From the NCBI RefSeq assembly GCF_000226565.1, contig NC_016041.1:3100001-3164000 (forward strand): DNA of 64,000 bases, written 5' to 3'. The number at the start of each line of letters is the position of its first letter. Positions within the stretch are counted from its first letter, which is position 1. The notes below the pieces were generated by a model. The model did no database searches. It worked only from the letters and a program-made list of their open reading frames with translations, and was not told the origin of the DNA. The DNA is from Glaciecola nitratireducens FR1064 (GTDB lineage: Bacteria; Pseudomonadota; Gammaproteobacteria; Enterobacterales; Alteromonadaceae). A program made the translations under genes and the position numbers. This document shows, one piece after another, positions 1-64,000 of this stretch.

Positions 1-348
1 TGCCTTATTCGAATCACCGCTCATAATCAAATCCACTGCGTGCACTCCAGCTCCCGCAGCATGCATTGCAGCATTAAGTGACTGTGGCATCATCAGCGTA
101 TCGTCATCTAACCATTTATGACCTTCTGTTGGCGCTTCTTTAATGATCTTATCTACGAAATGCTTGTCGTGAGCGCGATAAAGCTGGGCCAAATCGGCAG
201 GCGGCGTGTCAGCAAAGTGGATCGCAAACTCAACGCCTGATGAGATAATTTGATCGTTAATACTGTGTAACCTTGCTGGCTGTTCCGGATGTTCTGGGTC
301 CATATCGTGCAATAAGCACTTAGGGCTACTTATAAATGTAATTGGCAT
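1..348 (-). CDS. Histone deacetylase-like (AcuC/HDAC family) protein, 3' part missing
   Basis: This gene starts at 348 on the minus strand and runs off the left edge after 116 codons. The start region reads MPITFISSPKCLLHDMDP followed by EHPEQPARL, which matches the HDMGPGHPERPERL signature at the N terminus of arginase/deacetylase-fold histone deacetylases and AcuC proteins. These zinc enzymes remove acetyl groups from lysines or polyamines. The catalytic His-Asp zinc site lies beyond the edge and cannot be checked. Its ATG directly abuts the stop codon of the upstream acetyl-CoA hydrolase/GNAT gene, so the two are almost certainly co-transcribed and translationally coupled. The GAG of the Shine-Dalgarno sequence lies inside the end of the upstream gene. 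The family call is solid; the substrate is unknown. Confidence 0.85.
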   Translation of the reverse strand, partial: MPITFISSPKCLLHDMDPEHPEQPARLHSINDQIISSGVEFAIHFADTPPADLAQLYRAHDKHFVDKIIKEAPTEGHKWLDDDTLMMPQSLNAAMHAAGAGVHAVDLIMSGDSNKA

Positions 349-2193
349 TTAGCTCTCCTGTAAAAACAATACCAGTTCAACTTCTGCAGGATCTGGATTG
401 AATACGCGCTTGAATTGAAATTGCTCAAACACGGTGATCATCGGCTTATTTTCGCTGCGCACGTAAGCCACCATTTTAGACACACCTCTTTGCTGAGCAA
501 TGCTGATCATCTGCTTCATCAATCGAGATGCCATACCTTTACCTTGCTGGTTTTCGCGGGTAATAAAGGCAACCTCACATGAATTGTCAGGATTCAAATA
601 ATAACGCCCAACAGCTTCAATTTTAACGCTAGAACCTTGCTGATTCACTATTGTTAGCGCAATGTCCTTCGTTTGATCAACGCTCACTAGATCACACGAA
701 TTTTGCCTACTCATTCCCTGAGGCACGTAGTTGTAGCGTAAACGCAAAGTTTCTTTAGTATGTGAATAGAAAAATTCTTGAAGACGCCTTTCATCTGCCG
801 GGTTAAGTGGCCTCAGATAAAACATCTCGCCCTGAATTTCCATTTCTTGTAGCTGCAGTTCACCTAATTCGGGAATATCAGTAGGAAACTTAGTTTGATA
901 GTCGGGTACCCAATAGTGCTGCCGCACCGATTCTAATAACGCTTGTCTGAATTTGGGGTGCGCTACTCTTATCAACTCCAGCGCGCGCTCACGAATACTC
1001 TTACCTTTTAAACTCGCTACGCCAAATTCAGTCACAATATAATGCACGTTGCCGCGAGACGTAACGACGCCAGCGCCTTCCTTAATGTTCGCAACAATAC
1101 GAGAAACTGTTCCATTTTTTGCGGTTGAGGGCAATGCAATAATTGGCTTACCGCCCTTACTTAGTGTTGCTCCAGTGACAAAATCAACTTGACCACCAAT
1201 GCCACTGTAAAAATCGTGTCCTATTGAGTCGGCCACAACTTGACCCGTTAAGTCGACTTCCAACGCACTGTTAATGGAAACAAGATTATCGTTTTTAGCA
1301 ATATTAGTGGGTTTGTTGACATAGCTCGATGGGTAAAATTCAATGTGCGGATTGTTATGCACAAAATCATAAAGATGCTGCGTGCCCATGCAAAAACTGA
1401 CAACCGATTTACCTGGGTGAAAAGTTTTAGCGCGGTTATTGATAACGCCACTTCGAATTAACTCGATAACACCGTCACTGATCATTTCGCTGTGAATGCC
1501 CAAGTTTTTATGCTTCCCCAAATAGCTGAGTGTCGCATCCGGTATTTTACCTATACCCAATTGCAAAGTTGAACCATTATCCACCAGCATCGCCACGTAT
1601 TGACCGATACGCTCGTAAATGTCGCTCCTTTCAGCAGGCTTAATTTCCGGCAGCTTTTGCTCATGATGAATACATGCGGCAAATTCGGAAATGTGAAGAA
1701 AAGAATGTCCTGCAGTTCTCGGCATCTGCGGATTTATCTGGGCGACGATCTTTTTCGCAGAGCGTGCCGCAGACATCACAATATCAACTGACACACCAAG
1801 AGAACAATAGCCGAGTTGATCCGGCGGGCCAACCATAATAAGCGCAGCGTCTAAGGGTAAAATATCATTCGCAAACAAACTAGAAATTTCAGATAAAAAA
1901 CAAGGTGTGTAGTCTGCCCTGCCCTCGTCTACGGCTTGGCGAATTACCTTACCGTGAATAAAAAAGGTGTTTACTTTAAACTGTTGCTGGTGCTCTGGAA
2001 GTGCCCAACGTTCGTCAGACAAGGTGCCAATATGAGTCACTTCGATATCTTTAATCTTCTTGCCATTTTCGATCAAACTATCAACAAGTGCATTTGGAAT
2101 TGCGGCGTTAGAACCGAGAAAAATGCGGTCGCCCGACTTGATAATAGACGACCAATCAATTTGATTGTTGAACTGAGAGACAACTGATTGCAT
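349..2193 (-). CDS. Acetyl-CoA hydrolase/CoA-transferase fused to a GNAT acetyltransferase
   Basis: The 614-residue protein has two parts. Residues 1-435 are a class I CoA-transferase/acetyl-CoA hydrolase like 4-hydroxybutyrate CoA-transferase. They contain GIHSEM with the probable catalytic glutamate E236, the glycine-rich FYSGIGGQVDFVTGA at 328-342, and a late TEFGVASL. Residues 455-614 are a GNAT domain with the acetyl-CoA pyrophosphate loop NQQGKGMA near 548-555. The fusion could let acyl-CoA handling and protein or metabolite acetylation work together. The next gene is a histone-deacetylase-like protein with no gap, recalling the acetylase/deacetylase logic of Bacillus acuABC. The ATG at 2193 is preceded by a GGAAA sequence. 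The domain call is firm. Whether it is hydrolase or transferase, and the GNAT substrate, are open. Confidence 0.9.
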   Translation of the reverse strand: MQSVVSQFNNQIDWSSIIKSGDRIFLGSNAAIPNALVDSLIENGKKIKDIEVTHIGTLSDERWALPEHQQQFKVNTFFIHGKVIRQAVDEGRADYTPCFLSEISSLFANDILPLDAALIMVGPPDQLGYCSLGVSVDIVMSAARSAKKIVAQINPQMPRTAGHSFLHISEFAACIHHEQKLPEIKPAERSDIYERIGQYVAMLVDNGSTLQLGIGKIPDATLSYLGKHKNLGIHSEMISDGVIELIRSGVINNRAKTFHPGKSVVSFCMGTQHLYDFVHNNPHIEFYPSSYVNKPTNIAKNDNLVSINSALEVDLTGQVVADSIGHDFYSGIGGQVDFVTGATLSKGGKPIIALPSTAKNGTVSRIVANIKEGAGVVTSRGNVHYIVTEFGVASLKGKSIRERALELIRVAHPKFRQALLESVRQHYWVPDYQTKFPTDIPELGELQLQEMEIQGEMFYLRPLNPADERRLQEFFYSHTKETLRLRYNYVPQGMSRQNSCDLVSVDQTKDIALTIVNQQGSSVKIEAVGRYYLNPDNSCEVAFITRENQQGKGMASRLMKQMISIAQQRGVSKMVAYVRSENKPMITVFEQFQFKRVFNPDPAEVELVLFLQES

Positions 2194-2419
2194 GAATATT
2201 TTCCATAAAAAGGGGGGAAACTAAGAACCTCCCTTATGATAATGAATTCAATGTCTATGTGCATTGATCTGAACCAAACTTGCGCGTTAAATATTCGCTA
2301 GTTGGTATGCACTAACCATAGTCTTATTTTCCAACGAACTCAAAGTAAGCCAAGCAACATACTTCGCTTACTCCTACATTTAACTGCGTATTTGTTGCAA
2401 GCGCCGAATTTCAGCAAGA

Positions 2420-3565
2420 CTAGCTGCCGATGCTATAGCTTAATTCTGAGCCTCTTTTTCCATCTATAAACTCAGCAAAACTATCCAGCGTGGTTTGCGC
2501 AATATTACTCAAAGCCTCTTTTGTTAAAAATCCTTGATGTGAAGTAATTACCACATTATTAAAAGTAGTTAGCCTTGCGAAGACGTCATCGGTGATAACT
2601 TCTCCACTTTTATCATGAAAGAAAATACTCGCTTCTTCTTCATATACATCCAGACCCGCCGAGCCAATTTGCCCAGACTTCAAACCTTGAACCAATGCCT
2701 TTGTATCAATTAGCCCGCCTCTGCTTGTATTGATTATCATCACCTTCTCTTTCATTTTATTAAGCGCATTTTCATCAATCACATGCTGCGTTTGCTTTGT
2801 TAAAGGTGCGTGAAGCGTAATTATGTCGCTCGATTCAAGAAGTTGATCCAGGGAGACAAAGTTCACATTTGGATTAGCCTGAAACGCTTCATCGACGTTT
2901 ATATCGTAAGCCAGCACCTTGCAACCAAAACCAAGTAGAATATTAATTAAACAACGACCAATTTTTCCGACACCAATAACCCCAACCGTTTTGCCGAACA
3001 TATCGAAGCCTACAAGCCCATCTAAAACATACTGCCCATTTTTATTCCGCATATACGCCTGATGTAGCTTCCGATTGAGCATCATCATCAGTGCGACGGT
3101 GTGCTCAGCCACTGCATAAGGTGAATATTCAGGCACCCGCACGACATCGATTTTATGCTTTTTGCAGGCTTCTAAATCAACATTGTTAAACCCCGCACAA
3201 CGCAAAGCGATAAGCTTTACGCCATATGCCGCTAACTTCGCGATAACGGGTTCGTTGCATTCATCGTTAACAAAAACGCAAACCGCTAAGCATCCTTTAG
3301 CCTGAATAGCAGATACTAAATTTAATGAGCTTGGTATATTGATGGCTTGAATATGCGAATGGAACTCACCGTCGAACGCAGCAATATCGTATGAGCGTGC
3401 ATCGAACATGGCAACTTTAAGCTGTTTTTTTGCATTGTAACCAAAGGATTCTTGCTGAACTTCCAGAGCTTCTATAATTTGTTGGTAAGCAGCAGCGGAT
3501 ATACCTTCATACTGTGCGAGTAACTCATTAATAAACTTCATTCGTTCTTTATCTTGGATGCTCAT
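2420..3565 (-). CDS. D-lactate dehydrogenase-like 2-hydroxyacid dehydrogenase
   Basis: This is an NAD-dependent D-2-hydroxyacid dehydrogenase, a cytoplasmic enzyme that interconverts 2-oxo acids and D-2-hydroxy acids such as pyruvate and D-lactate. Numbering from the longest reading frame, the Rossmann motif GVIGVGKIG is at 205-213. The likely catalytic residues are R292 (NTSRGG), E319 (DVYEE) and H353 (SHQGF). The core from KVAMFDARSYD onward matches LdhA in length, but about 48 extra N-terminal residues precede it. I start at the ATG at 3565, because CAAGGAAAG lies just upstream of two successive ATGs (3568 and 3565); the longer frame needs a TTG start. The LdhA-like subclass is likely; substrate preference is not provable here. 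Confidence 0.88.
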   Translation of the reverse strand: MSIQDKERMKFINELLAQYEGISAAAYQQIIEALEVQQESFGYNAKKQLKVAMFDARSYDIAAFDGEFHSHIQAINIPSSLNLVSAIQAKGCLAVCVFVNDECNEPVIAKLAAYGVKLIALRCAGFNNVDLEACKKHKIDVVRVPEYSPYAVAEHTVALMMMLNRKLHQAYMRNKNGQYVLDGLVGFDMFGKTVGVIGVGKIGRCLINILLGFGCKVLAYDINVDEAFQANPNVNFVSLDQLLESSDIITLHAPLTKQTQHVIDENALNKMKEKVMIINTSRGGLIDTKALVQGLKSGQIGSAGLDVYEEEASIFFHDKSGEVITDDVFARLTTFNNVVITSHQGFLTKEALSNIAQTTLDSFAEFIDGKRGSELSYSIGS

Positions 3566-3708
3566 CATCTTTCCTTGTGCTTTACGAAGGTGCAAAAATT
3601 TAAAACTCTGTATGTTGTAAACTCATTATAGATGCTAATGGCTAGTGTAGTGTTCGGTCAAAAAAGGTATTTGAAAAAGGTCGGCGCTTAGTGTTGCTAA
3701 AAAATATG

Positions 3709-4203
3709 TCAAGCAACAAAACGCATAGCCACATTACATCTTTCATAACTTTTGCCGTAGTTTTGCATTATCTCATTATCGTGTATGAAGCCATTCTTCT
3801 CGTAAAGATGGATAGCAGCTTCACATTTTGCATTAGTAAGCAAAAACAAACAGCTAACCTGCATTTTAATCGCTTCCTGAATAACATAGCGAAGCAACAC
3901 CTCACCCACTTTTAGCCCGCGCACCGTCTCTAAAACCCCCATTTTTGTCAATTCAAAATTGCCATCACCTTTATTTAATAAGGCACAGGCACCGACAATA
4001 CCGAGTGTTGAATGCTTTGCGAACCAAATTTTGCCGCCTTTATCAATAATGTATTTGCGTGGCTGCTGCAGTACTTGCTTGTCGATGTCTTCCAGTATAA
4101 ACATCGCATTTATCCACTGCGCATTAATGCTTTCAAAGTGAGGAGCAAGTTGGTCGCTAAAAGGGAGAATTTCAATTTTATCGTTCATTGCTGCTGTGTC
4201 CAT
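3709..4203 (-). CDS. GNAT family N-acetyltransferase
   Basis: The 164-residue protein has the single-domain GNAT layout: a beta strand region KMGVLETVRGLKVGEVLLRYVI carrying the acetyl-CoA loop RGLKVG, then CLFLLTNAKCEAAIHLYEKNGF, the usual motif B (ALYEKxGF). It should transfer an acetyl group from acetyl-CoA to a small molecule or a protein N terminus. It stands alone between the 2-hydroxyacid dehydrogenase and the diguanylate cyclase, 113 bp upstream of the former on the same strand. Nothing in the context suggests the substrate. Confidence 0.8.
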   Translation of the reverse strand: MDTAAMNDKIEILPFSDQLAPHFESINAQWINAMFILEDIDKQVLQQPRKYIIDKGGKIWFAKHSTLGIVGACALLNKGDGNFELTKMGVLETVRGLKVGEVLLRYVIQEAIKMQVSCLFLLTNAKCEAAIHLYEKNGFIHDNEIMQNYGKSYERCNVAMRFVA

Positions 4204-4550
4204 TTAGTGCTTTTTCATTGTTCTTTATTTATTTTCGAAAATAGAACGGGTTACATGTTTTATTGAAGTCACTTCAAAATAATCAACATGCACGCCGACT
4301 TCTCACGTCTAAACTTCGACCTCGGTAGTGTGGCCAAAAGTCAGTTTGAGAATATTAATAGAGTGCCTTCAATAGATTACCGTTGATAAAGTAAAGCACT
4401 GGTAAAAGGAGTCAAGCAGATAAATGGAGAACCCAGTAAATTTAGCCGCCAGACCACTACAGAAAAAAAATATACGCGATTTATCATCGCACAGCGCATA
4501 AGAATAAATTAGTATACGCATCACAGGTTCGGATTTTACGAGATTTACCG
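4204..4550. other. Intergenic region between divergent genes
   Basis: This 347 bp stretch separates a minus-strand GNAT gene from the plus-strand diguanylate cyclase and must carry both promoters. I see no clear operator or terminator. The only coding candidate is a 25-codon open frame listed separately. Confidence 0.5.
4424..4501 (+). CDS. Possible small ORF or leader peptide, 25 aa
   Basis: An ATG at 4424 is preceded by AAAAGGAG at 4404-4411, a good Shine-Dalgarno sequence but about 12 bases away. The frame reads MENPVNLAARPLQKK and ends at 4501. It lies 50 bp ahead of the diguanylate cyclase, so it could be a leader peptide or chance. There is no homology that I can recognise. Confidence 0.15.
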   Translation: MENPVNLAARPLQKKNIRDLSSHSA

Positions 4551-5804
4551 ATGAAGTATAAAGTTTTGCTAATTGAACACGACATTGTGAATTTACGAGT
4601 GCTCAAGCGCGTCATCGGCAAAGCCAATCTAGATGTCATTAGCGCTACGACCTTAACCCAAGCAAAAGCTATTTTTAGCAATACCTCACCCGAAGCCTAT
4701 TTATGCGCAGTTGTAGACTACAATCTACCTGATGCGCAACACGGGGAAGCAATTGATTTCGCAATTGATTCATTCATACCTGTCGTGGTTATTACATCAA
4801 GCACAGAAGATGATGTTAGAAACAATATCCTGAGTAAAGCGGTCGTCGACTACATCCCCAAAAAGAATGCACAGATATACGAATATCTAAGCAGGCTGTT
4901 AATTCGCTTAGAAAAAAATAAAAACATTGGTGTACTGGTAGTTGATTCCCAAAGAAAACAACGAAATGCAATGACCTCACTCTTAAAACGGCACAACTTT
5001 ATTACTCATGAGCGCCCAAACGCCGAGTCACTTAACAATTATCTGAGTGAACACGCTGATATTAAACTTATGATTATAGACAACGACCTTAAAAATGAAG
5101 CAGGTGTTGATGTCGTCGCCGACGTGCGCAAACATTTCCACAAGGACACGTTAAGTATAATTGGCTCATCATCAAGCTCCGCAACCGAGGCTTCTTCGAG
5201 AGCGCTAGCAAACTTTATCAAAAGCGGCGCGGATGATTATCTAGCAAAGCCCTATTGCCATGAAGAGTTCTTTGTTCGGGTTATTCAAAATATAGAATAT
5301 TTAGAGCAAATTGAGCTAATTCGAAAGACAGCAAACGCCGACTATCTGACTGGCTTGCCCAACCGCCGACACTTCTTTTCGCAAGTAAATGAGTATCTAA
5401 ATCGCGATTTAGAGCACAAAACACTAGCGCTAATGGACCTGGATTTTTTTAAAACAGTTAACGATAGCTATGGCCATGACCACGGGGATATTGTACTAAA
5501 AGAGTTCTCTAAATTATTGGCTAAACATTTCAGCACACAGTGTATCTCGCGCTTTGGCGGAGAGGAATTTTGTGTATTTTTACCTAATGTAAGTTTAGAA
5601 GAGGCCATCCCTCTGCTAGACAGCTTTCGCGTAGCCGTCAGCAAAAAACGCTTCATCCGTAAGGGTGTCGGAATTAACTGTACTGTAAGTATAGGCGTTA
5701 CAAGCAAATTCAAACGTAAAGTTGAATCGATGCTTGGCTATGCAGATGAAAACCTATACAAAGCAAAAGACGGCGGCAGAAACTGTATTATAGGCGACGG
5801 ATGA
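4551..5804 (+). CDS. Double-receiver response regulator with GGDEF domain (diguanylate cyclase)
   Basis: The 417-residue cytoplasmic protein has two CheY-like receiver domains followed by a GGDEF domain that should make cyclic di-GMP from two GTP. Receiver 1 covers about residues 3-120, with D56 as phospho-acceptor and K104. Receiver 2 covers about 126-250, with D177 and K233, but its acidic pocket looks reduced (VVDSQ). The GGDEF domain starts at DYLTGLPNRRHF (264) and keeps the active GGEEF signature at 336-340. No RxxD inhibitory site is visible before the GGEEF, so product feedback is probably weak or absent. No partner histidine kinase is adjacent. The arrangement resembles PleD, although the second receiver here may only serve in dimerisation. 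Confidence 0.9.
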   Translation: MKYKVLLIEHDIVNLRVLKRVIGKANLDVISATTLTQAKAIFSNTSPEAYLCAVVDYNLPDAQHGEAIDFAIDSFIPVVVITSSTEDDVRNNILSKAVVDYIPKKNAQIYEYLSRLLIRLEKNKNIGVLVVDSQRKQRNAMTSLLKRHNFITHERPNAESLNNYLSEHADIKLMIIDNDLKNEAGVDVVADVRKHFHKDTLSIIGSSSSSATEASSRALANFIKSGADDYLAKPYCHEEFFVRVIQNIEYLEQIELIRKTANADYLTGLPNRRHFFSQVNEYLNRDLEHKTLALMDLDFFKTVNDSYGHDHGDIVLKEFSKLLAKHFSTQCISRFGGEEFCVFLPNVSLEEAIPLLDSFRVAVSKKRFIRKGVGINCTVSIGVTSKFKRKVESMLGYADENLYKAKDGGRNCIIGDG

Positions 5805-6169
5805 GTTCTTAAGCAAAAAAGCGGTATTTATTAGCGATCACAAACTGACCCAGTTCACACCAATAATAAAAGCGATATTTGTTTTCTTCTTAGAAAGCTA
5901 GAATACGCAGCTTCAACATACTGCATAGATAGTTAAAACCTAAAAATGCGCCCTGCAACCTCACTTCCGTATCATAATATTTACAATCGCGTGTTTTTGA
6001 TTAAATTGCGACTGTGCCTCAGGGTGCCCTTCTCGGGTAATTTTTAGCGAAATAACCTAAACTGCGCCCATCAAAATTTGGCGCCAAGCGCGTCTATATT
6101 TTCACATAACAATTAATACGTAGTAATTAATACACAATAATTAATACACAATGATAAAGAGAGGGAACA
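5805..6169. other. Intergenic region upstream of hppD
   Basis: These 365 bp hold the hppD promoter region. A three-fold repetition of AATTAATAC lies at about 6112-6149, ending just before the Shine-Dalgarno GAGAGGG. No clear TyrR or other operator is recognisable. A small imperfect hairpin (GCCCTTCTCGGGT) lies near 6028-6040. Confidence 0.4.
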
Positions 6170-7270
6170 ATGGCAGACTTATTTGAAAATCCAGTGGGCT
6201 TAGATGGATTTGAATTCATCGAATTTTCTTCTCCTGAAAAAGGCCACCTAGAAAAAGTATTTACTGTGATGGGCTTTACCCACATTGCTAATCACCGCAC
6301 TAAAGACGCGCAGCTATGGCGCCAAGGCGGTATCAATCTTATCGCTAACTACGAGCCAAAATCAGCAGCTTCGTACTTTGCACGTGAGCACGGTCCATCT
6401 GCCTGTGGTATGGGTTTTCGCGTTAAGAATGCTGTAAAAGCATATAAATATTTATTGGCACAAGGTGCAGAACCGGTGCAGGTAGAAACAGGTCCGATGG
6501 AGCTTCGTTTGCCCGCTATCCGTGGTATCGGCAACGCTATCATTTATTTGATCGACCGTTATGGCGACAGCTTATCAATTTACGACATCGACTTTGACTA
6601 TATTGAAGGCGTTGATCGCAACCCAGTAGGCGCAGGCTTTAAAGTTATCGACCACTTGACGCACAACGTTTATGGCGGCCGAATGAAATATTGGGCTGAT
6701 TTTTATGAAAAGTTATTCAACTTTAAAGAAATTCGCTTCTTCGACATCAAAGGTGAATACACTGGTTTGACGTCGAAAGCACTGACAGCGCCAGACGGCA
6801 AAATTCGCATTCCTTTGAACGAAGAAGGCGAAGGCGGTAAAGGACAAATTGAAGAGTTCTTGCGCGCATTTAATGGCGAAGGCATCCAGCATATCGCTTT
6901 TAGCTGTGACGATTTACTGGCCTGTTGGGATCGCCTGAAAGACATGGGAATGCCTTTCATGACTGCACCACCAGCAACCTATTACGAGCTTTTAGAAGGC
7001 CGCTTACCAAATCATGGCGAATCAGTTGAGGAGCTACAAACTCGCGGTATCTTAATGGATGGCACGACAGAAGACGGCCCGCGCTTGCTGCTTCAAATAT
7101 TCTCTGAAACACAGCTAGGCCCGGTATTCTTTGAATTTATTCAACGCAAAGGTGACGACGGTTTCGGTGAAGGTAACTTCAAAGCCCTATTCGAATCTAT
7201 TGAACGTGATCAAATTAATCGCGGTGTGTTGGACACAAGTAAAAAAACTGAGGAAAAGGAGGGCGTATGA
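6170..7270 (+). CDS. hppD: 4-hydroxyphenylpyruvate dioxygenase
   Basis: This iron(II) enzyme converts 4-hydroxyphenylpyruvate to homogentisate in tyrosine breakdown. The 366-residue protein has the two-module VOC fold. The facial triad is visible as H162 ([10 protein letters not shown]), H241 ([10 protein letters not shown]) and E322 ([12 protein letters not shown]). The C terminus keeps the [18 protein letters not shown] helix that closes the active site. Length and motifs fit bacterial HPPDs well. The start has a good Shine-Dalgarno sequence (GAGAGGG). The stop overlaps the next gene by 4 bp (ATGA), so both are translated from one message. Homogentisate 1,2-dioxygenase is not in the window. 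Confidence 0.96.
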
Positions 7271-7818
7271 GCCACCCAATTCAGCTAAATGGCTTTCATC
7301 ATGTAGCTTATCGCTGCAAGGATGCGAAGGAAACCGTTGAGTTTTATCAAAACGTATTGGGTATGGATTTTCAGCTAGCGATAGCTGAAGATCACGTTCC
7401 CTCTACTGGTGCCTACGACCCCTACATGCATATTTTCATGGATGCAGGAAATGGTAACGTTTTAGCATTTTTTGAGCTGCCAGAACAACCTGATATGGAT
7501 CGCGACCAAAACACCCCTAAATGGGTACAGCACATCGCGATTAAGGTTGATAGCTTAGAAGCATTAGAAGCAGCGAAGGCATCGATTGAGAGTCACGGCA
7601 TCGATGTTATTGGACCGACTAATCATGGCATATTCAAGTCGATCTACTTCTTCGATCCAAACGGTCATCGTTTAGAACTCGCTGCGAACACGCACACCAG
7701 TGAGCAGATGCAAGAGCTACATAGAGTTGCCCCTGACATGCTGGAAGAATGGAGCAAAACTAAAAAAGCACCGCGACATGCTGCTTGGCTGCATGAGAAA
7801 ATTGCTAACGATAAATAG
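7267..7818 (+). CDS. VOC-family (glyoxalase-like) protein coupled to hppD
   Basis: The 183-residue protein begins with [18 protein letters not shown] and contains [14 protein letters not shown] and [13 protein letters not shown], the paired beta-alpha-beta-beta-beta modules of the vicinal oxygen chelate superfamily. Candidate metal ligands are H11/H12, the histidine of VQHIA and the glutamate of RLELA. The start overlaps the hppD stop (ATGA), so it probably acts on an aromatic intermediate of tyrosine breakdown or on a related toxic aldehyde. The exact reaction cannot be read from the sequence. A strong terminator follows 16 bp after the stop. Confidence 0.82.
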
Positions 7819-7834
7819 TATTTAACGTCGCAAT

Positions 7835-7870
7835 AAAAAGGCAGCGCTTCGGAGAAGCGCTGCCTTTTTT
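7835..7870 (+). terminator. Rho-independent terminator after hppD-VOC operon
   Basis: The arms AGGCAGCGCTTC and GAAGCGCTGCCT form a perfect GC-rich stem with a GGA loop, followed by a run of T. A-rich and T-rich flanks on both sides mean it could also act on minus-strand transcripts. Confidence 0.93.
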
Positions 7871-7994
7871 GCTTGTAACAATCAATACTAGCAGGCTCTA
7901 TATCTATTTACAGTATTAGTGAAGAAACTGTACTCTACTACAATGCTGAATGCTATTTGATGCATAGACATTCAAAAACCTAACAATTTACTAC

Positions 7995-9326
7995 CTAAAT
8001 ACTGTTTAACTCAATTTGCAACTGTTCAGTTTCATACTTTTCTCTGCCAACAAACTGCTTCCATTGCTGAGCAGCGGCCCTGCTGGACTTAAATTCCTCA
8101 GCCTTAGCTAATTCATCCAAGGCTTTTACAAAGTCTTTCTGATTGTAATACGCCAAGCCAAGAAGCATATGAACCGAACCTTGGTTACTCAAACCACCTT
8201 TTTCAATAGCCGCATTCGATGAGGCAATCGCGCTATCGAATTTATCACTATTATAATAAAGGTGGGCAAGCTGCGCATCGAGCTCGCCGTCTTCCGCTAA
8301 TTCAGCAGCTTCGATTAACACAGGAATCGCTTTGTATTGCTCTTTTGCCGACGTCCAGCAAATGGATAAGAACTTAAGATTGCGTAGGTTGCGTTCAAGC
8401 AGGCCATTTTTAAGCGCTTGGTCCATTAGCGCAGCAGCTTTAAACGGCGCCTCGTGGTAATAATACAACTGTGCAAAGTTAAATATATCTGACGCAGATT
8501 CGACATAGCCTAACTGGTAGGCGCTTTCCATCATGGCTAGCTGACGTTTTTCTTGGCCAAGTTCACCGTACATGCCCGCTAGCTGTATCCAGTATTTTGG
8601 GTTGTCGTACAGGCGGATCATTTTAGCCAATATCTCTTTTACTTTTTCGGGCTGCTTCATTTCATAATAAACCGCGCGCTGCAGAATCAACCAAGATTCG
8701 TCAGGCAAGTACCCTTCCGCTTCATGGCCGTCTATCGCTAACTCAATATATCGAGCCGATTCAGCGTAATTTTTATTCTGATAATGCGCTTGCGCTTTTA
8801 GAACATAGTTTTTAGGTGGAATGACACCGTTATTAAGCGCCTCCCACTGCTCTAGCTTCTCGATGCTCTTTTCGAACTTGCCTGTGGCCATGTAAAGCTG
8901 CGCCAAAGTAAACAGCGTTGTCTGCTCAAACTTTTCTGGGATGGGGTCTTGAGCCGCCGCTAACTCAAAGCTTTCAATCGATTTTTCAAGATCTTCATTG
9001 TTGTAATAAATAAAGCCGTAAAAGTTATACATCATCGACTTTTCGTAACCGTTCATCGAGCTGTCTTTATCTCTCACTTCGTCCAGTATTGCGATCGCTT
9101 CAGCAACATTGCCTGCATCGCCTGCAGTTTGTGCGCGGGATAGCTGCTCATACACTCTGGAGCGTAGTGCAGGTACACGTCTGGTTTTACGTTCGCCAGG
9201 CGAGATTTCAGAAGACTCTGCGGCCTCAGTATCTTGTGCTAACGCCACATTATTCAACGATGAAATTAGAAACACTGTCGTAAAGGCTAATGCTATCGAT
9301 AAAAGCAAAGAGATTTTATTTTTCAT
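7995..9326 (-). CDS. Periplasmic TPR-repeat protein of the TonB/TtpC system
   Basis: I take the start at 9326 because GGGG (9333-9336) sits ahead of three successive ATGs; the longer frame starts with TTG. The N terminus MKNKISLLLSIALAFTTVFL ends in a signal peptidase I site (ALA-QD), so the protein is exported. The rest is helical with repeated tetratricopeptide units, such as NFYGFIYYNNEDLEKSIESF, TLAQLYMATGKFEKSIEKL and LGLAYYNQKDFVKALDEL. It is the last gene of the DUF3450-ttpC-exbB-exbD-tonB operon, starting a few bases after the tonB stop. TPR proteins in this position are known from Vibrio TonB2 clusters, where they are thought to help complex assembly. Family and context are clear; its precise partner is not. 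Confidence 0.85.
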   Translation of the reverse strand: MKNKISLLLSIALAFTTVFLISSLNNVALAQDTEAAESSEISPGERKTRRVPALRSRVYEQLSRAQTAGDAGNVAEAIAILDEVRDKDSSMNGYEKSMMYNFYGFIYYNNEDLEKSIESFELAAAQDPIPEKFEQTTLFTLAQLYMATGKFEKSIEKLEQWEALNNGVIPPKNYVLKAQAHYQNKNYAESARYIELAIDGHEAEGYLPDESWLILQRAVYYEMKQPEKVKEILAKMIRLYDNPKYWIQLAGMYGELGQEKRQLAMMESAYQLGYVESASDIFNFAQLYYYHEAPFKAAALMDQALKNGLLERNLRNLKFLSICWTSAKEQYKAIPVLIEAAELAEDGELDAQLAHLYYNSDKFDSAIASSNAAIEKGGLSNQGSVHMLLGLAYYNQKDFVKALDELAKAEEFKSSRAAAQQWKQFVGREKYETEQLQIELNSI

Positions 9327-9336
9327 CATCATCCCC

Positions 9337-9945
9337 TTATCCATCAATCTTAAAGGTTATACGGTTCTGAACCCCAGAAACAGCGGCGGGTTCACCATTC
9401 ACAACACGTGGCTTATATTTGAATTTTTTTGCTGCATCTATTGCTGCTTGGTCGAAAATACCTTCTGGGTTAGCTTCAACCACAAATGGGTCGACCACCG
9501 CACCAATTTTACTCACTGTAAATTCAACAATTACGTAGCCTTGGATGCCTCGCTGCAGCGCACGTCTCGGGTAAACAGGCGTTACTTTTACAATAGGTAA
9601 GTATTCCCCATCACCTGAACCCAAAGCCAAACCACCGTCTAGCGCGATATCATTCGATACATCAGCGCCAAAATCCAGTGCAGCCCCTTCGCCGTCGGGT
9701 GTCGGAGAATCCATCTGCGGCGCTTCCATTTCAGGAGGCGGCGCTTCCGGCTTAGGTGGGCGCTTAGGCTTGTTGTCTTTTTTCTGCACGTTTTCTTCTT
9801 TCGGAACACGCACAAAATCAAGCACTTTACCTACCGGTGGCTCAGATAATGTCTTATCACCGCTGGCTATCAAGGCTTGCATCAAAAAGAACAAGCTCAG
9901 TGTGATAACAGCAGCTAAGACAATAGCAATCAGGAGTCTTAGCAT
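9337..9945 (-). CDS. tonB: TonB-family energy transducer
   Basis: The 202-residue protein has one N-terminal membrane anchor (LLIAIVLAAVITLSLFFLMQ), a proline-rich spacer (KPKRPPKPEAPPPEMEAP at about 62-79) and a C-terminal TonB domain with YPRRALQRGIQGYVIVEF and KKFKYKPRVVNGEP. It couples the proton-motive force, harvested by ExbB/ExbD, to outer-membrane receptors. The short spacer and small size resemble Vibrio TonB2 rather than E. coli TonB. It lies between exbD and the TPR gene in one operon. Confidence 0.93.
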   Translation of the reverse strand: MLRLLIAIVLAAVITLSLFFLMQALIASGDKTLSEPPVGKVLDFVRVPKEENVQKKDNKPKRPPKPEAPPPEMEAPQMDSPTPDGEGAALDFGADVSNDIALDGGLALGSGDGEYLPIVKVTPVYPRRALQRGIQGYVIVEFTVSKIGAVVDPFVVEANPEGIFDQAAIDAAKKFKYKPRVVNGEPAAVSGVQNRITFKIDG

Positions 9946-9951
9946 AACAAT

Positions 9952-10353
9952 CTACTCTTGTGCAGCAATAGAAACGTCGGACACACCCGCAGCGCGCGAA
10001 GCGTCCATGACTTTGATTAAGAACTCAGTTGTTGATTTACGATCGGCTTGAATAACCACAGAACCCTGTGGATTTTCAGCATGCAAACGCTCAACGTTTG
10101 CCTGCACAGCACGCACATCAATTTGACGTTTGTTTATCCAAATTTCATTTTTATCGCTGATACCAATTAAGATATTTGCACGGTCTTTTTTCACTGCGGT
10201 CGGTGCATCTGGACGATTAACGTCAATGCCAGACTCTTTTACAAAAGACGCCGTAACAATAAAGAAAATCAACATAATAAATACCACGTCAAGCATTGGC
10301 GTCATATCGATTGTTGCTTCTTCTTCTTCGACTAAGTTTTGTAAATGTTTCAT
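9952..10353 (-). CDS. exbD: ExbD/TolR biopolymer transport protein
   Basis: The 133-residue protein has one N-terminal transmembrane helix with the essential aspartate context DMTPMLDVVFIMLIFFIVTA and a periplasmic domain ending in VIQADRKSTTEFLIKVMDASRAAG. ExbD works with ExbB as the proton-driven motor for TonB. It sits 6 bp upstream of tonB and 24 bp downstream of exbB in the same operon. Confidence 0.95.
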   Translation of the reverse strand: MKHLQNLVEEEEATIDMTPMLDVVFIMLIFFIVTASFVKESGIDVNRPDAPTAVKKDRANILIGISDKNEIWINKRQIDVRAVQANVERLHAENPQGSVVIQADRKSTTEFLIKVMDASRAAGVSDVSIAAQE

Positions 10354-10377
10354 AAGTATTCCTTAACCAACCAGCGA

Positions 10378-10905
10378 TTATTCGCTGCGTTGCAGTTGTA
10401 AAGCGTCTTCTAAATGCATACGTTCAGTTTTTGCGGTTCTGGTTAACCAAGTTGACGCAAATACACCCGAAAGTGCCCCGACCATGCCTGCCATTGTAGG
10501 GATAGTCGCCTGAGACACCCCTGCAGCCATTGAACGGGCGTTACCGCCACCTGTCATTGCCATTACGTCAAACACCATAATCATGCCGGTGACGGTTCCC
10601 ATAAGTCCAAGCAGAGGACATAGAGCTACAAGGGCTTGAATGATAGGTAAACTAAAACGCAGTTTTAAACTTACTCGAGAAATCATTGCTTGGCGTATTT
10701 GCACGGCATTCCACGAGTTACGTTCGATGCGTGCGTGCCACTCAGCAATGGTATTTTTCATCATTTTTTTGTGGCCATTGGTCACATATAGAATTCTCTC
10801 GAGTATCAATATCCACATTACGAAGATAAGCGCCCCGATAACCAGCAGGATAGTCCCGCCAGTTTCGGTAAAGTCACGAATTGATTCGAAAATATCTACA
10901 AACAT
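10378..10905 (-). CDS. exbB: ExbB/TolQ proton-channel protein
   Basis: The 175-residue protein has an N-terminal membrane helix (TILLVIGALIFVMWILILERI) and two further helices in the MotA/TolQ/ExbB domain, marked by ALCPLLGLMGTVTGMIMVF and TIPTMAGMVGALSGVF. It forms the pentameric proton channel of the TonB motor. It starts 3 bp after the TtpC stop. The operon thus encodes two MotA/TolQ/ExbB proteins, a short one and a long one, as in Vibrio TonB2 systems. Confidence 0.94.
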   Translation of the reverse strand: MFVDIFESIRDFTETGGTILLVIGALIFVMWILILERILYVTNGHKKMMKNTIAEWHARIERNSWNAVQIRQAMISRVSLKLRFSLPIIQALVALCPLLGLMGTVTGMIMVFDVMAMTGGGNARSMAAGVSQATIPTMAGMVGALSGVFASTWLTRTAKTERMHLEDALQLQRSE

Positions 10906-10908
10906 GAT

Positions 10909-12360
10909 TTATGCCTTTGGGTTTTTAAGCGCTTGCTTTTCAGCCCGCTCTGCAATAACGCCAGCGGCCTGTTCTTGTAGAATCATCACAACGTTTTTAC
11001 TTTGCGTACTTAATAGTGCGTAAAGCAATGTGGTTGGAATTGCCACTACCAAGCCTAATACCGTTGTCATTAGGGCTGATGAAATACCACCAGCCATGAT
11101 TTTCGGGTCGCCTGTACCAAACAAGGTAATTTGTTGGAAGGTCACAATCATACCCGTTACCGTTCCTAACAAACCGCCAAGAGGTGCTACCACTGAAATC
11201 ATTTTTACGAGCGTGAGGTAGCGGCCTAGCTTAGGTACTTCGCCTAAAATAGCTTCAGTCAAATGAAGCTCTAGTGCTTCAGTATCCACATCAGGATATT
11301 TCTCTTTTACCTTCAGTACACGACCCAATGGGTTATTGTCTGATAATTTGTCTGACTTAAGCTGGCGATTAACGCTTGAAGTCACCAGCGTTAGCACGAT
11401 AAAGCGCCAGAACGCTACCAAGATACCCACAGCACCCACTGCAATAATGATGTAACCAACTAATTCACCTTGATGAATACGCTCTTCTAATGAAGGCGCT
11501 TGGATCAGTAGACCAAGAATTGAACCACCCGTTGGATCTAAACCGAAAGTAACCAATTCACCTGAAGATGCTTGTAGGGCAGCGGTTGACTCAACGAAAC
11601 GGTCTTTTGGCTGGCGAAGTAGTTCAGAAACAACGCCCGTTGCACCTTGATACTCTAAGTATTTGCCATCTGAAATTAAGCCAAATGGACCCACTCGGAC
11701 GACTTCTTTATTCACCTTTTCACCGTTAGCTTCAACGACATCTGTATTGAATCGAGTGACTTTGCCCGACTCTGTCATTTCACGCTGAATTTCAAACCAA
11801 ACACGCTCTATCTCGGCAATTGATGCAAGTTTGGTTGACTGGCCCATTGACTGAGCCATCTCATCTAAGAACTCAGAACGACCAGGAATTTGCGCTGATA
11901 TTACTGAGTTCGAGAATTTGTTTTTAGTGTCACCAGCAACTTGCTGCAACACACCAAATAACTCTTTTAACGAACCTAGGCGGTTATCAAGTGCGCCATT
12001 CAAATCTGTTATTTTAAACTCATTTTCTTCAAACTGCGTTTCTAGCTTTTCAGACATCGCTAATTGCGCATCACGAAGTTTGAGCGTGTCACGTAAAATC
12101 TGGTCTTGCTGCGCTCGCTTCGACATAAAGTCTTGTTCACGCGATTTATTTTGCTCAGACTGTGCAAACTTACCCTCTTCTAGTTGCTTAAGAAGTGCAT
12201 CTAGGTCAAGCGCAGTATCTGACTGTGCCTGAACAGAGAAAGATAAAACGACAGCTGCCGTTGCCGCTAACATCGATTTTGCAAAGGTCATTGGCGTGTT
12301 GTTTGAGCGCGCGTTCTTACGCTTGCTTTTGTCTGTGTTTTTAAAAAAGAATATGTTCAT
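10909..12360 (-). CDS. ttpC: TtpC-like long MotA/TolQ/ExbB proton channel protein
   Basis: This protein of about 483 residues starts with a signal sequence or anchor (SMLAATAAVVLSFSVQAQS, near 30-48), has a long coiled-coil periplasmic region (about 50-280), then three membrane helices with the ExbB-type signature VAPLGGLLGTVTGMIVTF near 400. This architecture is that of TtpC, which the Vibrio TonB2 complex needs in addition to ExbB2/ExbD2. Two ATGs (12363 and 12360) follow AAGGGAAAG; I choose the second for spacing. Placement between DUF3450 and exbB supports the call. Confidence 0.88.
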   Translation of the reverse strand: MNIFFFKNTDKSKRKNARSNNTPMTFAKSMLAATAAVVLSFSVQAQSDTALDLDALLKQLEEGKFAQSEQNKSREQDFMSKRAQQDQILRDTLKLRDAQLAMSEKLETQFEENEFKITDLNGALDNRLGSLKELFGVLQQVAGDTKNKFSNSVISAQIPGRSEFLDEMAQSMGQSTKLASIAEIERVWFEIQREMTESGKVTRFNTDVVEANGEKVNKEVVRVGPFGLISDGKYLEYQGATGVVSELLRQPKDRFVESTAALQASSGELVTFGLDPTGGSILGLLIQAPSLEERIHQGELVGYIIIAVGAVGILVAFWRFIVLTLVTSSVNRQLKSDKLSDNNPLGRVLKVKEKYPDVDTEALELHLTEAILGEVPKLGRYLTLVKMISVVAPLGGLLGTVTGMIVTFQQITLFGTGDPKIMAGGISSALMTTVLGLVVAIPTTLLYALLSTQSKNVVMILQEQAAGVIAERAEKQALKNPKA

Positions 12361-12370
12361 CATCTTTCCC

Positions 12371-13138
12371 TTAATCCGTAATCGCGACTGGAACCATTAA
12401 TAGGTCCGGTGCTAGTTGCTTCTTCGCGATACGCAAACCTTTGGATATTTGGTTTTTGTAGCTTGAATCAAGTTCTTCCCACTGGCGTGTTTGCTTATTC
12501 CACGCACCTTGATAGCTGCCATCGCGCGTTTGATAAATCAATGCCGTGCGGCCAATGCGTAAAAACTCAACAGAGCGTTCTTGGCCATCGATATCTTTTA
12601 AGCCAGGGTAAGCTTCAATTGTTTTGCCGTAGTCCATTTCAACCTGATAAGCTTCCATCACACGACGGAATTTTTCAGAAGACGACACATCGGCTCTGTC
12701 CATCATGTTTTGTAAATCGAGGATGCGGTTGCCACGTTCTTCAGCAAGGAAGGGAACGTCCAATCCGACGAACTGAGATAAGCCAGTAATCATATTCAGC
12801 ATCAATGGCGTGATTTGACGCTCTATGACACTCACTTCGTCTATCGACTGGTTGAGGTCTATCATTTCTTGGTCTTGGTTGGCTATTTGACGACGCAACT
12901 GCTCGTTATAAACCTCTAAGCCTTCTATTTCTTTGCTTAGTGCTTTGAACTGCTGAAGTTTGTCATCAATTTGATCTGTGATGCTATTAATTTTACTTTG
13001 CGACTTAACCGCAGATTCATTAATTTCAGTGGCCTTTTTGGCCGCTGGGTCAAGATACTTATCTTCTTGTGCAAAAGCAGACGTGCTGAGTAACACTGAC
13101 GTGACTGCAGTCGCTATTAACGTTTGAAAAACCTTCAT
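12371..13138 (-). CDS. DUF3450 periplasmic coiled-coil protein, first gene of the TonB operon
   Basis: The 255-residue protein has a clear signal peptide (MKVFQTLIATAVTSVLLSTSAFA-QE) and a long coiled coil (about 35-110: SQSKINSITDQIDDKLQQFK and onward). The rest matches the DUF3450 family, which occurs almost only as the first gene of TtpC-type TonB operons in marine gammaproteobacteria. It probably builds the periplasmic part of the energising complex with TtpC; this role is inferred from context. The Shine-Dalgarno sequence TAGGA precedes the ATG. A Pho-box-like site lies about 94 bp upstream. Confidence 0.85.
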   Translation of the reverse strand: MKVFQTLIATAVTSVLLSTSAFAQEDKYLDPAAKKATEINESAVKSQSKINSITDQIDDKLQQFKALSKEIEGLEVYNEQLRRQIANQDQEMIDLNQSIDEVSVIERQITPLMLNMITGLSQFVGLDVPFLAEERGNRILDLQNMMDRADVSSSEKFRRVMEAYQVEMDYGKTIEAYPGLKDIDGQERSVEFLRIGRTALIYQTRDGSYQGAWNKQTRQWEELDSSYKNQISKGLRIAKKQLAPDLLMVPVAITD

Positions 13139-13231
13139 ATACGCATCCTAAGTTCAAAATAAACAGACTGGGTGTTAGCAATTAAGCGCTAACAGCCACA
13201 GCAAAATCTGCGCAAAGGATAGAGGTATTCT

Positions 13232-13249
13232 ATTACAGATTTATTACAT
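13232..13249 (-). promoter_or_regulatory. Pho-box-like PhoB site upstream of the TonB/TtpC operon
   Basis: Read on the minus strand the site is ATGTAATAAATCTGTAAT: two heptamers (ATGTAAT, CTGTAAT) in the 11-bp period of the PhoB consensus CTGTCAT-N4-CTGTCAT. It lies about 94 bp before the DUF3450 start and in the same orientation. A closely similar site precedes the lipoprotein gene at 19049. PhoB binding is inferred. Confidence 0.55.
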
Positions 13250-13289
13250 AACTGTCATATTCAGGAAAGTCTGGCGGGATCTAAGAATA

Positions 13290-13336
13290 AAAAAGCTGTG
13301 CCACGTGTGTAGAAGGGTTACATGGCACAGCTTTTA
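13290..13336 (-). terminator. Terminator after the TonB-dependent receptor gene
   Basis: The arms AAAAGCTGTGCCA and TGGCACAGCTTTT form a 13-bp stem around a 19-nt loop, just after the receptor stop codon. On the minus strand the 3' arm runs into a T-rich tail. It separates the receptor transcript from the TonB operon promoter. Confidence 0.8.
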
Positions 13337-13372
13337 AGCAACGGAGTGAGTTTTATGAACTTTTTGTGTCAG

Positions 13373-16045
13373 TTAAAAATCGTACTTTACTGACAAACTC
13401 AATTCACGTCCTCGAGTTTCGGAACGCAATAGCACATTTTCGAACTCTAGCTTTTTAGTTTCGCCCAGTATATTTTGAACTTTGAACGTCACTGTGGTGT
13501 TGAAGTCAGGATAAAACTTATAAACCGTATCTAAAGAGTGAAAAGGTTGCTCGTAACTATCGTCAAAACCATCGATACCGGGTATCAAAATACGCTCACC
13601 GAATACGTTATAAACGACTGAAAGTGAGTGTTCCCCATTGTCAGAATCGAAACCGCCTTGCAGGTTCATTACATATTGAGAGTGACCGGTTAAACGGCGC
13701 TGTAAGTTAGTGACAGCAGCTGAAACACCGGTTTGATCTACAATGTTTTGTCTATCAAGCTGAATTTCAGAATCACTTAAGGTTAAGTTACCTGACACAA
13801 ACATATTGTCCCAAATACCCTCACCAATGAATTCTAGACCTTGTAAAAACTCCACTTCGATACCGTAAAGCTCACCCGTTTCGGCATTCGCAATCCGTAT
13901 TAACGGCGGACCATCCTGAGCTGGCGACTGAACCGATTCAATGGGCGCATCCATGTCCTTATAGAACAAACCAACCGACAGGTTGTTACCAGCTTCTCGA
14001 TACCATTCCCAACGAAGATCGTAGTTAATAATAGACGTGGTATTGATACCTGGTGTACCCGCAATTGGAAATTCAGTTAGCGGGTCAATAAACGTTGAAG
14101 ATGATACTTCACGCAAATCAGGACGAACTACCGTTTGACCAATACTTGCTCTAAACTGCACGCCCTCATCTTTGATGTAGGTCATTGCAATTGCAGGGTA
14201 AAAATCATCTTCTTGAAACGCTAGCTGCGAACGGTCGGCTTCATCCGGCAAGTCGAACTGATTCGTACGTGGGTCGAACGGGGCAACCACTTGACGGAAA
14301 TCTTCAAAACGAACACCGCCACTAAAGCGCCATTTGTTCTTGAAGAAGAAATCACCTTCAACATAATAAGCATCGACTTTTTGACCTGCCGCGTAATCAT
14401 CGCCGGCAATCGTTGTATCTCTTATTATTGCAGGGCCCGCTCCGCCAAAATTAGTCTCATCGCTTAACGCTTGATCACTGAAAATACTGGAATATGAGTT
14501 GCCGAGTAATAAGTCTGGATCAGTGAAAGCCCGCGTATTAATGTCAAATCGACGGTTCTCAGCAGTACGAGTTTTAGTCAAGAAATCAGCACCAAACTTA
14601 AACTCCATCTCCCAATTTTCGATAGAATACGGCATGGTTACGTTGTAACCCGCATTCTCTAGCCTGTCGTGAAGTGTTTGAAATGAATATCGCGCTGCCG
14701 TTGTCGAGTTATTCAAGGCTATTTCATTAGTTGTATCAAACGTACCATCGCTATTAAGGTCACTAATGACAAAGCGTGACTCGAAGTTTCCAGGCGCATT
14801 TCGAACTGAACGCCCTAGGCTATATTTCCAGTCAATTCCTGCAAAATTAAACTGAGGAAAAGTATGCATGCCGCGAAGCTGATTGGTAAACATTTTACGT
14901 TCTTCGTATTCAACTTCAACATCACGAATACGCAAACCTTCAGCCTGGCTTAGATTTTCAGTATTGCCGAATTTTTCACTAATTTGATCACGCGTATCGT
15001 TCAATATGATCAAACTGTAATCCACTCGGTGATTACGATTGTAGTCGATACCTAAGTTGACCATGTTTGACCATTTAACGCTTGTTTCGGTAACCGAAAT
15101 ATCGTCAAAGAAACGCACGATGTTGATTGAATCCTGCACGCGGTCGGCTTGCTGCAGTTCGTATTCTTCAGACACGCTTGTTTCATTATCGTAGCTACTG
15201 GTTACCAAAAAGCCATAGCGCCATTTATCGTCAATATCAAAACTGTTGCCTAATGAGAAGTTAAATCCCATATCGGGGCCTACACTATCTAAAAAGGGGT
15301 CATAGTCACGATTAACGTCGCGTAATAATGCAAGTGCGACATCTTGGTCAAGAGAGTCTAAAAATGCTTTGTTTTCCCAACGCGTTGCGATCGAAGCAGG
15401 CGCGGCACGAGTACCATCATCGCGACCCTGCCAATCATTGCCACCACCATTATAAGCTAGCGCATCGCCTGAGTTTTCAGTGTTGTAACCTAAACTACCC
15501 GAAACGTTGAATATGAACTGGGTAGGAATAGTTTTTAAACGAATATTAACGTTACCGCCACCAAAAGAAGCAGGCATAGAAGGCGAAAAAGACTTCTGTA
15601 CTGACAAACTTTCAATGATATCAGCGGGGAATAAATCAAGTGGGATAACGTTTCTTGTTGGATCAGGGCTAGGTACGGCTGCACCATTCAGTTGCGTACT
15701 TGAGTAGCGCTCCCCCAAACCACGAACATAGATGAATTTACCATCTACCAAGGTCAAGCCGGTTACACGACGAAGGGCGGAGGCCGCATCCCCGTCACCC
15801 GTTCTTGAAATTTGTTCAGCACCTAAAATATCGGCAACGAACGCTTGGTTTTTACGTTCTTCTAAAACAGCTGTTGCTGTTCCTTTTAATCGTGTTCCAG
15901 TAGCAACAACTTCTTCAATTGCTTCTTCTTCATCTGCTTGCTGCGCCATTACCGACTGCGCGAAGAATGGCTGCGCTACTGCAAATGAAGCTAACACAGC
16001 GAGTGTTAGTTGCTTTACTGGAAACCTGTTTGCAGGCTGGTTCAT
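13373..16045 (-). CDS. TonB-dependent outer-membrane receptor
   Basis: I start at the ATG at 16045 (GAGG Shine-Dalgarno, MNQPANRFPVKQLTLAVLAS signal peptide), giving about 890 residues; the longer frame adds an unlikely N-terminal tail. A TonB-box-like segment (EEAIEEVVATG) follows the signal peptide. Next comes a plug domain (AEQISRTGDGDAASALRRVTG and FIYVRGLGERYSSTQLNG) and a large beta-barrel ending in LSVKYDF with the terminal aromatic residue. It lies downstream of the duplicated lipoprotein gene and beside PhoB-controlled genes, so its ligand may be a phosphorus compound. This is inference; plug and barrel do not reveal the substrate. A long hairpin terminator follows. Confidence 0.92.
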   Translation of the reverse strand: MNQPANRFPVKQLTLAVLASFAVAQPFFAQSVMAQQADEEEAIEEVVATGTRLKGTATAVLEERKNQAFVADILGAEQISRTGDGDAASALRRVTGLTLVDGKFIYVRGLGERYSSTQLNGAAVPSPDPTRNVIPLDLFPADIIESLSVQKSFSPSMPASFGGGNVNIRLKTIPTQFIFNVSGSLGYNTENSGDALAYNGGGNDWQGRDDGTRAAPASIATRWENKAFLDSLDQDVALALLRDVNRDYDPFLDSVGPDMGFNFSLGNSFDIDDKWRYGFLVTSSYDNETSVSEEYELQQADRVQDSINIVRFFDDISVTETSVKWSNMVNLGIDYNRNHRVDYSLIILNDTRDQISEKFGNTENLSQAEGLRIRDVEVEYEERKMFTNQLRGMHTFPQFNFAGIDWKYSLGRSVRNAPGNFESRFVISDLNSDGTFDTTNEIALNNSTTAARYSFQTLHDRLENAGYNVTMPYSIENWEMEFKFGADFLTKTRTAENRRFDINTRAFTDPDLLLGNSYSSIFSDQALSDETNFGGAGPAIIRDTTIAGDDYAAGQKVDAYYVEGDFFFKNKWRFSGGVRFEDFRQVVAPFDPRTNQFDLPDEADRSQLAFQEDDFYPAIAMTYIKDEGVQFRASIGQTVVRPDLREVSSSTFIDPLTEFPIAGTPGINTTSIINYDLRWEWYREAGNNLSVGLFYKDMDAPIESVQSPAQDGPPLIRIANAETGELYGIEVEFLQGLEFIGEGIWDNMFVSGNLTLSDSEIQLDRQNIVDQTGVSAAVTNLQRRLTGHSQYVMNLQGGFDSDNGEHSLSVVYNVFGERILIPGIDGFDDSYEQPFHSLDTVYKFYPDFNTTVTFKVQNILGETKKLEFENVLLRSETRGRELSLSVKYDF

Positions 16046-16120
16046 TTTAACCTCATTAGTTGCTAATTTTTTACAGTACCTAAATTTAGCAACATCTAAA
16101 ACTGAATCTTTTAAATGCAA

Positions 16121-16144
16121 GTGCGCTACCTAAGAGTAACGCAC
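16121..16144 (-). other. Intercistronic hairpin between lipoprotein and receptor genes
   Basis: On the minus strand GTGCGTTAC and GTAGCGCAC form a 9-bp stem with a TCTTAG loop. It is followed by only a weak T-rich tail. It may be a partial terminator or an mRNA-stabilising element that lowers receptor expression relative to the lipoprotein. Confidence 0.5.
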
Positions 16145-16192
16145 CTGTATCCATTTACTCGCGAGCCAATTGCTCTCAAACTGTCGTAGCTC

Positions 16193-18979
16193 TTAAAGAC
16201 CTACCGTCCAGTTTGCAGTCCAGTTATTGTCTGCATCTTTTACTGCACCGATGTAGTCGACAGTAGTAAAGAAACTATCCAAGGTCGTTACGTCAGTAGG
16301 TACTGTTGCATCGATGGTAAATATACCATTCAATACTGCTGCTTGATTTGCTGCAGTTGAGTTACCCGTTTGAGCTAGGAACCACGCTTCTTGGTCAAAT
16401 GTACCCGAGTTATTGATGTTTTGCGTACACGCTAATACCGAAGACTGGAACACTAACTGAGTCGCACTCGTTCCATCCATGTTCTCTTCAAGCGTTGTAT
16501 CGCCATCTGATAAATCAGCTTCAAAACATTCGCCCATGCCATCAGGACCCGTTACCACAAAGTTATAAAGTTGCGCGTTTGTTTGGTCACGTAACAATAC
16601 ACCTTCAGAGTCTGCATCTGCAGTATCGAACGCGTTACCTATAATGGTCATGTTGGCAATCGTTGGGTTAGAGAAAGCAGTACCAGCACCACCGTCACCG
16701 TCACCTTCAATACCACGGTTTGCGTCTGAGTTATCATCAGCGTGCTTCACAAGTACGAACTGCATTTTACCTGTATAGCCATTATCCCAATCAACTGAAT
16801 CGTCTTGAATGCCGGTTAGCACAACATATTTAGCGTTAACTGCACCACCAAAGAACTCAACACCGTCATCCGCATTTTTGTGAATTTGTAAATATTCAAC
16901 TACCGTTCCTGAACCAACAGCACCAAAAGTAATACCGTTCAACTCGTTATCAGGTGCAACTTCAAAACCACCGTGCATGACTCGAACATAGCGCAAAGTA
17001 CCTGAATTATCAGCATCGTTTGTTCCACCGAAGACAGCACCTTCTTGTACACCTTCAACTTGCAATGCGCATGCAGATCCGTCTGTTGGGCATTTAGTAG
17101 AGGTGCCGTTACCTAAAATAACCATGCCGCCCCACTGGCCCGCAGTACCGTTTGCTAAACCGGCAGTAACACCGTTAGCTACGTGCTGACGTGATGTGAA
17201 TGTAATAGGAGAAGTGGAAGTACCATTTGCTTCAATTTTTGAACCACGGCTAACGACTAAGTAGTCTGCACCAGAGCTACCGTAAACAACAACGCCTGGG
17301 TCAACAGTAAGTGTAGCACTATCAACATTGTCGCCACCAACAAAGACTGCCTCAGACAATGCATAGTGATTACCCGCAGTTAAACGTAAATTAGCAGTAA
17401 TGCGACCAGATAATTGGCAAGTATTGGTTGTACCATCAACCGCCGGAATCGTTGTTGTTCCAGCAGGGCAGCCCGAAGCTGTGGTGACAACACCCACTTC
17501 ACCGCCACCAAATCCAAACGCCCAACCTTGGCGCCAATCATCAGCACCAATCGCACCGATGAACGAATTGGTGTCAAAAAATGTGTCTAAGTTTGTTGGG
17601 TTGCCACCCGACGTGCGTAGTGCGCTTTCTGCAGTCAAGGTACCGTCGCTGTTAATACCAACATTAGCTCTGTCAGCGAAAGCAATAACGCTATTTCCTT
17701 GCTGCTCTGTGCCAAACCAAGTGTTCAAATCAACATCAGTTTCACCAAAGTTAAATGCTTCTGAACAAGCAATCACTGAATTGGTAATGGTGATGTCGCC
17801 GTCAGCAAGGTTGCCTTGTACGGTTGCATCGTTGTCCATTTCTAAACACTCACCCATACCTGCAGGGCCAGTGATCAGCATGTTAATGATGTTTGCACCA
17901 GTTTGGTCCCGTAATAAAACACCTTCAGAGTCGGCGTCTGCTGTATCGAAACTGTTACCGATAATCGTAATGTTAGCAATTTTTGGAAGTGAGAATGCAT
18001 CGCCGTCACCGCCGTCGCCGTCGCCTTCTATACCGCGGTTAGCATCAGAACCATCCGGTGCGTGCTCGACGTAAACATACTGTAGTTTGCCGTTATAGCC
18101 GTTATCCCAGTCTACCGAGTCGTCTTGAATTGAAGTAAGTACTAAATGCTTGGCGTTAACTGAACCACCGAAAAACTCAACGCCATCATCCGCATTTGCG
18201 TGCACTTGTAGGTAATCGATTTCCGTACCAGAACCAACACCACCAAAAGTGATACCGTTTAATTCGTTATCAGGAGCAATCTCAAAACCAGCATATTTAA
18301 CCACAACGTATTTCAAGGTACCTGAATTGTCAGCATCGTCTGCGCCACCGAATACTGCGCCGGTTTCTGCGCCTTCAACTTGTAATGAACAGTCTGTTCC
18401 ATCAATTGGGCATTTGGTTGTTGGTGCATTACCAAGGACAATCATGCCGCCCCACTGGCCTGCTTGAACTTCTTCACCAATCACGTCGTTGTATGAAGTA
18501 AAGATAATTGGAGCAGCAGCAGTGCCTACCGCTTCTACTTTTGAATTACGACTAATAACTAAATAATCAGCGCCTCGGCTACCAAAAATAATGGTGCCTG
18601 GCTCAATTTCTAATGTGACGCTATTTGCTTTGTCATTGCCAACAAAAACCGGGCCAGTCAATGCCCATACCGTATCGTTAGTCAGTGTAATGACACCGTT
18701 AACTGCGTCTGCGTCAGTAAGACGACCAGAAAGCTCTCTTACTTCAATCGATTGACCCAATGCTGTTGACACTTGACCACTTAGGAAAGTATCAACTGAA
18801 CCTGGTTTTGTATCATCCGGAGTAGGCGTAACAGGAGTGCCACCATTATTGCTGTTATCATTGTTTACAACGCTGTTATCAACGATATCGCCTTCAGAAA
18901 TATTAATATCTCCGCCACATGCGCCTAGCGCTAAAGTGGCTGCGATTGCAGAAACTTTAAATAGTCCGTTCAAGTTCAT
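16193..18979 (-). CDS. Large lipoprotein made of two tandem beta-helix-like halves
   Basis: I start at the ATG at 18979, preceded by GGAG; the longer frame begins with TTG. The N terminus MNLNGLFKVSAIAATLALG ends in a lipobox (LGAC), so the mature cysteine is lipidated. The rest, about 900 residues, is two homologous halves (roughly 60-490 and 510-928). They share SGADYLVVSR/RGADYLVISR, ADDGVEFFGG, QDDSVDWDNGY, DANRGIEGDGDGG and DADSEGVLLRDQ. The repeats suggest a right-handed beta-helix exposed at the cell surface. It lies directly upstream of the TonB-dependent receptor and has its own Pho-box-like site, so it may bind or process the receptor's ligand. I know no proven function for this family. 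Confidence 0.85.
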   Translation of the reverse strand: MNLNGLFKVSAIAATLALGACGGDINISEGDIVDNSVVNNDNSNNGGTPVTPTPDDTKPGSVDTFLSGQVSTALGQSIEVRELSGRLTDADAVNGVITLTNDTVWALTGPVFVGNDKANSVTLEIEPGTIIFGSRGADYLVISRNSKVEAVGTAAAPIIFTSYNDVIGEEVQAGQWGGMIVLGNAPTTKCPIDGTDCSLQVEGAETGAVFGGADDADNSGTLKYVVVKYAGFEIAPDNELNGITFGGVGSGTEIDYLQVHANADDGVEFFGGSVNAKHLVLTSIQDDSVDWDNGYNGKLQYVYVEHAPDGSDANRGIEGDGDGGDGDAFSLPKIANITIIGNSFDTADADSEGVLLRDQTGANIINMLITGPAGMGECLEMDNDATVQGNLADGDITITNSVIACSEAFNFGETDVDLNTWFGTEQQGNSVIAFADRANVGINSDGTLTAESALRTSGGNPTNLDTFFDTNSFIGAIGADDWRQGWAFGFGGGEVGVVTTASGCPAGTTTIPAVDGTTNTCQLSGRITANLRLTAGNHYALSEAVFVGGDNVDSATLTVDPGVVVYGSSGADYLVVSRGSKIEANGTSTSPITFTSRQHVANGVTAGLANGTAGQWGGMVILGNGTSTKCPTDGSACALQVEGVQEGAVFGGTNDADNSGTLRYVRVMHGGFEVAPDNELNGITFGAVGSGTVVEYLQIHKNADDGVEFFGGAVNAKYVVLTGIQDDSVDWDNGYTGKMQFVLVKHADDNSDANRGIEGDGDGGAGTAFSNPTIANMTIIGNAFDTADADSEGVLLRDQTNAQLYNFVVTGPDGMGECFEADLSDGDTTLEENMDGTSATQLVFQSSVLACTQNINNSGTFDQEAWFLAQTGNSTAANQAAVLNGIFTIDATVPTDVTTLDSFFTTVDYIGAVKDADNNWTANWTVGL

Positions 18980-19048
18980 TTTTTTCTCCAAAACATCAAT
19001 AGTAAGAATTTATTGCTACAAATTTTGAGAGGAGATTACTCGATGTAA

Positions 19049-19066
19049 ATGACAGTTATGTTACAT
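19049..19066 (-). promoter_or_regulatory. Pho-box-like PhoB site upstream of the lipoprotein-receptor pair
   Basis: On the minus strand the site reads ATGTAACATAACTGTCAT: heptamers ATGTAAC and CTGTCAT in an 11-bp period, the second a perfect half-site. A further CTGTCAT starts 5 bp upstream of the site. It is 70 bp ahead of the chosen start codon and in the same orientation. PhoB control is inferred from the match and from phoB being about 3 kb away. Confidence 0.65.
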
Positions 19067-19157
19067 GACAGGATTGTCACAAAAATTTCACACAAAAAAA
19101 TTCTTACAATAAGTGGAGGAAGGAATTTGACTTATCTCTGTTGTTGGGTAGTGAGCA

Positions 19158-19186
19158 ATAAAAGCGGAATCACATTAGTGAACCGC
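19158..19186 (-). terminator. Probable terminator after pstS
   Basis: On the minus strand GCGGTTCAC and GTGATTCCGC pair with a small internal bulge around a TAAT loop, followed by TTTTATT. It lies 6 bp after the pstS-like stop codon and would end the phoB-phoR-pstS message. Confidence 0.5.
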
Positions 19187-19191
19187 ATCGC

Positions 19192-20328
19192 TTAACGTAA
19201 AATAGAAACTAATTGCTTGTCCCTAAGCTGCTTATTTACCGAATAGTAGCCATTTTCACTCACCATTTTTTGTCCTTCATCGGATAAAATAAAAGTAAGA
19301 AAAGCACGCTCTAAAACAGGTAGAGGTTCGTTTGGCGGTTTATTTACCACGATATATAGATAGCGAGAGAATGGGTACGTGCCGGTAGTGATGTTTTCGG
19401 TATTTGGCTCAATGTATACAGTATCACCCTGCGCTTGCGTGCCAATAGAGAGCGCCTTTACGTTTTCATCAAAGCGCCCAAGAGCGGCATAACCAAGACC
19501 ACCAACAGAAGATGCAATAGATAACACAACCGATGATGAACCCGGCAACTCGTTAACTGTGGCTTTGAAATCGCCTTCACACAAAGCTTGCTTCTTAAAT
19601 AAGTCGTAGGTACCTGATGCGGAATTTCGACCGTATAAAAGCACTTCTCGATTTTCACCAAATTTAGTCACGCCAATGTCAGTCCACGTGTCTATTTTCT
19701 TAGATGAACCACAAAACCGAGTTGCCGAAAAAAGCGCATCAACTTGTTTTAGTGTGAGTGATTCGATGGGATTATTCTTTTCAACATAAATGGCAATCGC
19801 ATCAACAGCAACAATCAGCGCAGTGGGCGGATACCCATATTTTTGCGTAAAACGACTGATTTCACTCGCTGTCATCGCACGCGACATTGGCCCAATAGTC
19901 GCGGTACCTTGAGTCAGGGCCTGAGGGGCAGTTGCCGAACCCGATGCTTGAATTTGAAATTTCACGTGCGGATAAGCAGTTTTAAATCGTTCAGACCATA
20001 ATGAAATTAATGTAGCCAAGGTGTCGGAACCAACCGACGATATGCTTCCATACACACCCGCTAGGCTGTCTTGCTTGTTCAATGCTGCCAAGTTAGTTGG
20101 AATGGTATCGGGCAGTTCAATAGTGCGCTCATTGCTAGTTACTGTTTCTACTTGAGGAAAACTTGTTATCGGCACTTGAGACGCAGGCTCATCTTCGACC
20201 GACTGAGCATTCACATGCATTGGCAGCAATAAGAATAATCCAAGCCATAAACACACAAGGAGCTTCTCGCCCTTAAGGCTGCTATGGATTTTTTCAAAGA
20301 TATTTTTATTTGATATTGCGCGGCTCAC
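19192..20328 (-). CDS. PstS-family phosphate-binding protein
   Basis: The 378-residue protein begins with a GTG that overlaps the phoR stop (GTGA). It has a long N region and a signal peptide (LLVCLWLGLFLLLPMHVNA-QS). The core contains SISSVGSDTLATLISLW, QIQASGSATAPQAL, IGPMSRAM and YGRNSASGTYDLF, the phosphate-cradle motifs of PstS-like periplasmic binding proteins. It binds phosphate in the periplasm, probably for a PstCAB transporter, but pstCAB is not in the window. Position as third gene of a phoB-phoR operon suggests it senses or supplies phosphate under PhoB control. The family is well supported. A role in PhoR sensing rather than transport is possible. Confidence 0.88.
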   Translation of the reverse strand: MSRAISNKNIFEKIHSSLKGEKLLVCLWLGLFLLLPMHVNAQSVEDEPASQVPITSFPQVETVTSNERTIELPDTIPTNLAALNKQDSLAGVYGSISSVGSDTLATLISLWSERFKTAYPHVKFQIQASGSATAPQALTQGTATIGPMSRAMTASEISRFTQKYGYPPTALIVAVDAIAIYVEKNNPIESLTLKQVDALFSATRFCGSSKKIDTWTDIGVTKFGENREVLLYGRNSASGTYDLFKKQALCEGDFKATVNELPGSSSVVLSIASSVGGLGYAALGRFDENVKALSIGTQAQGDTVYIEPNTENITTGTYPFSRYLYIVVNKPPNEPLPVLERAFLTFILSDEGQKMVSENGYYSVNKQLRDKQLVSILR

Positions 20329-21638
20329 GAGTCCAAGCTATTTTCATAAATAAGTTCTGGGGGCAGTATAAATGAAAATTCACTGCCCTTTCCAACTTTA
20401 CTCTCAATATTTAAAAACGAATTGTGATGATTCAGGACATGCTTCACAATTGATAGCCCTAAACCTGAACCACCGGTTTTTCTTGAGCGCGCTTTGTCCA
20501 CGCGATAAAAGCGCTCTGTTAGTCGCCGCAAATGCTTTTCTTCGATGCCATCGCCATTGTCAACTACTGCAAAATAGGCACCACCTGCACGCTTCTTCCA
20601 CAGTACTTTTATATTTCCACCTGCTGGCGTGTAATGGATGGCGTTGAAGATCAGGTTAGAACACGCGCTACGCATTTCTGTTTCAACCCCGAAAATCCGA
20701 AGTTCATCGTCAACTTTAAACGAAATATTGTGTTGTTTGTCTATGTTCAGCGTTTTCGCTTCAGTTTCAACTTGCTTTAACAGCGCCGTCATATTGATTG
20801 TGTTTTCATATATTCGCTCTGCTGACGCTTCAATACGAGACAAAATCAGCAAATCTTCGATGAGCGCCTGCATTCGTTTAGTTTGTGTTCCCATCTCGTT
20901 CATCGCTTTTTGCACAAATGGGTTCTCGTCGTTACTGTCCGCTGTAAGCACTTCTAGATAGCCATTGATGACCGTCAATGGTGTTCGCAGTTCATGCGAC
21001 ACATTTGCCACGAAGTCTTTGCGCATTTCTTCTAGTTGTGAAACCCGAGATACGTCTCTGACTATCAGCAATAGCTGATCTTCACCATACGTCATAATCC
21101 GGTATTCAAACGTTTTGCTAGGGTTTGTTGGCGCAGGAATTTCTATGGGAAAATGATATTCACCAGAGTGAAAATACTCGATAAACTTAGGATGCCGGAT
21201 CAGATTATCAATTCTGCGCCCAGAATCGTCTGGCCACTTTAAGCCTATTTCTATTCTCGCATGACGATTACACCAAACAATTTTGGCTTCCTTATCCACC
21301 ACAACAACCGCATCAGGGAGAGCTTCAGAACCCTCGCGGAAACGCTTAACTAATTCACCTAAGTTCCGACGCTTGTTGCGATTGCGGCGCTGCAAGTAAT
21401 AAACGCCTTCGTATACATGCTCCCATAGGCCGGGAGCAGATGGTGGTGACATTTTTCTGCTTTGCCAGAGCCACTTGGTTAGTCGATATAAATGAAGATA
21501 GTTGAAAACAATAAGGGTCACAGATGCGATCAGTAGCACTAAAGTCACATTTTCAAGGTAAACACCTACAAGCACAATTAAGGCTAGATAGGTAAATAGC
21601 CTTAATATACTTTTAGTCCAAGAACGCGGGTAATACAT
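20325..21638 (-). CDS. phoR: Phosphate regulon sensor histidine kinase PhoR
   Basis: The 437-residue protein has two N-terminal membrane helices (about 10-48), no large periplasmic domain, a PAS domain (about 100-200: ALPDAVVVVDKEAKIVWCN) and a HisKA/HATPase core. The phospho-acceptor is H215 in NVSHELRTPL; ATP-binding boxes are visible at NLIFNAIHYTPAGG, DNGDGIE and GGSGLGLSIVKH. PhoR phosphorylates PhoB when phosphate is scarce. It starts directly at the phoB stop and overlaps the pstS-like gene by 4 bp, so all three are one operon. Confidence 0.96.
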   Translation of the reverse strand: MYYPRSWTKSILRLFTYLALIVLVGVYLENVTLVLLIASVTLIVFNYLHLYRLTKWLWQSRKMSPPSAPGLWEHVYEGVYYLQRRNRNKRRNLGELVKRFREGSEALPDAVVVVDKEAKIVWCNRHARIEIGLKWPDDSGRRIDNLIRHPKFIEYFHSGEYHFPIEIPAPTNPSKTFEYRIMTYGEDQLLLIVRDVSRVSQLEEMRKDFVANVSHELRTPLTVINGYLEVLTADSNDENPFVQKAMNEMGTQTKRMQALIEDLLILSRIEASAERIYENTINMTALLKQVETEAKTLNIDKQHNISFKVDDELRIFGVETEMRSACSNLIFNAIHYTPAGGNIKVLWKKRAGGAYFAVVDNGDGIEEKHLRRLTERFYRVDKARSRKTGGSGLGLSIVKHVLNHHNSFLNIESKVGKGSEFSFILPPELIYENSLDS

Positions 21639-22328
21639 TTAAATCTTATTTGAGAAACGATATCCTGCGCCACGGACAGTTTGTATCATCGCATCATGGC
21701 CATGTTGCGATAAGGCTTTGCGAAGCCGGCGAATATGCACGTCAACGGTGCGGTCTTCGACGTAAACATTGGTGCCCCAGACATTGTCGAGCAGCAGCTC
21801 ACGACTATATACTCGCTCAGAGTGTGTCATGAAGAAATGTAACATCTTGAATTCCGTTGGCCCCATATCTAAGGGATCGCCGTTAGCCGTTACGCGATGA
21901 GAGATAGGCTCTAGTATTAAGCCATTAAACTCGATAGGTTCTTCTTTAGAAGTGGGCGTGACACGACGCATGACTGCTTTTATGCGGGCGACCAACTCTT
22001 TTGGTGAGAAGGGTTTCGTGACGTAGTCATCTGCGCCAGCTTCCAAACCTCGAATTTTATCATCCTCTTCGCCTCGAGCAGTGAGCATTATCACTGGGAT
22101 ATCGCGGGTGAATTCGTGTTGCTTAAGCTTTTTAGCCAACTGAACACCACTTCCACCCGGTAGCATCCAATCGAGTAAAATAAGATCAGGGTAAGGTTCT
22201 TTCACTTTTTCCAAAGCAACATCGAAGTCTTCTGCTTCAACTACAGTAAAACCAGCTTGTTCTAAGACAAAAGAAAGCATTTCCCTGATGGGGGCTTCGT
22301 CCTCAACTAACAGTATTGTGCGAGACAT
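21639..22328 (-). CDS. phoB: Phosphate regulon response regulator PhoB
   Basis: This OmpR-family regulator has a receiver domain ([18 protein letters not shown], phospho-acceptor aspartate in [11 protein letters not shown], lysine in [14 protein letters not shown]) and a winged-helix DNA-binding domain ([32 protein letters not shown]). It closely matches E. coli PhoB along its whole length. I choose the second in-frame ATG (22328), because it aligns with the E. coli start; an upstream ATG at 22346 would add six residues, and neither has a strong Shine-Dalgarno sequence. A Pho-box-like site lies 50 bp upstream, consistent with autoregulation. Confidence 0.97.
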
Positions 22329-22377
22329 TTGTTGAACTCGTGACATATTTAATAGACCGCCATTATTGAAGTATTCT

Positions 22378-22395
22378 GTGACAGTTTTATTAAAT
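22378..22395 (-). promoter_or_regulatory. Pho box upstream of phoB
   Basis: On the minus strand the site reads ATTTAATAAAACTGTCAC, which differs from CTGTCATAAAACTGTCAC at three positions, all in the first heptamer. It lies 50 bp before the phoB start and fits the known autoregulation of phoBR operons. Confidence 0.68.
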
Positions 22396-22528
22396 CTCTA
22401 AAAGAATTAGCAAAATTCACAAATTATTTTAAAAATAAGTAAAAAAACGCCAATTAACCACTACATCTTAGCGTTTAGTTGCGCTAATACCAACATTTAT
22501 GACATCAACTATAATTTCACCCCTCTTA

Positions 22529-22677
22529 CAAGGACACACCTATTTGCGGTTTAAATAAATGCGCAATAAAAATTGTCGCTATTTGCCCAATTTGTCACAA
22601 CAAGGACACACCTGTTTAATGTATAAACAGGTGTGTCCTTGTTTAAATCTTGAGCCCTCATATAGGTGTGTCCTTTT
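22529..22677. repeat. GGACACACC repeat site 1: four nested copies
   Basis: Four copies of the motif lie between phoB and rdgC: forward at 22529-22545 and 22601-22618, reverse at 22624-22641 and 22660-22677. The inner two form a perfect 18-bp inverted repeat around a 5-nt loop and carry CCTGTTTA/TAAACAGG. The outer two carry CCTAT/ATAGG, so each copy matches its partner. The rdgC start is 89 bp downstream. Confidence 0.9.
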
Positions 22678-22765
22678 TACGATCGACAGAGAAATTGGTT
22701 TTGACCATCGGCGTCCAGATTGGTAGAGTGCGTCAACTTTTTTATGGATAATTATTAGAATAAAT

Positions 22766-23662
22766 ATGTGGTTCAAAAACCTTAAGTTATATCAGCTAAC
22801 AAACACGTTAGAGCTTACCGAAGAACAACTTCAAACGCAGTTAGAAAGCATGTCTTTTCGTCCGTGCGGTTCTCAAGATATCGCAACCATGGGATGGACT
22901 TCGCCATTTAGAAATAGCGACATGTTGTTCCAAAAAACAGCCAATCGTTACTGGCTAGTTCTTAAGAAAGAAGAGCGTATATTGCCTGCGTCAGTTATCA
23001 ATAATGAACTCGCTGAAAAAGTTGCACAAATTGAGGCCGAGACAGGATCGCCAGTTCCAAAGAAATCACAGCAAGATTTGAAACAAGAAATTGTCCACCG
23101 TTTGCTCCCTCAAGCGTTTACAAAAAACAGTGTGACACATGGCTTTATTTCGCCCGAGCATAATCTTGTTGTTGTTGATGCTAGTTCTGATGGAGCAGCT
23201 GAAGCGTTTCTCTCTTGTATTAGAAAATGTATTGGTTCACTTCCTGTCGTTCCCTTTGCGAAAAGTAGCAAACAGGAAACGTTAACATCGTGGGTAATGC
23301 AAGATGCACCAGAGCAAATTGAAATACTTGACGAGGCTGAATTTAAGTCACCTTCGGAAGATGGCGCAACAATTAGATGTAAATCACAAGATCTGGATGC
23401 TCCAGAAATACTAGCGCATTTGCAATCAGGTATGTTGGTACAAAAATTAAGCGTTGCGTGGCAAGACCGACTGACTTGCATCATTGGCGAAGATCTTTCT
23501 ATAAAGCGTTTAAAATTTACGGATGTCGTAAAAGAACAAAACGAGGATATTCCGAAAGACGAAATCAATGTTAAGCTAGACGCTGACTTTACGCTTATGT
23601 CTGGAGAAGTCGTTGAATTTGCAGAAGCGCTCCGCAAAATATTTGACGTTGAAGCAGAATAA
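22766..23662 (+). CDS. rdgC: Recombination-associated protein RdgC
   Basis: The 298-residue protein begins MWFKNLKLYQLT and contains FRPCGSQDIATMGWTSPF, and further on a segment starting ILPASVINNEL and KLSVAWQDRLTCII. These are hallmarks of RdgC, a nucleoid-associated ring protein that binds double-stranded DNA and limits RecA access. Length fits the E. coli protein (303 residues). It is a single gene. The region between it and phoB is filled with the interspersed repeat described at 22529. Confidence 0.96.
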   Translation: MWFKNLKLYQLTNTLELTEEQLQTQLESMSFRPCGSQDIATMGWTSPFRNSDMLFQKTANRYWLVLKKEERILPASVINNELAEKVAQIEAETGSPVPKKSQQDLKQEIVHRLLPQAFTKNSVTHGFISPEHNLVVVDASSDGAAEAFLSCIRKCIGSLPVVPFAKSSKQETLTSWVMQDAPEQIEILDEAEFKSPSEDGATIRCKSQDLDAPEILAHLQSGMLVQKLSVAWQDRLTCIIGEDLSIKRLKFTDVVKEQNEDIPKDEINVKLDADFTLMSGEVVEFAEALRKIFDVEAE

Positions 23663-23671
23663 TGATTTTCC

Positions 23672-23695
23672 GAGGTTGATCGTTCGATCAACCTC
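23672..23695 (+). terminator. Hairpin after rdgC
   Basis: GAGGTTGATC and GATCAACCTC form a perfect 10-bp stem with a GTTC loop, 9 bp after the rdgC stop. The T-rich tail starts only after a short AAAATG spacer, so termination may be incomplete. Confidence 0.6.
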
Positions 23696-23700
23696 AAAAT

Positions 23701-23942
23701 GTAATTTTATTACAAAAAAATTAGCTCACCTCAAACTTAAAATACAAAAATAGAACTGCACCAAAAAAACTCATCAAAATAGCGCAAACTCACTATTAAC
23801 GTGCATCTTAAAGAAAGCGTAGGTTTTGTGTATTTTGTAAAAACAACGTAAATCGCAAGACCAATTTGTTAACTCATAGTAATTTAATTACATATTTTAG
23901 TTAAAAAACCAATTATTTTCGATAAAAATGTAATTAAATTAC
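23701..23942. promoter_or_regulatory. Three GTAAT-N3-ATTAC dyads upstream of a DUF3718-like gene
   Basis: The very AT-rich 364 bp between rdgC and the next gene hold three palindromes of the form GTAAT-N3-ATTAC: 23701-23713 (TTT core), 23879-23891 (TTA) and 23930-23942 (TAA). The third is 84 bp before the start codon at 24027. They could be operator sites for an unidentified regulator. No protein is named. Confidence 0.4.
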
Positions 23943-24026
23943 AAAAACACTAGATCTCATCATGTAAATCAGTATTATTTATCAGGCAACAATGTTGTTG
24001 CACAATATTATTACTGGGATACTCAT

Positions 24027-24482
24027 ATGAAAACACTATTAACTACACTCGCAATCGCGACAATTACTTTTACTACTTCTGTTTCCGCAAAAAATGTTCA
24101 GTTTCGTCAAGGTGACGATACATTCGAAACTAAAGTTTGCTACACAGCAGCAACTGAAGGACTGACGGCTGCGCAAGAATTAGTGAAAGCAAGCGACAAA
24201 AATTTCAAACGCTTTACGACGCTTTTAACCTGCAACGGTAAATCCTTGGTTCAGGCTGCAAGAACATTTAATCAAGCAAACGAAGAACAAACACAAGCGA
24301 CAAGAAAAATCAGGTTCGTTACTGACGAAGCGTTAGAATCACAAGTGTGTTTGGATGCCGTAATGATTGGCGTTGATGCTGCTTTAGAGAAGCATGATAT
24401 TCAAGATGACAACATTATTTGCAACAATCGCGACATAAAAATATTTGCTAAGAAGTTTTCAGGAAAGTCGTTCTCTTTATAG
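24027..24482 (+). CDS. Secreted DUF3718-like protein with two cysteine-pair repeats
   Basis: The 151-residue protein has a signal peptide (MKTLLTTLAIATITFTTSVSA-KN). The mature part has two related halves, each with a cysteine pair: VCYTAATEGL with LTCNG, and VCLDAVMIGV with IICNN. This pattern fits the DUF3718 family found in Alteromonadales, whose function is unknown; the family call is from memory of the motif and is moderate. Disulfides within each half are likely in the periplasm. It stands alone, with AT-rich upstream DNA that contains three dyads. Confidence 0.7.
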   Translation: MKTLLTTLAIATITFTTSVSAKNVQFRQGDDTFETKVCYTAATEGLTAAQELVKASDKNFKRFTTLLTCNGKSLVQAARTFNQANEEQTQATRKIRFVTDEALESQVCLDAVMIGVDAALEKHDIQDDNIICNNRDIKIFAKKFSGKSFSL

Positions 24483-24911
24483 AGTAAGAATTCGGAACAG
24501 GATAGTTCCCAGCAAATCCTGATATGGTGAGAGATTTAAAAAGAAGCATTTTTATTTCTCTTGCCATCCAGCGACATATCGCAAAAAAAATGCAAAACAA
24601 ACATCTAATTTCGCATCCTATTTTCAAATACTTCTTTTATCAATATAGCCACTTTGTTTGCATACCTGCAATAGAAGTTTTGACTTATTCCCCCAACAAA
24701 CACCATACGTCAAAATTTACTAAGCGGCTAAAATGCCAACAGTGCTTGCCTAACGAGTACCATCCTAATCGGATCATCAATTAAGGCGACTTTCTCAACC
24801 CATGCACAATTTACAGACATAAAAAAACCCAGCATTTGCTGAGCTTTTTACACTTTAGATTCATTTACATCGGTTCTGATATGCAACCAGTGCTATATAA
24901 AAATTGCGTAC
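24483..24911. other. Intergenic region between convergent genes
   Basis: This 429 bp region separates the DUF3718-like gene from the convergent HDOD gene. It holds the HDOD terminator at 24821-24849. I see no other gene or repeat. An open frame at 24524-24784 has no Shine-Dalgarno sequence and no protein-like composition. Confidence 0.5.
24821..24849 (-). terminator. Terminator after the HDOD gene
   Basis: On the minus strand CTCAGCA and TGCTGGG pair (one T-G pair) around AA, followed by TTTTTTT. It lies 63 bp after the HDOD stop. Confidence 0.75.
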
Positions 24912-25745
24912 TTATGCAAAAATAGATTTCGCATTGTCTCTCATTTCAACAAACTCGGGTGACTGGTAAACATCAACGTCATCAAAAATACCTTTTTGCT
25001 GTGCCAATGTTAATATTTCGTCTCCATTTTCTGCTTGATTAGACAATGCCGCACCTATGCGAACAAAGTCAATATAACCAACGGTAGGTTCATTGAATTC
25101 TAAGTTTCTCCAGTGCTCTGCGCACTGAATGAAAACATCATTAAACTGCCATTCACGCATTATGCTTCCGCCGATGCGACCAGATAGCTTTTCAATTGCA
25201 ACATCAAGAAAAGTTGGGTTTGCGAAGACACTATCATGACGCTCAGCTTCCGTTAATACAGGCAGAGCACCGATGTTGGCCACGAGAGCAGAGAGCGTAA
25301 TAGTATCTAAACTCAGGTTCTTTTTGCCCGTCGCCGCTTTATAAGTCAGCATAGCAGCCATTGCATTCGCCACGATGTCGATAGTGTCAGTCCACATCTT
25401 CGCCATGTACTTTTTGACAATTTCATTCTTAGAAACAAACAGTTGTTCCATCGCTAACGCAGTTGCAATGTTCTTAACTTGATTCAAACCAATACGGGTA
25501 ACCGCTTGCGTTGTTGAAGTTACCTTTATAGAACGTCCCAGATAAGCACTATTGGAAATTTTAATCATTCGTGCGCTTAATGATGGATCCTGTCCGACCA
25601 CATCCGCCATGCCGTTTAGATTGATATTAGGGTCGTCAGCCGACTTTCTTACTTTTAATGCAATTGCAGGAAGAGTGGGTAAAACCAAGGTATCGTTGTT
25701 AATTTTTTCGACTAGTATGGTTAACAGTGCATTTTGAGTAGACAT
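24912..25745 (-). CDS. HDOD domain signalling protein
   Basis: The 277-residue protein is almost entirely an HDOD domain, a catalytically dead relative of HD phosphohydrolases used in bacterial signalling. Visible features are LPTLPAIALKVRKSADDPNINLNGMADVVGQDPSLSARMIKISNSAYLG and TTQAVTRIGLNQVKNIA (partial quotes of the family pattern), and later IGGSIMREWQFND. There is no GGDEF, EAL or receiver part. It may relay c-di-GMP or stress signals, but the partner is unknown. Confidence 0.88.
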   Translation of the reverse strand: MSTQNALLTILVEKINNDTLVLPTLPAIALKVRKSADDPNINLNGMADVVGQDPSLSARMIKISNSAYLGRSIKVTSTTQAVTRIGLNQVKNIATALAMEQLFVSKNEIVKKYMAKMWTDTIDIVANAMAAMLTYKAATGKKNLSLDTITLSALVANIGALPVLTEAERHDSVFANPTFLDVAIEKLSGRIGGSIMREWQFNDVFIQCAEHWRNLEFNEPTVGYIDFVRIGAALSNQAENGDEILTLAQQKGIFDDVDVYQSPEFVEMRDNAKSIFA

Positions 25746-25878
25746 GGAAATAAAACCTTATATTTTTATATTTTCATCAAACAAAGTAGCCAAACCTTGC
25801 TGACATTTTACTCGTTGATTGACTTTGACACGATACAACCGGAAATCGCTACTAGCCGCTTCAACCTTATGAATTTAT

Positions 25879-26241
25879 TTAGCTCTTTAATCGCTCTTGA
25901 TATGGAGGCCACCCCAGCGCTTTCCCTGCTAGAACGTGCAAATGAATATGATAAACCGTTTGCCCGCCATCTTGATTACAGTTCATAACCGTTCTAAAAC
26001 CCTGCTCTGCGACTCCTAGGCCTTTTGCGACATTTGCCGCTACGCGATGCATGTAACCGACAAGCGCTTCGTCTTCAACAGCAATATCGTTTGTCGTAGC
26101 AATTGCCTTTTTAGGAATAACTAAAAAGTGCACTGGCGCTTGCGGATTGATGTCCTTGAACACTATAACTCTCTCGTCTTCGAACAATATATCGGCAGGG
26201 ATTTCTTTATTAATAATTTTTGTAAATATTGTGTCGGTCAT
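25879..26241 (-). CDS. hinT: HIT-family nucleotide-binding hydrolase (HinT-like)
   Basis: The 120-residue protein has the histidine triad at H98, H100 and H102 (TVYHIHLHVLAG), preceded by ILFEDERVIVFKDINPQAPVHFLVIPK. HinT hydrolyses adenosine phosphoramidates and aminoacyl-AMP species. Length and motif agree with E. coli HinT. It is 46 bp downstream of uppP on the same strand. Confidence 0.93.
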   Translation of the reverse strand: MTDTIFTKIINKEIPADILFEDERVIVFKDINPQAPVHFLVIPKKAIATTNDIAVEDEALVGYMHRVAANVAKGLGVAEQGFRTVMNCNQDGGQTVYHIHLHVLAGKALGWPPYQERLKS

Positions 26242-26287
26242 ATTAACAGCCCTTTTGGTAAACGATAGACTAATTTGGGTATATAAA

Positions 26288-27088
26288 TTAACCCAAAACT
26301 ATGTATAACAATACGAAACCTAATACCAAACGATAAATCACGAATGGCAACATGCCTATTTTAGAAATCCAACTTAAAAACAAGAATATACATAAATAAG
26401 CAGCAACAAAAGAGAATGCAGCTCCGTAAAATAACTCATTCCAATTGACTTTAGCGACACTGCCGAGTAGCTCTAAGACAGAAAAAAGACCTGCGCCAAG
26501 AATAATAGGAATTGATAATAAAAAAGAAAATTTTGCGGTACTTTCGCGGTCAAGGCCAAGCATTAGGCCTGCCGTCATCGTAATGCCAGAGCGCGATGTA
26601 CCGGGAATAATGGCAATAGCTTGAGCTAGGCCGATAACGATAGCTTCTTTCAATCCAATTTTTTCAATCGTTTTAAGTTGTTTTGCTTTTATATCCGCAT
26701 ACCAGAGCAGCAGGCCGAAAATAATCGTTGTACACGCAATTACTAAAGCAGTTCTGGCGTTAAGAGCGATCCAGTCCTTCATTAAAAAGCCAAATACCAC
26801 ACCGGGAATAGTCGCTATAATGATCCACCAGGCCAATTTGCTCTGCGTTGTTTGCTGTTTTCCCAAACCATGCGAGAACCATGCAACGGTAAGGTCAACC
26901 ACATCTTTCCTCAGGTAGATAACAACCGCCATTAAGCTACCCACATGCACAGCCACATCGAATGCTAACCCTTGGTTGCGCCACCCTAATATTTCAGCAG
27001 GCAAAATTAGGTGAGCAGAACTAGAAATAGGTAAAAATTCCGTTAAACCTTGAATAATAGCGAGGATGATTATTTCAAAAAACGTCAT
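26288..27088 (-). CDS. uppP: Undecaprenyl-diphosphatase
   Basis: This integral membrane enzyme dephosphorylates undecaprenyl pyrophosphate to recycle the lipid carrier for peptidoglycan. The start at 27088 overlaps the folK stop (ATGA); an upstream ATG would add six residues. The 266-residue sequence has about eight helices and the two conserved motifs: [17 protein letters not shown] near the N terminus and [18 protein letters not shown] in the middle. It is the last gene of a folB-folK-uppP operon. Loss often lowers bacitracin resistance in other bacteria. Confidence 0.95.
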
Positions 27089-27597
27089 GTTTTCGTCTTG
27101 CTCCATGTATAGTCAGCAACCCACAAATTCTGTTTTTGTTTGTCGTACTGCTGCCATAAAGATTGATATGTTTTCTTTACCAAGGGATGCATGTGCTGTG
27201 GTACCAAATCCGCTAACGGCCTTAACACAAAAGCATTATAGAGAATTTCTTCGCGAGGTAAAACAATCGGGTTATCGATGACAGTGTCATCATACGTAAG
27301 TAAATCCAAGTCTAATGTGCGAGGGGCAAACTTTTCCGAGCCGCGCACGCGACCGTTTTCATCTTCAATTTGTTTTAAAATTTCACAAACGCGAGCGATG
27401 CTTTTATTCGTACTCGCCGACACCACTAGATTAAAGAAGGTGTCTCCTTTGAAACCAACAGACTCACTTTCGTAAACAGGTGAGAGTTGTATGCCATCAA
27501 AGGCCTTATTTAAGCCATTGAGCCCAGCATCGGTATTCGCCGCTTTGTCAATGTTAGAGCCAACACTAATAAGTATGAAATGCGGCACTAATTGCAT
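27085..27597 (-). CDS. folK: 2-amino-4-hydroxy-6-hydroxymethyldihydropteridine diphosphokinase
   Basis: The 170-residue cytoplasmic enzyme transfers pyrophosphate from ATP to 6-hydroxymethyl-dihydropterin in folate synthesis. The start [11 protein letters not shown] and the HPPK signature [13 protein letters not shown] are clear. It overlaps folB by 10 bp upstream and uppP by 4 bp downstream, so the three are translationally coupled. Its substrate is made by the folB product. Confidence 0.95.
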
Positions 27598-27941
27598 TCT
27601 CTGGTCATACTAATGGCGACATTTTCGGCCTCTTTGAGAATATCCGGCTTATTCACCGTGAGCGTCACTTTTTGCGGCTTGAACTCGTCGACTATCATAT
27701 CGAGCATCTCTTTTGCTAAAGCCTCGAGTAAAAAATATGACGATTCATTTGCAAGTTCAGCCAAACGCTGTGCCACCTTTCCATAGTCAATCGTATTTCT
27801 AACATCATCTGTAGCGGCCGCTACACTAAGGTCGGTATGCATATCGACGTCGAGTATTAATCTTTGCTTTGCGTGTCTTTCAAAATCAAAAACACCAATA
27901 AGTGCGTGGACCGTTAGGCCCTGTATTTTAACTAAATCCAT
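27588..27941 (-). CDS. folB: Dihydroneopterin aldolase
   Basis: The 117-residue enzyme begins MDLVKIQGLTVHALIGVFDFERHAKQRL, shown here only in family terms: the usual strand, then the IGV.. and ..ERxxKQ segments. It has DYGKVAQRLAE and ends in VTLTVNKPDIL. It cleaves dihydroneopterin to the hydroxymethyl-pterin used by FolK. It is the first gene of folB-folK-uppP and diverges from plsY with 83 bp between starts. Confidence 0.94.
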   Translation of the reverse strand: MDLVKIQGLTVHALIGVFDFERHAKQRLILDVDMHTDLSVAAATDDVRNTIDYGKVAQRLAELANESSYFLLEALAKEMLDMIVDEFKPQKVTLTVNKPDILKEAENVAISMTRECN

Positions 27942-28024
27942 GACAATAACTTAATCGCCTAGCGATTTTTTTCACCTTCGAGTAATCTAGCGTCAAGTGT
28001 AACCGCAACATAGGGACCAAGTAT

Positions 28025-28627
28025 ATGATTTCATTCACGCTGATGATGATTTTTGCTGCATATATTTTAGGTTCCATTTCCAGTGCTATTGTCATTTGCT
28101 ATCTTTTTGGGAAGGGTGATCCGCGCAACCAAGGCTCCGGAAACCCAGGTGCCACCAATGTGCTGCGCATAGCTGGGCCGTTTGCTGCAGTTTTAGTTTT
28201 AGTCTTCGATATATTGAAGGGAACAGTAAGCGTTTATGCTTCTTTCCTATTAGGGGTTGATGCCATTTCTATAGGAGCGATCGCGATCGCTGCATGTCTT
28301 GGCCATATGTATCCCGTATTTTTTAAATTTAGGGGCGGAAAAGGCGTAGCGACTGCATTAGGTTGTCTCATTTCAATGGGATTTAACTTAGCCGGTTTGT
28401 TACTGGGTAGTTGGATATTAGTCGTCATAGTGACAGGCTACTCGTCATTAGCGGCCATTATTACAGTAATGCTTGCCCCAATTTATACTCTTTTTTTCAA
28501 ACCCGAATATCTATACGCAGTGATTATGCTGTCTATTCTTATTATATGGCAGCATCGCGATAATATTCGTCGCTTATTACGCGGAGAAGAAAGTAAAATT
28601 TGGAAAAAAGGCAAGGTAAATGAATAG
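28025..28627 (+). CDS. plsY: Glycerol-3-phosphate acyltransferase PlsY
   Basis: The 200-residue membrane protein has about five helices and the PlsY motifs: GSISSAIVICYLFGKGDPRNQGSGNPGATNVLR (named by its segments SSAIV, GSGNPGATN), KGTVSVY, and FRGGKGVATALG. It makes lysophosphatidate from acyl-phosphate and glycerol-3-phosphate in the inner membrane. The gene diverges from folB, the usual neighbour in gammaproteobacteria. Confidence 0.95.
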   Translation: MISFTLMMIFAAYILGSISSAIVICYLFGKGDPRNQGSGNPGATNVLRIAGPFAAVLVLVFDILKGTVSVYASFLLGVDAISIGAIAIAACLGHMYPVFFKFRGGKGVATALGCLISMGFNLAGLLLGSWILVVIVTGYSSLAAIITVMLAPIYTLFFKPEYLYAVIMLSILIIWQHRDNIRRLLRGEESKIWKKGKVNE

Positions 28628-28649
28628 TGCCCGCTTTATAAAGCGGGCA
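28628..28649 (+). other. Perfect hairpin after plsY
   Basis: TGCCCGCTTT and AAAGCGGGCA form a perfect 10-bp stem with a TA loop right after the plsY stop. No T run follows on this strand, so it may protect the 3' end or work with Rho. Confidence 0.55.
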
Positions 28650-28753
28650 TTCACATCACGATAAATAGAAAAGTGGATTTCACTATCCACGTCACATAAC
28701 TCTTTCTGGCCAAGGCATTTTTGCTTTTGAGCGCCTTTTTCGCTTTTTTGTTT

Positions 28754-29767
28754 CTATATCGCTTGAAGTGAATCTAGCGGCCATCGTGGCATCGCTTTCG
28801 TATCTAGCCCTACAGATTCTCCAGCTAGCAAGCGCTGCGCTCCAGCAAACGCAATCATTGCGCCATTATCTGTACAGTATTCAAAAGCAGGATAATACAC
28901 CTCAATTCCTTTACGGCGATTCAAGTCTTGCAAAGTGGCCCTCAGCTGTTTGTTGGCGCTAACACCGCCCGCTATTACAAGCCGCTTTTGTTTTGTTTGC
29001 TTTAACGCACGCTGGCATTTAATCAGCAAAGTATCGACCACTGCATCTTGAAATGCATAGGCTATGTTTGCTTTTGTTTGTTCACTGCCATCGCAAGCTC
29101 GAATAGTATTTGCTGCGAATGTTTTCAAGCCGCTAAAGCTCATGTCCAAGCCTGGTCTATCGGTCATTGGTCGAGGAAACTTGTAATGCCCTGCTTCGCC
29201 CTTTTCTGCCAATTTCGCTAATAAAGGGCCACCTGGATAATCAAGTCCAAGGAGTTTCGCTGTTTTATCAAATGCTTCACCTGCAGCGTCATCTAATGAT
29301 TCACCTAATACCGTATATTGCCCAATGCCCTGCACATCGACAATCATGCTATGACCACCTGATACCAATAAAGCAATGAAAGGAAAAGGCGGTGGGTTAT
29401 CATCTAACATCGGGGCTAATAAATGCCCTTCCATGTGATGAACACCGACGGCAGGCACGCCCCAAGCGTAGGCTAAACTGCGCCCCACTGACGAACCGAC
29501 AAGTAACGCTCCCACCAAGCCTGGTCCGCGGGTAAATGCAACACCATCAATATCGCTAGCACTCAAACCTGAGTTAGCTATTGTACGTTTAATTAAAGGC
29601 ACGATTTTTCGGACGTGATCCCGTGATGCCAGCTCTGGCACAACACCACCGTAATCAGCATGTAGCTTAACTTGACTATAAAGTTCGTGAGCTAGTAAAC
29701 CATTGTCTGTATCGTATATCGCGACGCCAGTTTCGTCACAAGAGGTTTCAATACCTAAAATTTTCAT
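28754..29767 (-). CDS. tsaD: tRNA N6-threonylcarbamoyladenosine synthase subunit TsaD
   Basis: The 337-residue protein is the catalytic subunit for the essential t6A37 modification. It starts [19 protein letters not shown] and has the metal-binding [11 protein letters not shown] (H111 and H115) and [10 protein letters not shown]. The C-terminal [12 protein letters not shown] is also present. It works with TsaB, TsaC and TsaE, which are not in the window. It diverges from rpsU, the usual arrangement in gammaproteobacteria. Confidence 0.97.
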
Positions 29768-30125
29768 GTAAATACTCAGTAAAAAAATAAAGCGCTATAT
29801 GTAGTAGTATATACAGGCCCTAGGATAAAGCTGTTAAATAAGCCTTGAGACACGCTTTTATAAAAGCCTTAAAAGTAGCTTTGTAATGCTTTCAATTACT
29901 TACGTGGCAACTAACAAAAAAGCATTAAAATAGCGAATGATCACAGTGCAATCGATATGCTGCTAGTATATACTGCGCATCGCTGACGGAAAACAAACAA
30001 AAGTGAATATTTTTGTACTAAATCTCTTTACAAGCAGTTGCAAAAGTTTTAGTATTCCGCACCATTTTTTAAGCCCGGGTAATAAAACATACCTGGTAGA
30101 TAAAACATCTTAAGGTGATGAATTA
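29768..30125. promoter_or_regulatory. Divergent promoter region tsaD/rpsU
   Basis: These 358 bp between divergent tsaD and rpsU should carry the promoter of the macromolecular-synthesis operon. The decamer TAGTATATAC occurs twice (about 29805 and 29964), which could represent -10-like or operator sites. The rpsU Shine-Dalgarno sequence AAGGTGATG is visible. No operator is assigned. Confidence 0.4.
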
Positions 30126-30341
30126 ATGCCAATCGTGAAAGTAAGAGATAACGAACCGTTTGATATCGCGCTTAGACGCTTCAAACGTTCATGTGAGAAA
30201 GCTGGTGTACTATCTGAAGTTCGCCGTCGCGAATTTTTCGAAAAACCAACTTGGGAACGCAAGCGCAAGAAAGCTGCTGCTAAAAAGCGTCACATGAAAA
30301 AGTTAGCTCGCGAAAACGCACGTCGTATCAAGTTGTACTAA
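30126..30341 (+). CDS. rpsU: 30S ribosomal protein S21
   Basis: The 71-residue basic protein begins [20 protein letters not shown] and ends [13 protein letters not shown], as in other S21 proteins. It helps mRNA start-site pairing at the 3' end of 16S rRNA. It is the first gene of the macromolecular-synthesis operon rpsU-yqeY-dnaG-rpoD. Confidence 0.98.
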
Positions 30342-30384
30342 ATCGCGTAGCGTAACTTAACTGGTCTCGAGCCAATTAAATTCA

Positions 30385-30416
30385 AAACGGGCGTCTTTAT
30401 GACGTCCGTTTTTGTT
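30385..30416 (+). terminator. Internal terminator between rpsU and yqeY
   Basis: AAACGGGCGTC and GACGTCCGTTT form an 11-bp stem (one G-T pair) with a TTTAT loop, followed by TTGTTT. A similar leaky terminator between rpsU and dnaG is known in E. coli and lets S21 be made in excess. Confidence 0.85.
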
Positions 30417-30476
30417 TCTGCGACATAGAAATACATCAAAGCCGAGACTAAAAGACTTCATTAAGGAATGATAACG

Positions 30477-30920
30477 ATGACTTTATTAGATACATTAAAA
30501 GAAGCTCAAAAAGATGCGATGCGCGCTAAAGATAAAGCGACGCTTAAAACATTGAGAATGGCACTTGCCGCTGTCAAACAGCGCGAAGTGGATGAGCGTA
30601 TCGAATTAAATGATACCGACGTTCTCGCTATATTGACCAAGATGGTGAAGCAGCGCAATGAATCTATCACACCATTCAGAGCTGCGGGTCGTCAAGATTT
30701 AGTAGATATCGAAGAAGCTGAAATAGCCGTTATTACCAAATTCTTACCTCAAGCGCTAACAGCAGATGAAATCAACGCACTCATTGACGAAGCAATGGCT
30801 GCGACAGGTGCTGAATCGATGCAAGATATGGGTAAAGTTATGGGATGGTTGAAACCAAAAGTAACTGGCCGCGCCGATATGGGTGCATTAAGCGGTAGCA
30901 TCAAAGCTAAACTAGCCTAA
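30477..30920 (+). CDS. yqeY: GatB/YqeY domain-containing protein
   Basis: The protein of 147 residues is a standalone YqeY domain (TLLDTLKEAQKDAMRAKDKA, ITKFLPQALTADEINALI, MGKVMGWLKPKVTGRADMG). YqeY resembles the tRNA-binding tail of the amidotransferase subunit GatB; its own role is unclear. I start at the second ATG (30477), because AAGGA abuts the first ATG at 30468 with no spacing. It lies in the rpsU-dnaG operon, as in many gammaproteobacteria. Confidence 0.93.
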   Translation: MTLLDTLKEAQKDAMRAKDKATLKTLRMALAAVKQREVDERIELNDTDVLAILTKMVKQRNESITPFRAAGRQDLVDIEEAEIAVITKFLPQALTADEINALIDEAMAATGAESMQDMGKVMGWLKPKVTGRADMGALSGSIKAKLA

Positions 30921-30924
30921 CTTT

Positions 30925-32694
30925 ATGGCTGGCCGCATTCCTCGCGACTTTATTGACGATCTTATTGCTCGAAGTGATATTGTCGATATTATTGATGCCC
31001 GAGTAAAACTGAAAAAAGCAGGTAAAAATCATCAGGCCTGCTGCCCTTTTCACAACGAGAAAAGCCCTTCGTTTTCTGTCAGCCAAGAAAAACAATTTTA
31101 CTATTGCTTTGGCTGTGGCGCGAAGGGGAACGTCATTAGTTTCTTGATGGAATTTGACCGCTTAGAGTTTCCAGAAGCAGTCGAAGAACTCGCAAAAACC
31201 TATGGGGTTGATGTTCCACGAGAAAAAGGCGGTGCACCTGCACCTACTCCCCAGCAAAAAAGCCAGCGCGAACAAGATTATCAATTGATGGAATCGGTAA
31301 CTCGATATTTTCAGCATCAATTAAAACATCATGCTCAGGCACCTGAAGTGATTGAATACTTAAAAGGACGGGGCCTCAGCGGTGACGTTGTTAAAGCTTG
31401 GGATATGGGATTTGCTCCTCCTGAATGGGATTCGGTATTAAAAACATTCGGTACTGACGAACACAAGCAGTCTAGGCTACTTGAATTAAAGCTAATTTCA
31501 GAAAACGATAACAAGAGACGCTTCGATTTTTTCCGAAATCGCGTGATGTTTCCTATTAGAGATAAACGAGGCCGTGTTGTCGGATTTGGCGGCCGCGTAA
31601 TGCAGGACGATGGACCTAAATACCTTAACAGCCCCGAAACACCCATTTTCCACAAAGGCTTTGAACTATTTGGTCTATATCAAGCGCGTCAAAACAATCG
31701 AAAACTTGACCGCTTGTTAGTTGTAGAAGGCTACATGGATGTGGTGGCACTATCTCAATTCGAGATTGATTATGCGGTTGCCGCGCTTGGCACAGCAACC
31801 ACGCCTGACCATATTCAAGCAATGTTCAAGTCGACACCAGAAATTGTGTGTTGCTACGATGGTGATAGAGCCGGCCGCGAAGCAGCATGGCGTGCGCTTG
31901 AAAATGCTTTACCATTCCTAAAAGACGGCGTTGGCATGAAGTTCCTATTCCTGCCCGATGGCGAAGATCCTGACACAATGGTTCGCAAAATAGGAAAAGA
32001 AGCTTTCGAAAACTTACTAAGCAAAGCGGTTCCTTTGTCAAAATTCTTTTTTGATAACCTATTACAGCGCCATTCGATTGCGTCAAATGAAGGCAAAGCC
32101 GCGCTTAAAGCAGAAGCAGTGCCTTTGATCGAGAAAATTCAAGGTGATAACCAACGAGACCTTTTGATGTTCGACCTAAGCAAATTGTTCGGTGAGGAAG
32201 CAAAAGAAACGCTCGCTCGTGATATGAAAGATGCTAACAGTCGTAAAGCGCCTCGAAAAATGGACTATCAGCTACCACAAAAAATCAAACAATCACCACT
32301 GCGCATGATGCTTAGGCTGTTAATGGATTCGCCAAGCCTTGCATCAGATTGCCCAAATGTAAAGTTGGCACCTTTAAAGAATACAGCGATTTCAGGTATT
32401 CCCTTGTTGATCGACTTGCATTCGTATTGTTACGCGAACCCGAAGGCGAGTACCGGGATGGTTTTGGAGGCTTTTCGAGAACACCCGAACAGTCGACACC
32501 TTGCCCAGTTGCTAGAGAGCGACGTTGTATCGTCGGACACCAACGTAAAGCCCCTATATGTCGATTGCTTTAAAAATCTAATTAAATGGCACTTTAGGGC
32601 GCGCTTAGATGAATTGGAAGCAAAAACAAAGTTTTCAGAGTTAACGGAACAAGAACAACAAGAATTGAATTTATTAATGCGCAAACTGCATTAG
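30925..32694 (+). CDS. dnaG: DNA primase
   Basis: The 589-residue enzyme makes RNA primers at the replication fork. The N-terminal zinc finger is visible as C40, H43, C61 and C64 (CCPFHNEKSPSF and YYCFGCGAKGN). The TOPRIM metal site shows E268 (VEGYMD) and D312/D314 (CYDGDRAGREAA). The C-terminal region (about 430-589) is the DnaB-binding helicase-interaction domain. Length matches E. coli DnaG. It starts 4 bp after yqeY. Confidence 0.97.
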   Translation: MAGRIPRDFIDDLIARSDIVDIIDARVKLKKAGKNHQACCPFHNEKSPSFSVSQEKQFYYCFGCGAKGNVISFLMEFDRLEFPEAVEELAKTYGVDVPREKGGAPAPTPQQKSQREQDYQLMESVTRYFQHQLKHHAQAPEVIEYLKGRGLSGDVVKAWDMGFAPPEWDSVLKTFGTDEHKQSRLLELKLISENDNKRRFDFFRNRVMFPIRDKRGRVVGFGGRVMQDDGPKYLNSPETPIFHKGFELFGLYQARQNNRKLDRLLVVEGYMDVVALSQFEIDYAVAALGTATTPDHIQAMFKSTPEIVCCYDGDRAGREAAWRALENALPFLKDGVGMKFLFLPDGEDPDTMVRKIGKEAFENLLSKAVPLSKFFFDNLLQRHSIASNEGKAALKAEAVPLIEKIQGDNQRDLLMFDLSKLFGEEAKETLARDMKDANSRKAPRKMDYQLPQKIKQSPLRMMLRLLMDSPSLASDCPNVKLAPLKNTAISGIPLLIDLHSYCYANPKASTGMVLEAFREHPNSRHLAQLLESDVVSSDTNVKPLYVDCFKNLIKWHFRARLDELEAKTKFSELTEQEQQELNLLMRKLH

Positions 32695-33067
32695 GGTCTA
32701 TATTTAATCCAGTATATTAATTCATAATAAATAAGCTTTTTGTTTTGTTTTGAATTGCCGATACGGTGTAGGACATTCAAAATAATTTACTAATAAAAAA
32801 TGGTTCAGGCTCTGTTGCCTACTGCTAAATATAATTATGTCGATACTTGAAAAGAGCAAATTTGAACCCATATTAAATGAAATTCGTAACAACAATTGAT
32901 AGTCAGAAGTAGCCGTTTTGTGTTAGACTAGCTAATTCGCAAACGCTACGATAAAGCAAGCTAAGGGTGTACATCCTTGGTATCGTTTAACGGGTTGAAA
33001 ATAAACTACTATTGAAACAGGTAGTTTATTCGCGTTTAACAACTCCTAATTAAGTGTAAGGTATATT
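32695..33067. promoter_or_regulatory. dnaG-rpoD intergenic leader with hairpins
   Basis: The 373 bp ahead of rpoD are AT-rich. Close to the start, AATAAACTAC (33000-33009) and GTAGTTTATT (33021-33030) form a perfect 10-bp stem. Just upstream, AAGG/CCTT within ACGATA/TATCGT arms forms a second stem-loop at about 32949-32987. No strong terminator is seen between dnaG and rpoD. A promoter for rpoD alone is likely here but I cannot place its boxes. Confidence 0.45.
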
Positions 33068-34894
33068 GTGCAGAGCAAGCAGTCCCAGATAAAACTCCTG
33101 ATTGCCAAAGGTAAAGAACAAGGTTACTTGACCTTTGCCGAAGTAAACGATCACCTCCCTCAAGACATTGTAGATTCTGATCAGATAGAAGATATCATTC
33201 GCATGATCAACGACATGGGGATTAAAGTCTCGGAGTCTGCTCCAGACGCTGACGAGTTGCTTATGCAAGATTCGTCTGCGGATGAAGACGTAGCTGAAGC
33301 TGCCGCGCAAGCGCTAGCAACAGTTGAGAGTGAAATCGGTCGCACAACTGACCCCGTTCGTATGTATATGCGAGAAATGGGCACAGTTGAGCTATTAACA
33401 CGTGAAGGCGAAATTGAAATCGCGAAACGCATTGAAGATGGTATTAACCAAGTTCAGTGCTCTGTTGCAGAATATCCAGAAGCAATTACCTATTTGCTTG
33501 ATCAATGGGACTTGTTCGAAGCTGAAGAAATTCGAATTAGCGATATCATCATCGGCTTTGTCGACCCTAACGAACAAGACGTAGCTCCAACCGCAACGCA
33601 TATTGGTTCAGAATTGTCACAAGAAGAACTTGATGATGAAGATGACGATGCTGACGATGAGGACGAAGAAGAGGAAGACACAGGCGTTGACCCTGAGTTA
33701 GCCAGAGAAAAATTCACCGCATTGCGTAATCAATACAATAAAGTAATGAGCGTAATTGAAGTGAAAGGACGCTCGCATAAAGCATCACGCAAAGAAATTC
33801 ATGAGTTGAGTGAAGTATTCAAAGAGTTCCGTTTAATACCTAAGCAATTCGACCGCATGGTTAAGAATATGCGCGGAATGATGGATCGTGTTCGTATTCA
33901 AGAGCGCTTGGTCATGAAGTACTGCGTCATGAATGCAAAAATGCCGAAGAAAGATTTTATCAAGGCGTTTGCAGGTAATGAAACAAGTATAGATTGGTTG
34001 TACAAAGCACTTGAAGGCAAAGCACCTTACGTTGAAAAGCTTCTTGAGTTTAAAGAAGAAATTGAGCGTAGTGTTAGCAAAATGAATGCTGTTGAAGCTG
34101 AAACTGGCTTAATTATCCCTGATATTAAAGACATCAATCGCAGAATGTCGATTGGTGAAGCGAAAGCTCGCCGCGCCAAGAAAGAGATGGTTGAAGCAAA
34201 CTTACGTTTGGTAATCTCAATAGCGAAGAAATACACGAACCGCGGTTTACAATTCTTGGATCTTATTCAAGAAGGTAACATCGGTTTGATGAAAGCCGTT
34301 GATAAATTTGAATACCGTCGTGGTTATAAGTTTTCAACGTATGCTACTTGGTGGATACGTCAGGCGATTACGCGCTCTATTGCTGACCAAGCAAGAACGA
34401 TCCGTATTCCTGTGCACATGATTGAAACGATCAACAAGTTGAATCGTATTTCACGTCAAATGCTTCAAGAAATGGGTAGAGAGCCAACACCAGAAGAGTT
34501 GTCAGAACGCATGTTAATGCCAGAAGACAAAATCCGTAAAGTGCTTAAAATTGCCAAAGAGCCAATCTCCATGGAAACACCAATTGGTGATGATGAAGAT
34601 TCGCACTTAGGGGATTTCATAGAGGACAGCACCATTATACAGCCTCTTGACTCTGCCACTGGCGGTAGCTTGAAAAACGCGACTCAAGAAGTGCTGGCTG
34701 GCCTAACAGCTCGCGAAGCGAAAGTACTGAGAATGCGATTTGGCATTGATATGAACACCGACCATACTTTGGAAGAAGTAGGCAAACAGTTCGACGTTAC
34801 ACGTGAACGTATCAGACAGATCGAAGCGAAGGCATTGCGTAAACTCCGTCACCCTAGCCGCTCTGAGCAACTGAGAAGCTTCTTAGACGAATAA
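33068..34894 (+). CDS. rpoD: RNA polymerase primary sigma factor (sigma-70)
   Basis: The 608-residue protein begins at a GTG with AAGG at good spacing. Region 1.1 matches E. coli from [18 protein letters not shown] onward. An acidic tract at about 189-205 is followed by the non-essential region. Region 2 includes [18 protein letters not shown], and region 4.2 ends in [20 protein letters not shown] (about 577-596). It directs transcription of most growth genes. It closes the macromolecular-synthesis operon and is followed by a strong terminator. Confidence 0.98.
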
Positions 34895-34925
34895 CACTTA
34901 TCATTCTTGAACAACTCGAGAAAAC

Positions 34926-34956
34926 AAAAGCCCTAATTAATATTAGGGCTTTTTTT
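34926..34956 (+). terminator. Terminator after rpoD
   Basis: AAAAGCCCTAAT and ATTAGGGCTTTT form a stem around a 4-nt loop, followed by TTTTT. It lies 32 bp after the rpoD stop. Confidence 0.92.
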
Positions 34957-34990
34957 ATGTCCAACATAAAGTCGACTTAAGCAACTCCCC

Positions 34991-35100
34991 ACAAAAAGGA
35001 CACAAAAAGGACACACCTATTTCTTCAACTGAACGAAGCGCAAACAGAAGCGCAAACAGGACACACCTAATTGTTAAGCCGAAATAGGTGTGTCTTGTTT
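34991..35100. repeat. GGACACACC repeat site 2
   Basis: Forward copies lie at 35004-35022 and 35055-35072, and a reverse copy at 35082-35100. The second forward copy and the reverse copy form an imperfect hairpin. The first copy is preceded by an 11-bp tandem duplication (ACAAAAAGGAC at 34991 and 35002). The second is preceded by a 12-bp one (AAGCGCAAACAG at 35036 and 35048). It lies between the rpoD and RND-operon terminators. Confidence 0.9.
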
Positions 35101-35122
35101 GAGCGATAATCTATTTAGCACA

Positions 35123-35151
35123 TAAAAAAAGGTGGGTCATAACGACCCACC
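35123..35151 (-). terminator. Terminator after the RND efflux operon
   Basis: GGTGGGTC and GACCCACC form a perfect 8-bp stem with a 5-nt loop. On the minus strand it is followed by TTTTTTT, 70 bp after the RND permease stop. Confidence 0.9.
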
Positions 35152-35220
35152 CTGTTCATATAACTTCCTTAAGCGCTAATCACTCAATTCAACGTTGAAG
35201 CTTAGCGAATAACATAGGCT

Positions 35221-38200
35221 TTACTTGGAAGCTGCCGCCTCTTCCTGCAGCTGTTCTTCGCCCTTTTTATACGGTACTTCTTCCTCCAGCTCTGTCAGTT
35301 CTTTCGCTAGCTTCTCTGGAGAACCCGTTCCTCTTGCCAAATATGAATAGGCCGTTGGTACGATAAATAATGTCATAAACGCTGAAAACATAACGCCAGC
35401 AAAGATCACCATACCGATCACAGCGCGTGATTCCGCCCCCGGCCCTGTAGCTAAAACTAGCGGCAGCGCACTAAACACAGTTGTGAAACCGGTCATGACA
35501 ATAGGGCGCAGTCTCAACATTGACGCTTTTTTCAATGCCTCTTCAAATTCAACGCCCGAATCCCGAAGCTGATTTGCGAACTCTACAATGAGGATCCCGT
35601 TTTTAGCGGCGAGTCCTATTAGCATGACTAATCCTATTTGGCTGTATATGTTAATCGACATCCCCGCCAAATATAGGCCGACGTAGGCGCCTACCAAAGC
35701 TAAAGGCACTGTCAGCATGATTACTAGGGGGTGGATCCAGCTTTCAAATTGCGCTGCGAGTACCAAATACGTCACCGCTAAAGCCAATAGAAATATAAAG
35801 ATGAAAGACGAACCAGACTCTTGATAAAGCTGCGACTCTCCTTTGTAATCTATAGAAACACCACTAGGCAATTCAGTTGCCACTATATTTTCAAGAAAAG
35901 CCAGCGCCTCGCCGATGGTGTAATCGTCTGCCAAATTAGCGCTGATAGTGATCGCTCGCATACGATTATAACGGTTGAGTGTATTTGACGTTGCTCTTTC
36001 AGAAATATTCAAGAGGTTATCCATCGGTATCAATTCGCCGGTTCTATCGGAACGAACATAGATGTTATCTATGCTGCTAGGGCTTCGATAATCCGCCTCG
36101 TTGCCTTCCAGTATAACGTCATACTCTTGGCCACGATCGAGATAAGTCGACACCCGTCTTTGCCCAAGCATGGTTTCCAAGGTTCGGCCAACTTCAGATA
36201 TCGACACGCCTAAGTCAGCGGCTCTATCCCTATCAATATTAACTAATAGTTGCGGTGACGTTTCCTTGTAGTCAGAATCTATACGCAACAACTTAGGATT
36301 TTCAGCTGCTTTTTCGATCAAAGTATCACGCCAGCTGGTAAGCTCTTCGTAGGTATTTCCCTGCAGTACAAATTGCACCGGGCGACCTAAACCGCCACCA
36401 CCAAGGGCAGAGCGCATAACAGCAAAAGCTCTTACGTCTGGAATTTCAGATAATTTCCCACTGATTTCATTCATTAAATCAAACGTTGAACGCTCTCGAG
36501 TGTCCCAATCAGCTGCACCAACAATCGCGATGCCAGCCGTCCCACCAAAACCAGGCGTTCTAACTAACACACGCTTAGCTTCACCAGAATCTCTATAGGG
36601 CAATAATATATCCTCAATCACCTTCAAGTTTCGTGCATTGCTCTCATAGCTCGCGCCCTCTTGAGCCTGCATTAATATAAAGAAGTTTCCGCGATCTTCT
36701 TTGGGTACAAACTCTTCAGGAATTTTACTTTGTAATTGCACCAAAAGCACAATACTCACTACGACCATTAGTAACATCAAAATGGGTTGTTTAATGGTTG
36801 TCGTTAAGCTGTTGTAATATCTTAGTTCTAGCTTCTTAAAGCTAACGTCTACCCACTTTCCGAAGCCTGAGCTACGCTCTCTTTTCTTCAGTAGCTTAGA
36901 AGCAAGCATAGGAGACAGCGTCAATGCCGTAAAACTAGAAAATGCGACCGCCGCTGCAATGGCAATGGCAAACTCGGTAAATAATCTGCCTATGTTTCCT
37001 TCCAAAAATACTAAGGGAAGAAATACTGAGATAAGTACTAAAGTGGTGGCGATGACGGCAAAGCCAACTTCTCTCGCACCTCGATAAGCCGCTAATATGG
37101 GTGGCTCGCCCATCTCTATTCTGCGATAAATATTTTCGAGCACCACAATGGAATCATCCACAACCAAGCCAATGGCCAATACGAGCGCGAGGAGCGTCAG
37201 CAAGTTGATAGAATAGCCCAGCATATATAGAACAATGAACGAAGCAACCAATGAAACGGGGACGGTTACAGCGGGTATGAGGGTTGCTCTAATATTGCCT
37301 AAGAATAGATAGATAACCACGATTACCATAAACATAGCGATGGCAAGCGTGTTGTAAACTTCGTTAATCGACTCTTCAATAAACACCGACGAATCATAGC
37401 TTTCCACAAAATAAATATTATCAGGTAACGTTGCTTCAATGCGCTTCACGGCAGCTTTAGCTTCTCTTGCAACATCCAGTGTATTTGCTTTAGATTGCTT
37501 TACGATGCCCAAACCAATCATATTGACGCCGTCACCACGGAAGTCAGTTTCATCATCTTCCGCGGCTAGTTCAACATTAGCTACTTCTGACAATCTTACT
37601 AAAAAGCCATCTGCGCCCGCTTTTATAGTCAAATTTGCGAAATCTGTTGGTGTCAAAAATGAGCGAGCCACGCGAACGTCAAAATCACGTTCGTTTGATT
37701 CCACTCGCCCTGCAGGAAGTTCGACGTTTTCGGAGCGAATGACTCGCTCGATATCACCGACAGTGATGCCTCGAGCGGCCATTGCGTTACGATCAACAGA
37801 AACTTTCATCGCATAAGTGCGGCTACCGCCAATTCGAACCCGCGCTACGCCATCAGCAGTGGAGAGCTGATCCACAATGAAGCGATCAGCAAAATCGGTC
37901 AGCTCCATAGTCGTTAAGTTAGTGCTTCGCAAGTTGTACCAAACAATGACATCTTCATCACTGTTCGATTTAGAAACCTCTGGTGGTAGTGCTTGATCAG
38001 GTAAGTTGTTTAGTGCTCGAGAAACTCTCTCTCGAACGTCGTTAGAAGCAGCATCAATATCTCGGTTTAAGTTAAACTCGATGGTGATACTTGAGCGCCC
38101 GTTGCGGCTTGATGAAGTAATATTCTTCATACCTTCAATACCGCTAATTCGGTCTTCCAGAAGTTGCGTAATTCTGGTTTCTACAATTTCAGCTGAAGCG

Positions 38201-38358
38201 CCAGGATAGCTTGTATTGACCGACACAATTGGCGGATCGATATCCGGATATTCTCGCAACGAGAGAAAGGTAATAGCGACAATGCCAAAAACCAAGAGAA
38301 TTAGGTTAACAACAGAAGCAAAAACAGGGCGTTTTACGGAGACATCAGATAGTAACAT
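35221..38358 (-). CDS. RND multidrug efflux permease (HAE1 family)
   Basis: The 1045-residue inner-membrane protein has the RND layout: a helix at the N terminus (MLLSDVSVKRPVFASVVNLI), two large periplasmic loops and two groups of helices. Helix 4 carries the proton-relay segment VVDDSIVVLENIYR. FRGDGVNMIGLGIVKQSKANTL and GGRPVQFVLQG-like segments are typical of AcrB/MexB relatives (partial). It pumps amphiphilic compounds out through a TolC-type channel. The periplasmic adaptor is immediately upstream, but no outer-membrane partner or local regulator is seen. The substrate cannot be read from sequence. Confidence 0.95.
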   Translation of the reverse strand: MLLSDVSVKRPVFASVVNLILLVFGIVAITFLSLREYPDIDPPIVSVNTSYPGASAEIVETRITQLLEDRISGIEGMKNITSSSRNGRSSITIEFNLNRDIDAASNDVRERVSRALNNLPDQALPPEVSKSNSDEDVIVWYNLRSTNLTTMELTDFADRFIVDQLSTADGVARVRIGGSRTYAMKVSVDRNAMAARGITVGDIERVIRSENVELPAGRVESNERDFDVRVARSFLTPTDFANLTIKAGADGFLVRLSEVANVELAAEDDETDFRGDGVNMIGLGIVKQSKANTLDVAREAKAAVKRIEATLPDNIYFVESYDSSVFIEESINEVYNTLAIAMFMVIVVIYLFLGNIRATLIPAVTVPVSLVASFIVLYMLGYSINLLTLLALVLAIGLVVDDSIVVLENIYRRIEMGEPPILAAYRGAREVGFAVIATTLVLISVFLPLVFLEGNIGRLFTEFAIAIAAAVAFSSFTALTLSPMLASKLLKKRERSSGFGKWVDVSFKKLELRYYNSLTTTIKQPILMLLMVVVSIVLLVQLQSKIPEEFVPKEDRGNFFILMQAQEGASYESNARNLKVIEDILLPYRDSGEAKRVLVRTPGFGGTAGIAIVGAADWDTRERSTFDLMNEISGKLSEIPDVRAFAVMRSALGGGGLGRPVQFVLQGNTYEELTSWRDTLIEKAAENPKLLRIDSDYKETSPQLLVNIDRDRAADLGVSISEVGRTLETMLGQRRVSTYLDRGQEYDVILEGNEADYRSPSSIDNIYVRSDRTGELIPMDNLLNISERATSNTLNRYNRMRAITISANLADDYTIGEALAFLENIVATELPSGVSIDYKGESQLYQESGSSFIFIFLLALAVTYLVLAAQFESWIHPLVIMLTVPLALVGAYVGLYLAGMSINIYSQIGLVMLIGLAAKNGILIVEFANQLRDSGVEFEEALKKASMLRLRPIVMTGFTTVFSALPLVLATGPGAESRAVIGMVIFAGVMFSAFMTLFIVPTAYSYLARGTGSPEKLAKELTELEEEVPYKKGEEQLQEEAAASK

Positions 38359-38366
38359 ACAGCCCC

Positions 38367-39446
38367 CTAAACTTTACTTGCAACAGCATTAGCAGGAACT
38401 ACTTTTACGCCGCCACCATCACGGACTTTCAGCGTTCCTTCTATAATGACTTCTTGGCCTGCATCAAGGCCATCAAGAATTTGAATCCACCCAGGTTTTC
38501 TTTGACCAATCGTCACTTTTGTTTTGCGCGCTTTATTTTCTTCGTCTATCACAAAAACAAACTGTGATTCACCTTCTGGGATAAGGGCGCTTTCGGGAAT
38601 TACCAGTGCGTCTACGACTCGTTTTTCGAGGTTAATTTGTAATAACATGCCTGGACGTAGTTTCAAGTCATCATTCGTTATTTGAGCTCTAACTTGAATA
38701 GCACGAGTCACAGGATCAATTCTCGAACCGATGCTTGTGATGCTACCGTTGAAGTTTTCTCCTGGGTAAGCGATCGAATTTGCAACGACACTTTGGCCAT
38801 TCGCAACGCTAGCTAAATGGGACTCGGAAATACTAAAATCAACTTTCATGATGCTTAAATCATCAAGGGTAGAGATAATATCGCCAGGACGAACCAAGCT
38901 GCCAATACTAACTTGGCGAATACCCAAGCGACCGGCAAATGGAGCACGTACCTGCAGCTCAGACAACTGCGCATCGACAACGTCTTTTTGTGCTTCGAGT
39001 GAATCAACGCGCGCCTTTTGTTCATCTAACAATTGTTCTGACGCTGCACTCTGCTTGGCTAAACCTTTAATTCGAGTAAGTTGGCGTTTTGCCTCTGCAA
39101 TATTAATAGCCAGTTCATGAACACGTGCTTTTTCCTCACGGTCATTCAGTTCTATCAGTAGCTGCCCCTTCTTTACAAGGCCACCGTCTTCGAATAGCAC
39201 CGCTCTCACTGTTTCTGCTTGCTGTGCAGTAATGTTCACTGATTCGTTTGCTACTGCAGTACCTAATGCTTCAACAATAATAGGGAATGCTTGTGTTTCA
39301 GCTTTAGCACTCACAACCGATGTTATACCGCCGCCATCACGCTGATTTCCAGCGTCAATTTCAACTGGCAAATTGATATAAATAGCAAAACCGATCAGCG
39401 CTGCCACGCCGATTAACAGCGGTGAAAATTTAACAAACTTGGGCAT
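38367..39446 (-). CDS. RND efflux periplasmic adaptor subunit
   Basis: The 359-residue membrane-fusion protein has an N-terminal anchor (LLIGVAALIGFAIYI), a biotinyl-lipoyl-like split domain (ESVNITAQQAETV and LQVRAPFAGRLG), a coiled-coil hairpin (about 110-160) and beta-barrel parts (VVANSIAYPGENFNGSI, RPGMLLQINLE). It links the RND permease, 8 bp downstream, to an outer-membrane channel. Confidence 0.94.
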   Translation of the reverse strand: MPKFVKFSPLLIGVAALIGFAIYINLPVEIDAGNQRDGGGITSVVSAKAETQAFPIIVEALGTAVANESVNITAQQAETVRAVLFEDGGLVKKGQLLIELNDREEKARVHELAINIAEAKRQLTRIKGLAKQSAASEQLLDEQKARVDSLEAQKDVVDAQLSELQVRAPFAGRLGIRQVSIGSLVRPGDIISTLDDLSIMKVDFSISESHLASVANGQSVVANSIAYPGENFNGSITSIGSRIDPVTRAIQVRAQITNDDLKLRPGMLLQINLEKRVVDALVIPESALIPEGESQFVFVIDEENKARKTKVTIGQRKPGWIQILDGLDAGQEVIIEGTLKVRDGGGVKVVPANAVASKV

Positions 39447-39612
39447 TATTATTCCTATTGAATTTTGAGCAATATCTGACGGCGTTATTATAAGCGATTT
39501 TACGATTTCTATATAACTTTAAAGGTAAATCTTTACACTTACTTTACGCATAGACTTGATTCTGACTTAATTGCACTTTAGTGTGCTGTTTTATGGTTTA
39601 TTAATACTACTA

Positions 39613-40122
39613 ATGCTGAATTCTGGATTTAAACTTTTACTTTTAATATTTGTTCTCGTTTTGGTTGCTTGTGCAAAACCGCCACCTTCTCCTACATGTC
39701 GCATAGCAAAAGCGTTTAACGCTGATTATAAGGGCCCTGCGGGATGTCTTATCCGAGTGCAAAACTCACTGCTTGTCATTAAATATAGTTCATCAGGGCA
39801 ATATGACCTGCCTTTTGGCGATCCTATTTCAAATGAGTCTGCGCAATGCACGGCGCATCGTCATACTTGGGAACAAACTGGTTTTAATGTTGAGGTTGAT
39901 CAGCTACTCGGCGTTAGTCAATCTGGAATGATGCTGTTTTCGTGTGGGCTAAGTAGTGGTTTTACCAGCGATGATGGCCCACTTGAGCCGCCGAGTTGGG
40001 CTAATAGCAATATTCAACAGATCGAATTTATAAGTCCTTTCGATACACGATACGATGTTTGGCAACAACCTGATAATCTCATTATGTATAGAGACGGCTT
40101 TGTTGCTGTCGGGGATGACTAA
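39613..40122 (+). CDS. Lipoprotein with a degenerate Nudix domain
   Basis: I start at the ATG at 39613, which opens a short signal (MLNSGFKLLLLIFVLVLVAC) with a lipobox ending at C20; a longer frame needs a TTG. The mature part has a Nudix-type beginning (GPAGCLIRVQNSLLVIKY) and a Nudix-box-like helix, GDPISNESAQCTAHRHTWEQ followed by TGF. Compared with GX5EX7REUXEEXGU, the spacing is kept but the RE and EE glutamates are changed (R-H and E-Q). So catalysis may be altered or lost. An exported Nudix protein is unusual, as the fold normally acts on cytoplasmic nucleotides. Function is unknown. Confidence 0.7.
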   Translation: MLNSGFKLLLLIFVLVLVACAKPPPSPTCRIAKAFNADYKGPAGCLIRVQNSLLVIKYSSSGQYDLPFGDPISNESAQCTAHRHTWEQTGFNVEVDQLLGVSQSGMMLFSCGLSSGFTSDDGPLEPPSWANSNIQQIEFISPFDTRYDVWQQPDNLIMYRDGFVAVGDD

Positions 40123-40267
40123 AGTAGAACAAATTATAATCACTCTGAGCCAGATACAGCACTTTAACAACAAAATTTATCGAAAAAGTCGTCTTTTTCC
40201 TGTTTTTCACGTATTTTATTTCTATCAGTACGTTTACATAATCACAATCGCATACTTCGGAGTTTCT

Positions 40268-42028
40268 ATGCCGCAATTTAAAGCCCCAATCGCAGACGTT
40301 CAATTTTTATTAAATGACTGGTTAGACATTGACAAACACTACCAAGACATCGGCGCCGAGGGAATGGATTCAGAGTTGGTCAATGAAATTATTGCACAAG
40401 GAGCCAAGTTTGCAGAAGAGGCGGTAGCACCGCTTAATCGTGAGGGTGATGAAGAAGGCTGCAAATTAGTTGACGGCTCAGTGACGACTCCTGCTGGCTT
40501 CGCCCAAGCCTACCATGAATATATTGCGAACGGTTGGAATGCCATGCTCGGAAATCCTGAGTTTGATGGACAAGATCTTCCCTACTCAGCCGCAGTTCCT
40601 GTTCATGAAATGCTTAATGCCGCGAACCTGAGCTGGCGCTTAACTACCATGCTAACAGAGAGCGCCGTACTTGCCGTCGACAAGCATGCAACGGCTGAAT
40701 TAAAATCCAAGTACCTCTCCAAACTAATCAGCGGTGAATGGACTGGCACAATGAACCTAACAGAACCTCACGCCGGAACCGATCTTGCCTTATTAAACTC
40801 AAAAGCAATACCACAGCAAGACGGTTCGTATTCCGTGACTGGAAACAAAATATTCATCACTGGTGGTGATCATGATTGGACTGACAACATCATTCACTTG
40901 GTATTAGCCCGATTACCTGATGCGCCTGCTGGCGTTCGTGGGATCAGCCTTTTCCTAGTGCCTAAGTTCTTATTGAATGAAAATGACGAGCCTGGTGAAA
41001 GAAACGCATTAAGTGTTGGTAGTATCGAAAAGAAAATGGGCATTAAAGCAAGCCCTACCTGTGTTATGAATTATGACGGCGCTAAAGGCTGGCTTGTAGG
41101 TGAGGAAAATAAGGGTCTTGCCTGCATGTTTACCATGATGAACGATGCTCGTTTCCAAGTTGGCTTGCAAGGTTTAGGTGCTGCAGAAGCATCCTATCAA
41201 GGCGCGCTAACCTACGCACGCGAACGCTTGCAATCAAGAGCGCCACAAGGTGTTCAACAGCCAGACCAGAAAGCTGATGCAATATTACATCAACCCGACG
41301 TGAAAAAAATGCTCCTTACCCAAAAGTCGTTAACTGAGGGTTGTAGAGCGTTAGCGATGCTTTATGCACATCAAATGGACGTTGAAAAATACACGAGCGA
41401 TGAACGTCATGCTCAGGCCAAAAAAGTGATCGCCTTCTTAACGCCTATTTGTAAAGGTTTTATGACCGACATGGGCACCGAAGTCACAAACATAGGTATA
41501 CAGGTTTATGGTGGCCATGGTTACGTGCGCGAGTGGGGAATGGAGCAGTTGGTTAGAGATACTCGTATTGCCCAGCTTTACGAAGGAACCAATGGCATCC
41601 AAGCTGCCGACCTCATCGGTCGCAAATTAACGCGTGATGGCGGCGACATGCAGCAAGCAACGTTCAAACTTTTGTCCGAGCGCATCGCAGCAATGACGGA
41701 TAGCGAAAAGCAAGCACAAGCAAGTTCATTGTTGGCAGAATGGAATGAAACCTCTCAGGCATTGTTAGGTGCTAAAGCTGAAGATGTTGCCGGCGCCGCA
41801 ACTGACTACTTACACTACAGCGCATATTCGTTGTTGGGCGTATTGTGGCTAGATATGGCAAGTGCGGCGGCGCATAGCTCTAATGAGCTCATTGCTAAAG
41901 GGAAAGCAAATACCTGCGCGTTCTATATGAAACGAATACTGCCTAGAAAGGACATCCACAAGTCAGTTGTGCTAGCTGCCGCTGACGATCTTATGGCCGT
42001 TGAAGATCAGCAATTTGATTACGTGTAA
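40268..42028 (+). CDS. Acyl-CoA dehydrogenase with C-terminal extension
   Basis: The 586-residue flavoenzyme starts at the ATG at 40268 (GGAG upstream); the longer frame adds an implausible tail. It has the acyl-CoA dehydrogenase segments GTMNLTEPHAGTDL (FAD site), KIFITGGDHDWTDN and the probable catalytic glutamate E439 in QLYEGTNGIQAADLIG. The extra C-terminal 100 residues fit the AcdA/DmdC-type family, whose members act on fatty acyl-CoA or 3-methylmercaptopropionyl-CoA. It catalyses alpha,beta-dehydrogenation of an acyl-CoA. The exact chain length is not decidable. Confidence 0.93.
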   Translation: MPQFKAPIADVQFLLNDWLDIDKHYQDIGAEGMDSELVNEIIAQGAKFAEEAVAPLNREGDEEGCKLVDGSVTTPAGFAQAYHEYIANGWNAMLGNPEFDGQDLPYSAAVPVHEMLNAANLSWRLTTMLTESAVLAVDKHATAELKSKYLSKLISGEWTGTMNLTEPHAGTDLALLNSKAIPQQDGSYSVTGNKIFITGGDHDWTDNIIHLVLARLPDAPAGVRGISLFLVPKFLLNENDEPGERNALSVGSIEKKMGIKASPTCVMNYDGAKGWLVGEENKGLACMFTMMNDARFQVGLQGLGAAEASYQGALTYARERLQSRAPQGVQQPDQKADAILHQPDVKKMLLTQKSLTEGCRALAMLYAHQMDVEKYTSDERHAQAKKVIAFLTPICKGFMTDMGTEVTNIGIQVYGGHGYVREWGMEQLVRDTRIAQLYEGTNGIQAADLIGRKLTRDGGDMQQATFKLLSERIAAMTDSEKQAQASSLLAEWNETSQALLGAKAEDVAGAATDYLHYSAYSLLGVLWLDMASAAAHSSNELIAKGKANTCAFYMKRILPRKDIHKSVVLAAADDLMAVEDQQFDYV

Positions 42029-42113
42029 GTTTCTGTCAACTATCGGACATACAAATAGATGATAGTCAGCGGTCTCACAAAAACATATAGCTTAAAGGAT
42101 TAGCACTAACATA

Positions 42114-43034
42114 ATGAATTTTCGCTTAATCGTTGGTACCGTCACAGCCATGCTAGCGTTCGCCGGAAATTCAGTTTTATGTCGCTTGGCTTCAGAGCAG
42201 CTTACGATTGACCCCGCTAGTTTTACATCAATAAGACTGCTCAGCGGGGCAATCGTATTAACCATTTTGCTGCTGTCTATTCCAAAGCTCATGCTTGCGG
42301 AACAACCGTTAAGCGCTGACGGGGACGCAAACAGCAATGACGTTTATGTTAATAAATGTTTTCGCCTACTTTCACTCAAGCAAAGTAGTTGGTTAGGTGG
42401 ATTCTCGCTGTTCGCCTACGCTGCTGGTTTTTCCTTCGCCTATATTTCACTGCCTACAGGCACAGGCGCATTGATCCTTTTTGCCATGGTGCAGATTACA
42501 ATGCTGTCTTACGCTTTAGTTCAGGGGTCTCGATTTAGTTTGGCACAATGGTTTGGCTTTGCAATGGCGTTGGTTGGGCTTGTGTATCTATTTTTACCTG
42601 GAATTAGCGCTCCTCCTCTACTAGGCGCAACTCTCATGGGTATCGCTGGAATTGCGTGGGGCGTCTATTCGATTTTAGGAAAACGGGTCGTCAACCCTAC
42701 TCAATCGACAACAGAAAACTTTATAAGAGCTAGCATAATCACGCTACTGCTGAGCCTTATTTTTATCAATGACATCTCGATATCTTCACGAGGGGCCTTA
42801 TTGGCAATTGCTTCAGGAGCCCTTACCTCCGGTATCGGTTACGCAATTTGGTATGCTGTTCTGCCATTTTTAAAAGCGGCTTCATCAGCTTCACTACAGT
42901 TAACTGTTCCGGTAATAGCAACGATTGGCGGTGTGGTGTGGCTCGGAGAAGAAGTAAGTATTCGATTAGCGCTTGCCTCAATCAGTATTTTAGGTGGCGT
43001 TGCTATTGTTGTTTTACTGCCGAAAAGAGAGTAA
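42114..43034 (+). CDS. EamA/DMT-family permease
   Basis: The 306-residue integral membrane protein has about ten hydrophobic helices in two EamA halves. Examples are LIVGTVTAMLAFAGNSVL, TGTGALILFAMVQITM and GIAWGVYSILGKRV. DMT transporters export amino acids or small metabolites. It is 85 bp after the acyl-CoA dehydrogenase gene. The substrate cannot be assigned. Confidence 0.88.
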   Translation: MNFRLIVGTVTAMLAFAGNSVLCRLASEQLTIDPASFTSIRLLSGAIVLTILLLSIPKLMLAEQPLSADGDANSNDVYVNKCFRLLSLKQSSWLGGFSLFAYAAGFSFAYISLPTGTGALILFAMVQITMLSYALVQGSRFSLAQWFGFAMALVGLVYLFLPGISAPPLLGATLMGIAGIAWGVYSILGKRVVNPTQSTTENFIRASIITLLLSLIFINDISISSRGALLAIASGALTSGIGYAIWYAVLPFLKAASSASLQLTVPVIATIGGVVWLGEEVSIRLALASISILGGVAIVVLLPKRE

Positions 43035-43092
43035 GAGCTTATTTTCTAGAGCCGATACTCTCTAAGTCGATTTGCTTTAACCTGTTATTGCC

Positions 43093-44361
43093 TTATTTCA
43101 GAATTGCGGCTTGGCTATTGTTTTGAGTAACGAGACTATCAACGTGTTCAAGATTTTTTCCCAGCGCTTCATGGCTAATTGAATTGAGCGCCTGTTGTAA
43201 ATCATCTAATATATCTTCAACGCCCTCCAAACCCACTGACAAACGAATTAAACCATCACTTATGCCGTGTTCCAAGCGCTCTTCTGGTGTGTAAGTTGAA
43301 TGCGTCATGCTTGCAGGATGCTGCACCAATGTCTCGGCATCGCCAAGTGAAACGGCACGCTGTATCATTTGCAGTTTGTTCATCATCTTTATTCCTGCTT
43401 GCACTCCCCCTTTCACTTCAAACGTGATCATGCCACCAAAATCTGACATCTGCTTTTTAGCCAATTCATATTGTTCGAAGCTCGGTAAGCCTGGGTAGCA
43501 TACTGTTTCAACTACTGGATTTGCCTCGAGCATTTTTGCAACGCGCATGGCACTTTGACAATGTCTATCCATTCTTAGCTCAAGCGTTTTCATTCCACGC
43601 ATGACTAACATAGCGTTAAACGGCGCCATACAAGCACCGGTCATGTCTTTCATTCCGTACAAACGAATTTCGCTAACGATGTCTTTAGGCCCCGCAATTA
43701 AGCCGGCCACTAGATCACCATGGCCACCTAAATATTTAGTCGCCGAATGAACAACAATATCTGCGCCTAATTTAATCGGCTGCGTTAGATAAGGCGTTGC
43801 ATAGGTGTTGTCGACAACGACAGTGGATTTATACTTATGCGCGATTTTTGACACTGCTTCGATATCTACTAAGCGCATATTTGGATTTGCTGGTGTTTCA
43901 AAATAAACCACTTTGGTATTATCCGAAATAGCGTCATTTAGAAGCTCGTGATTGGACAAATCGACATGAGTTACTTTGATACCAAACTTGGCTAGGCCGT
44001 GGTGCAAAAATGTAAATGTGCAGCCGTATAGCGTCTTATCGACAATAATCTCATCACCAGGAGAAAGCAGTGTCCACATGGTTGAAGAGATAGCGCCAAT
44101 GCCAGAAGCTAGAGCGAGGCCAGCCTCTGTGCCCTCTAGTATCGCAATCCGCTTCTCGAGCAAGTCTAGGGTTGGGTTAGAAATACGAGAATAAAAATGA
44201 CCATCTCTTTCACCTGCAAACATTTGTCCACCCGCTTCTGCGGTTTCGAAAGCGAAAGTCGAAGTAAAGTGAACAGGCGGAGTTAATGCGCCTTCATTGG
44301 CTTGGGCGTCGTAGCCGTGATGAATAGCGAGCGTTGAAAAATTTTTGTTTGTGCCTTGCAT
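43093..44361 (-). CDS. megL: Methionine gamma-lyase
   Basis: The 422-residue PLP enzyme degrades methionine to methanethiol, ammonia and 2-oxobutyrate. The PLP lysine is K209 in VVHSATKYLGGHGD. The cysteine C114 in TLYGCTFTFLHHG matches the active-site cysteine of methionine gamma-lyases (C116 in Pseudomonas), where cystathionine-type enzymes have another residue. The start has a strong GGAGG. A divergent Lrp/AsnC regulator lies 166 bp away, the same layout as Pseudomonas mdeA-mdeR. This supports methionine-responsive control. Confidence 0.92.
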   Translation of the reverse strand: MQGTNKNFSTLAIHHGYDAQANEGALTPPVHFTSTFAFETAEAGGQMFAGERDGHFYSRISNPTLDLLEKRIAILEGTEAGLALASGIGAISSTMWTLLSPGDEIIVDKTLYGCTFTFLHHGLAKFGIKVTHVDLSNHELLNDAISDNTKVVYFETPANPNMRLVDIEAVSKIAHKYKSTVVVDNTYATPYLTQPIKLGADIVVHSATKYLGGHGDLVAGLIAGPKDIVSEIRLYGMKDMTGACMAPFNAMLVMRGMKTLELRMDRHCQSAMRVAKMLEANPVVETVCYPGLPSFEQYELAKKQMSDFGGMITFEVKGGVQAGIKMMNKLQMIQRAVSLGDAETLVQHPASMTHSTYTPEERLEHGISDGLIRLSVGLEGVEDILDDLQQALNSISHEALGKNLEHVDSLVTQNNSQAAILK

Positions 44362-44527
44362 AAAACCTCCAAAATAATCTGAGAATTCTACAATGGGTTC
44401 TGCCTGTTTTTATTAGGTATTGGCATTGTACGAACTTGCACTATATTGTTAATTATATGCTTCAGTGAAAGGTTTATTCGTGTTAGTTTAGCGCTATATT
44501 GAACCAAAATTAGCAGATAATGCCAAA

Positions 44528-45004
44528 ATGAGTGATTCAAAGATAAATATGGACAGCAAGGACCGCGAAATTATTAGAGAACTGCAGACCGATGGACGAA
44601 TAAGTAATCAAGAATTAGCCGCAAAGGTCAATTTAAGCCCGTCACCTTGTTTGCGTCGACTAAGAAACTTAGAAAATGAAGGCATTATCAAGGGCTACGG
44701 TGTTGAAGTAGATGCACAAGCCTACGGGCTTCCCATTACGGTGTTTGCTCGCGTGCAGTTAGAGAAGCATTCTGCTGACGTAGTGTCGAATTTCGAGCAG
44801 CACATTGAATTTGCCGAGCAAGTGTTAGAGTGTTATGTCATGACGGGTGTGTCGGATTATCTTTTGAAAATAGTGGTTGCAGATCTGCATGCTTATGAAG
44901 TATTTGTGCGAAAAGTTTTGCATCCTATTGGCAGTATTGCCTCTATCGACACGAGTTTTGCCTATGCTACAGTGAAAAAGACAGGCATTTTCCCACGAAT
45001 ATAG
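44528..45004 (+). CDS. Lrp/AsnC regulator, probable MdeR-like activator of megL
   Basis: The 158-residue protein has an N-terminal helix-turn-helix (MDSKDREIIRELQTDGRISN, ELAAKVNLSPSPCLRRLRNLENEGII) and a C-terminal RAM ligand-binding domain ending HPIGSIASIDTSFAYATVKK. It diverges from methionine gamma-lyase, as MdeR does in Pseudomonas, so it likely senses methionine or a product. The intergenic 166 bp must hold its operator, but I see no certain palindrome. A GGACACACC repeat follows 3'. Confidence 0.87.
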   Translation: MSDSKINMDSKDREIIRELQTDGRISNQELAAKVNLSPSPCLRRLRNLENEGIIKGYGVEVDAQAYGLPITVFARVQLEKHSADVVSNFEQHIEFAEQVLECYVMTGVSDYLLKIVVADLHAYEVFVRKVLHPIGSIASIDTSFAYATVKKTGIFPRI

Positions 45005-45043
45005 CCTTGGAAGACGCGTTGTTAGTCTCACTACAATTTCCTT

Positions 45044-45087
45044 AAACTCCGAATAAAGAAACTCCGAATAAAGACACACCTGTTTAT
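45044..45087. repeat. GGACACACC repeat site 3 with 15-bp flanking duplication
   Basis: One forward copy (AAAGACACACCTGTTTAT, 45070-45087) lies after the Lrp-type gene. It is immediately preceded by a perfect 15-bp tandem duplication (45044-45058 and 45059-45073), whose second unit ends exactly where ACACACC begins. No reverse copy is present here. Confidence 0.85.
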
Positions 45088-45174
45088 TCAAAATTTAGAG
45101 CTCAACACTCCGCGGCATGCTCCGTCGTTTATTGATATCACAGTGTAGACTAACTTTTTTGCTCAGTAATAACG

Positions 45175-45657
45175 TTAAAGTGGCTTTTCCCAAAACACCG
45201 CTTTACCCATTTCAGGATCCAATTCATACCCTTTGAAACCAGCCTTGATATAAGCGTTCTTTGCGACGTGATTACCTTCTAAAACTTCCAATGTAATCTT
45301 GCAACAACCTTTCGATATCGCAATTTCTTCAATTTTATTCATTAGTAACTGACTTAGCTGTAATCCTCTAAACTCAGGGTTAACCGCAAAGTCGTGGATA
45401 TTCACGAGAGGCTTGCACTTAAATGTAGAAAAACCTTCAATACAATTTGAAAACCCTGCCGGTTTTCCGTCAACATAACAAATGATAGAGAAAATGAATG
45501 AACGTTTTTTCAACTCAGCTATCAAGTTGTTTTTAGAATATGACGCCAACTCGCTACCGCCACCCATGGGATCTTTGGCGTACTCATTCAGCAGAGAAAG
45601 TAATTCATTTGCTTGTTTTTCGTTGTCGTAATCGACCAATTCTAGTGTGATGTTCAT
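45175..45657 (-). CDS. GNAT family N-acetyltransferase
   Basis: I start at the ATG at 45657 (AGG upstream), giving 160 residues. It has a GNAT core: IHDFAVNPEFRGLQLSQLLM contains the acetyl-CoA loop (RGLQLS), followed by ITLEVLEGNHVAKNAYIKAGF. It lies 28 bp downstream of ybaK on the same strand. The substrate is unknown. Confidence 0.85.
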   Translation of the reverse strand: MNITLELVDYDNEKQANELLSLLNEYAKDPMGGGSELASYSKNNLIAELKKRSFIFSIICYVDGKPAGFSNCIEGFSTFKCKPLVNIHDFAVNPEFRGLQLSQLLMNKIEEIAISKGCCKITLEVLEGNHVAKNAYIKAGFKGYELDPEMGKAVFWEKPL

Positions 45658-45685
45658 TTCATACCTGTATTTAAATAAAATGTAA

Positions 45686-46153
45686 TTATGCGGCGATGTC
45701 TTGGACCGACGCACTTAGAAGTTTTTCTATAGCATTTGGAGAAATGGCTAGTTCTAGTCCCCTTCTGCCGCCGCTTACGTAGATTGTATCAAAGTTGCTT
45801 GCGCTGATATCCAATACCGTCATTAACTTTTTCTTTTGCCCAAACGGACTGACGCCACCAAGTACATATCCTGACATGCTCTCTACTTTTTTAGCGTCTG
45901 CCATTATAGCTTTTTTACCTGACGCTGCTTTGGCCAGCTTCTTCATACTAAGTTGTTTATCAGATGGCACGATTGCCACAACAAAATGATGAGTATCAAC
46001 TTCAACAACGAGTGTCTTAAAAACCGTTTCCGGAGCTATACCTAACTTTGCTGAAGCTTCACTAGCGAAACTTTGATTATTGGGATCATGCAAATATTCG
46101 AGAACGTCAAAAGATGCTTTTTGCTTCTCCAAGAATAAAATCGCTGGTGTCAT
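45686..46153 (-). CDS. ybaK: Cys-tRNA(Pro) deacylase YbaK
   Basis: The 155-residue protein starts at the ATG at 46153 (MTPAILFLEKQKASFDVLEY). It belongs to the YbaK/ProX editing family: ASAKLGIAPETVFKTLVVEV, SMKKLAKAASGKKAIMADAK and GYVLGGVSPFGQKKKLMTVL. It frees mischarged cysteine from tRNA(Pro). Length fits E. coli YbaK. Confidence 0.93.
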   Translation of the reverse strand: MTPAILFLEKQKASFDVLEYLHDPNNQSFASEASAKLGIAPETVFKTLVVEVDTHHFVVAIVPSDKQLSMKKLAKAASGKKAIMADAKKVESMSGYVLGGVSPFGQKKKLMTVLDISASNFDTIYVSGGRRGLELAISPNAIEKLLSASVQDIAA

Positions 46154-46270
46154 ATATAAATTATCAAAAATAATTGAAATGATAGAAGTAATGTAATGGC
46201 TGCAAAGTATGAAGTCCAACCATTGATGTTTTTTATCGGGAAATATATGCGATTCGTTTGATAAGTTATT

Positions 46271-46352
46271 TTAAAAGGACACACCTGTTTATTGATTTTC
46301 GGTTAAACAGGTGTGTCCTTTTAAGCATCCTTTTAAGCATCCTTTTAAGCAT
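46271..46352. repeat. GGACACACC repeat site 4: perfect 21-bp palindrome with 12-bp triplet
   Basis: A forward copy (46271-46291) and a reverse copy (46304-46324) form a perfect 21-bp inverted repeat with a 12-nt spacer. The reverse copy merges into three perfect tandem 12-mers CCTTTTAAGCAT (46317, 46329, 46341). Read on the other strand these end exactly before ACACACC, as at other sites. Confidence 0.92.
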
Positions 46353-46360
46353 CGCGTAAA

Positions 46361-46390
46361 GCAAAAAGCCAGCTTAAGCTGGCTCTTTGA
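46361..46390 (-). terminator. Terminator after the DUF3016 gene
   Basis: AGCCAGCTT and AAGCTGGCT form a GC-rich palindrome; on the minus strand it is followed by TTTTT. It lies 36 bp after the stop of the DUF3016 gene. Confidence 0.82.
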
Positions 46391-46425
46391 CAGGACACTT
46401 TGTGTGAGCGAAGCACTTAGCCGCA

Positions 46426-47028
46426 TCAGCCTTCAGCTTGAAATGTATCTTCAAACCATCGTGAAATCATGACTTTTTCGTAATGCAGAGATGTATTTTT
46501 ATTGAACGAACTGCCTCTTGACAGGTAACTCATGTCTTTTAAATCAACATCTTCTTGCTTTACTAATTGACCCTTTTCATCAAGGTATTCATATGAGAAG
46601 GTCATACGAGGAATATCAATATCTCTCATAATTCGATAGTCCTGCATTCCGAAGCGCCCCTGATTCGAGAAATTGTTTAAACCGGCCATACCAGGGGTTT
46701 GAACTGCTCCCGCCATGTCCAGATCAGTCACTTTCAAATGAAGGGTATAACCCAAAGGAAGTGCTTCCCCTAAGGTTGCAAAAAAAGTTTCTAATTCAAG
46801 AAATACAGATTCTCTATACCGTTTCCTGGATGTTGTTGGATGCTGAACATCTCGAAACTTTTGCGGGTCAATCCATTCTATAGAAACATTACTTTCGGTT
46901 GCTTTCGGTTCAGTGCCCATCTGTGGATCTAGGTTTTGAGCGAGACTGCGCTGAACGTTAGACGCCGTTGTTTGAATACTTACGAGTAAAGCAGAAACTA
47001 AGACAAGTGATTTAACAAAATTAAACAT
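46426..47028 (-). CDS. DUF3016 secreted protein
   Basis: The 200-residue protein has a signal peptide (MFNFVKSLVLVSALLVSIQTTA) and the DUF3016 pattern: VSIEWIDPQKFRDV, SRKRYRESVFLELETFF, YTLHLKVTDLDMAG, DIDIPRMTFSYEYLD and LKDMSYL. DUF3016 occurs in marine gammaproteobacteria and xanthomonads; no function is known. It is probably periplasmic. It stands alone and is followed by its own terminator. Confidence 0.82.
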   Translation of the reverse strand: MFNFVKSLVLVSALLVSIQTTASNVQRSLAQNLDPQMGTEPKATESNVSIEWIDPQKFRDVQHPTTSRKRYRESVFLELETFFATLGEALPLGYTLHLKVTDLDMAGAVQTPGMAGLNNFSNQGRFGMQDYRIMRDIDIPRMTFSYEYLDEKGQLVKQEDVDLKDMSYLSRGSSFNKNTSLHYEKVMISRWFEDTFQAEG

Positions 47029-47108
47029 AGAGATCTCCGACAGCAGTTGCTGATGAACTTATTATATATGACCAATTATACAAGCCATAAGTTCACAGTT
47101 TATGCGTA

Positions 47109-47459
47109 TTAAAACTTTGTATCTTCAATTTGATCGCATAGGCGGATGAGGTTCTGGCCGTAGATAAACGGATTTTTATCTTTTTTGATACAGTAGAACT
47201 GCCTAAATGATTCTAATTTCTCTCTACTTTCCGTAATGTCTAAAACGTAGTCTGTTTGATGCGGTTGAAGCGACATATTGTTATAAAAAAAGCGTTCTCT
47301 CAATGCAGATAAAGATTGTTGTTCAGGAATATCCACTACCGATTCAATCCATCCTGAAACAGTTTGTTGTATGTCCGATAAGAAATATTGAACAAAACTA
47401 GTCCTTAGTACAACGACTAATATTAATACTTCGATGAAAATGACAAAAGTTCGCCACAT
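47109..47459 (-). CDS. Small membrane-anchored protein of unknown function
   Basis: I start at the ATG at 47459, giving about 116 residues; the longer frame begins with TTG. One hydrophobic helix (WRTFVIFIEVLILVVVL) anchors it near the N terminus and the rest is polar and helical. I recognise no family. It lies 80 bp downstream of nothing on its strand and diverges from ccoG, so no partner can be named. Confidence 0.55.
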   Translation of the reverse strand: MWRTFVIFIEVLILVVVLRTSFVQYFLSDIQQTVSGWIESVVDIPEQQSLSALRERFFYNNMSLQPHQTDYVLDITESREKLESFRQFYCIKKDKNPFIYGQNLIRLCDQIEDTKF

Positions 47460-47752
47460 GGGTAAGTAAGTATCCTCTTTAGATATAGCAACGTATAACA
47501 ATACTCTTTTCTAACGGTAAGTATACTAGTTGCCTTGCAGGCAAAAACAAAGATATTCAGCAATACATCTGTATAAATTGTGCCGCTGGCAATCTCCCTT
47601 ATACGTATAATTTTTAGATTGACAAAGAAAGCGGTGTTTTTTGATCTGAAATAACAATTCTTTACCTCAACTTGATATACTCTACTAGTTTCCAATAGTG
47701 CGCCTCTTCAAACAGCTTTGCGTACTAACTTTAATCCTTTCCGGAGCGTTTC

Positions 47753-49183
47753 ATGAGCGAACAAATAAAAATTAAAGATGTTACACCGGTAAAAATTCAC
47801 AAGCCGGAAGAAAGCGCTAACTATTCGGCGAGAAGTCGCATTTATGTCCGCGCAGTTGAAGGGATGCTGGAGAACATTAGACGCTTTTTTGGATTAATAT
47901 TTTTAGGATTATTCGCCGTTATTCCTTGGATCCAATACAACGGCAATCAAGCGGTGCTATTTGACATTGGAGAGCAACGATTCAATATATTTGCAATGAC
48001 TTTGTGGCCGCAAGACCTGACCATTTTGGCATATATTTTTATCGTCTCCGCCTTTGCCTTGTTTTTCGTTACCACTTTTGCCGGAAGAGTCTGGTGCGGT
48101 TTTATGTGTCCGCAAACTACATGGACTTTTATCTATATCTGGTTTGAAGAAAAGATTGAAGGCAGCCGCAACAAAAGAATGAAGCTTGATGAAAGAAAAA
48201 TGGATGCCGATAAATTCATTCGCAAAACGTTAAAACACTTTGCATGGGTTTCGGTGGCACTCCTTACCGCGATCACATTTGTCGGCTACTTCACCCCCAT
48301 TGATGCACTGTTCGTCGACTTTTTTACATTGGATGTGGGTTTTTGGGCCGGTTTCTCAATTATATTTTTTACAGTTTGTACCTATGGCAACGCTGGATAT
48401 ATGCGCGAAATTATGTGCACGCATATCTGCCCTTACGCTCGGTTTCAATCGGCAATGTTTGATAAAGATACTTTTACCGTTGCTTATGACCCAAGCAGAG
48501 GCGAACAGCGAGGTCCACGTTCTCGCAAAATCCCGCATGAACAATTAGAAGAAAAAGGACTTGGCGACTGTATTGATTGCAACCTCTGTGTTCAGGTTTG
48601 TCCTACAGGAATAGATATTCGCAACGGCTTGCAATATGAGTGCATTAACTGCGGTGCCTGCGTAGATGCTTGTAACGGCGTTATGGATAAAATGGGATAT
48701 GAAAAAGGATTAATTAGCTTCACTTCTGAGCATCAACTTTCTGGCGGAACGACAAAGATTATACGTCCCAAATTGATCGGCTATGCTGTTGTTTTGCTTA
48801 TTATGACAAGCTTATTGGTGCTAGATATATACACGAGAGCGCCATTAGAGATTGATATTATCAAGGATCGAAACTCGCTTTACAGAGAGACGAATCAGGG
48901 CTTGATAGAAAACGTCTACACATTAAAGTTATTAAATAAATCGCAAAATGATCGTACCTTCACTGTCTCCATTAGTGGCATTGAAGGAGCGAAATATGTC
49001 GGTGAATCAGTGGTTAACGTGCGCGGAGGTGGAGTTTACACACTGCCTATCAGCGTCGTTACCAGCCCATATTCTTTAACAGAAGAAGTAACCAATTTTA
49101 CTTTTCACGTTGAAACTCAAGATGAAAATGGTGAAATAATTAAAATTCAAGAAACTAGTCGGTTTATTTTTACTGATGTCTGA
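47753..49183 (+). CDS. ccoG: Cytochrome c oxidase accessory protein CcoG
   Basis: The 476-residue membrane protein has five or so helices and two 4Fe-4S motifs: C273, C276, C279, C283 (DCNLCVQVCP) and C297, C300, C303, C307 (CINCGACVDAC). CcoG is thought to reduce copper during cbb3 oxidase assembly. The C terminus (about 360-476) is a beta-rich periplasmic domain. The cbb3 genes ccoNOPQ and ccoHIS are not in the window. It overlaps srkA by 8 bp. Confidence 0.95.
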   Translation: MSEQIKIKDVTPVKIHKPEESANYSARSRIYVRAVEGMLENIRRFFGLIFLGLFAVIPWIQYNGNQAVLFDIGEQRFNIFAMTLWPQDLTILAYIFIVSAFALFFVTTFAGRVWCGFMCPQTTWTFIYIWFEEKIEGSRNKRMKLDERKMDADKFIRKTLKHFAWVSVALLTAITFVGYFTPIDALFVDFFTLDVGFWAGFSIIFFTVCTYGNAGYMREIMCTHICPYARFQSAMFDKDTFTVAYDPSRGEQRGPRSRKIPHEQLEEKGLGDCIDCNLCVQVCPTGIDIRNGLQYECINCGACVDACNGVMDKMGYEKGLISFTSEHQLSGGTTKIIRPKLIGYAVVLLIMTSLLVLDIYTRAPLEIDIIKDRNSLYRETNQGLIENVYTLKLLNKSQNDRTFTVSISGIEGAKYVGESVVNVRGGGVYTLPISVVTSPYSLTEEVTNFTFHVETQDENGEIIKIQETSRFIFTDV

Positions 49184-50144
49184 TTTCTCATTTGCAGGAC
49201 TCAACCCAGACCTTATCCTCGATGCTATTGAAAGTGTTGATATCCAAGCGTCATCCGGATTACTGGCATTAAACAGTTATGAAAATAGGGTTTATCAGTT
49301 CCTAGCGGAAGATAACAAACGTTATGTCGCCAAATTTTATCGCCCTCAACGATGGACCAATGCGCAAATTCAAGAGGAGCATGATTTTGCACTTGAGTTA
49401 ATGGGAGAAGAAATCCCGATTGTTGCGCCATTAGTCATCAACGGTCAGAGCTTGCATGAACATGCGGAGTATCGATTCGCGCTATTTCCCTCAGCAGGCG
49501 GGCGTCAATTTGAAGTTGATAACCTCAATCAGCTCGAATGGATGGGGCGTTTCATTGGTCGTATGCACAGAGTTGCGCAATCCAAACCGTTTGCGCATCG
49601 CCCCGAAGTTTGCACAAAAAGTTATCTGGATATACCCAAGCAAGTGTTGCTCACTGGCTCGCTTGTTCCGCATCACTTGCAAACGGCATTTCACACTATT
49701 CTTGATATGGTGATTGCCGAAACTAAAAGTAAATTTACGACAAATTACAAGTCGATGCGCTTACATGGCGACCTGCATCCAGGCAATATTTTGTGGCGCG
49801 ATGGACCCACCTTTGTCGACCTCGATGACTGCAGGATGGGGCCAGCGGTGCAAGATCTTTGGATGATGCTATCAGGCGATCGCCAACAGCAGTTCATTCA
49901 ACTCGATACACTTGTTGAAGCTTATGATGAATTTCATGAATTCGATACCAATCAATTATCTCTCATTGAGCCACTGCGCGCGATGCGAATGGTCCACTAC
50001 ATGGCTTGGCTAAGTCAACGTTGGGAAGACCCTGCATTTCCGCATGCGTTTCCATGGTTCGCGGAAGATAAGTACTGGGAAAACCAAATATTGGCGCTAA
50101 AAGAGCAGTTTTCTGCACTCCAAGAGCCGCCTCTTAGGCTTTAA
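49176..50144 (+). CDS. srkA: Stress response kinase A (YihE/SrkA)
   Basis: The 322-residue Ser/Thr kinase-like protein belongs to the choline/aminoglycoside kinase fold. The catalytic D199 lies in MRLHGDLHPGNILW, with N204 as metal ligand, and the following FVDLDDCRMGPAVQDLW supplies the second metal-binding aspartate. SrkA counters stress-induced death via MazEF in E. coli. In many genomes it is followed by dsbA; here btuB lies between. It overlaps ccoG by 8 bp, so the two share a message. Confidence 0.94.
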   Translation: MSDFSFAGLNPDLILDAIESVDIQASSGLLALNSYENRVYQFLAEDNKRYVAKFYRPQRWTNAQIQEEHDFALELMGEEIPIVAPLVINGQSLHEHAEYRFALFPSAGGRQFEVDNLNQLEWMGRFIGRMHRVAQSKPFAHRPEVCTKSYLDIPKQVLLTGSLVPHHLQTAFHTILDMVIAETKSKFTTNYKSMRLHGDLHPGNILWRDGPTFVDLDDCRMGPAVQDLWMMLSGDRQQQFIQLDTLVEAYDEFHEFDTNQLSLIEPLRAMRMVHYMAWLSQRWEDPAFPHAFPWFAEDKYWENQILALKEQFSALQEPPLRL

Positions 50145-50190
50145 AACAAAATAATCATTCACATCTCCCGCAAAGACTTTATACTTCGCA

Positions 50191-50395
50191 GCGTTCAAGG
50201 TGCTTTTTGTATTAATGCAGGAAGTTAAACGGGAAACTGGTGTAAATCCAGCGCTGCCCCCGCAACGGTAAACATTGAAAGTAGCTCGATGACTTTCACT
50301 TATTATTCACCAACATTATGCTTGGCGTCATCCACTGTGTTCAACACGGGAAGGTTTTAATAAGACAGTGTAAGCCCGGATACCGGCCCTGATAG
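50191..50395 (+). promoter_or_regulatory. Cobalamin riboswitch upstream of btuB
   Basis: The region contains the conserved core (GGGAAACTGG, TCCAGCGCTGCCCCCGCAAC) and, 3', AAGCCCGGATACCGGCCC, which matches the B12-box consensus. Downstream GCCC/GGGC and GGCA/TGCC pairings at 50386-50412 are mutually exclusive and run into TTTCTTTTTT, so it may work as a terminator switch. Adenosylcobalamin should repress the BtuB-like receptor that starts at 50460. Confidence 0.95.
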
Positions 50396-50459
50396 GTACG
50401 GGCAATTTGCCTTTCTTTTTTGTCATGCTCGGGCGGAGCATATACAGAGCCTTAATTTA

Positions 50460-52367
50460 ATGAAAATAAAACATCCTTTATTGGCTGCAATTCTTGCTGC
50501 CTCTTATTCAACTTCAACCTTTGCTTTTGAACAAAACCAGTCCATTGAAACTATCAGCGTAGTCGGTTCTAGATCGCCGATTGATAAATCGACGCTTGCT
50601 GGTTCAGTCTCTTTTATTAACTCAGCCTCAATTGAAGCCTCCGGTGCTATTACGGTGACGGATTTATTGCGCTCCTTCGCTAGTATCAATGTTAGCCAGT
50701 CCGGACCAACAGGCACGTTAACCGAAGTGCGCTTTCGAGGAAGTGAAAGCAACCATATTTTAGTGTTAATCGACGGTGTTGAGATAAATGACATTGGTCA
50801 AGGCGGATTAGTCAACTTCGCCCACTTGCTTGTGTCTGATATTGAGCGAATTGAGTTACTGCGCGGCCCACAAAGTGCCCTGTGGGGAAGTAGCGCGGTG
50901 TCTGGCGTCATAAGCATCACCACAAAAAAGGCAGAGCTTTCAGGGCAGCACAGGTTAGCAGCTAATCTAGGAATGGGCACGCAAGCAACGCGCCAAGTAG
51001 GTTTGTCTTATAAGACGCGTCAAGATGGCTTGTCGTTGTCTGCAAATTTACGCCATTTGAGAACGGATGGTGACAACATATCTCGTCAAGGCTCTGAAGA
51101 TGACGGTTATCGAAACACTTCTTTCAACACGAATCTTAGTTATGAGTTTAATAAAGAACATAAAGTGACCTTTAACCTGAGATTGCTAGATTTTGTTACT
51201 GAATTTGACGCCACAGACTTCGTCAATACCGGACTATCAGTCGACGCTGATAATTATTCAACAGGTAATCAACACAATGCCTTATTGAGATGGGACTTCA
51301 ATCCGTCAAAAAGCATATGGTCGCAATCATTGAGCTATCAGTTGAATCGTTTTGCAAGTGATAGTTATTCAGAAGACGTGTTTTCTGGGGGCACTGTGGG
51401 TAAGACTCAACGACTCAATTGGATAAACTATATCGACTTAGGAGCAAATGATTTTTTTAATATTGGACTTGATAGTGTAAAAGAAGACTTTGAACAAAGC
51501 GGTCCTATTGTTTTTGGTAATCCAAATCAGACACAAAACAACCAAACTATTTCGGTGTTGAGTGATGGGCAATATGAACTTATAAAAAAGCTGTATGCTA
51601 GCTACAGCGTGCGCACGGATGCAAGCGATGAATTTGATAGCGCTAATAGTTTTAGATTAGGCCTTAGCTACCATTTTACCGACAAGCTAAAAGCGTTTAT
51701 TAGCCGTGGAAAAGCAGTTAAGAATCCCACATTTACTGAAAGGTTTGGATTCTTTCCTGGCACTTTTTCTGGCAATTCAGCTTTAGTTCCAGAATCAAGT
51801 TATGCGAACGAAATTGGATTAAGCTATCGTTTATCAAGTCGGTTGAATGCTGAACTAACTCACTTCGACACCAAATTAGAAAATGAAATCAACGGTTTTG
51901 TTTTCGAACCCACAACCGGTGCTTTTACTGCGCAAAACATTGACGAAACATCGACAAGAAAAGGCCTTGAAGTTTCACTCTCTGGAGATTGGAAAGACCT
52001 AAGTTGGACGGCAAGTTATGCTTACCTAGATGCCAAGGCACCAACCGAGGTCGAGCTTAGACGATCGCGTCATTCAGGATCCACAACCATCAACTATGCC
52101 TTGAATGCAGTCAGTAACCTTTATATTCAAGCAGATTATACCGGGTCAAAGCAGGATAGATTCTTTCCTCCGTTTCCGAGCCCGTCGGAAATTGTTGGGC
52201 TGAACCCTTATTGGTTAGTTAGTGCAAACTATCAATATAAATACAATAAAAATATAAAATTTGGACTTCGGATTGACAATTTATTGAATGAGAATTTTGA
52301 AGATGTCGTTGGGTTTGTCGGGCAGTCGCGAAAAATTGTCCTTAATATGCAATACCAATTGAACTAA
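50460..52367 (+). CDS. btuB: BtuB-like TonB-dependent vitamin B12 receptor
   Basis: The 635-residue outer-membrane protein has a signal peptide (MKIKHPLLAAILAASYSTSTFA-FE), a TonB box (ETISVVGSR) and a plug domain with LLRSFASINVSQSGPTG, VRFRGSESNHILVLIDGVEI and IELLRGPQSALWGSSAVSGV. The barrel ends in VLNMQYQLN. A cobalamin riboswitch directly upstream makes a corrinoid the likely ligand. No btuC, btuD or btuF is in the window. The receptor would be energised by a TonB system, perhaps the one at 8-13 kb. Confidence 0.93.
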   Translation: MKIKHPLLAAILAASYSTSTFAFEQNQSIETISVVGSRSPIDKSTLAGSVSFINSASIEASGAITVTDLLRSFASINVSQSGPTGTLTEVRFRGSESNHILVLIDGVEINDIGQGGLVNFAHLLVSDIERIELLRGPQSALWGSSAVSGVISITTKKAELSGQHRLAANLGMGTQATRQVGLSYKTRQDGLSLSANLRHLRTDGDNISRQGSEDDGYRNTSFNTNLSYEFNKEHKVTFNLRLLDFVTEFDATDFVNTGLSVDADNYSTGNQHNALLRWDFNPSKSIWSQSLSYQLNRFASDSYSEDVFSGGTVGKTQRLNWINYIDLGANDFFNIGLDSVKEDFEQSGPIVFGNPNQTQNNQTISVLSDGQYELIKKLYASYSVRTDASDEFDSANSFRLGLSYHFTDKLKAFISRGKAVKNPTFTERFGFFPGTFSGNSALVPESSYANEIGLSYRLSSRLNAELTHFDTKLENEINGFVFEPTTGAFTAQNIDETSTRKGLEVSLSGDWKDLSWTASYAYLDAKAPTEVELRRSRHSGSTTINYALNAVSNLYIQADYTGSKQDRFFPPFPSPSEIVGLNPYWLVSANYQYKYNKNIKFGLRIDNLLNENFEDVVGFVGQSRKIVLNMQYQLN

Positions 52368-52555
52368 GTCGCTAAGCACTTATCGAATGCCAGTGGCATT
52401 AAGTCTTGAATCTGAATATTAACTGAACAAGGTCGGATAACTGGGTTTATTCGACCTTATATTTTGAAAAGGCATTTTGCTTTGTGGTATTCTGCGAGCA
52501 GGTATCAATTTACATTATTATAAATATTAATATTTCTCCAATTAAAGGATTTTAT

Positions 52556-53179
52556 ATGAAAAAGCTGTTTTCAATACTTGTGGTTGCAATGCTATTGCCA
52601 TTTGCTGTCAATGCGGCCGACCAATGGAAAGAGGGCACTCACTACAATGTGATCAGCGAGAAAGCAACCGCTAAGCCAGAAGTGACTGAGTTCTTTTCTT
52701 TTTGGTGTCCCGCTTGCTACCGTTTTGAACCATTGGTAAAACAGATGAAGGAAGGATTAGGCGAAGACGTTACGTTTAATAAAGTGCAAGTTAACTTTAT
52801 GCAAAGCGCTGGACCATCAGTTCAAGACGACGCCACTAAAGCAATGATTATTGGCCGTGCGATGAAAAATGAAGAAGCGTTAAATGCTTCTATTTTCAAT
52901 TACATCCACGAACAACGCTCAACCGTTACTGGTTTAAAAGACTTGCGCAGCGTATTCATCATCAACGGTGTTGATCCTGAAGAGTTTGATAAATTAGCGA
53001 AAAGCTTTAGCGTCAAGAGCTTGGTTAACAAAAACAACCGAGAAATTGATACATATCGCAAACACTTAACTGGCGTACCAAACTTTATCGTAAACGGCAA
53101 ATACCAAGCCACATTCTCAAGAGACATGACCCCCGACGATATTGTGAACCTCATTGTATGGCTAACTAAACAACCATAG
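52556..53179 (+). CDS. dsbA: Thiol:disulfide interchange protein DsbA
   Basis: The 207-residue periplasmic oxidase starts at the ATG at 52556 (AAAGGA upstream) with signal peptide MKKLFSILVVAMLLPFAVNA. The active site is C51-P-A-C54 in FFSFWCPACYRFEP, and the cis-proline loop is TGVPNFIVNGKY. It forms disulfides in exported proteins. The CPAC dipeptide differs from the CPHC of E. coli and may lower the redox potential. The gene ends in a strong hairpin. Confidence 0.94.
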   Translation: MKKLFSILVVAMLLPFAVNAADQWKEGTHYNVISEKATAKPEVTEFFSFWCPACYRFEPLVKQMKEGLGEDVTFNKVQVNFMQSAGPSVQDDATKAMIIGRAMKNEEALNASIFNYIHEQRSTVTGLKDLRSVFIINGVDPEEFDKLAKSFSVKSLVNKNNREIDTYRKHLTGVPNFIVNGKYQATFSRDMTPDDIVNLIVWLTKQP

Positions 53180-53196
53180 CTAAAAGCAGATTGTTA

Positions 53197-53224
53197 CAAA
53201 AAGGACCGAAAGGTCCTTTTTTTT
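53197..53224 (+). terminator. Terminator after dsbA
   Basis: AAAAAGGACC and GGTCCTTTTT pair around a GAAA loop and are followed by more T, 17 bp after the dsbA stop. Confidence 0.93.
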
Positions 53225-53233
53225 GTGCTCAAA

Positions 53234-53412
53234 TTCACCTGAACAAACACTTAAACAAAGACACACCTATTTTGAGTCAAAAACACCTAAACAAGCACCT
53301 AAACAAGGACACACCTATTTAGTGTCAAACACCTAAACAAGGACACACCTATTTAGTGTCAAATAGCCTGTAGTAAAGACAAACTTTTTCATCTCGAAAT
53401 AGGTGTGTCCTT
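53234..53412. repeat. GGACACACC repeat site 5: three tandem copies and one reverse
   Basis: Forward copies lie at 53256-53273, 53304-53320 and 53338-53354, and a reverse copy at 53396-53412. The last two forward copies lie in a near-perfect 34-bp tandem unit ending in AGTGTCAAA. CACCTAAACAAG occurs as a perfect tandem pair at 53284 and 53296 and again at 53330, each time ending directly before GACACACC. The site separates dsbA from its lipoprotein paralogue. Confidence 0.9.
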
Positions 53413-53533
53413 ATTCTGACTTTTTATTGCGACTTAGCTGGGAATCGTCCCAATTACATCGAATAGGTTTACCATTGTTCAAAAGCATCTATAATCATAT
53501 GCTTAACCAATGGTAATTATTTTAGGAAGTTAC

Positions 53534-54253
53534 ATGACAAAATCTTCAATCATACTTTTTGCAGCTCTATTATTCTCTTTGACGCTAAGTGGATGCTCAG
53601 AAGCGCCACCTCCTCCATCTAGTTCAGTAGATACAGTTGCTGAAGCTGAAGCCGACTTACAACAGCCAGTAGCAGTATCTCCCCTAATGCCATCAAAATG
53701 GATTGAGGGCACACACTACAATGTTATTGCTGATTCAGCTTCTGAACAAAAACAAGTCGTCGAGTATTTCTCATTTTGGTGTCCCGCCTGCTATGGCTTT
53801 GAGGCAGTTGCAGATCAAATAAAATCAAAATTAGCTGACGACGTTACCTTCAGAAAAGTCCACGTTAATTTCATGGGTTTTACAACGCCAGACATTCAAG
53901 AACAGGCGACTAAAGCCATGCTTATCGGCAGACAAATGGGCACGGAGGAACTAATGAATGCTGCAATATTTGGGCATATTCACGAACAAAAGCAAAAAAT
54001 AGAGGGAATGAGCGATCTTAGACAGCTATTTATCTCATACGACATCTCGGGTGCGGATTTTGATAGCACACTAACAACAGATGAATTAACTGCTGCTTTT
54101 GAACAAAACAATAACGAGATAACGCAATTTAAGGAACATCTCAACAGCGTTCCAAATATTGTTGTTAATGGAAAATATCAAGCCAAATTCACAAGAGAAA
54201 TGACACTGCTAGATGTTGTTGAATTAGTTAATTGGCTTAGCCAACAAAAGTAA
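53534..54253 (+). CDS. Lipid-anchored DsbA paralogue
   Basis: The 239-residue protein starts at the ATG at 53534 (AGGA upstream) with a lipobox signal (LFSLTLSGC, C21 lipidated) and a proline-rich linker. The thioredoxin domain has C83-P-A-C86 in YFSFWCPACYGFE and the loop NSVPNIVVNGKYQAKF. It is clearly paralogous to the upstream dsbA, with the same order of motifs. Membrane anchoring suggests a local or specialised substrate. It is followed 21 bp later by an exported methyltransferase-like gene. Confidence 0.9.
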   Translation: MTKSSIILFAALLFSLTLSGCSEAPPPPSSSVDTVAEAEADLQQPVAVSPLMPSKWIEGTHYNVIADSASEQKQVVEYFSFWCPACYGFEAVADQIKSKLADDVTFRKVHVNFMGFTTPDIQEQATKAMLIGRQMGTEELMNAAIFGHIHEQKQKIEGMSDLRQLFISYDISGADFDSTLTTDELTAAFEQNNNEITQFKEHLNSVPNIVVNGKYQAKFTREMTLLDVVELVNWLSQQK

Positions 54254-54274
54254 TTAAGCACAATAAGGATTATC

Positions 54275-55213
54275 ATGTTGAATAAGTCGATTACTTTACC
54301 AGCTCTCGGGTTAACACTCGCGGTAACATTCGGATGTTCAGAAGCACCTAAAAACGAACTCCCGGTTGCTGGATCAGCACAGAAGATGGTGGAACAAGCT
54401 AAATCTCCTGAAAAAGCCATCGTCACAGTGAATCAAGCCAAGCTAGAGTACGCCGTGCAAGCACGAAACGATGAAGATAAATCCAGAGACGGCGCCCGCA
54501 ATCCAATTGAAACACTTGAGTTTTTTCAAGTGGCTCCTGGAATGGTGGTCGCAGAAGCGCTACCTGGCGGCGGATGGTATTCAAAAGTTCTAGCTAGGTA
54601 TCTAGGTTCAGAAGGAACGCTGTACGGTATAAACTACAATGATGACATGTGGGCTAGGTTTGGATTTTTTGATGAAGAAAGCATTCAAAAATCAATTGAA
54701 CAAACAACCAAGTTTCCAGAGATGGTGAGCGGATTTGCGGAACAAGGTCCCCAATCTTCAGGCTTTACCTTTAACAGTGCGCCCAAGGAATTAGCCGGTA
54801 CAGTTGACCGAGTGTTATTTATTAGAGCCCTGCATAATCTGAGTAGATTCGAGAATGAAGCCGACACAATGTCAGGTGCATTGGCAGCTGCCCATATGAT
54901 GTTGAAGGAAAATGGATTAGTCGGCGTCGTTCAACATCAAGGGCCTGAAAAGAATTCAGATGATTGGGCTAATGGTGGTTCAGGTTATCTTAAGAAATCA
55001 GCTGTAATAGAAGCCTTTAAAACAGCAGGATTTGAGCTTGTTGCCGAGTCTGATATTAATGAAAATCGCAAAGATGTGCCAACTGAAGAAGAGATAGTCT
55101 GGCGACTTCCTCCATCATACAGTGGAACTGCTGACGACCCTCTATTAAAAAATAAGGTTGACGCTATCGGTGAATCCAATCGCATGACGCTTTTATTCAA
55201 AAAAGCTCAATAA
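54275..55213 (+). CDS. Exported methyltransferase-like lipoprotein
   Basis: The 312-residue protein has a lipobox signal (LTLAVTFGC; C21 lipidated), so it should sit outside the cytoplasm. Residues 70-300 carry a class I methyltransferase-like fold: the SAM-binding glycine loop EALPGGGWYSKVLA, then VDRVLFIRALHNL and NGLVGVVQH. It fits the exported predicted methyltransferase group (COG4798). SAM is not known to be available in the periplasm, so the fold may serve another use. It lies 21 bp after the lipid-anchored DsbA gene and just before ppiC, so a role in exported-protein handling is possible. The function is unproven. Confidence 0.8.
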   Translation: MLNKSITLPALGLTLAVTFGCSEAPKNELPVAGSAQKMVEQAKSPEKAIVTVNQAKLEYAVQARNDEDKSRDGARNPIETLEFFQVAPGMVVAEALPGGGWYSKVLARYLGSEGTLYGINYNDDMWARFGFFDEESIQKSIEQTTKFPEMVSGFAEQGPQSSGFTFNSAPKELAGTVDRVLFIRALHNLSRFENEADTMSGALAAAHMMLKENGLVGVVQHQGPEKNSDDWANGGSGYLKKSAVIEAFKTAGFELVAESDINENRKDVPTEEEIVWRLPPSYSGTADDPLLKNKVDAIGESNRMTLLFKKAQ

Positions 55214-55226
55214 GGTATTTTAAACT

Positions 55227-55502
55227 ATGAAAGCATCTGCATGTCATATCCTGGTCAAAACGAAAGAAGAAGCTGACCGTATTAAATCTCAGTTAGACAA
55301 AGGTGCAAACTTTCAAACGTTAGCTAAGAAGCATAGCTTATGCCCTTCGGCCAAGAAAGGTGGAGACTTAGGTGAATTTCGCCGTGGTGACATGGTGCCA
55401 GCATTTGAAAATGTCGTATTTAAAAAAGAAATATTGACCGTTCATGGCCCTGTAAAAACACAATTTGGTTTTCATCTTATAAAAACGCTTTATAGAGCTT
55501 AG
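55227..55502 (+). CDS. ppiC: Parvulin-type peptidyl-prolyl isomerase
   Basis: The 91-residue cytoplasmic protein is a single rotamase domain: ACHILVKTKEEADRI, FQTLAKKHSLCPSAKKGGDLGEFRRGDMVPAFE and KTQFGFHLIKTL (partial). It matches PpiC (Par10) in length and motif order. It catalyses cis/trans proline isomerisation. It follows the methyltransferase-like gene by 13 bp and is closed by a terminator. Confidence 0.95.
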   Translation: MKASACHILVKTKEEADRIKSQLDKGANFQTLAKKHSLCPSAKKGGDLGEFRRGDMVPAFENVVFKKEILTVHGPVKTQFGFHLIKTLYRA

Positions 55503-55525
55503 TGCCTTTATAGCTTTAGCAAAAC

Positions 55526-55562
55526 TAAGGGAGCATATCATTGCGATAGAGCTCCCTTTTTA
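55526..55562 (+). terminator. Terminator after ppiC
   Basis: AGGGAGC and GCTCCCT pair around an inner TATC/GATA stem and run into TTTT. It is located 25 bp after the ppiC stop, between convergent ppiC and the SulP gene. Confidence 0.85.
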
Positions 55563-55592
55563 TTGTCTCAATTAAGTGAGTGCAGCCAAGCG

Positions 55593-57158
55593 CTAGCCTA
55601 AGGTATCTGAAGCAACCCGATATCGTGGATCTTCATTCACGTTAATTTCAACGTACTCACCGGCCTTTTTAAGCAACACTCTGCATTCAGGACTGATATG
55701 CCTGATGTGCAGTTTTTTACCTTGCTCCTTGTATTTGTCAGCGAGGCCATCTAATGCATCAATGCCAGATGAATCCCAAATTCGTGATTCTTTAAAATCA
55801 ATAACGACATCACTAGGATCGTTCTGCGGATCAAATATTTCTCTAAAATGAGTGACCGAGCCGAAGAAAAGAGGCCCTTCTAAATCGTAAACTTTCCAAC
55901 CATCATCATCCGTATAATTCTTTGCCATAATGTGTGTCGCATGTTTCCAAGCGAATACCAGCGCAGACACGATAACACCGACCACAACAGCTATGGCCAA
56001 ATCGGCAATAACAGTCACCCCTGTTACCAAAAACAAAACAAAAGCATCTTCTTTATTCACGCCGCGAACAATTCTGAAAGAGGCCCATTCAAATGTCGCG
56101 ATAACAACAACAAACATAACGCCAACCAATGCTGCCAGTGGAACCATTTCGATAAGCGGCGCTGCGAATAGGATAAAACCAAGAAGTACCAATGCCGCAG
56201 TGATGCCGGATAACCGTCCTCGCCCGCCTGAATTGATATTGATCATACTCTGACCGATCATGGCACAACCACCCATACCACCAAAGAAACCATTAACCGT
56301 ATTAGCCACACCTTGACCCACACATTCTTGATTACCACGACCTCTGGTATCCGTCATCTCGTCGATGAGCGACAAGGTTAATAATGATTCAATCAGGCCT
56401 ACAAGCGCCAAGATAACTGCCGTTGGTAAAATAATGTAGAGTGTTTCAAGGGTAAAAGGGATAACGGGAATTGCGAAGGTTGGTAATTCGCCGGCTAAAG
56501 TAACCGAATCTTGCTGCGCCTCTGGCACCATTTCTCGAACGAAATCGATGACCGTTCTTGCGTCCAAATCGAAACCGTGCACTATCGCAGTGACGGCAGC
56601 GATCGCGACTAAAGAGGCTGGTATTGCTGTCGTCAATTTTGGCAATAAATAAATTATCGCCATCGTTAAACCGACTAAACCAAGCATGATGTAGAGCGCC
56701 GTCCCACTCATCCACTCTAGGTCGCCTAAAGGCCCCATTATTTTAAACTGACCCAATTGTGCTAGAAAGATAACAATCGCTAAGCCATTGACGAATCCGA
56801 GCATAACCGGATAAGGCACCAAACGAATGAACTTACCAAGCTTGAATACACCGGCCATGATTTGCAAAAAGCCCGCTAATATCACAGCGGCAAACAAATA
56901 TTGAACACCATGTTGAGCAACTAGAGCAACCATGACTACCGCCATCGCGCCTGTTGCACCTGAAATCATTCCAGGGCGACCACCTATTGCAGATGTTATC
57001 AGTCCCATCATGAAAGCGGCGTATAAACCAACCATGGGTTCAACACCAGCTACAAACGCAAATGCCACCGCTTCAGGAACTAAAGCAAAAGCAACGGTGA
57101 CACCAGAGAGAATGTCATTCTTCACATTCCCTTTGGTACCATTTATCAAATTAAACAT
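55593..57158 (-). CDS. SulP-family anion transporter with STAS domain
   Basis: The 521-residue membrane protein has about twelve helices. It starts with the SulP signature ([20 protein letters not shown] and [17 protein letters not shown]) and has a conserved [21 protein letters not shown]-terminal STAS domain (about 410-510: [20 protein letters not shown]) follows. SulP proteins move sulfate, bicarbonate or other anions with Na+ or H+. The bicarbonate type (BicA-like) is common in marine bacteria, but the substrate is undecided here. It is a single gene converging on ppiC. Confidence 0.92.
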
Positions 57159-57256
57159 ACTTATATTTCTATTGTTTCAAAATTGGCGCGAGTCTAGCAG
57201 ATAATATGCTCAATTTCTTTTAACAGAATGTTAAAAATGCTGTGTTTACTCTAATT

Positions 57257-57571
57257 TTACTTGGCCCCTCCTCCCAAACAATTTGGAGAATCGGGAGACA
57301 CGCCATGCTTCTTATTCCATTCCTCTAAAGTATAGGTATGCTGAGCTAATGCATGCACCGGACCCGCCAATTCCTCTGACAATAGTTGATTTACTGAACG
57401 CTGTCGTTGAATCAACCTTTTACCCTCGAAGTCACTTGAAACAATCGTCACTTTGAAATGGGTTTCTGAGTTTGCAGGCACGTTATGCATATGACTTTCG
57501 TTTAATACTTCCAAATATGATAACTCGAAGTTTTTATTTAGTTTATCAATAATACCTTGCTCTACTGTCAT
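57257..57571 (-). CDS. bolA: BolA family protein
   Basis: The 104-residue protein has the BolA fold markers: YLEVLNESHMHNVPANSETH, FKVTIVSSDFEGKRLIQRQR and GPVHALAQHTYTLEEW. It resembles E. coli BolA itself in length and tail, not IbaG. BolA controls shape and stress responses and works with glutaredoxin in Fe-S handling. It lies between the SulP gene and alkB, all on the minus strand. Confidence 0.94.
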   Translation of the reverse strand: MTVEQGIIDKLNKNFELSYLEVLNESHMHNVPANSETHFKVTIVSSDFEGKRLIQRQRSVNQLLSEELAGPVHALAQHTYTLEEWNKKHGVSPDSPNCLGGGAK

Positions 57572-57621
57572 TTCGTCTCTCTCTTTATTGTTGTCATTCG
57601 CAATAACACATTCTTAAATTG

Positions 57622-57667
57622 GCATGCCGTTAATTCAACATGCTGTTAAACAAGACACACCTATTTA
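57622..57667. repeat. GGACACACC repeat site 6
   Basis: One forward copy (CAAGACACACCTATTTA, 57651-57667) lies between bolA and alkB. The preceding bases form an imperfect tandem (CATGCCGTTAA at 57623 and CATGCTGTTAA at 57639) that ends at the motif. No reverse copy is seen. Confidence 0.8.
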
Positions 57668-57687
57668 CACTCAAGTCATAAAATTAC

Positions 57688-58296
57688 CTACACCATAATT
57701 TTGCGAAAAGTGAAGTTTAACCGAGGTTCAATTTGTTTTTTTGTCTTAGCAATTCCATGCTGCCAGTATTTTTGAGTCTTGCCACTCATAATCAATAATG
57801 AGCCGTGTTCCAATGGCAATCTGAACTTTTCACCATTAACTTTATGCTTGAAGTCAAAGTTTCTTGCTTCACCTAAAGACACCGAGGCAATTATTGGTTC
57901 CGGACCAAGTTCTGGCTCATTATCAGAGTGCATTCCCATGCTATCTTTCCCGTACCGATAAAAATTAGCCAACACTGAGTTAAATGATGAGCCACATTGC
58001 CGTTCGCATTTTACTTTCAATTTATGCAGGTCGTCCTGCCAAGGAAGTGGTGACATTTTCACCCCTGAATACTCATAATCTGTTCCAGCATCACCATACC
58101 AAGCTTGCAGTCGAGGTATTTTTACCGTTTTACCAAAGATTTTAATAAGCCCTTCGCTCCAATCCAGCTCTCGTTGGAACAGCTCATACAATGAATCAGC
58201 TGTTTTATTATCGAGCCAATTAGCTAAATATTGTACCTTTGCATCAGCCAAGGGTAGACTCTGCGGACTGTTATTGGAAAAAAGACATTGCTGCAT
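57688..58296 (-). CDS. alkB: AlkB-like 2-oxoglutarate/iron dioxygenase
   Basis: The 202-residue protein shows the iron ligands H123 and D125 (GMHSDNEPELG) and H180, and the 2-oxoglutarate arginine R192 within RLNFTFR. Substrate strands include RLQAWYGDAG and RNFDFKHKVNG. It belongs to the AlkB/ALKBH2-like group and should demethylate alkylated DNA or RNA bases. The rest of the ada operon is not adjacent. It diverges from rlmG over a short gap. Confidence 0.9.
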   Translation of the reverse strand: MQQCLFSNNSPQSLPLADAKVQYLANWLDNKTADSLYELFQRELDWSEGLIKIFGKTVKIPRLQAWYGDAGTDYEYSGVKMSPLPWQDDLHKLKVKCERQCGSSFNSVLANFYRYGKDSMGMHSDNEPELGPEPIIASVSLGEARNFDFKHKVNGEKFRLPLEHGSLLIMSGKTQKYWQHGIAKTKKQIEPRLNFTFRKIMV

Positions 58297-58349
58297 AAAA
58301 TCTCAGAAATTAGGTTGAGTTGCTCAAAGTCGACAACACGAGTAATTCA

Positions 58350-59522
58350 ATGAATACACACTTTACTGTATTTGAGCGCAATTTACATTTAGAACGTTAC
58401 CCAGCGAAGCATCAACATGTCAGCCTTCAAGCATGGGATGCCGCTGATGAGTACATTATTGAGCATGTTGAAACCTGCTCATTATTAACGAACAGCTCAA
58501 ATAAAGACACACCTGTTATCGTGATTAATGACGACTTTGGCGCCTTGACCTGTTGGTTTAGCGACAAAAATCCGATCTTTATTTCAGACTCATGGATTTC
58601 TCATAAAAGTGTTATGACAAATCTCATGATCAATGGATTGGAAACCGACAATGTCGAATTCTGTGATGCACTGACTGATCTCAAGGACATAATTAATACA
58701 AAAGCGAAAGTTGTATTGATAAAAATACCACGCTCACTCGCGCTTTTAGAGCAACAGCTCATAACGCTGCAGTCTGTGTTAGATAAAGATTCGACTATTA
58801 TTGCAGCAGGTAAAGTAAAAACCGTACAAAACTCTGTTTTGAAGTTATTCGAAAAATACATCGGCAAAACAACAACGTCTTTAGCAAAAAAGAAAGCTAG
58901 GCTGATTTTTTCAAAATATGACGGCATCAAAACAGAAAAATCCCCCTATCCCACAATCGTATCTGACCCGTTAATACCATTTTCTCTTAGCAATCATGCA
59001 AATGTATTTTGCCGAGAACACTTGGATATTGGTGCTCGAATATTATTAAAGAATCTGCCAAATGCACTTGATAAAAAGGTGATTGATTTAGGCTGTGGCA
59101 ATGGCGTAATAGGTGTGTCTATATTGGACCAAAACAAAGATGCACATGTCACCTTCGTGGATGAGTCATTTATGGCGGTTGAATCGGCAAAAGAAAATGT
59201 AATGAACCACATTGGCAATCTAGACCGAGCAACATTTATCGTCAGTAATTGCTTAGAGGAATTGTTAAAAGTTGAATCGTCGAACTATGACATCGTGCTA
59301 TGTAACCCGCCATTTCATCAACAAAACACAATTACTGATCACGTGGCTCATCAAATGTTTAACGATGCTAAAATGGCACTCAAGCATGGCGGGGAATTAA
59401 GAATCGTAGGTAATAGACACTTAGATTATCCAATAAAGTTAAAGAAACTTTTTGGTGGTTACGAAGTCATTGATAGTAATAAAAAGTTCAGTATTTTATC
59501 AACTTACAAAGCAAGGCAATAA
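58350..59522 (+). CDS. rlmG: 23S rRNA guanine-1835 N2-methyltransferase RlmG
   Basis: The protein of 390 residues starts at the ATG at 58350 (MNTHFTVFERNLHLERYP, aligning with the E. coli start); a TTG ten codons upstream is less likely. The C-terminal methyltransferase domain has the SAM loop DLGCGNGVIGVS and the NPPF catalytic motif (LCNPPFHQQN). It methylates G1835 of 23S rRNA. Compared with E. coli, the loop between ADEY and PVIVIND is about seven residues longer and includes NKDTPV, encoded by a GGACACACC-type repeat sequence. Confidence 0.92.
   Translation: MNTHFTVFERNLHLERYPAKHQHVSLQAWDAADEYIIEHVETCSLLTNSSNKDTPVIVINDDFGALTCWFSDKNPIFISDSWISHKSVMTNLMINGLETDNVEFCDALTDLKDIINTKAKVVLIKIPRSLALLEQQLITLQSVLDKDSTIIAAGKVKTVQNSVLKLFEKYIGKTTTSLAKKKARLIFSKYDGIKTEKSPYPTIVSDPLIPFSLSNHANVFCREHLDIGARILLKNLPNALDKKVIDLGCGNGVIGVSILDQNKDAHVTFVDESFMAVESAKENVMNHIGNLDRATFIVSNCLEELLKVESSNYDIVLCNPPFHQQNTITDHVAHQMFNDAKMALKHGGELRIVGNRHLDYPIKLKKLFGGYEVIDSNKKFSILSTYKARQ
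58500..58517 (+). repeat. GGACACACC-like copy inside rlmG
   Basis: AATAAAGACACACCTGTT matches the intergenic repeats over its whole length and is read as NKDTPV. It falls at a loop that is about 21 bp longer than in E. coli RlmG, so an in-frame insertion is plausible. Confidence 0.5.
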
Positions 59523-59523
59523 C

Positions 59524-60135
59524 ATGACTAGACTGGCATTATCGTTTCTCGCTCTTTTTGCAATCAGCTTTAGCTTAGCGGCTAACACACAGAAGCAGCC
59601 CGGTGAAAACATCCAGAAAGACAATTATTATCCAATGGTGAAGTTTGAAACAAGCTTGGGTGATTTAGTTATCGAACTGAATAGAAGAAGAGCCCCTGTT
59701 ACCGTTAATAATTTCTTAAACTACGTTGTAAGAGGTGAGTTTGACAATACTCTGTTTCATCGCGTTGTTACGGGTTACATAGTGCAAGGTGGTGGTTACG
59801 CGCCTGAATATAAAGAGAAAAAAGCTGGTCGCACAATTATAAATGAATCGGGCAACGGGCTAAAAAATGAAATGTATAGCATTGCGATGGCAAGAGAGGA
59901 CGACCCGCATTCTGCAAAACGTCAGTTCTTTTTTAATATGAAGGATAACGATAATTTGGATCCGGGGAAGACTTGGGGCTATGCCGTTTTCGGCACCGTA
60001 ATTGAAGGCACTGATGTGCTTGATAAAATTGGACTAGTCGAAACAGAATACAAAGCTCTTATTCGTTTTCAAGACGCTCCAAAAGAAGATGTGGTGCTGA
60101 TCTCAGCCACGGTTTTACCCGAACCACAATTATAA
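59524..60135 (+). CDS. Periplasmic cyclophilin-type peptidyl-prolyl isomerase
   Basis: The 203-residue protein starts at 59524, one base after the rlmG stop, with AAGG at good spacing. It has a signal peptide (MTRLALSFLALFAISFSLAA). The cyclophilin domain includes VKFETSLGDLVIEL, FDNTLFHRVVTGYIVQGGGY and KRQFFFNMKDNDNLD. It resembles periplasmic PpiA and helps fold exported proteins. It forms an operon with rlmG. Confidence 0.92.
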   Translation: MTRLALSFLALFAISFSLAANTQKQPGENIQKDNYYPMVKFETSLGDLVIELNRRRAPVTVNNFLNYVVRGEFDNTLFHRVVTGYIVQGGGYAPEYKEKKAGRTIINESGNGLKNEMYSIAMAREDDPHSAKRQFFFNMKDNDNLDPGKTWGYAVFGTVIEGTDVLDKIGLVETEYKALIRFQDAPKEDVVLISATVLPEPQL

Positions 60136-60251
60136 ATTAATGGCGCTCCCAACGTTATTGAAGAATTAGCTAAATACATTATTCTTAAACTGAATATGTA
60201 TTTCGAGTTTACCTGTCTATACTGAACACTTAGTTAAGAAAAAGGAAAATG

Positions 60252-61892
60252 ATGAAAGCATCTGATTTAATGGTAAAAGCGCTAGAAGCAGAAGGCGTTG
60301 AGTATATTTTTGGTATACCGGGGGAAGAAAACCTCGATTTATTAGAATCCTTACGTAGTTCATCCATCAAACTTATTCTAACCCGGCATGAACAAGGTGC
60401 CGGCTTTATGGCGGCCACTTATGGTCGTTTGACCGGAAAAGTCGGCGTTTGTTTATCAACCTTAGGCCCTGGCGCAACAAATTTAGTAACCCCGGCAGCA
60501 TATGCACAACTCGGTGCCATGCCCATGCTGATGATCACCGGACAAAAGCCCATCAAGACCAGCAAGCAAGGACGATTTCAGGTCATTGATGTTGTCGATA
60601 TGATGCGCCCTATTACAAAATATACGACGCAAGTTGTCAGTGGTGACCGCATACCTTCCGTTGTAAGAGAAGCATTCAGACTGGCTTCAGAAGAGCGACC
60701 TGGTGCAGTCCATATTGAACTTCCAGAAGATATTGCTGATGAATCAACAAGCGCTCACTTGTTAAAACCAAGCGTCGCTAGAAGACCTATTGCAGAATAT
60801 AAGGCCATTAGCCGCGCTGTCGATATGATTGAAAAAGCAAAATCGCCAGTGCTCTTGATAGGAGCAGGCGCGAATCGAAAACTCACAGCTAAAATGCTTC
60901 AAGAGTTTGTCGACAAAACTGGAATTCCTTATATAACAACACAAATGGGTAAAGGCGTTTTAGATGAAAGTGGAAAATTGTTTATGGGCAACACAGCGTT
61001 GTCTTCAGGCGATTTTGTTCATCGAGTTATTGAAAGAGCTGATTTAATTATCAACGTTGGACATGACGTTGTTGAAAAACCCCCTTTCTTTATGGAGGAC
61101 GACAGTCAGCAGGTCATTCACATTAACTTTGATTCTGCAGCGGTTGACCCTGTCTATTTCCCACAGTTAGAAGTTATTGGTGACATAGCAAACAGTATTT
61201 GGCAAATCAAAGAAACCATAGAGCCGCAAGATAGTTGGAAGCTTGAGTTTTATAGAGATGTTCATGATGCCTATATTGAGCATAGAAACGCATCAGAAGA
61301 TGATGACCGTTTTCCTATATTACCCGAACGGTTTGTTCGAGAAATCAGAAAAGCCATGCCCAAAGACGGTATTGTTACCTTAGACAACGGCGTTTACAAA
61401 ATTTGGTTTGCTCGCAACTACCCAGCGTATCTGCCGAACACAGTGCTACTCGATAATGCGCTAGCAACCATGGGTGCAGGACTGCCTTCAGCAATTGCGG
61501 CGAAGCTCGTTTATCCCGAGAAGGCTGTTATTACCGTTTGTGGTGACGGTGGTTTTATGATGAATAGTCAGGAATTAGAAACGGCGGTTAGGCTAAATCT
61601 GCATATTGTCGTCATCATACTGCGTGATGATGCCTATGGAATGATTAAGTGGAAGCAAGCCAACATGGAGTTTGAGAACTTCGGTTTAGACTATGGCAAT
61701 CCAGATTTTGTTAAATATGTAGAATCATATGGCGGCAAAGGCTGGCGAATATCAGCAACCAAAGACTTACTGCCTACCGTACAAAAATGTTTAACCGAAC
61801 CCGCTGTTCATCTTATAGATGTGCCGGTTGACTACAGTCTTAATGATGAAACGTTGAACAAAACGATTCGAAAGCTTAGTGCGAAGCTATAA
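60252..61892 (+). CDS. Acetolactate synthase-like ThDP enzyme
   Basis: The 546-residue protein starts at the second of two ATGs (60252; AAGGA is 5 bp away). It has the ThDP-enzyme order: E48 in LTRHEQGAGFMAATYGR, a central domain, and the ThDP-binding GDGGFMMNSQELETA followed by ILRDDAYGMIKWKQ. The glutamine-rich GQKPIKTSKQGRFQVIDVVDM resembles catabolic acetolactate synthases (AlsS/BudB), which make 2-acetolactate from pyruvate. No small regulatory subunit and no alsD gene is near. It is followed by an aldehyde dehydrogenase, which suggests a joint pathway. The true substrate is uncertain. Confidence 0.85.
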   Translation: MKASDLMVKALEAEGVEYIFGIPGEENLDLLESLRSSSIKLILTRHEQGAGFMAATYGRLTGKVGVCLSTLGPGATNLVTPAAYAQLGAMPMLMITGQKPIKTSKQGRFQVIDVVDMMRPITKYTTQVVSGDRIPSVVREAFRLASEERPGAVHIELPEDIADESTSAHLLKPSVARRPIAEYKAISRAVDMIEKAKSPVLLIGAGANRKLTAKMLQEFVDKTGIPYITTQMGKGVLDESGKLFMGNTALSSGDFVHRVIERADLIINVGHDVVEKPPFFMEDDSQQVIHINFDSAAVDPVYFPQLEVIGDIANSIWQIKETIEPQDSWKLEFYRDVHDAYIEHRNASEDDDRFPILPERFVREIRKAMPKDGIVTLDNGVYKIWFARNYPAYLPNTVLLDNALATMGAGLPSAIAAKLVYPEKAVITVCGDGGFMMNSQELETAVRLNLHIVVIILRDDAYGMIKWKQANMEFENFGLDYGNPDFVKYVESYGGKGWRISATKDLLPTVQKCLTEPAVHLIDVPVDYSLNDETLNKTIRKLSAKL

Positions 61893-61920
61893 TTTCTAAA
61901 AATATGCTAACTCAGTGAAT

Positions 61921-62039
61921 CTAAATAAAGAAAGCTAAATAAAGACACACCTATTAAGCGCTTTTCATTATTTTCACCACCGAGCTTAAAATAGCACCTA
62001 AAACTAGACACACCTGTTTCACAATAAGGTGTGTCTTTA
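61921..62039. repeat. GGACACACC repeat site 7 upstream of an aldehyde dehydrogenase
   Basis: Forward copies at 61940-61957 and 62004-62019 and a reverse copy at 62023-62039. The last two form a short hairpin (loop CAC). The first copy follows a near-tandem pair CTAAATAAAG (61921 and 61935) that ends exactly before ACACACC. The hairpin ends 17 bp before the ALDH start codon at 62056 and may affect its translation. Confidence 0.85.
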
Positions 62040-62055
62040 TAAAAGGACAATAATC

Positions 62056-63492
62056 ATGACAAAGCTAGCGAAACAATATCCCTACTATCTTGCAAACAAA
62101 GCTGTGTTTGCCAATCAAGACTTAGAAGTAACTAACAAATATACAGGCGAAGTCGCCACAACGGTTGCGCTGGCTGACGCAGAGATAATAGATAAAGCCA
62201 TTGATGCGGCTGAAAAAAGTCAGAAAATTCTGAATAAGATGCCTCCTTACAAGCGCCAACAAATATTAGAGCACTGCGTAACAAGATTTAAAGAACGATT
62301 TGATGAGCTCGCTTATGCTTTGTGTATCGAAGCAGGAAAACCGATTAAAGATGCGCGCGGCGAAGTAACAAGGCTAATTGACACCTTTAAAATTGCTGCT
62401 GAAGAGTCAGTACGAATTGAAGGAGCGGTAATTAACTTAGAAATTACCGAGAGAGCAAAAGGATACCAAGGACAATACAAGAAAGTACCGATTGGCCCTT
62501 GTTCATTCATTTCGCCCTTCAATTTTCCTTTAAACTTAGCCGCTCACAAAGTCGCACCTGCGATTGCTGCTGGTTGTGCTTTTGTATTAAAGCCTGCAAG
62601 CAGAACGCCAATAGGAGCGCTCATTATTGGTGAAGTACTTGCCGAGACAGACTTACCCGACGGTGCATTTTCAATACTCCCTTGTAGCAGAGATGGCGCA
62701 GATCTATTCACAACTGACGACCGCTTCAAGCTATTAAGCTTTACAGGTTCACCAAGCGTAGGTTGGGAACTGAAAGCAAAAGCGGGCAAAAAGCCTGTCA
62801 TCTTAGAATTAGGCGGCAACGCTGGCTGCATAGTCGACCATGATACCGATCTTGATGACGCTATCGAACGAATCGTCTTTGGTGCTTATTATCAATCAGG
62901 CCAGAGCTGTATTAGTGTGCAGCGGATTTTCATTCATGAATCAATATATGAAAAATTCAAAGCTGCTTATAAAGAAAAAGTGGCGAACTTGGTTCACGGT
63001 GATCCTCTAAACGAAGATACATTCATCGGTCCAATGATTTCTGAATCAGAAGCTAAACGTCTTGAAGGCTGGATAAAAAATGCAGTTAACGCCGGAGCAA
63101 AACTGCTCTGTGGCGGCTCAAGAGAGGGACTTATGCTGCAAGCCGCATTGCTTGAAGACGTGCCTAGAGACTGCGAAATAAATGCCGAGGAAGCATTTGG
63201 CCCGGTATCTACCATTGCGCCGTTTTCCGATTTCGATGAAGCGTTAAAACAAGTCAACGATAGTCAATTCGGTTTGCAAGCGGGTATCTTTACAAAAGAC
63301 ATTTACAAAGCTCATAAAGCTTGGGATGAACTAGATGTAGGTGGCGTAGTTATTGGTGATGTGCCTAGCTGGCGTGTTGATAATATGCCATACGGAGGAG
63401 TAAAAGAATCAGGGCTCGGTCGCGAAGGTATCAAGTATGCGATAGAAGACATGACTGAGATTAGGTTAATGGTTTTGCGCACACCGCAATAG
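62056..63492 (+). CDS. NAD(P)-dependent aldehyde dehydrogenase
   Basis: The 478-residue protein starts at the ATG at 62056 (AAAAGGA upstream). The catalytic pair is E251 (ILELGGNAG) and C285 (SGQSCISVQR), and FTGSPSVGWELKAKAG is the NAD-binding loop. The C terminus holds APFSDFDEALKQVNDSQFGL and MPYGGVKESGLGREG. It resembles lactaldehyde/glyceraldehyde-3-phosphate (GapN-like) and succinate-semialdehyde dehydrogenases. It forms a pair with the upstream ThDP enzyme, but a repeat-rich 160 bp gap separates them. The substrate is unknown. Confidence 0.92.
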   Translation: MTKLAKQYPYYLANKAVFANQDLEVTNKYTGEVATTVALADAEIIDKAIDAAEKSQKILNKMPPYKRQQILEHCVTRFKERFDELAYALCIEAGKPIKDARGEVTRLIDTFKIAAEESVRIEGAVINLEITERAKGYQGQYKKVPIGPCSFISPFNFPLNLAAHKVAPAIAAGCAFVLKPASRTPIGALIIGEVLAETDLPDGAFSILPCSRDGADLFTTDDRFKLLSFTGSPSVGWELKAKAGKKPVILELGGNAGCIVDHDTDLDDAIERIVFGAYYQSGQSCISVQRIFIHESIYEKFKAAYKEKVANLVHGDPLNEDTFIGPMISESEAKRLEGWIKNAVNAGAKLLCGGSREGLMLQAALLEDVPRDCEINAEEAFGPVSTIAPFSDFDEALKQVNDSQFGLQAGIFTKDIYKAHKAWDELDVGGVVIGDVPSWRVDNMPYGGVKESGLGREGIKYAIEDMTEIRLMVLRTPQ

Positions 63493-63537
63493 CAAGCAGG
63501 CGGAACTTACATCAATGATGTGAGATTCTGCACAAGG

Positions 63538-63578
63538 AATGCGACTCATATCAAGATGGACTTAGAGTCGCATTTTCA
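63538..63578 (+). terminator. Terminator after the aldehyde dehydrogenase gene
   Basis: AATGCGACTC and GAGTCGCATT form a 10-bp stem around a 17-nt loop, followed by TTCATTT. It lies between convergent genes. Confidence 0.7.
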
Positions 63579-63654
63579 TTTCAGCTAAACTTGTATGCAA
63601 GCACAGATTACGATTGGGCTTGCATTACATTACTCTGTTTTTGTTCCCTTTATT

Positions 63655-64000
63655 TCAACTATCCGGCTCTACATGCACAGTTGTGTCGTGAATATTGAAC
63701 TGTTGCGCTAACATATTCTCAATCTGGTCAGCAATATTGTGAGACTCAAGCAACGATAGTTTAGCCTCCACAGCAACCGTAACATCAGCGAAGTGTTGCT
63801 TTCCCATACTTCGTATTCTGAGTTTTTTCACCGACGTAACATTAACTAATTGCTTAATGCTTTTTTTTACAACACCGTGATCAAAGTGACTTTGATCCAC
63901 TAAAATAGGCACCGCTTTTGAAAATAAACGATACGCTAGTACACCAATCATAACCGCCACAATGAGCGCAAACAAAGTATCAACCCAGTACAAGCCCAAA
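63655..64000 (-). CDS. Cation diffusion facilitator, C-terminal part
   Basis: The gene enters from the right edge, and the 115 codons seen are the 3' end. They hold a final membrane helix pair (YWVDTLFALIVAVMIGVLAY) and the cytoplasmic ferredoxin-like domain, which ends LLESHNIADQIENMLAQQ and HDTTVHVEPDS. FieF-like CDF proteins export Fe2+ or Zn2+ in exchange for protons. The metal-binding DxxxD site of helix 5 lies partly beyond the edge, so the metal cannot be named. Confidence 0.85.
   Translation of the reverse strand, partial: LGLYWVDTLFALIVAVMIGVLAYRLFSKAVPILVDQSHFDHGVVKKSIKQLVNVTSVKKLRIRSMGKQHFADVTVAVEAKLSLLESHNIADQIENMLAQQFNIHDTTVHVEPDS

Follow-up and report, generated by a model that had tools for sequence, protein, structure and literature searches.

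A short non-palindromic repeat confined to the surroundings of a RAYT-type transposase gene in Glaciecola

Background

The closest described systems are the REP/REPIN-RAYT systems, or REPtrons, of Pseudomonas, Stenotrophomonas and E. coli (PMC2817692, PMC3116915, PMC6006769). In the main text of Nunvar 2010 (PMC2817692), REPs consisting of inverted palindromic repeats are described near rayt genes, in regions of up to 200 kb, in three marine gammaproteobacteria and in Thauera, where the clustering is explained by transfer of the rayt gene. A second group is formed by the TIRYT genes of TIRtrons, described in Di Nocera 2013 (PMC3733652) as RAYT-like genes with flanking inverted repeats that lack the REP fold, some TIR families being repeated in the genome; TIRYTs mostly belong to TnpAY1 subclass 2.1. 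Subclass 2.3, as tabulated in Quentin 2018 (PMC6006769), is characterized by YVDLNP and WE motifs, a median length of 325 aa, occurrence in Alteromonadales or Chromatiales, and a printed NHYH motif. The automatic and manual search reported there yielded no REP-like sequences for subclass 2.3, and cognate repeats were likewise not found for subclass 2.1 (PMC6006769). The mechanisms by which REP sequences are disseminated are described as poorly understood (PMC8266576).

The Glaciecola locus analysed here resembles REPtrons, as described in these papers (PMC2817692, PMC3116915, PMC6006769), in that a HUH/tyrosine RAYT goes together with a cognate repeat of its own located mostly between genes, in the inverted pairing of copies, and in having an own variant for each RAYT. 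It differs from them in its non-palindromic unit without a GT[AG]G foot, in its regional distribution with tens of copies, and in a protein that appears nearer to subclass 2.3.

Results and discussion

The repeat unit

The window, i.e. the whole stretch of 64,000 nucleotides of the Glaciecola nitratireducens chromosome (genome G000) that was analysed, contains 22 matches to the 16-mer AAGGACACACCTRTTT with at most three mismatches, compared to 0.91 (sd 0.91) expected from shuffles. The repeat unit comprises 19 bp with sharp edges and has the consensus AANAARGACACACCTRTTT (other written forms are GACACACCT and GACACACCTATTT). All 18 copies listed in an earlier note on this DNA were found, 0–4 bases from where it had placed them, at the seven intergenic sites that it named. 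The copies are as follows, in window coordinates.

22527..22545, + strand: 19-bp element AANAARGACACACCTRTTT (motif match, edges from the unit consensus)
22599..22617, + strand: element, left arm of a convergent pair with 22625; the pair folds into a hairpin of 19 bp, z -10.2
22625..22643, - strand: element, right arm of the pair with 22599 (motif match, folding)
22660..22678, - strand: element with one mismatch (motif match)
35004..35022, + strand: element with an 11-nt tandem duplication directly 5' (motif match, duplication scan)
35054..35072, + strand: element, left arm of a convergent pair with 35082, 5' sequence GAAGCGCAAACA doubled (motif match, folding; doubling by eye)
35082..35100, - strand: element, right arm of the pair with 35054 (motif match, folding)
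45067..45085, + strand: element with a 15-nt tandem duplication directly 5' (motif match, duplication scan)
46272..46290, + strand: element, left arm of a convergent pair with 46305; the pair folds, z -9.8
46305..46323, - strand: element, right arm of the pair with 46272, a 12-nt unit tandemly repeated directly 5' (motif match, duplication scan)
53254..53272, + strand: element about 30 bp past a terminator-like hairpin at 53198-53221 (motif match, terminator scan)
53302..53320, + strand: element with a 12-nt tandem duplication on the 5' side (motif match, duplication scan)
53336..53354, + strand: element, direct repeat of the 53302 copy with a 34-bp period (motif match)
53397..53415, - strand: element (motif match)
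57648..57666, + strand: element (motif match)
58500..58518, + strand: element within rlmG, in frame, reading NKDTP (motif match, comparison of relatives)
61938..61956, + strand: element, 5' sequence CTAAATAAAG doubled (motif match; doubling by eye)
62001..62019, + strand: element, left arm of a convergent pair with 62023 (motif match, folding)
62023..62041, - strand: element, right arm of the pair with 62001, adjoining the start of the next gene (motif match, folding)

Copies are found mostly between genes, as 33 of 49 are intergenic, compared to an intergenic share of 13.5% of the DNA. The earlier note had considered all copies intergenic except one in rlmG. Among the exact RGACACACC cores of the window, 22 in number, 17 are intergenic, and the rlmG copy at 58503 is real: NKDTP is kept in four of five relatives (in G012 with four extra residues ahead), and G010 has KIDTP. 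A second rlmG match (59107, opposite strand) occupies a Gly-Val-Ser stretch that all five relatives conserve, and is probably due to chance. The core at 62028 is genic solely through the choice of an upstream GTG start by the ORF caller, and at least two of the 22 window matches (1961 and 27434, three mismatches each) look like chance.

Neighbouring copies at most 200 bp apart are arranged in tandem in 40 cases; otherwise they resemble REPINs in forming inverted, hairpin-forming pairs (30 convergent versus 1 divergent). All four convergent pairs chosen for folding form hairpins, with z-values of -4.2 to -10.2. The single unit has neither a GT[AG]G foot nor a palindromic stem, contrary to what the REP/RAYT model of the earlier note would lead one to expect, and the four single copies that were folded gave z-values of -0.94 to +0.49 in three cases and -2.77 in one. 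The hairpins of the pairs and the preference for intergenic DNA would fit transcription terminators or RNA elements, in which the convergent pairs are gene-end hairpins spread by selection. However, many copies are single or in tandem, three of the four tested single copies do not fold, and both the locality and the link with a RAYT gene would be left unexplained; we regard this explanation as highly improbable. The supposition that the copies mostly follow terminators found no support either: between 45 and 64 kb of the window only the 53254 copy lies directly after a terminator-like site. The terminator scan of this part, with 21 sites compared to 16.8 (sd 4.8) in shuffles, was itself uninformative.

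Confinement to one chromosomal region

Of 39 matches in the 4.13-Mb chromosome, 38 lie within 242 kb (2,970,959-3,212,567), compared to four matches of the reversed pattern, used as a control, in the whole genome. RGACACACC shows the same distribution, with 56 occurrences in the 280 kb between 2.96 and 3.24 Mb compared to 25 in the remaining 3.85 Mb (reversed control 26 genome-wide). Thus the genome-wide count proposed in the earlier note places the motif far above chance, but the dispersed, genome-wide family that it expected turned out to be a local one. Within the cluster, a part of about 18 kb (3,162,036-3,180,254), mostly DNA absent from the fetched blocks of the other carriers, has no copies, and recent spread must therefore be slow. 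Horizontal transfer of the repeat-rich region was rejected, as the block is syntenic in five genomes and carries genes that, by eye, we take to be core genes (tsaD, dnaG, rpoD and hslU).

The cases of Nunvar 2010 (PMC2817692) are similar in that repeats are found near a rayt gene and not genome-wide. They differ, as far as the main-text description sets them apart and with overlap possible, in that the Glaciecola gene is syntenic in five species and its repeat is non-palindromic. Local confinement of REPs was therefore already reported in 2010 for palindromic REPs (PMC2817692), and the Glaciecola case is a variant of it with a non-palindromic unit.

The RAYT gene

The earlier note had seen no transposase in the window and had proposed looking for a Y1 transposase close to the repeat clusters. 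None was seen in the window itself, but the cognate gene, encoding a RAYT-type HUH/tyrosine transposase, lies inside the repeat cluster 21 kb past the right end of the window (genome positions 3,185,147-3,186,148, + strand). In the stretch read around it, motif copies are present only upstream and none downstream. The protein of 333 aa contains NHNH, YVDLNP and WES. NHxH and Y..LNP, the HUH motif and single catalytic tyrosine in the class 2 context Y---NP, are invariant in 74 relatives and ten genus proteins; NHNH occurs in G000 and four orthologues, NHTH is the consensus of the 74 relatives, and NHYH is found in one of the ten genus proteins.

The protein scores 17.9 bits with Pfam Y1_Tnp (PF01797, cut-off 23) and 40.9 bits with the NCBIfam RAYT model NF047646 (cut-off 80), both thresholds being cut-offs of the models and not features of the protein. 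The sole match of PF01797 in the genome, a Y1 gene at 810 kb, was rejected as a partner: no repeat with at most two mismatches lies nearby, and RGACACACC cores come no closer than 744,850 and 900,020. A search of PDB by sequence gave no match. The AlphaFold model of the G008 orthologue (pLDDT 89.7) has as its best PDB match 4er8, the complex of the E. coli RAYT with REP DNA (probability 1.00, TM 0.65 on target), and by its E-value of 1.3e-3 this match of a predicted structure is marginal.

Judging from motifs, length and order (YVDLNP, WE, about 325 aa, Alteromonadales), the protein appears most like TnpAY1 subclass 2.3. The likeness, i.e. YVDLNP, WES and 333 aa, is by comparison with the published table and not by tree placement (PMC6006769); NHNH differs from the NHYH printed there, although the table may give the commonest letters only.

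Comparison within the genus

Among 13 genus genomes, the five with a 65–100% RAYT orthologue carry 12–33 repeat matches and the other eight carry 0–2. In the five carriers the repeats lie mostly in one common syntenic block and occupy common intergenic slots (for G000 and G010, 11 shared and one not), and most copies are therefore old and inherited rather than fresh insertions. The number of copies per slot ranges from 0 to 5, and lineages have their own variants at shared slots, such as TA ahead of GACACACC in 22 of 34 G010 copies.

Other Glaciecola RAYTs have their own local repeat variants. In G012, 35 of 38 matches of the own variant lie at most 80 kb from the RAYT gene (11 matches genome-wide for the reversed control). 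Two RAYTs of G006 are accompanied by two families, with 29 of 35 and 27 of 37 matches within 53 and 51 kb, respectively (reversed controls 13 and 8), and the repeat pattern of each RAYT gives no match on the contig of the other. Upstream of the RAYT gene lie 41 of 56 copies in G000 and, by hand, 22 of 35 in G012 and 21 of 29 and 21 of 27 in G006. An upstream bias as a general rule was dropped, since in Salinimonas only 4 of 17 copies (by hand) are upstream.

Confinement to one block, common slots in five species, sharp edges and in-frame copies kept within genes could also be expected of sites at which selection maintains binding within one chromosome domain, as with matS or parS, with the RAYT as a domesticated binding protein or a bystander. 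Such a domain-specific site ranks second among the explanations because other RAYTs make other families elsewhere, two of them in a single genome. The absence of the repeat from genus members without a close RAYT orthologue and the variable copy number per slot argue against it as well, and we consider it unlikely.

Duplications and indels at the 5' edge

Tandem duplications of 10–23 nt are found 5' of 19 of 179 copies and 3' of one, compared to 0.02–0.3% of random positions, which were drawn from all DNA and not from intergenic DNA alone. They were found 5' of 8 of 52 copies in G000, 0 of 23 in G007, 5 of 33 in G008, 1 of 38 in G009 and 5 of 33 in G010. None were found in the families of G012 (0/37), G006 (0/28 and 0/13) and G002 (0/28). 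Replication slippage could have made these duplications. Between G008 and G009, indels of 8–60 nt occur at 4.17 per kb in repeat slots versus 0.81 per kb in other intervals, and 11 of 13 indels are within 40 nt 5' of a core, where an indel near both sides of a core was scored as 5'.

Flanking repeats of RAYT genes in other bacteria

In a sample of 77 related RAYT loci of other bacteria, the motif GACA[CG]NC[AC] flanks the RAYT gene as inverted repeats in most cases: upstream in 56 of 74 and downstream in 49 of 76, compared to 4 and 5 in the wrong orientation. Of 73 loci, 43 carry it both upstream and downstream, and one carries the reversed control in this way. These terminal inverted repeats, and the local families, differ from the result of the 2018 search for subclass 2.3 (PMC6006769). 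The arrangement is reminiscent of TIRtrons as described in PMC3733652, where inverted repeats without REP fold flank a RAYT-like gene and the motif GGGGWSAS overlaps GACAS. It differs in that the leading GGG is not conserved at the loci analysed here, in the subclass 2.3 motifs, and in the strong local population, which is not among the features described there (PMC3733652).

Repeat confinement is looser outside Glaciecola. In four genomes of Alteromonas, Marinomonas and Aliiglaciecola only 9 of 28, 8 of 19, 5 of 25 and 3 of 54 matches lie near the query RAYT, and the remainder exceeds the reversed control (1–6). At 55 of 71 non-Glaciecola loci fewer than six copies of any single GACASNCN variant occur within 10 kb, a count that is not an independent test, as the pattern was chosen after viewing some of the tallied loci.

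Judged by position only, Alteromonas halophila has at least five clusters in which a + copy is followed by a - copy at about 1.2–1.35 kb. This spacing equals the gene in size, and in one case it corresponds to the RAYT of locus L145. Together with the terminal inverted repeats of relatives and the broken pieces of distant RAYTs in Glaciecola sp. 33A, this would be in line with remnants of an ordinary insertion sequence, the copies being terminal repeats left by an IS-like RAYT element after local hops and later deletion, and the present gene being inert. However, the RAYT gene is open, with catalytic residues kept, in five species, the repeat variants differ among lineages that share slots, and the pairing of copies is non-random, which makes this origin improbable in our view, even more so than selected host sites.

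Proposed mechanism

We consider it quite likely that the RAYT in the cluster has these repeats as its target and terminal sequence, and we infer that they have been mobile, spread by a RAYT that acts locally. The REP/RAYT model, named in the earlier note as the closest one, is supported by three observations: gene and repeat occur together, relatives have terminal inverted repeats, and the predicted structure matches 4er8. The proposed RAYT reaction is cleavage at the 5' edge of GACACACC in single-stranded DNA, followed by rejoining. Units, singly or as convergent pairs, would thereby be copied into single-stranded DNA in the vicinity, and short 5' duplications would be left behind. The RAYT, or its single-strand intermediate, would act mostly near its own gene, and each such gene would therefore gather a repeat population within about 100 kb. 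This population would be mostly inherited in place, while turnover goes on and the units of a lineage grow similar. To our knowledge, no RAYT transposition of REPs has been seen so far.

A more speculative reading, which we regard as possible but doubtful, is that subclass 2.3 RAYTs are strictly cis-acting, each writing and rewriting in concert its own short repeat at lasting slots within about 100 kb and so marking its own neighbourhood. The non-palindromic local system would then be general to the subclass, and perhaps be kept for a host function.

Conclusions

The Pfam Y1_Tnp model can miss RAYTs of the 2.3-like group, for which RGACA[CG]NC is a candidate recognition sequence that is amenable to in vitro testing. 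As a small comparative system, the Glaciecola locus combines a single gene and about 50 copies with slots shared among five species and scars on one side. With it one can ask directly why the spread of repeats by single-strand transposases is sometimes restricted to the vicinity of their own gene, and it provides a compact natural test of local copying of short DNA by RAYTs, in a group thought to be without such repeats.

Repeat unit and regional confinement

All 18 copies of the interspersed repeat that the earlier note had placed at seven intergenic sites are present in the sequence, 0–4 bases from where it had put them, and a search for the 16-mer that allowed at most three mismatches gives 22 matches in the window versus 0.91 expected. 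Information content, taken over 188 copies of the core RGACACACC from regions fetched in five genomes, is 0.00 at position -7 but 0.94 at -6, and 0.69 at +12 but 0.03 at +13; the unit is therefore about 19 bp long, AANAARGACACACCTRTTT. In the flanks, which are otherwise dissimilar between copies, only a weak A-richness recurs, at -16 to -12 and +19 to +20. Between 3.10 and 3.23 Mb, 33 of 49 copies are intergenic (a gene being an ORF of at least 100 aa), versus an intergenic share of the DNA of 13.5%.

The source genome (G000) is a single contig of 4,134,229 bp, on which the window spans 3,100,001–3,164,000. The excess of the motif held up in a genome-wide count (39 matches with up to two mismatches, versus 4 for the reversed pattern), but the supposed genome-wide spread did not, as 38 of the 39 lie in 2,970,959–3,212,567. 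The core itself occurs 81 times, 56 times in 2.96–3.24 Mb and 25 times in the other 3.85 Mb; with 26 occurrences of the reversed control genome-wide, the count beyond the region is thus no more than background. More than two matches were found in only five of 60 genomes (G000 included), all of the genus Glaciecola. One main region per carrier holds most matches, and these regions are orthologous; a few matches lie farther away, for example those of G007 at 115 and 549 kb, that of G009 at 347 kb, and singles on other contigs.

The core is absent from about 18 kb (3,162,036–3,180,254), most of which was missing from the regions fetched for the other carriers. Within this stretch, about 16.5 kb of G000 genes (3,163,655–3,180,085, from window position 63,655 to past the right end) contain no repeat copy, and a comparison with the orthologous blocks fetched for the four other carriers did not turn up these genes.

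Repeat carriers and G012: genome matches; intergenic slots common with G000 (differing slots in brackets); copies doubled 5' of the core
G000: 33; reference; 8/52
G007: 21; 8 (1); 0/23
G008: 18; 9 (1); 5/33
G009: 23; 9 (1); 1/38
G010: 12; 11 (1); 5/33
G012 (distant RAYT relative): slots 5 (8)

Slots hold 0 to 5 copies. The letters that precede the core differ by lineage: TA in 22 of 34 G010 copies, and AA or AG in most copies of G000, G007, G008 and G009. Together with the shared slots, this means that the slots are old and that the units turn over or become homogenised.

The RAYT gene

The earlier note had regarded mobilisation by a REP-associated tyrosine transposase (RAYT) as the closest model, and a RAYT-type ORF was indeed found within the G000 cluster:

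3,184,853–3,185,010: five repeat cores, directly upstream of the RAYT gene
3,185,147–3,186,148, + strand: RAYT ORF, 333 aa, starting at window coordinate 85,147
810,579–810,920: a further Y1 transposase gene, distinct from the RAYT; 254 aa, of the NHVH type (locus L009)

The NCBIfam REP-associated tyrosine transposase model matches the RAYT with E 1.7e-10, yet under the model cut-off, and the Pfam Y1_Tnp match is weak; the 810-kb gene is the only Y1 gene that Pfam Y1_Tnp detects in G000, and no repeat of the RGACACACC family was found near it. NHxH and the tyrosine of a YV[DE]LNP motif are common to ten proteins of the genus and to 74 proteins from the best 80 of 587 relatives, 74 being the number of those loci that gave a complete ORF. 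The best PDB match of the AlphaFold model for the orthologue from Glaciecola sp. 33A (G008; pLDDT 89.7, pTM 0.90) is the E. coli RAYT in complex with a REP hairpin (4er8, E 1.3e-3); next come IS200/IS605-type transposases, with some unrelated chains mixed in.

Among the 13 genus genomes searched, a close orthologue (65–100%) is present in the five repeat carriers and distant relatives (41–50%) in G012, G002, G006 (two) and G004; no RAYT relative was found in G001, G003, G005 and G011. The eight genomes without a close orthologue have 0–2 repeat matches each. The association of the G000 RAYT with the 19-bp repeat is well supported. G008 also carries broken distant-RAYT remnants with in-frame stops on contigs C1 (221,780) and C16 (4,089).

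Pairing, scars and genic copies

Neighbouring copies less than 200 bp apart comprise 30 convergent, 40 tandem and 1 divergent pairs. All four convergent pairs chosen form hairpins (z between -4.2 and -10.2), versus three of four chosen single copies without a fold. Directly 5' of the core, a stretch of 10–23 nt is tandemly doubled at 19 of 179 copies of GACACACCT, the discovery-clade repeat form; in one of the 19 the array takes in the core as well, and orthologous copies do not count as independent. The doubled unit ends at the GAC of the core. Doubling on the 3' side was seen at 1 of 179 copies, and at 0.02–0.3% of random positions in the same regions. Between G008 and G009, with intervals more than 1.8-fold different in length omitted, the 9 repeat slots hold 13 indels of 8–60 nt (4.17 per kb), versus 6 for the 32 other intervals (0.81 per kb); 11 of the 13 are no more than 40 nt from a core, on its 5' side. 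For G007 and G009 the densities are 3.38 and 1.57 per kb, and 5 of 9 slot indels are so placed.

Of 18 coding-strand cores inside genes in 2.96–3.24 Mb, some of them chance matches, 16 translate as DTP (10 of these as KDTP), and loop length differs among relatives at some genic DTP cores.

Terminal inverted repeats across relatives

The best 80 of the 587 relatives confirmed in a scan of genome contigs, less three of the discovery clade, gave 77 loci. These were searched within 400 bp for GACA[CG]NC[AC], to which GACACACCT corresponds, a motif derived from the discovery clade, its genus and a first inspection of the tested loci. It was found upstream on the + strand at 56 of the 74 loci with at least 300 bp of flank, downstream on the - strand at 49 of 76, and on both flanks at 43 of 73 (reversed control 1). 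Wrongly oriented motifs occurred at 4 loci upstream and 5 downstream, and the reversed control at 2–8 loci per category. At least six copies of one GACASNCN variant lie within 10 kb at 16 of 71 loci, versus 0–3 for nine control patterns.

Near three RAYTs of Colwellia and Shewanella (L137, L151, L167), ATGGGTGGC / GCCACCCAT is strongly over-represented, possibly as a GCCA version of the GACA motif. A different sort of tandem array probably accounts for the 16 occurrences, in 11 kb beside a Pseudoalteromonas RAYT (L165), of ACAGACTA and 8-mers overlapping it.

Local families at other RAYTs

Commonest 9-mer around each distant RAYT
G012: GGACACACC, 37 in 160 kb
G006 contig 7: GGACACGCA, 24 in 80 kb
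G006 contig 10: GACTGTCCA, 13 in 20 kb
G002: AGGACAGTC, 21 in 140 kb (regional count)

In G012, 35 of 38 genome-wide matches to GGACACACCH lie in C1:108–188 kb (RAYT at 136 kb; reversed control 11). In G006, GGACACKCAA has 29 of 35 matches in C7:75–129 kb (RAYT at 85 kb; control 13) and GGACAGTCYA 27 of 37 in C10:68–120 kb (RAYT at 103 kb; control 8); in whole-genome counts neither family matches the contig of the other RAYT, a within-genome control. In G004, 27 of 30 matches are on three contigs, one of which carries the RAYT (control 4).

Outside the genus, Salinimonas chungwhensis has 17 of 34 matches within 37 kb around its RAYT (reversed control 26). Alteromonas halophila has 104 (control 21), with several clusters among the matches listed. 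On its contigs C1, C2 and C5, several RGACACCCAC clusters consist of + copies, a gap of about 1.2–1.35 kb and then - copies, as if each held a RAYT gene, L145 being the one gap read. In four further genomes, with contigs paired via coordinates, the query RAYT has 9 of 28, 8 of 19, 5 of 25 and 3 of 54 matches at a distance of up to about 7 kb (reversed controls 1, 6, 2 and 5, all exceeded), the others being scattered or in other clusters; such genomes may contain additional RAYTs. Strict confinement thus applies to Glaciecola, and elsewhere only partly.

Proposed mechanism and relation to known systems

We propose, from the pairing, the terminal position and the scars, that the RAYT would cut at the 5' edge of the core and spread units nearby. 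Its action could be local if the nascent protein stays close to its own gene, or if a single-strand intermediate is short-lived.

Nunvar 2010 (PMC2817692) describes palindromic REPs near a rayt gene, in regions of up to 200 kb, in three marine gammaproteobacteria and Thauera, so that the regional habit as such is already known. According to Quentin 2018 (PMC6006769), automatic or manual search left subclasses 2.1 and 2.3 without REP-like sequences; the G000 RAYT most resembles subclass 2.3. GGGGWSAS is given for TIRYTs in Di Nocera 2013 (PMC3733652), and 20 of 26 TIRYTs are of subclass 2.1. Within the open-licence literature searched, what is new is the inverted repeat cognate to a subclass-2.3-like group, the non-palindromic 19-bp amplified form of that repeat, the existence of per-gene local families inside one genus, and the scars at the 5' edge of the units.
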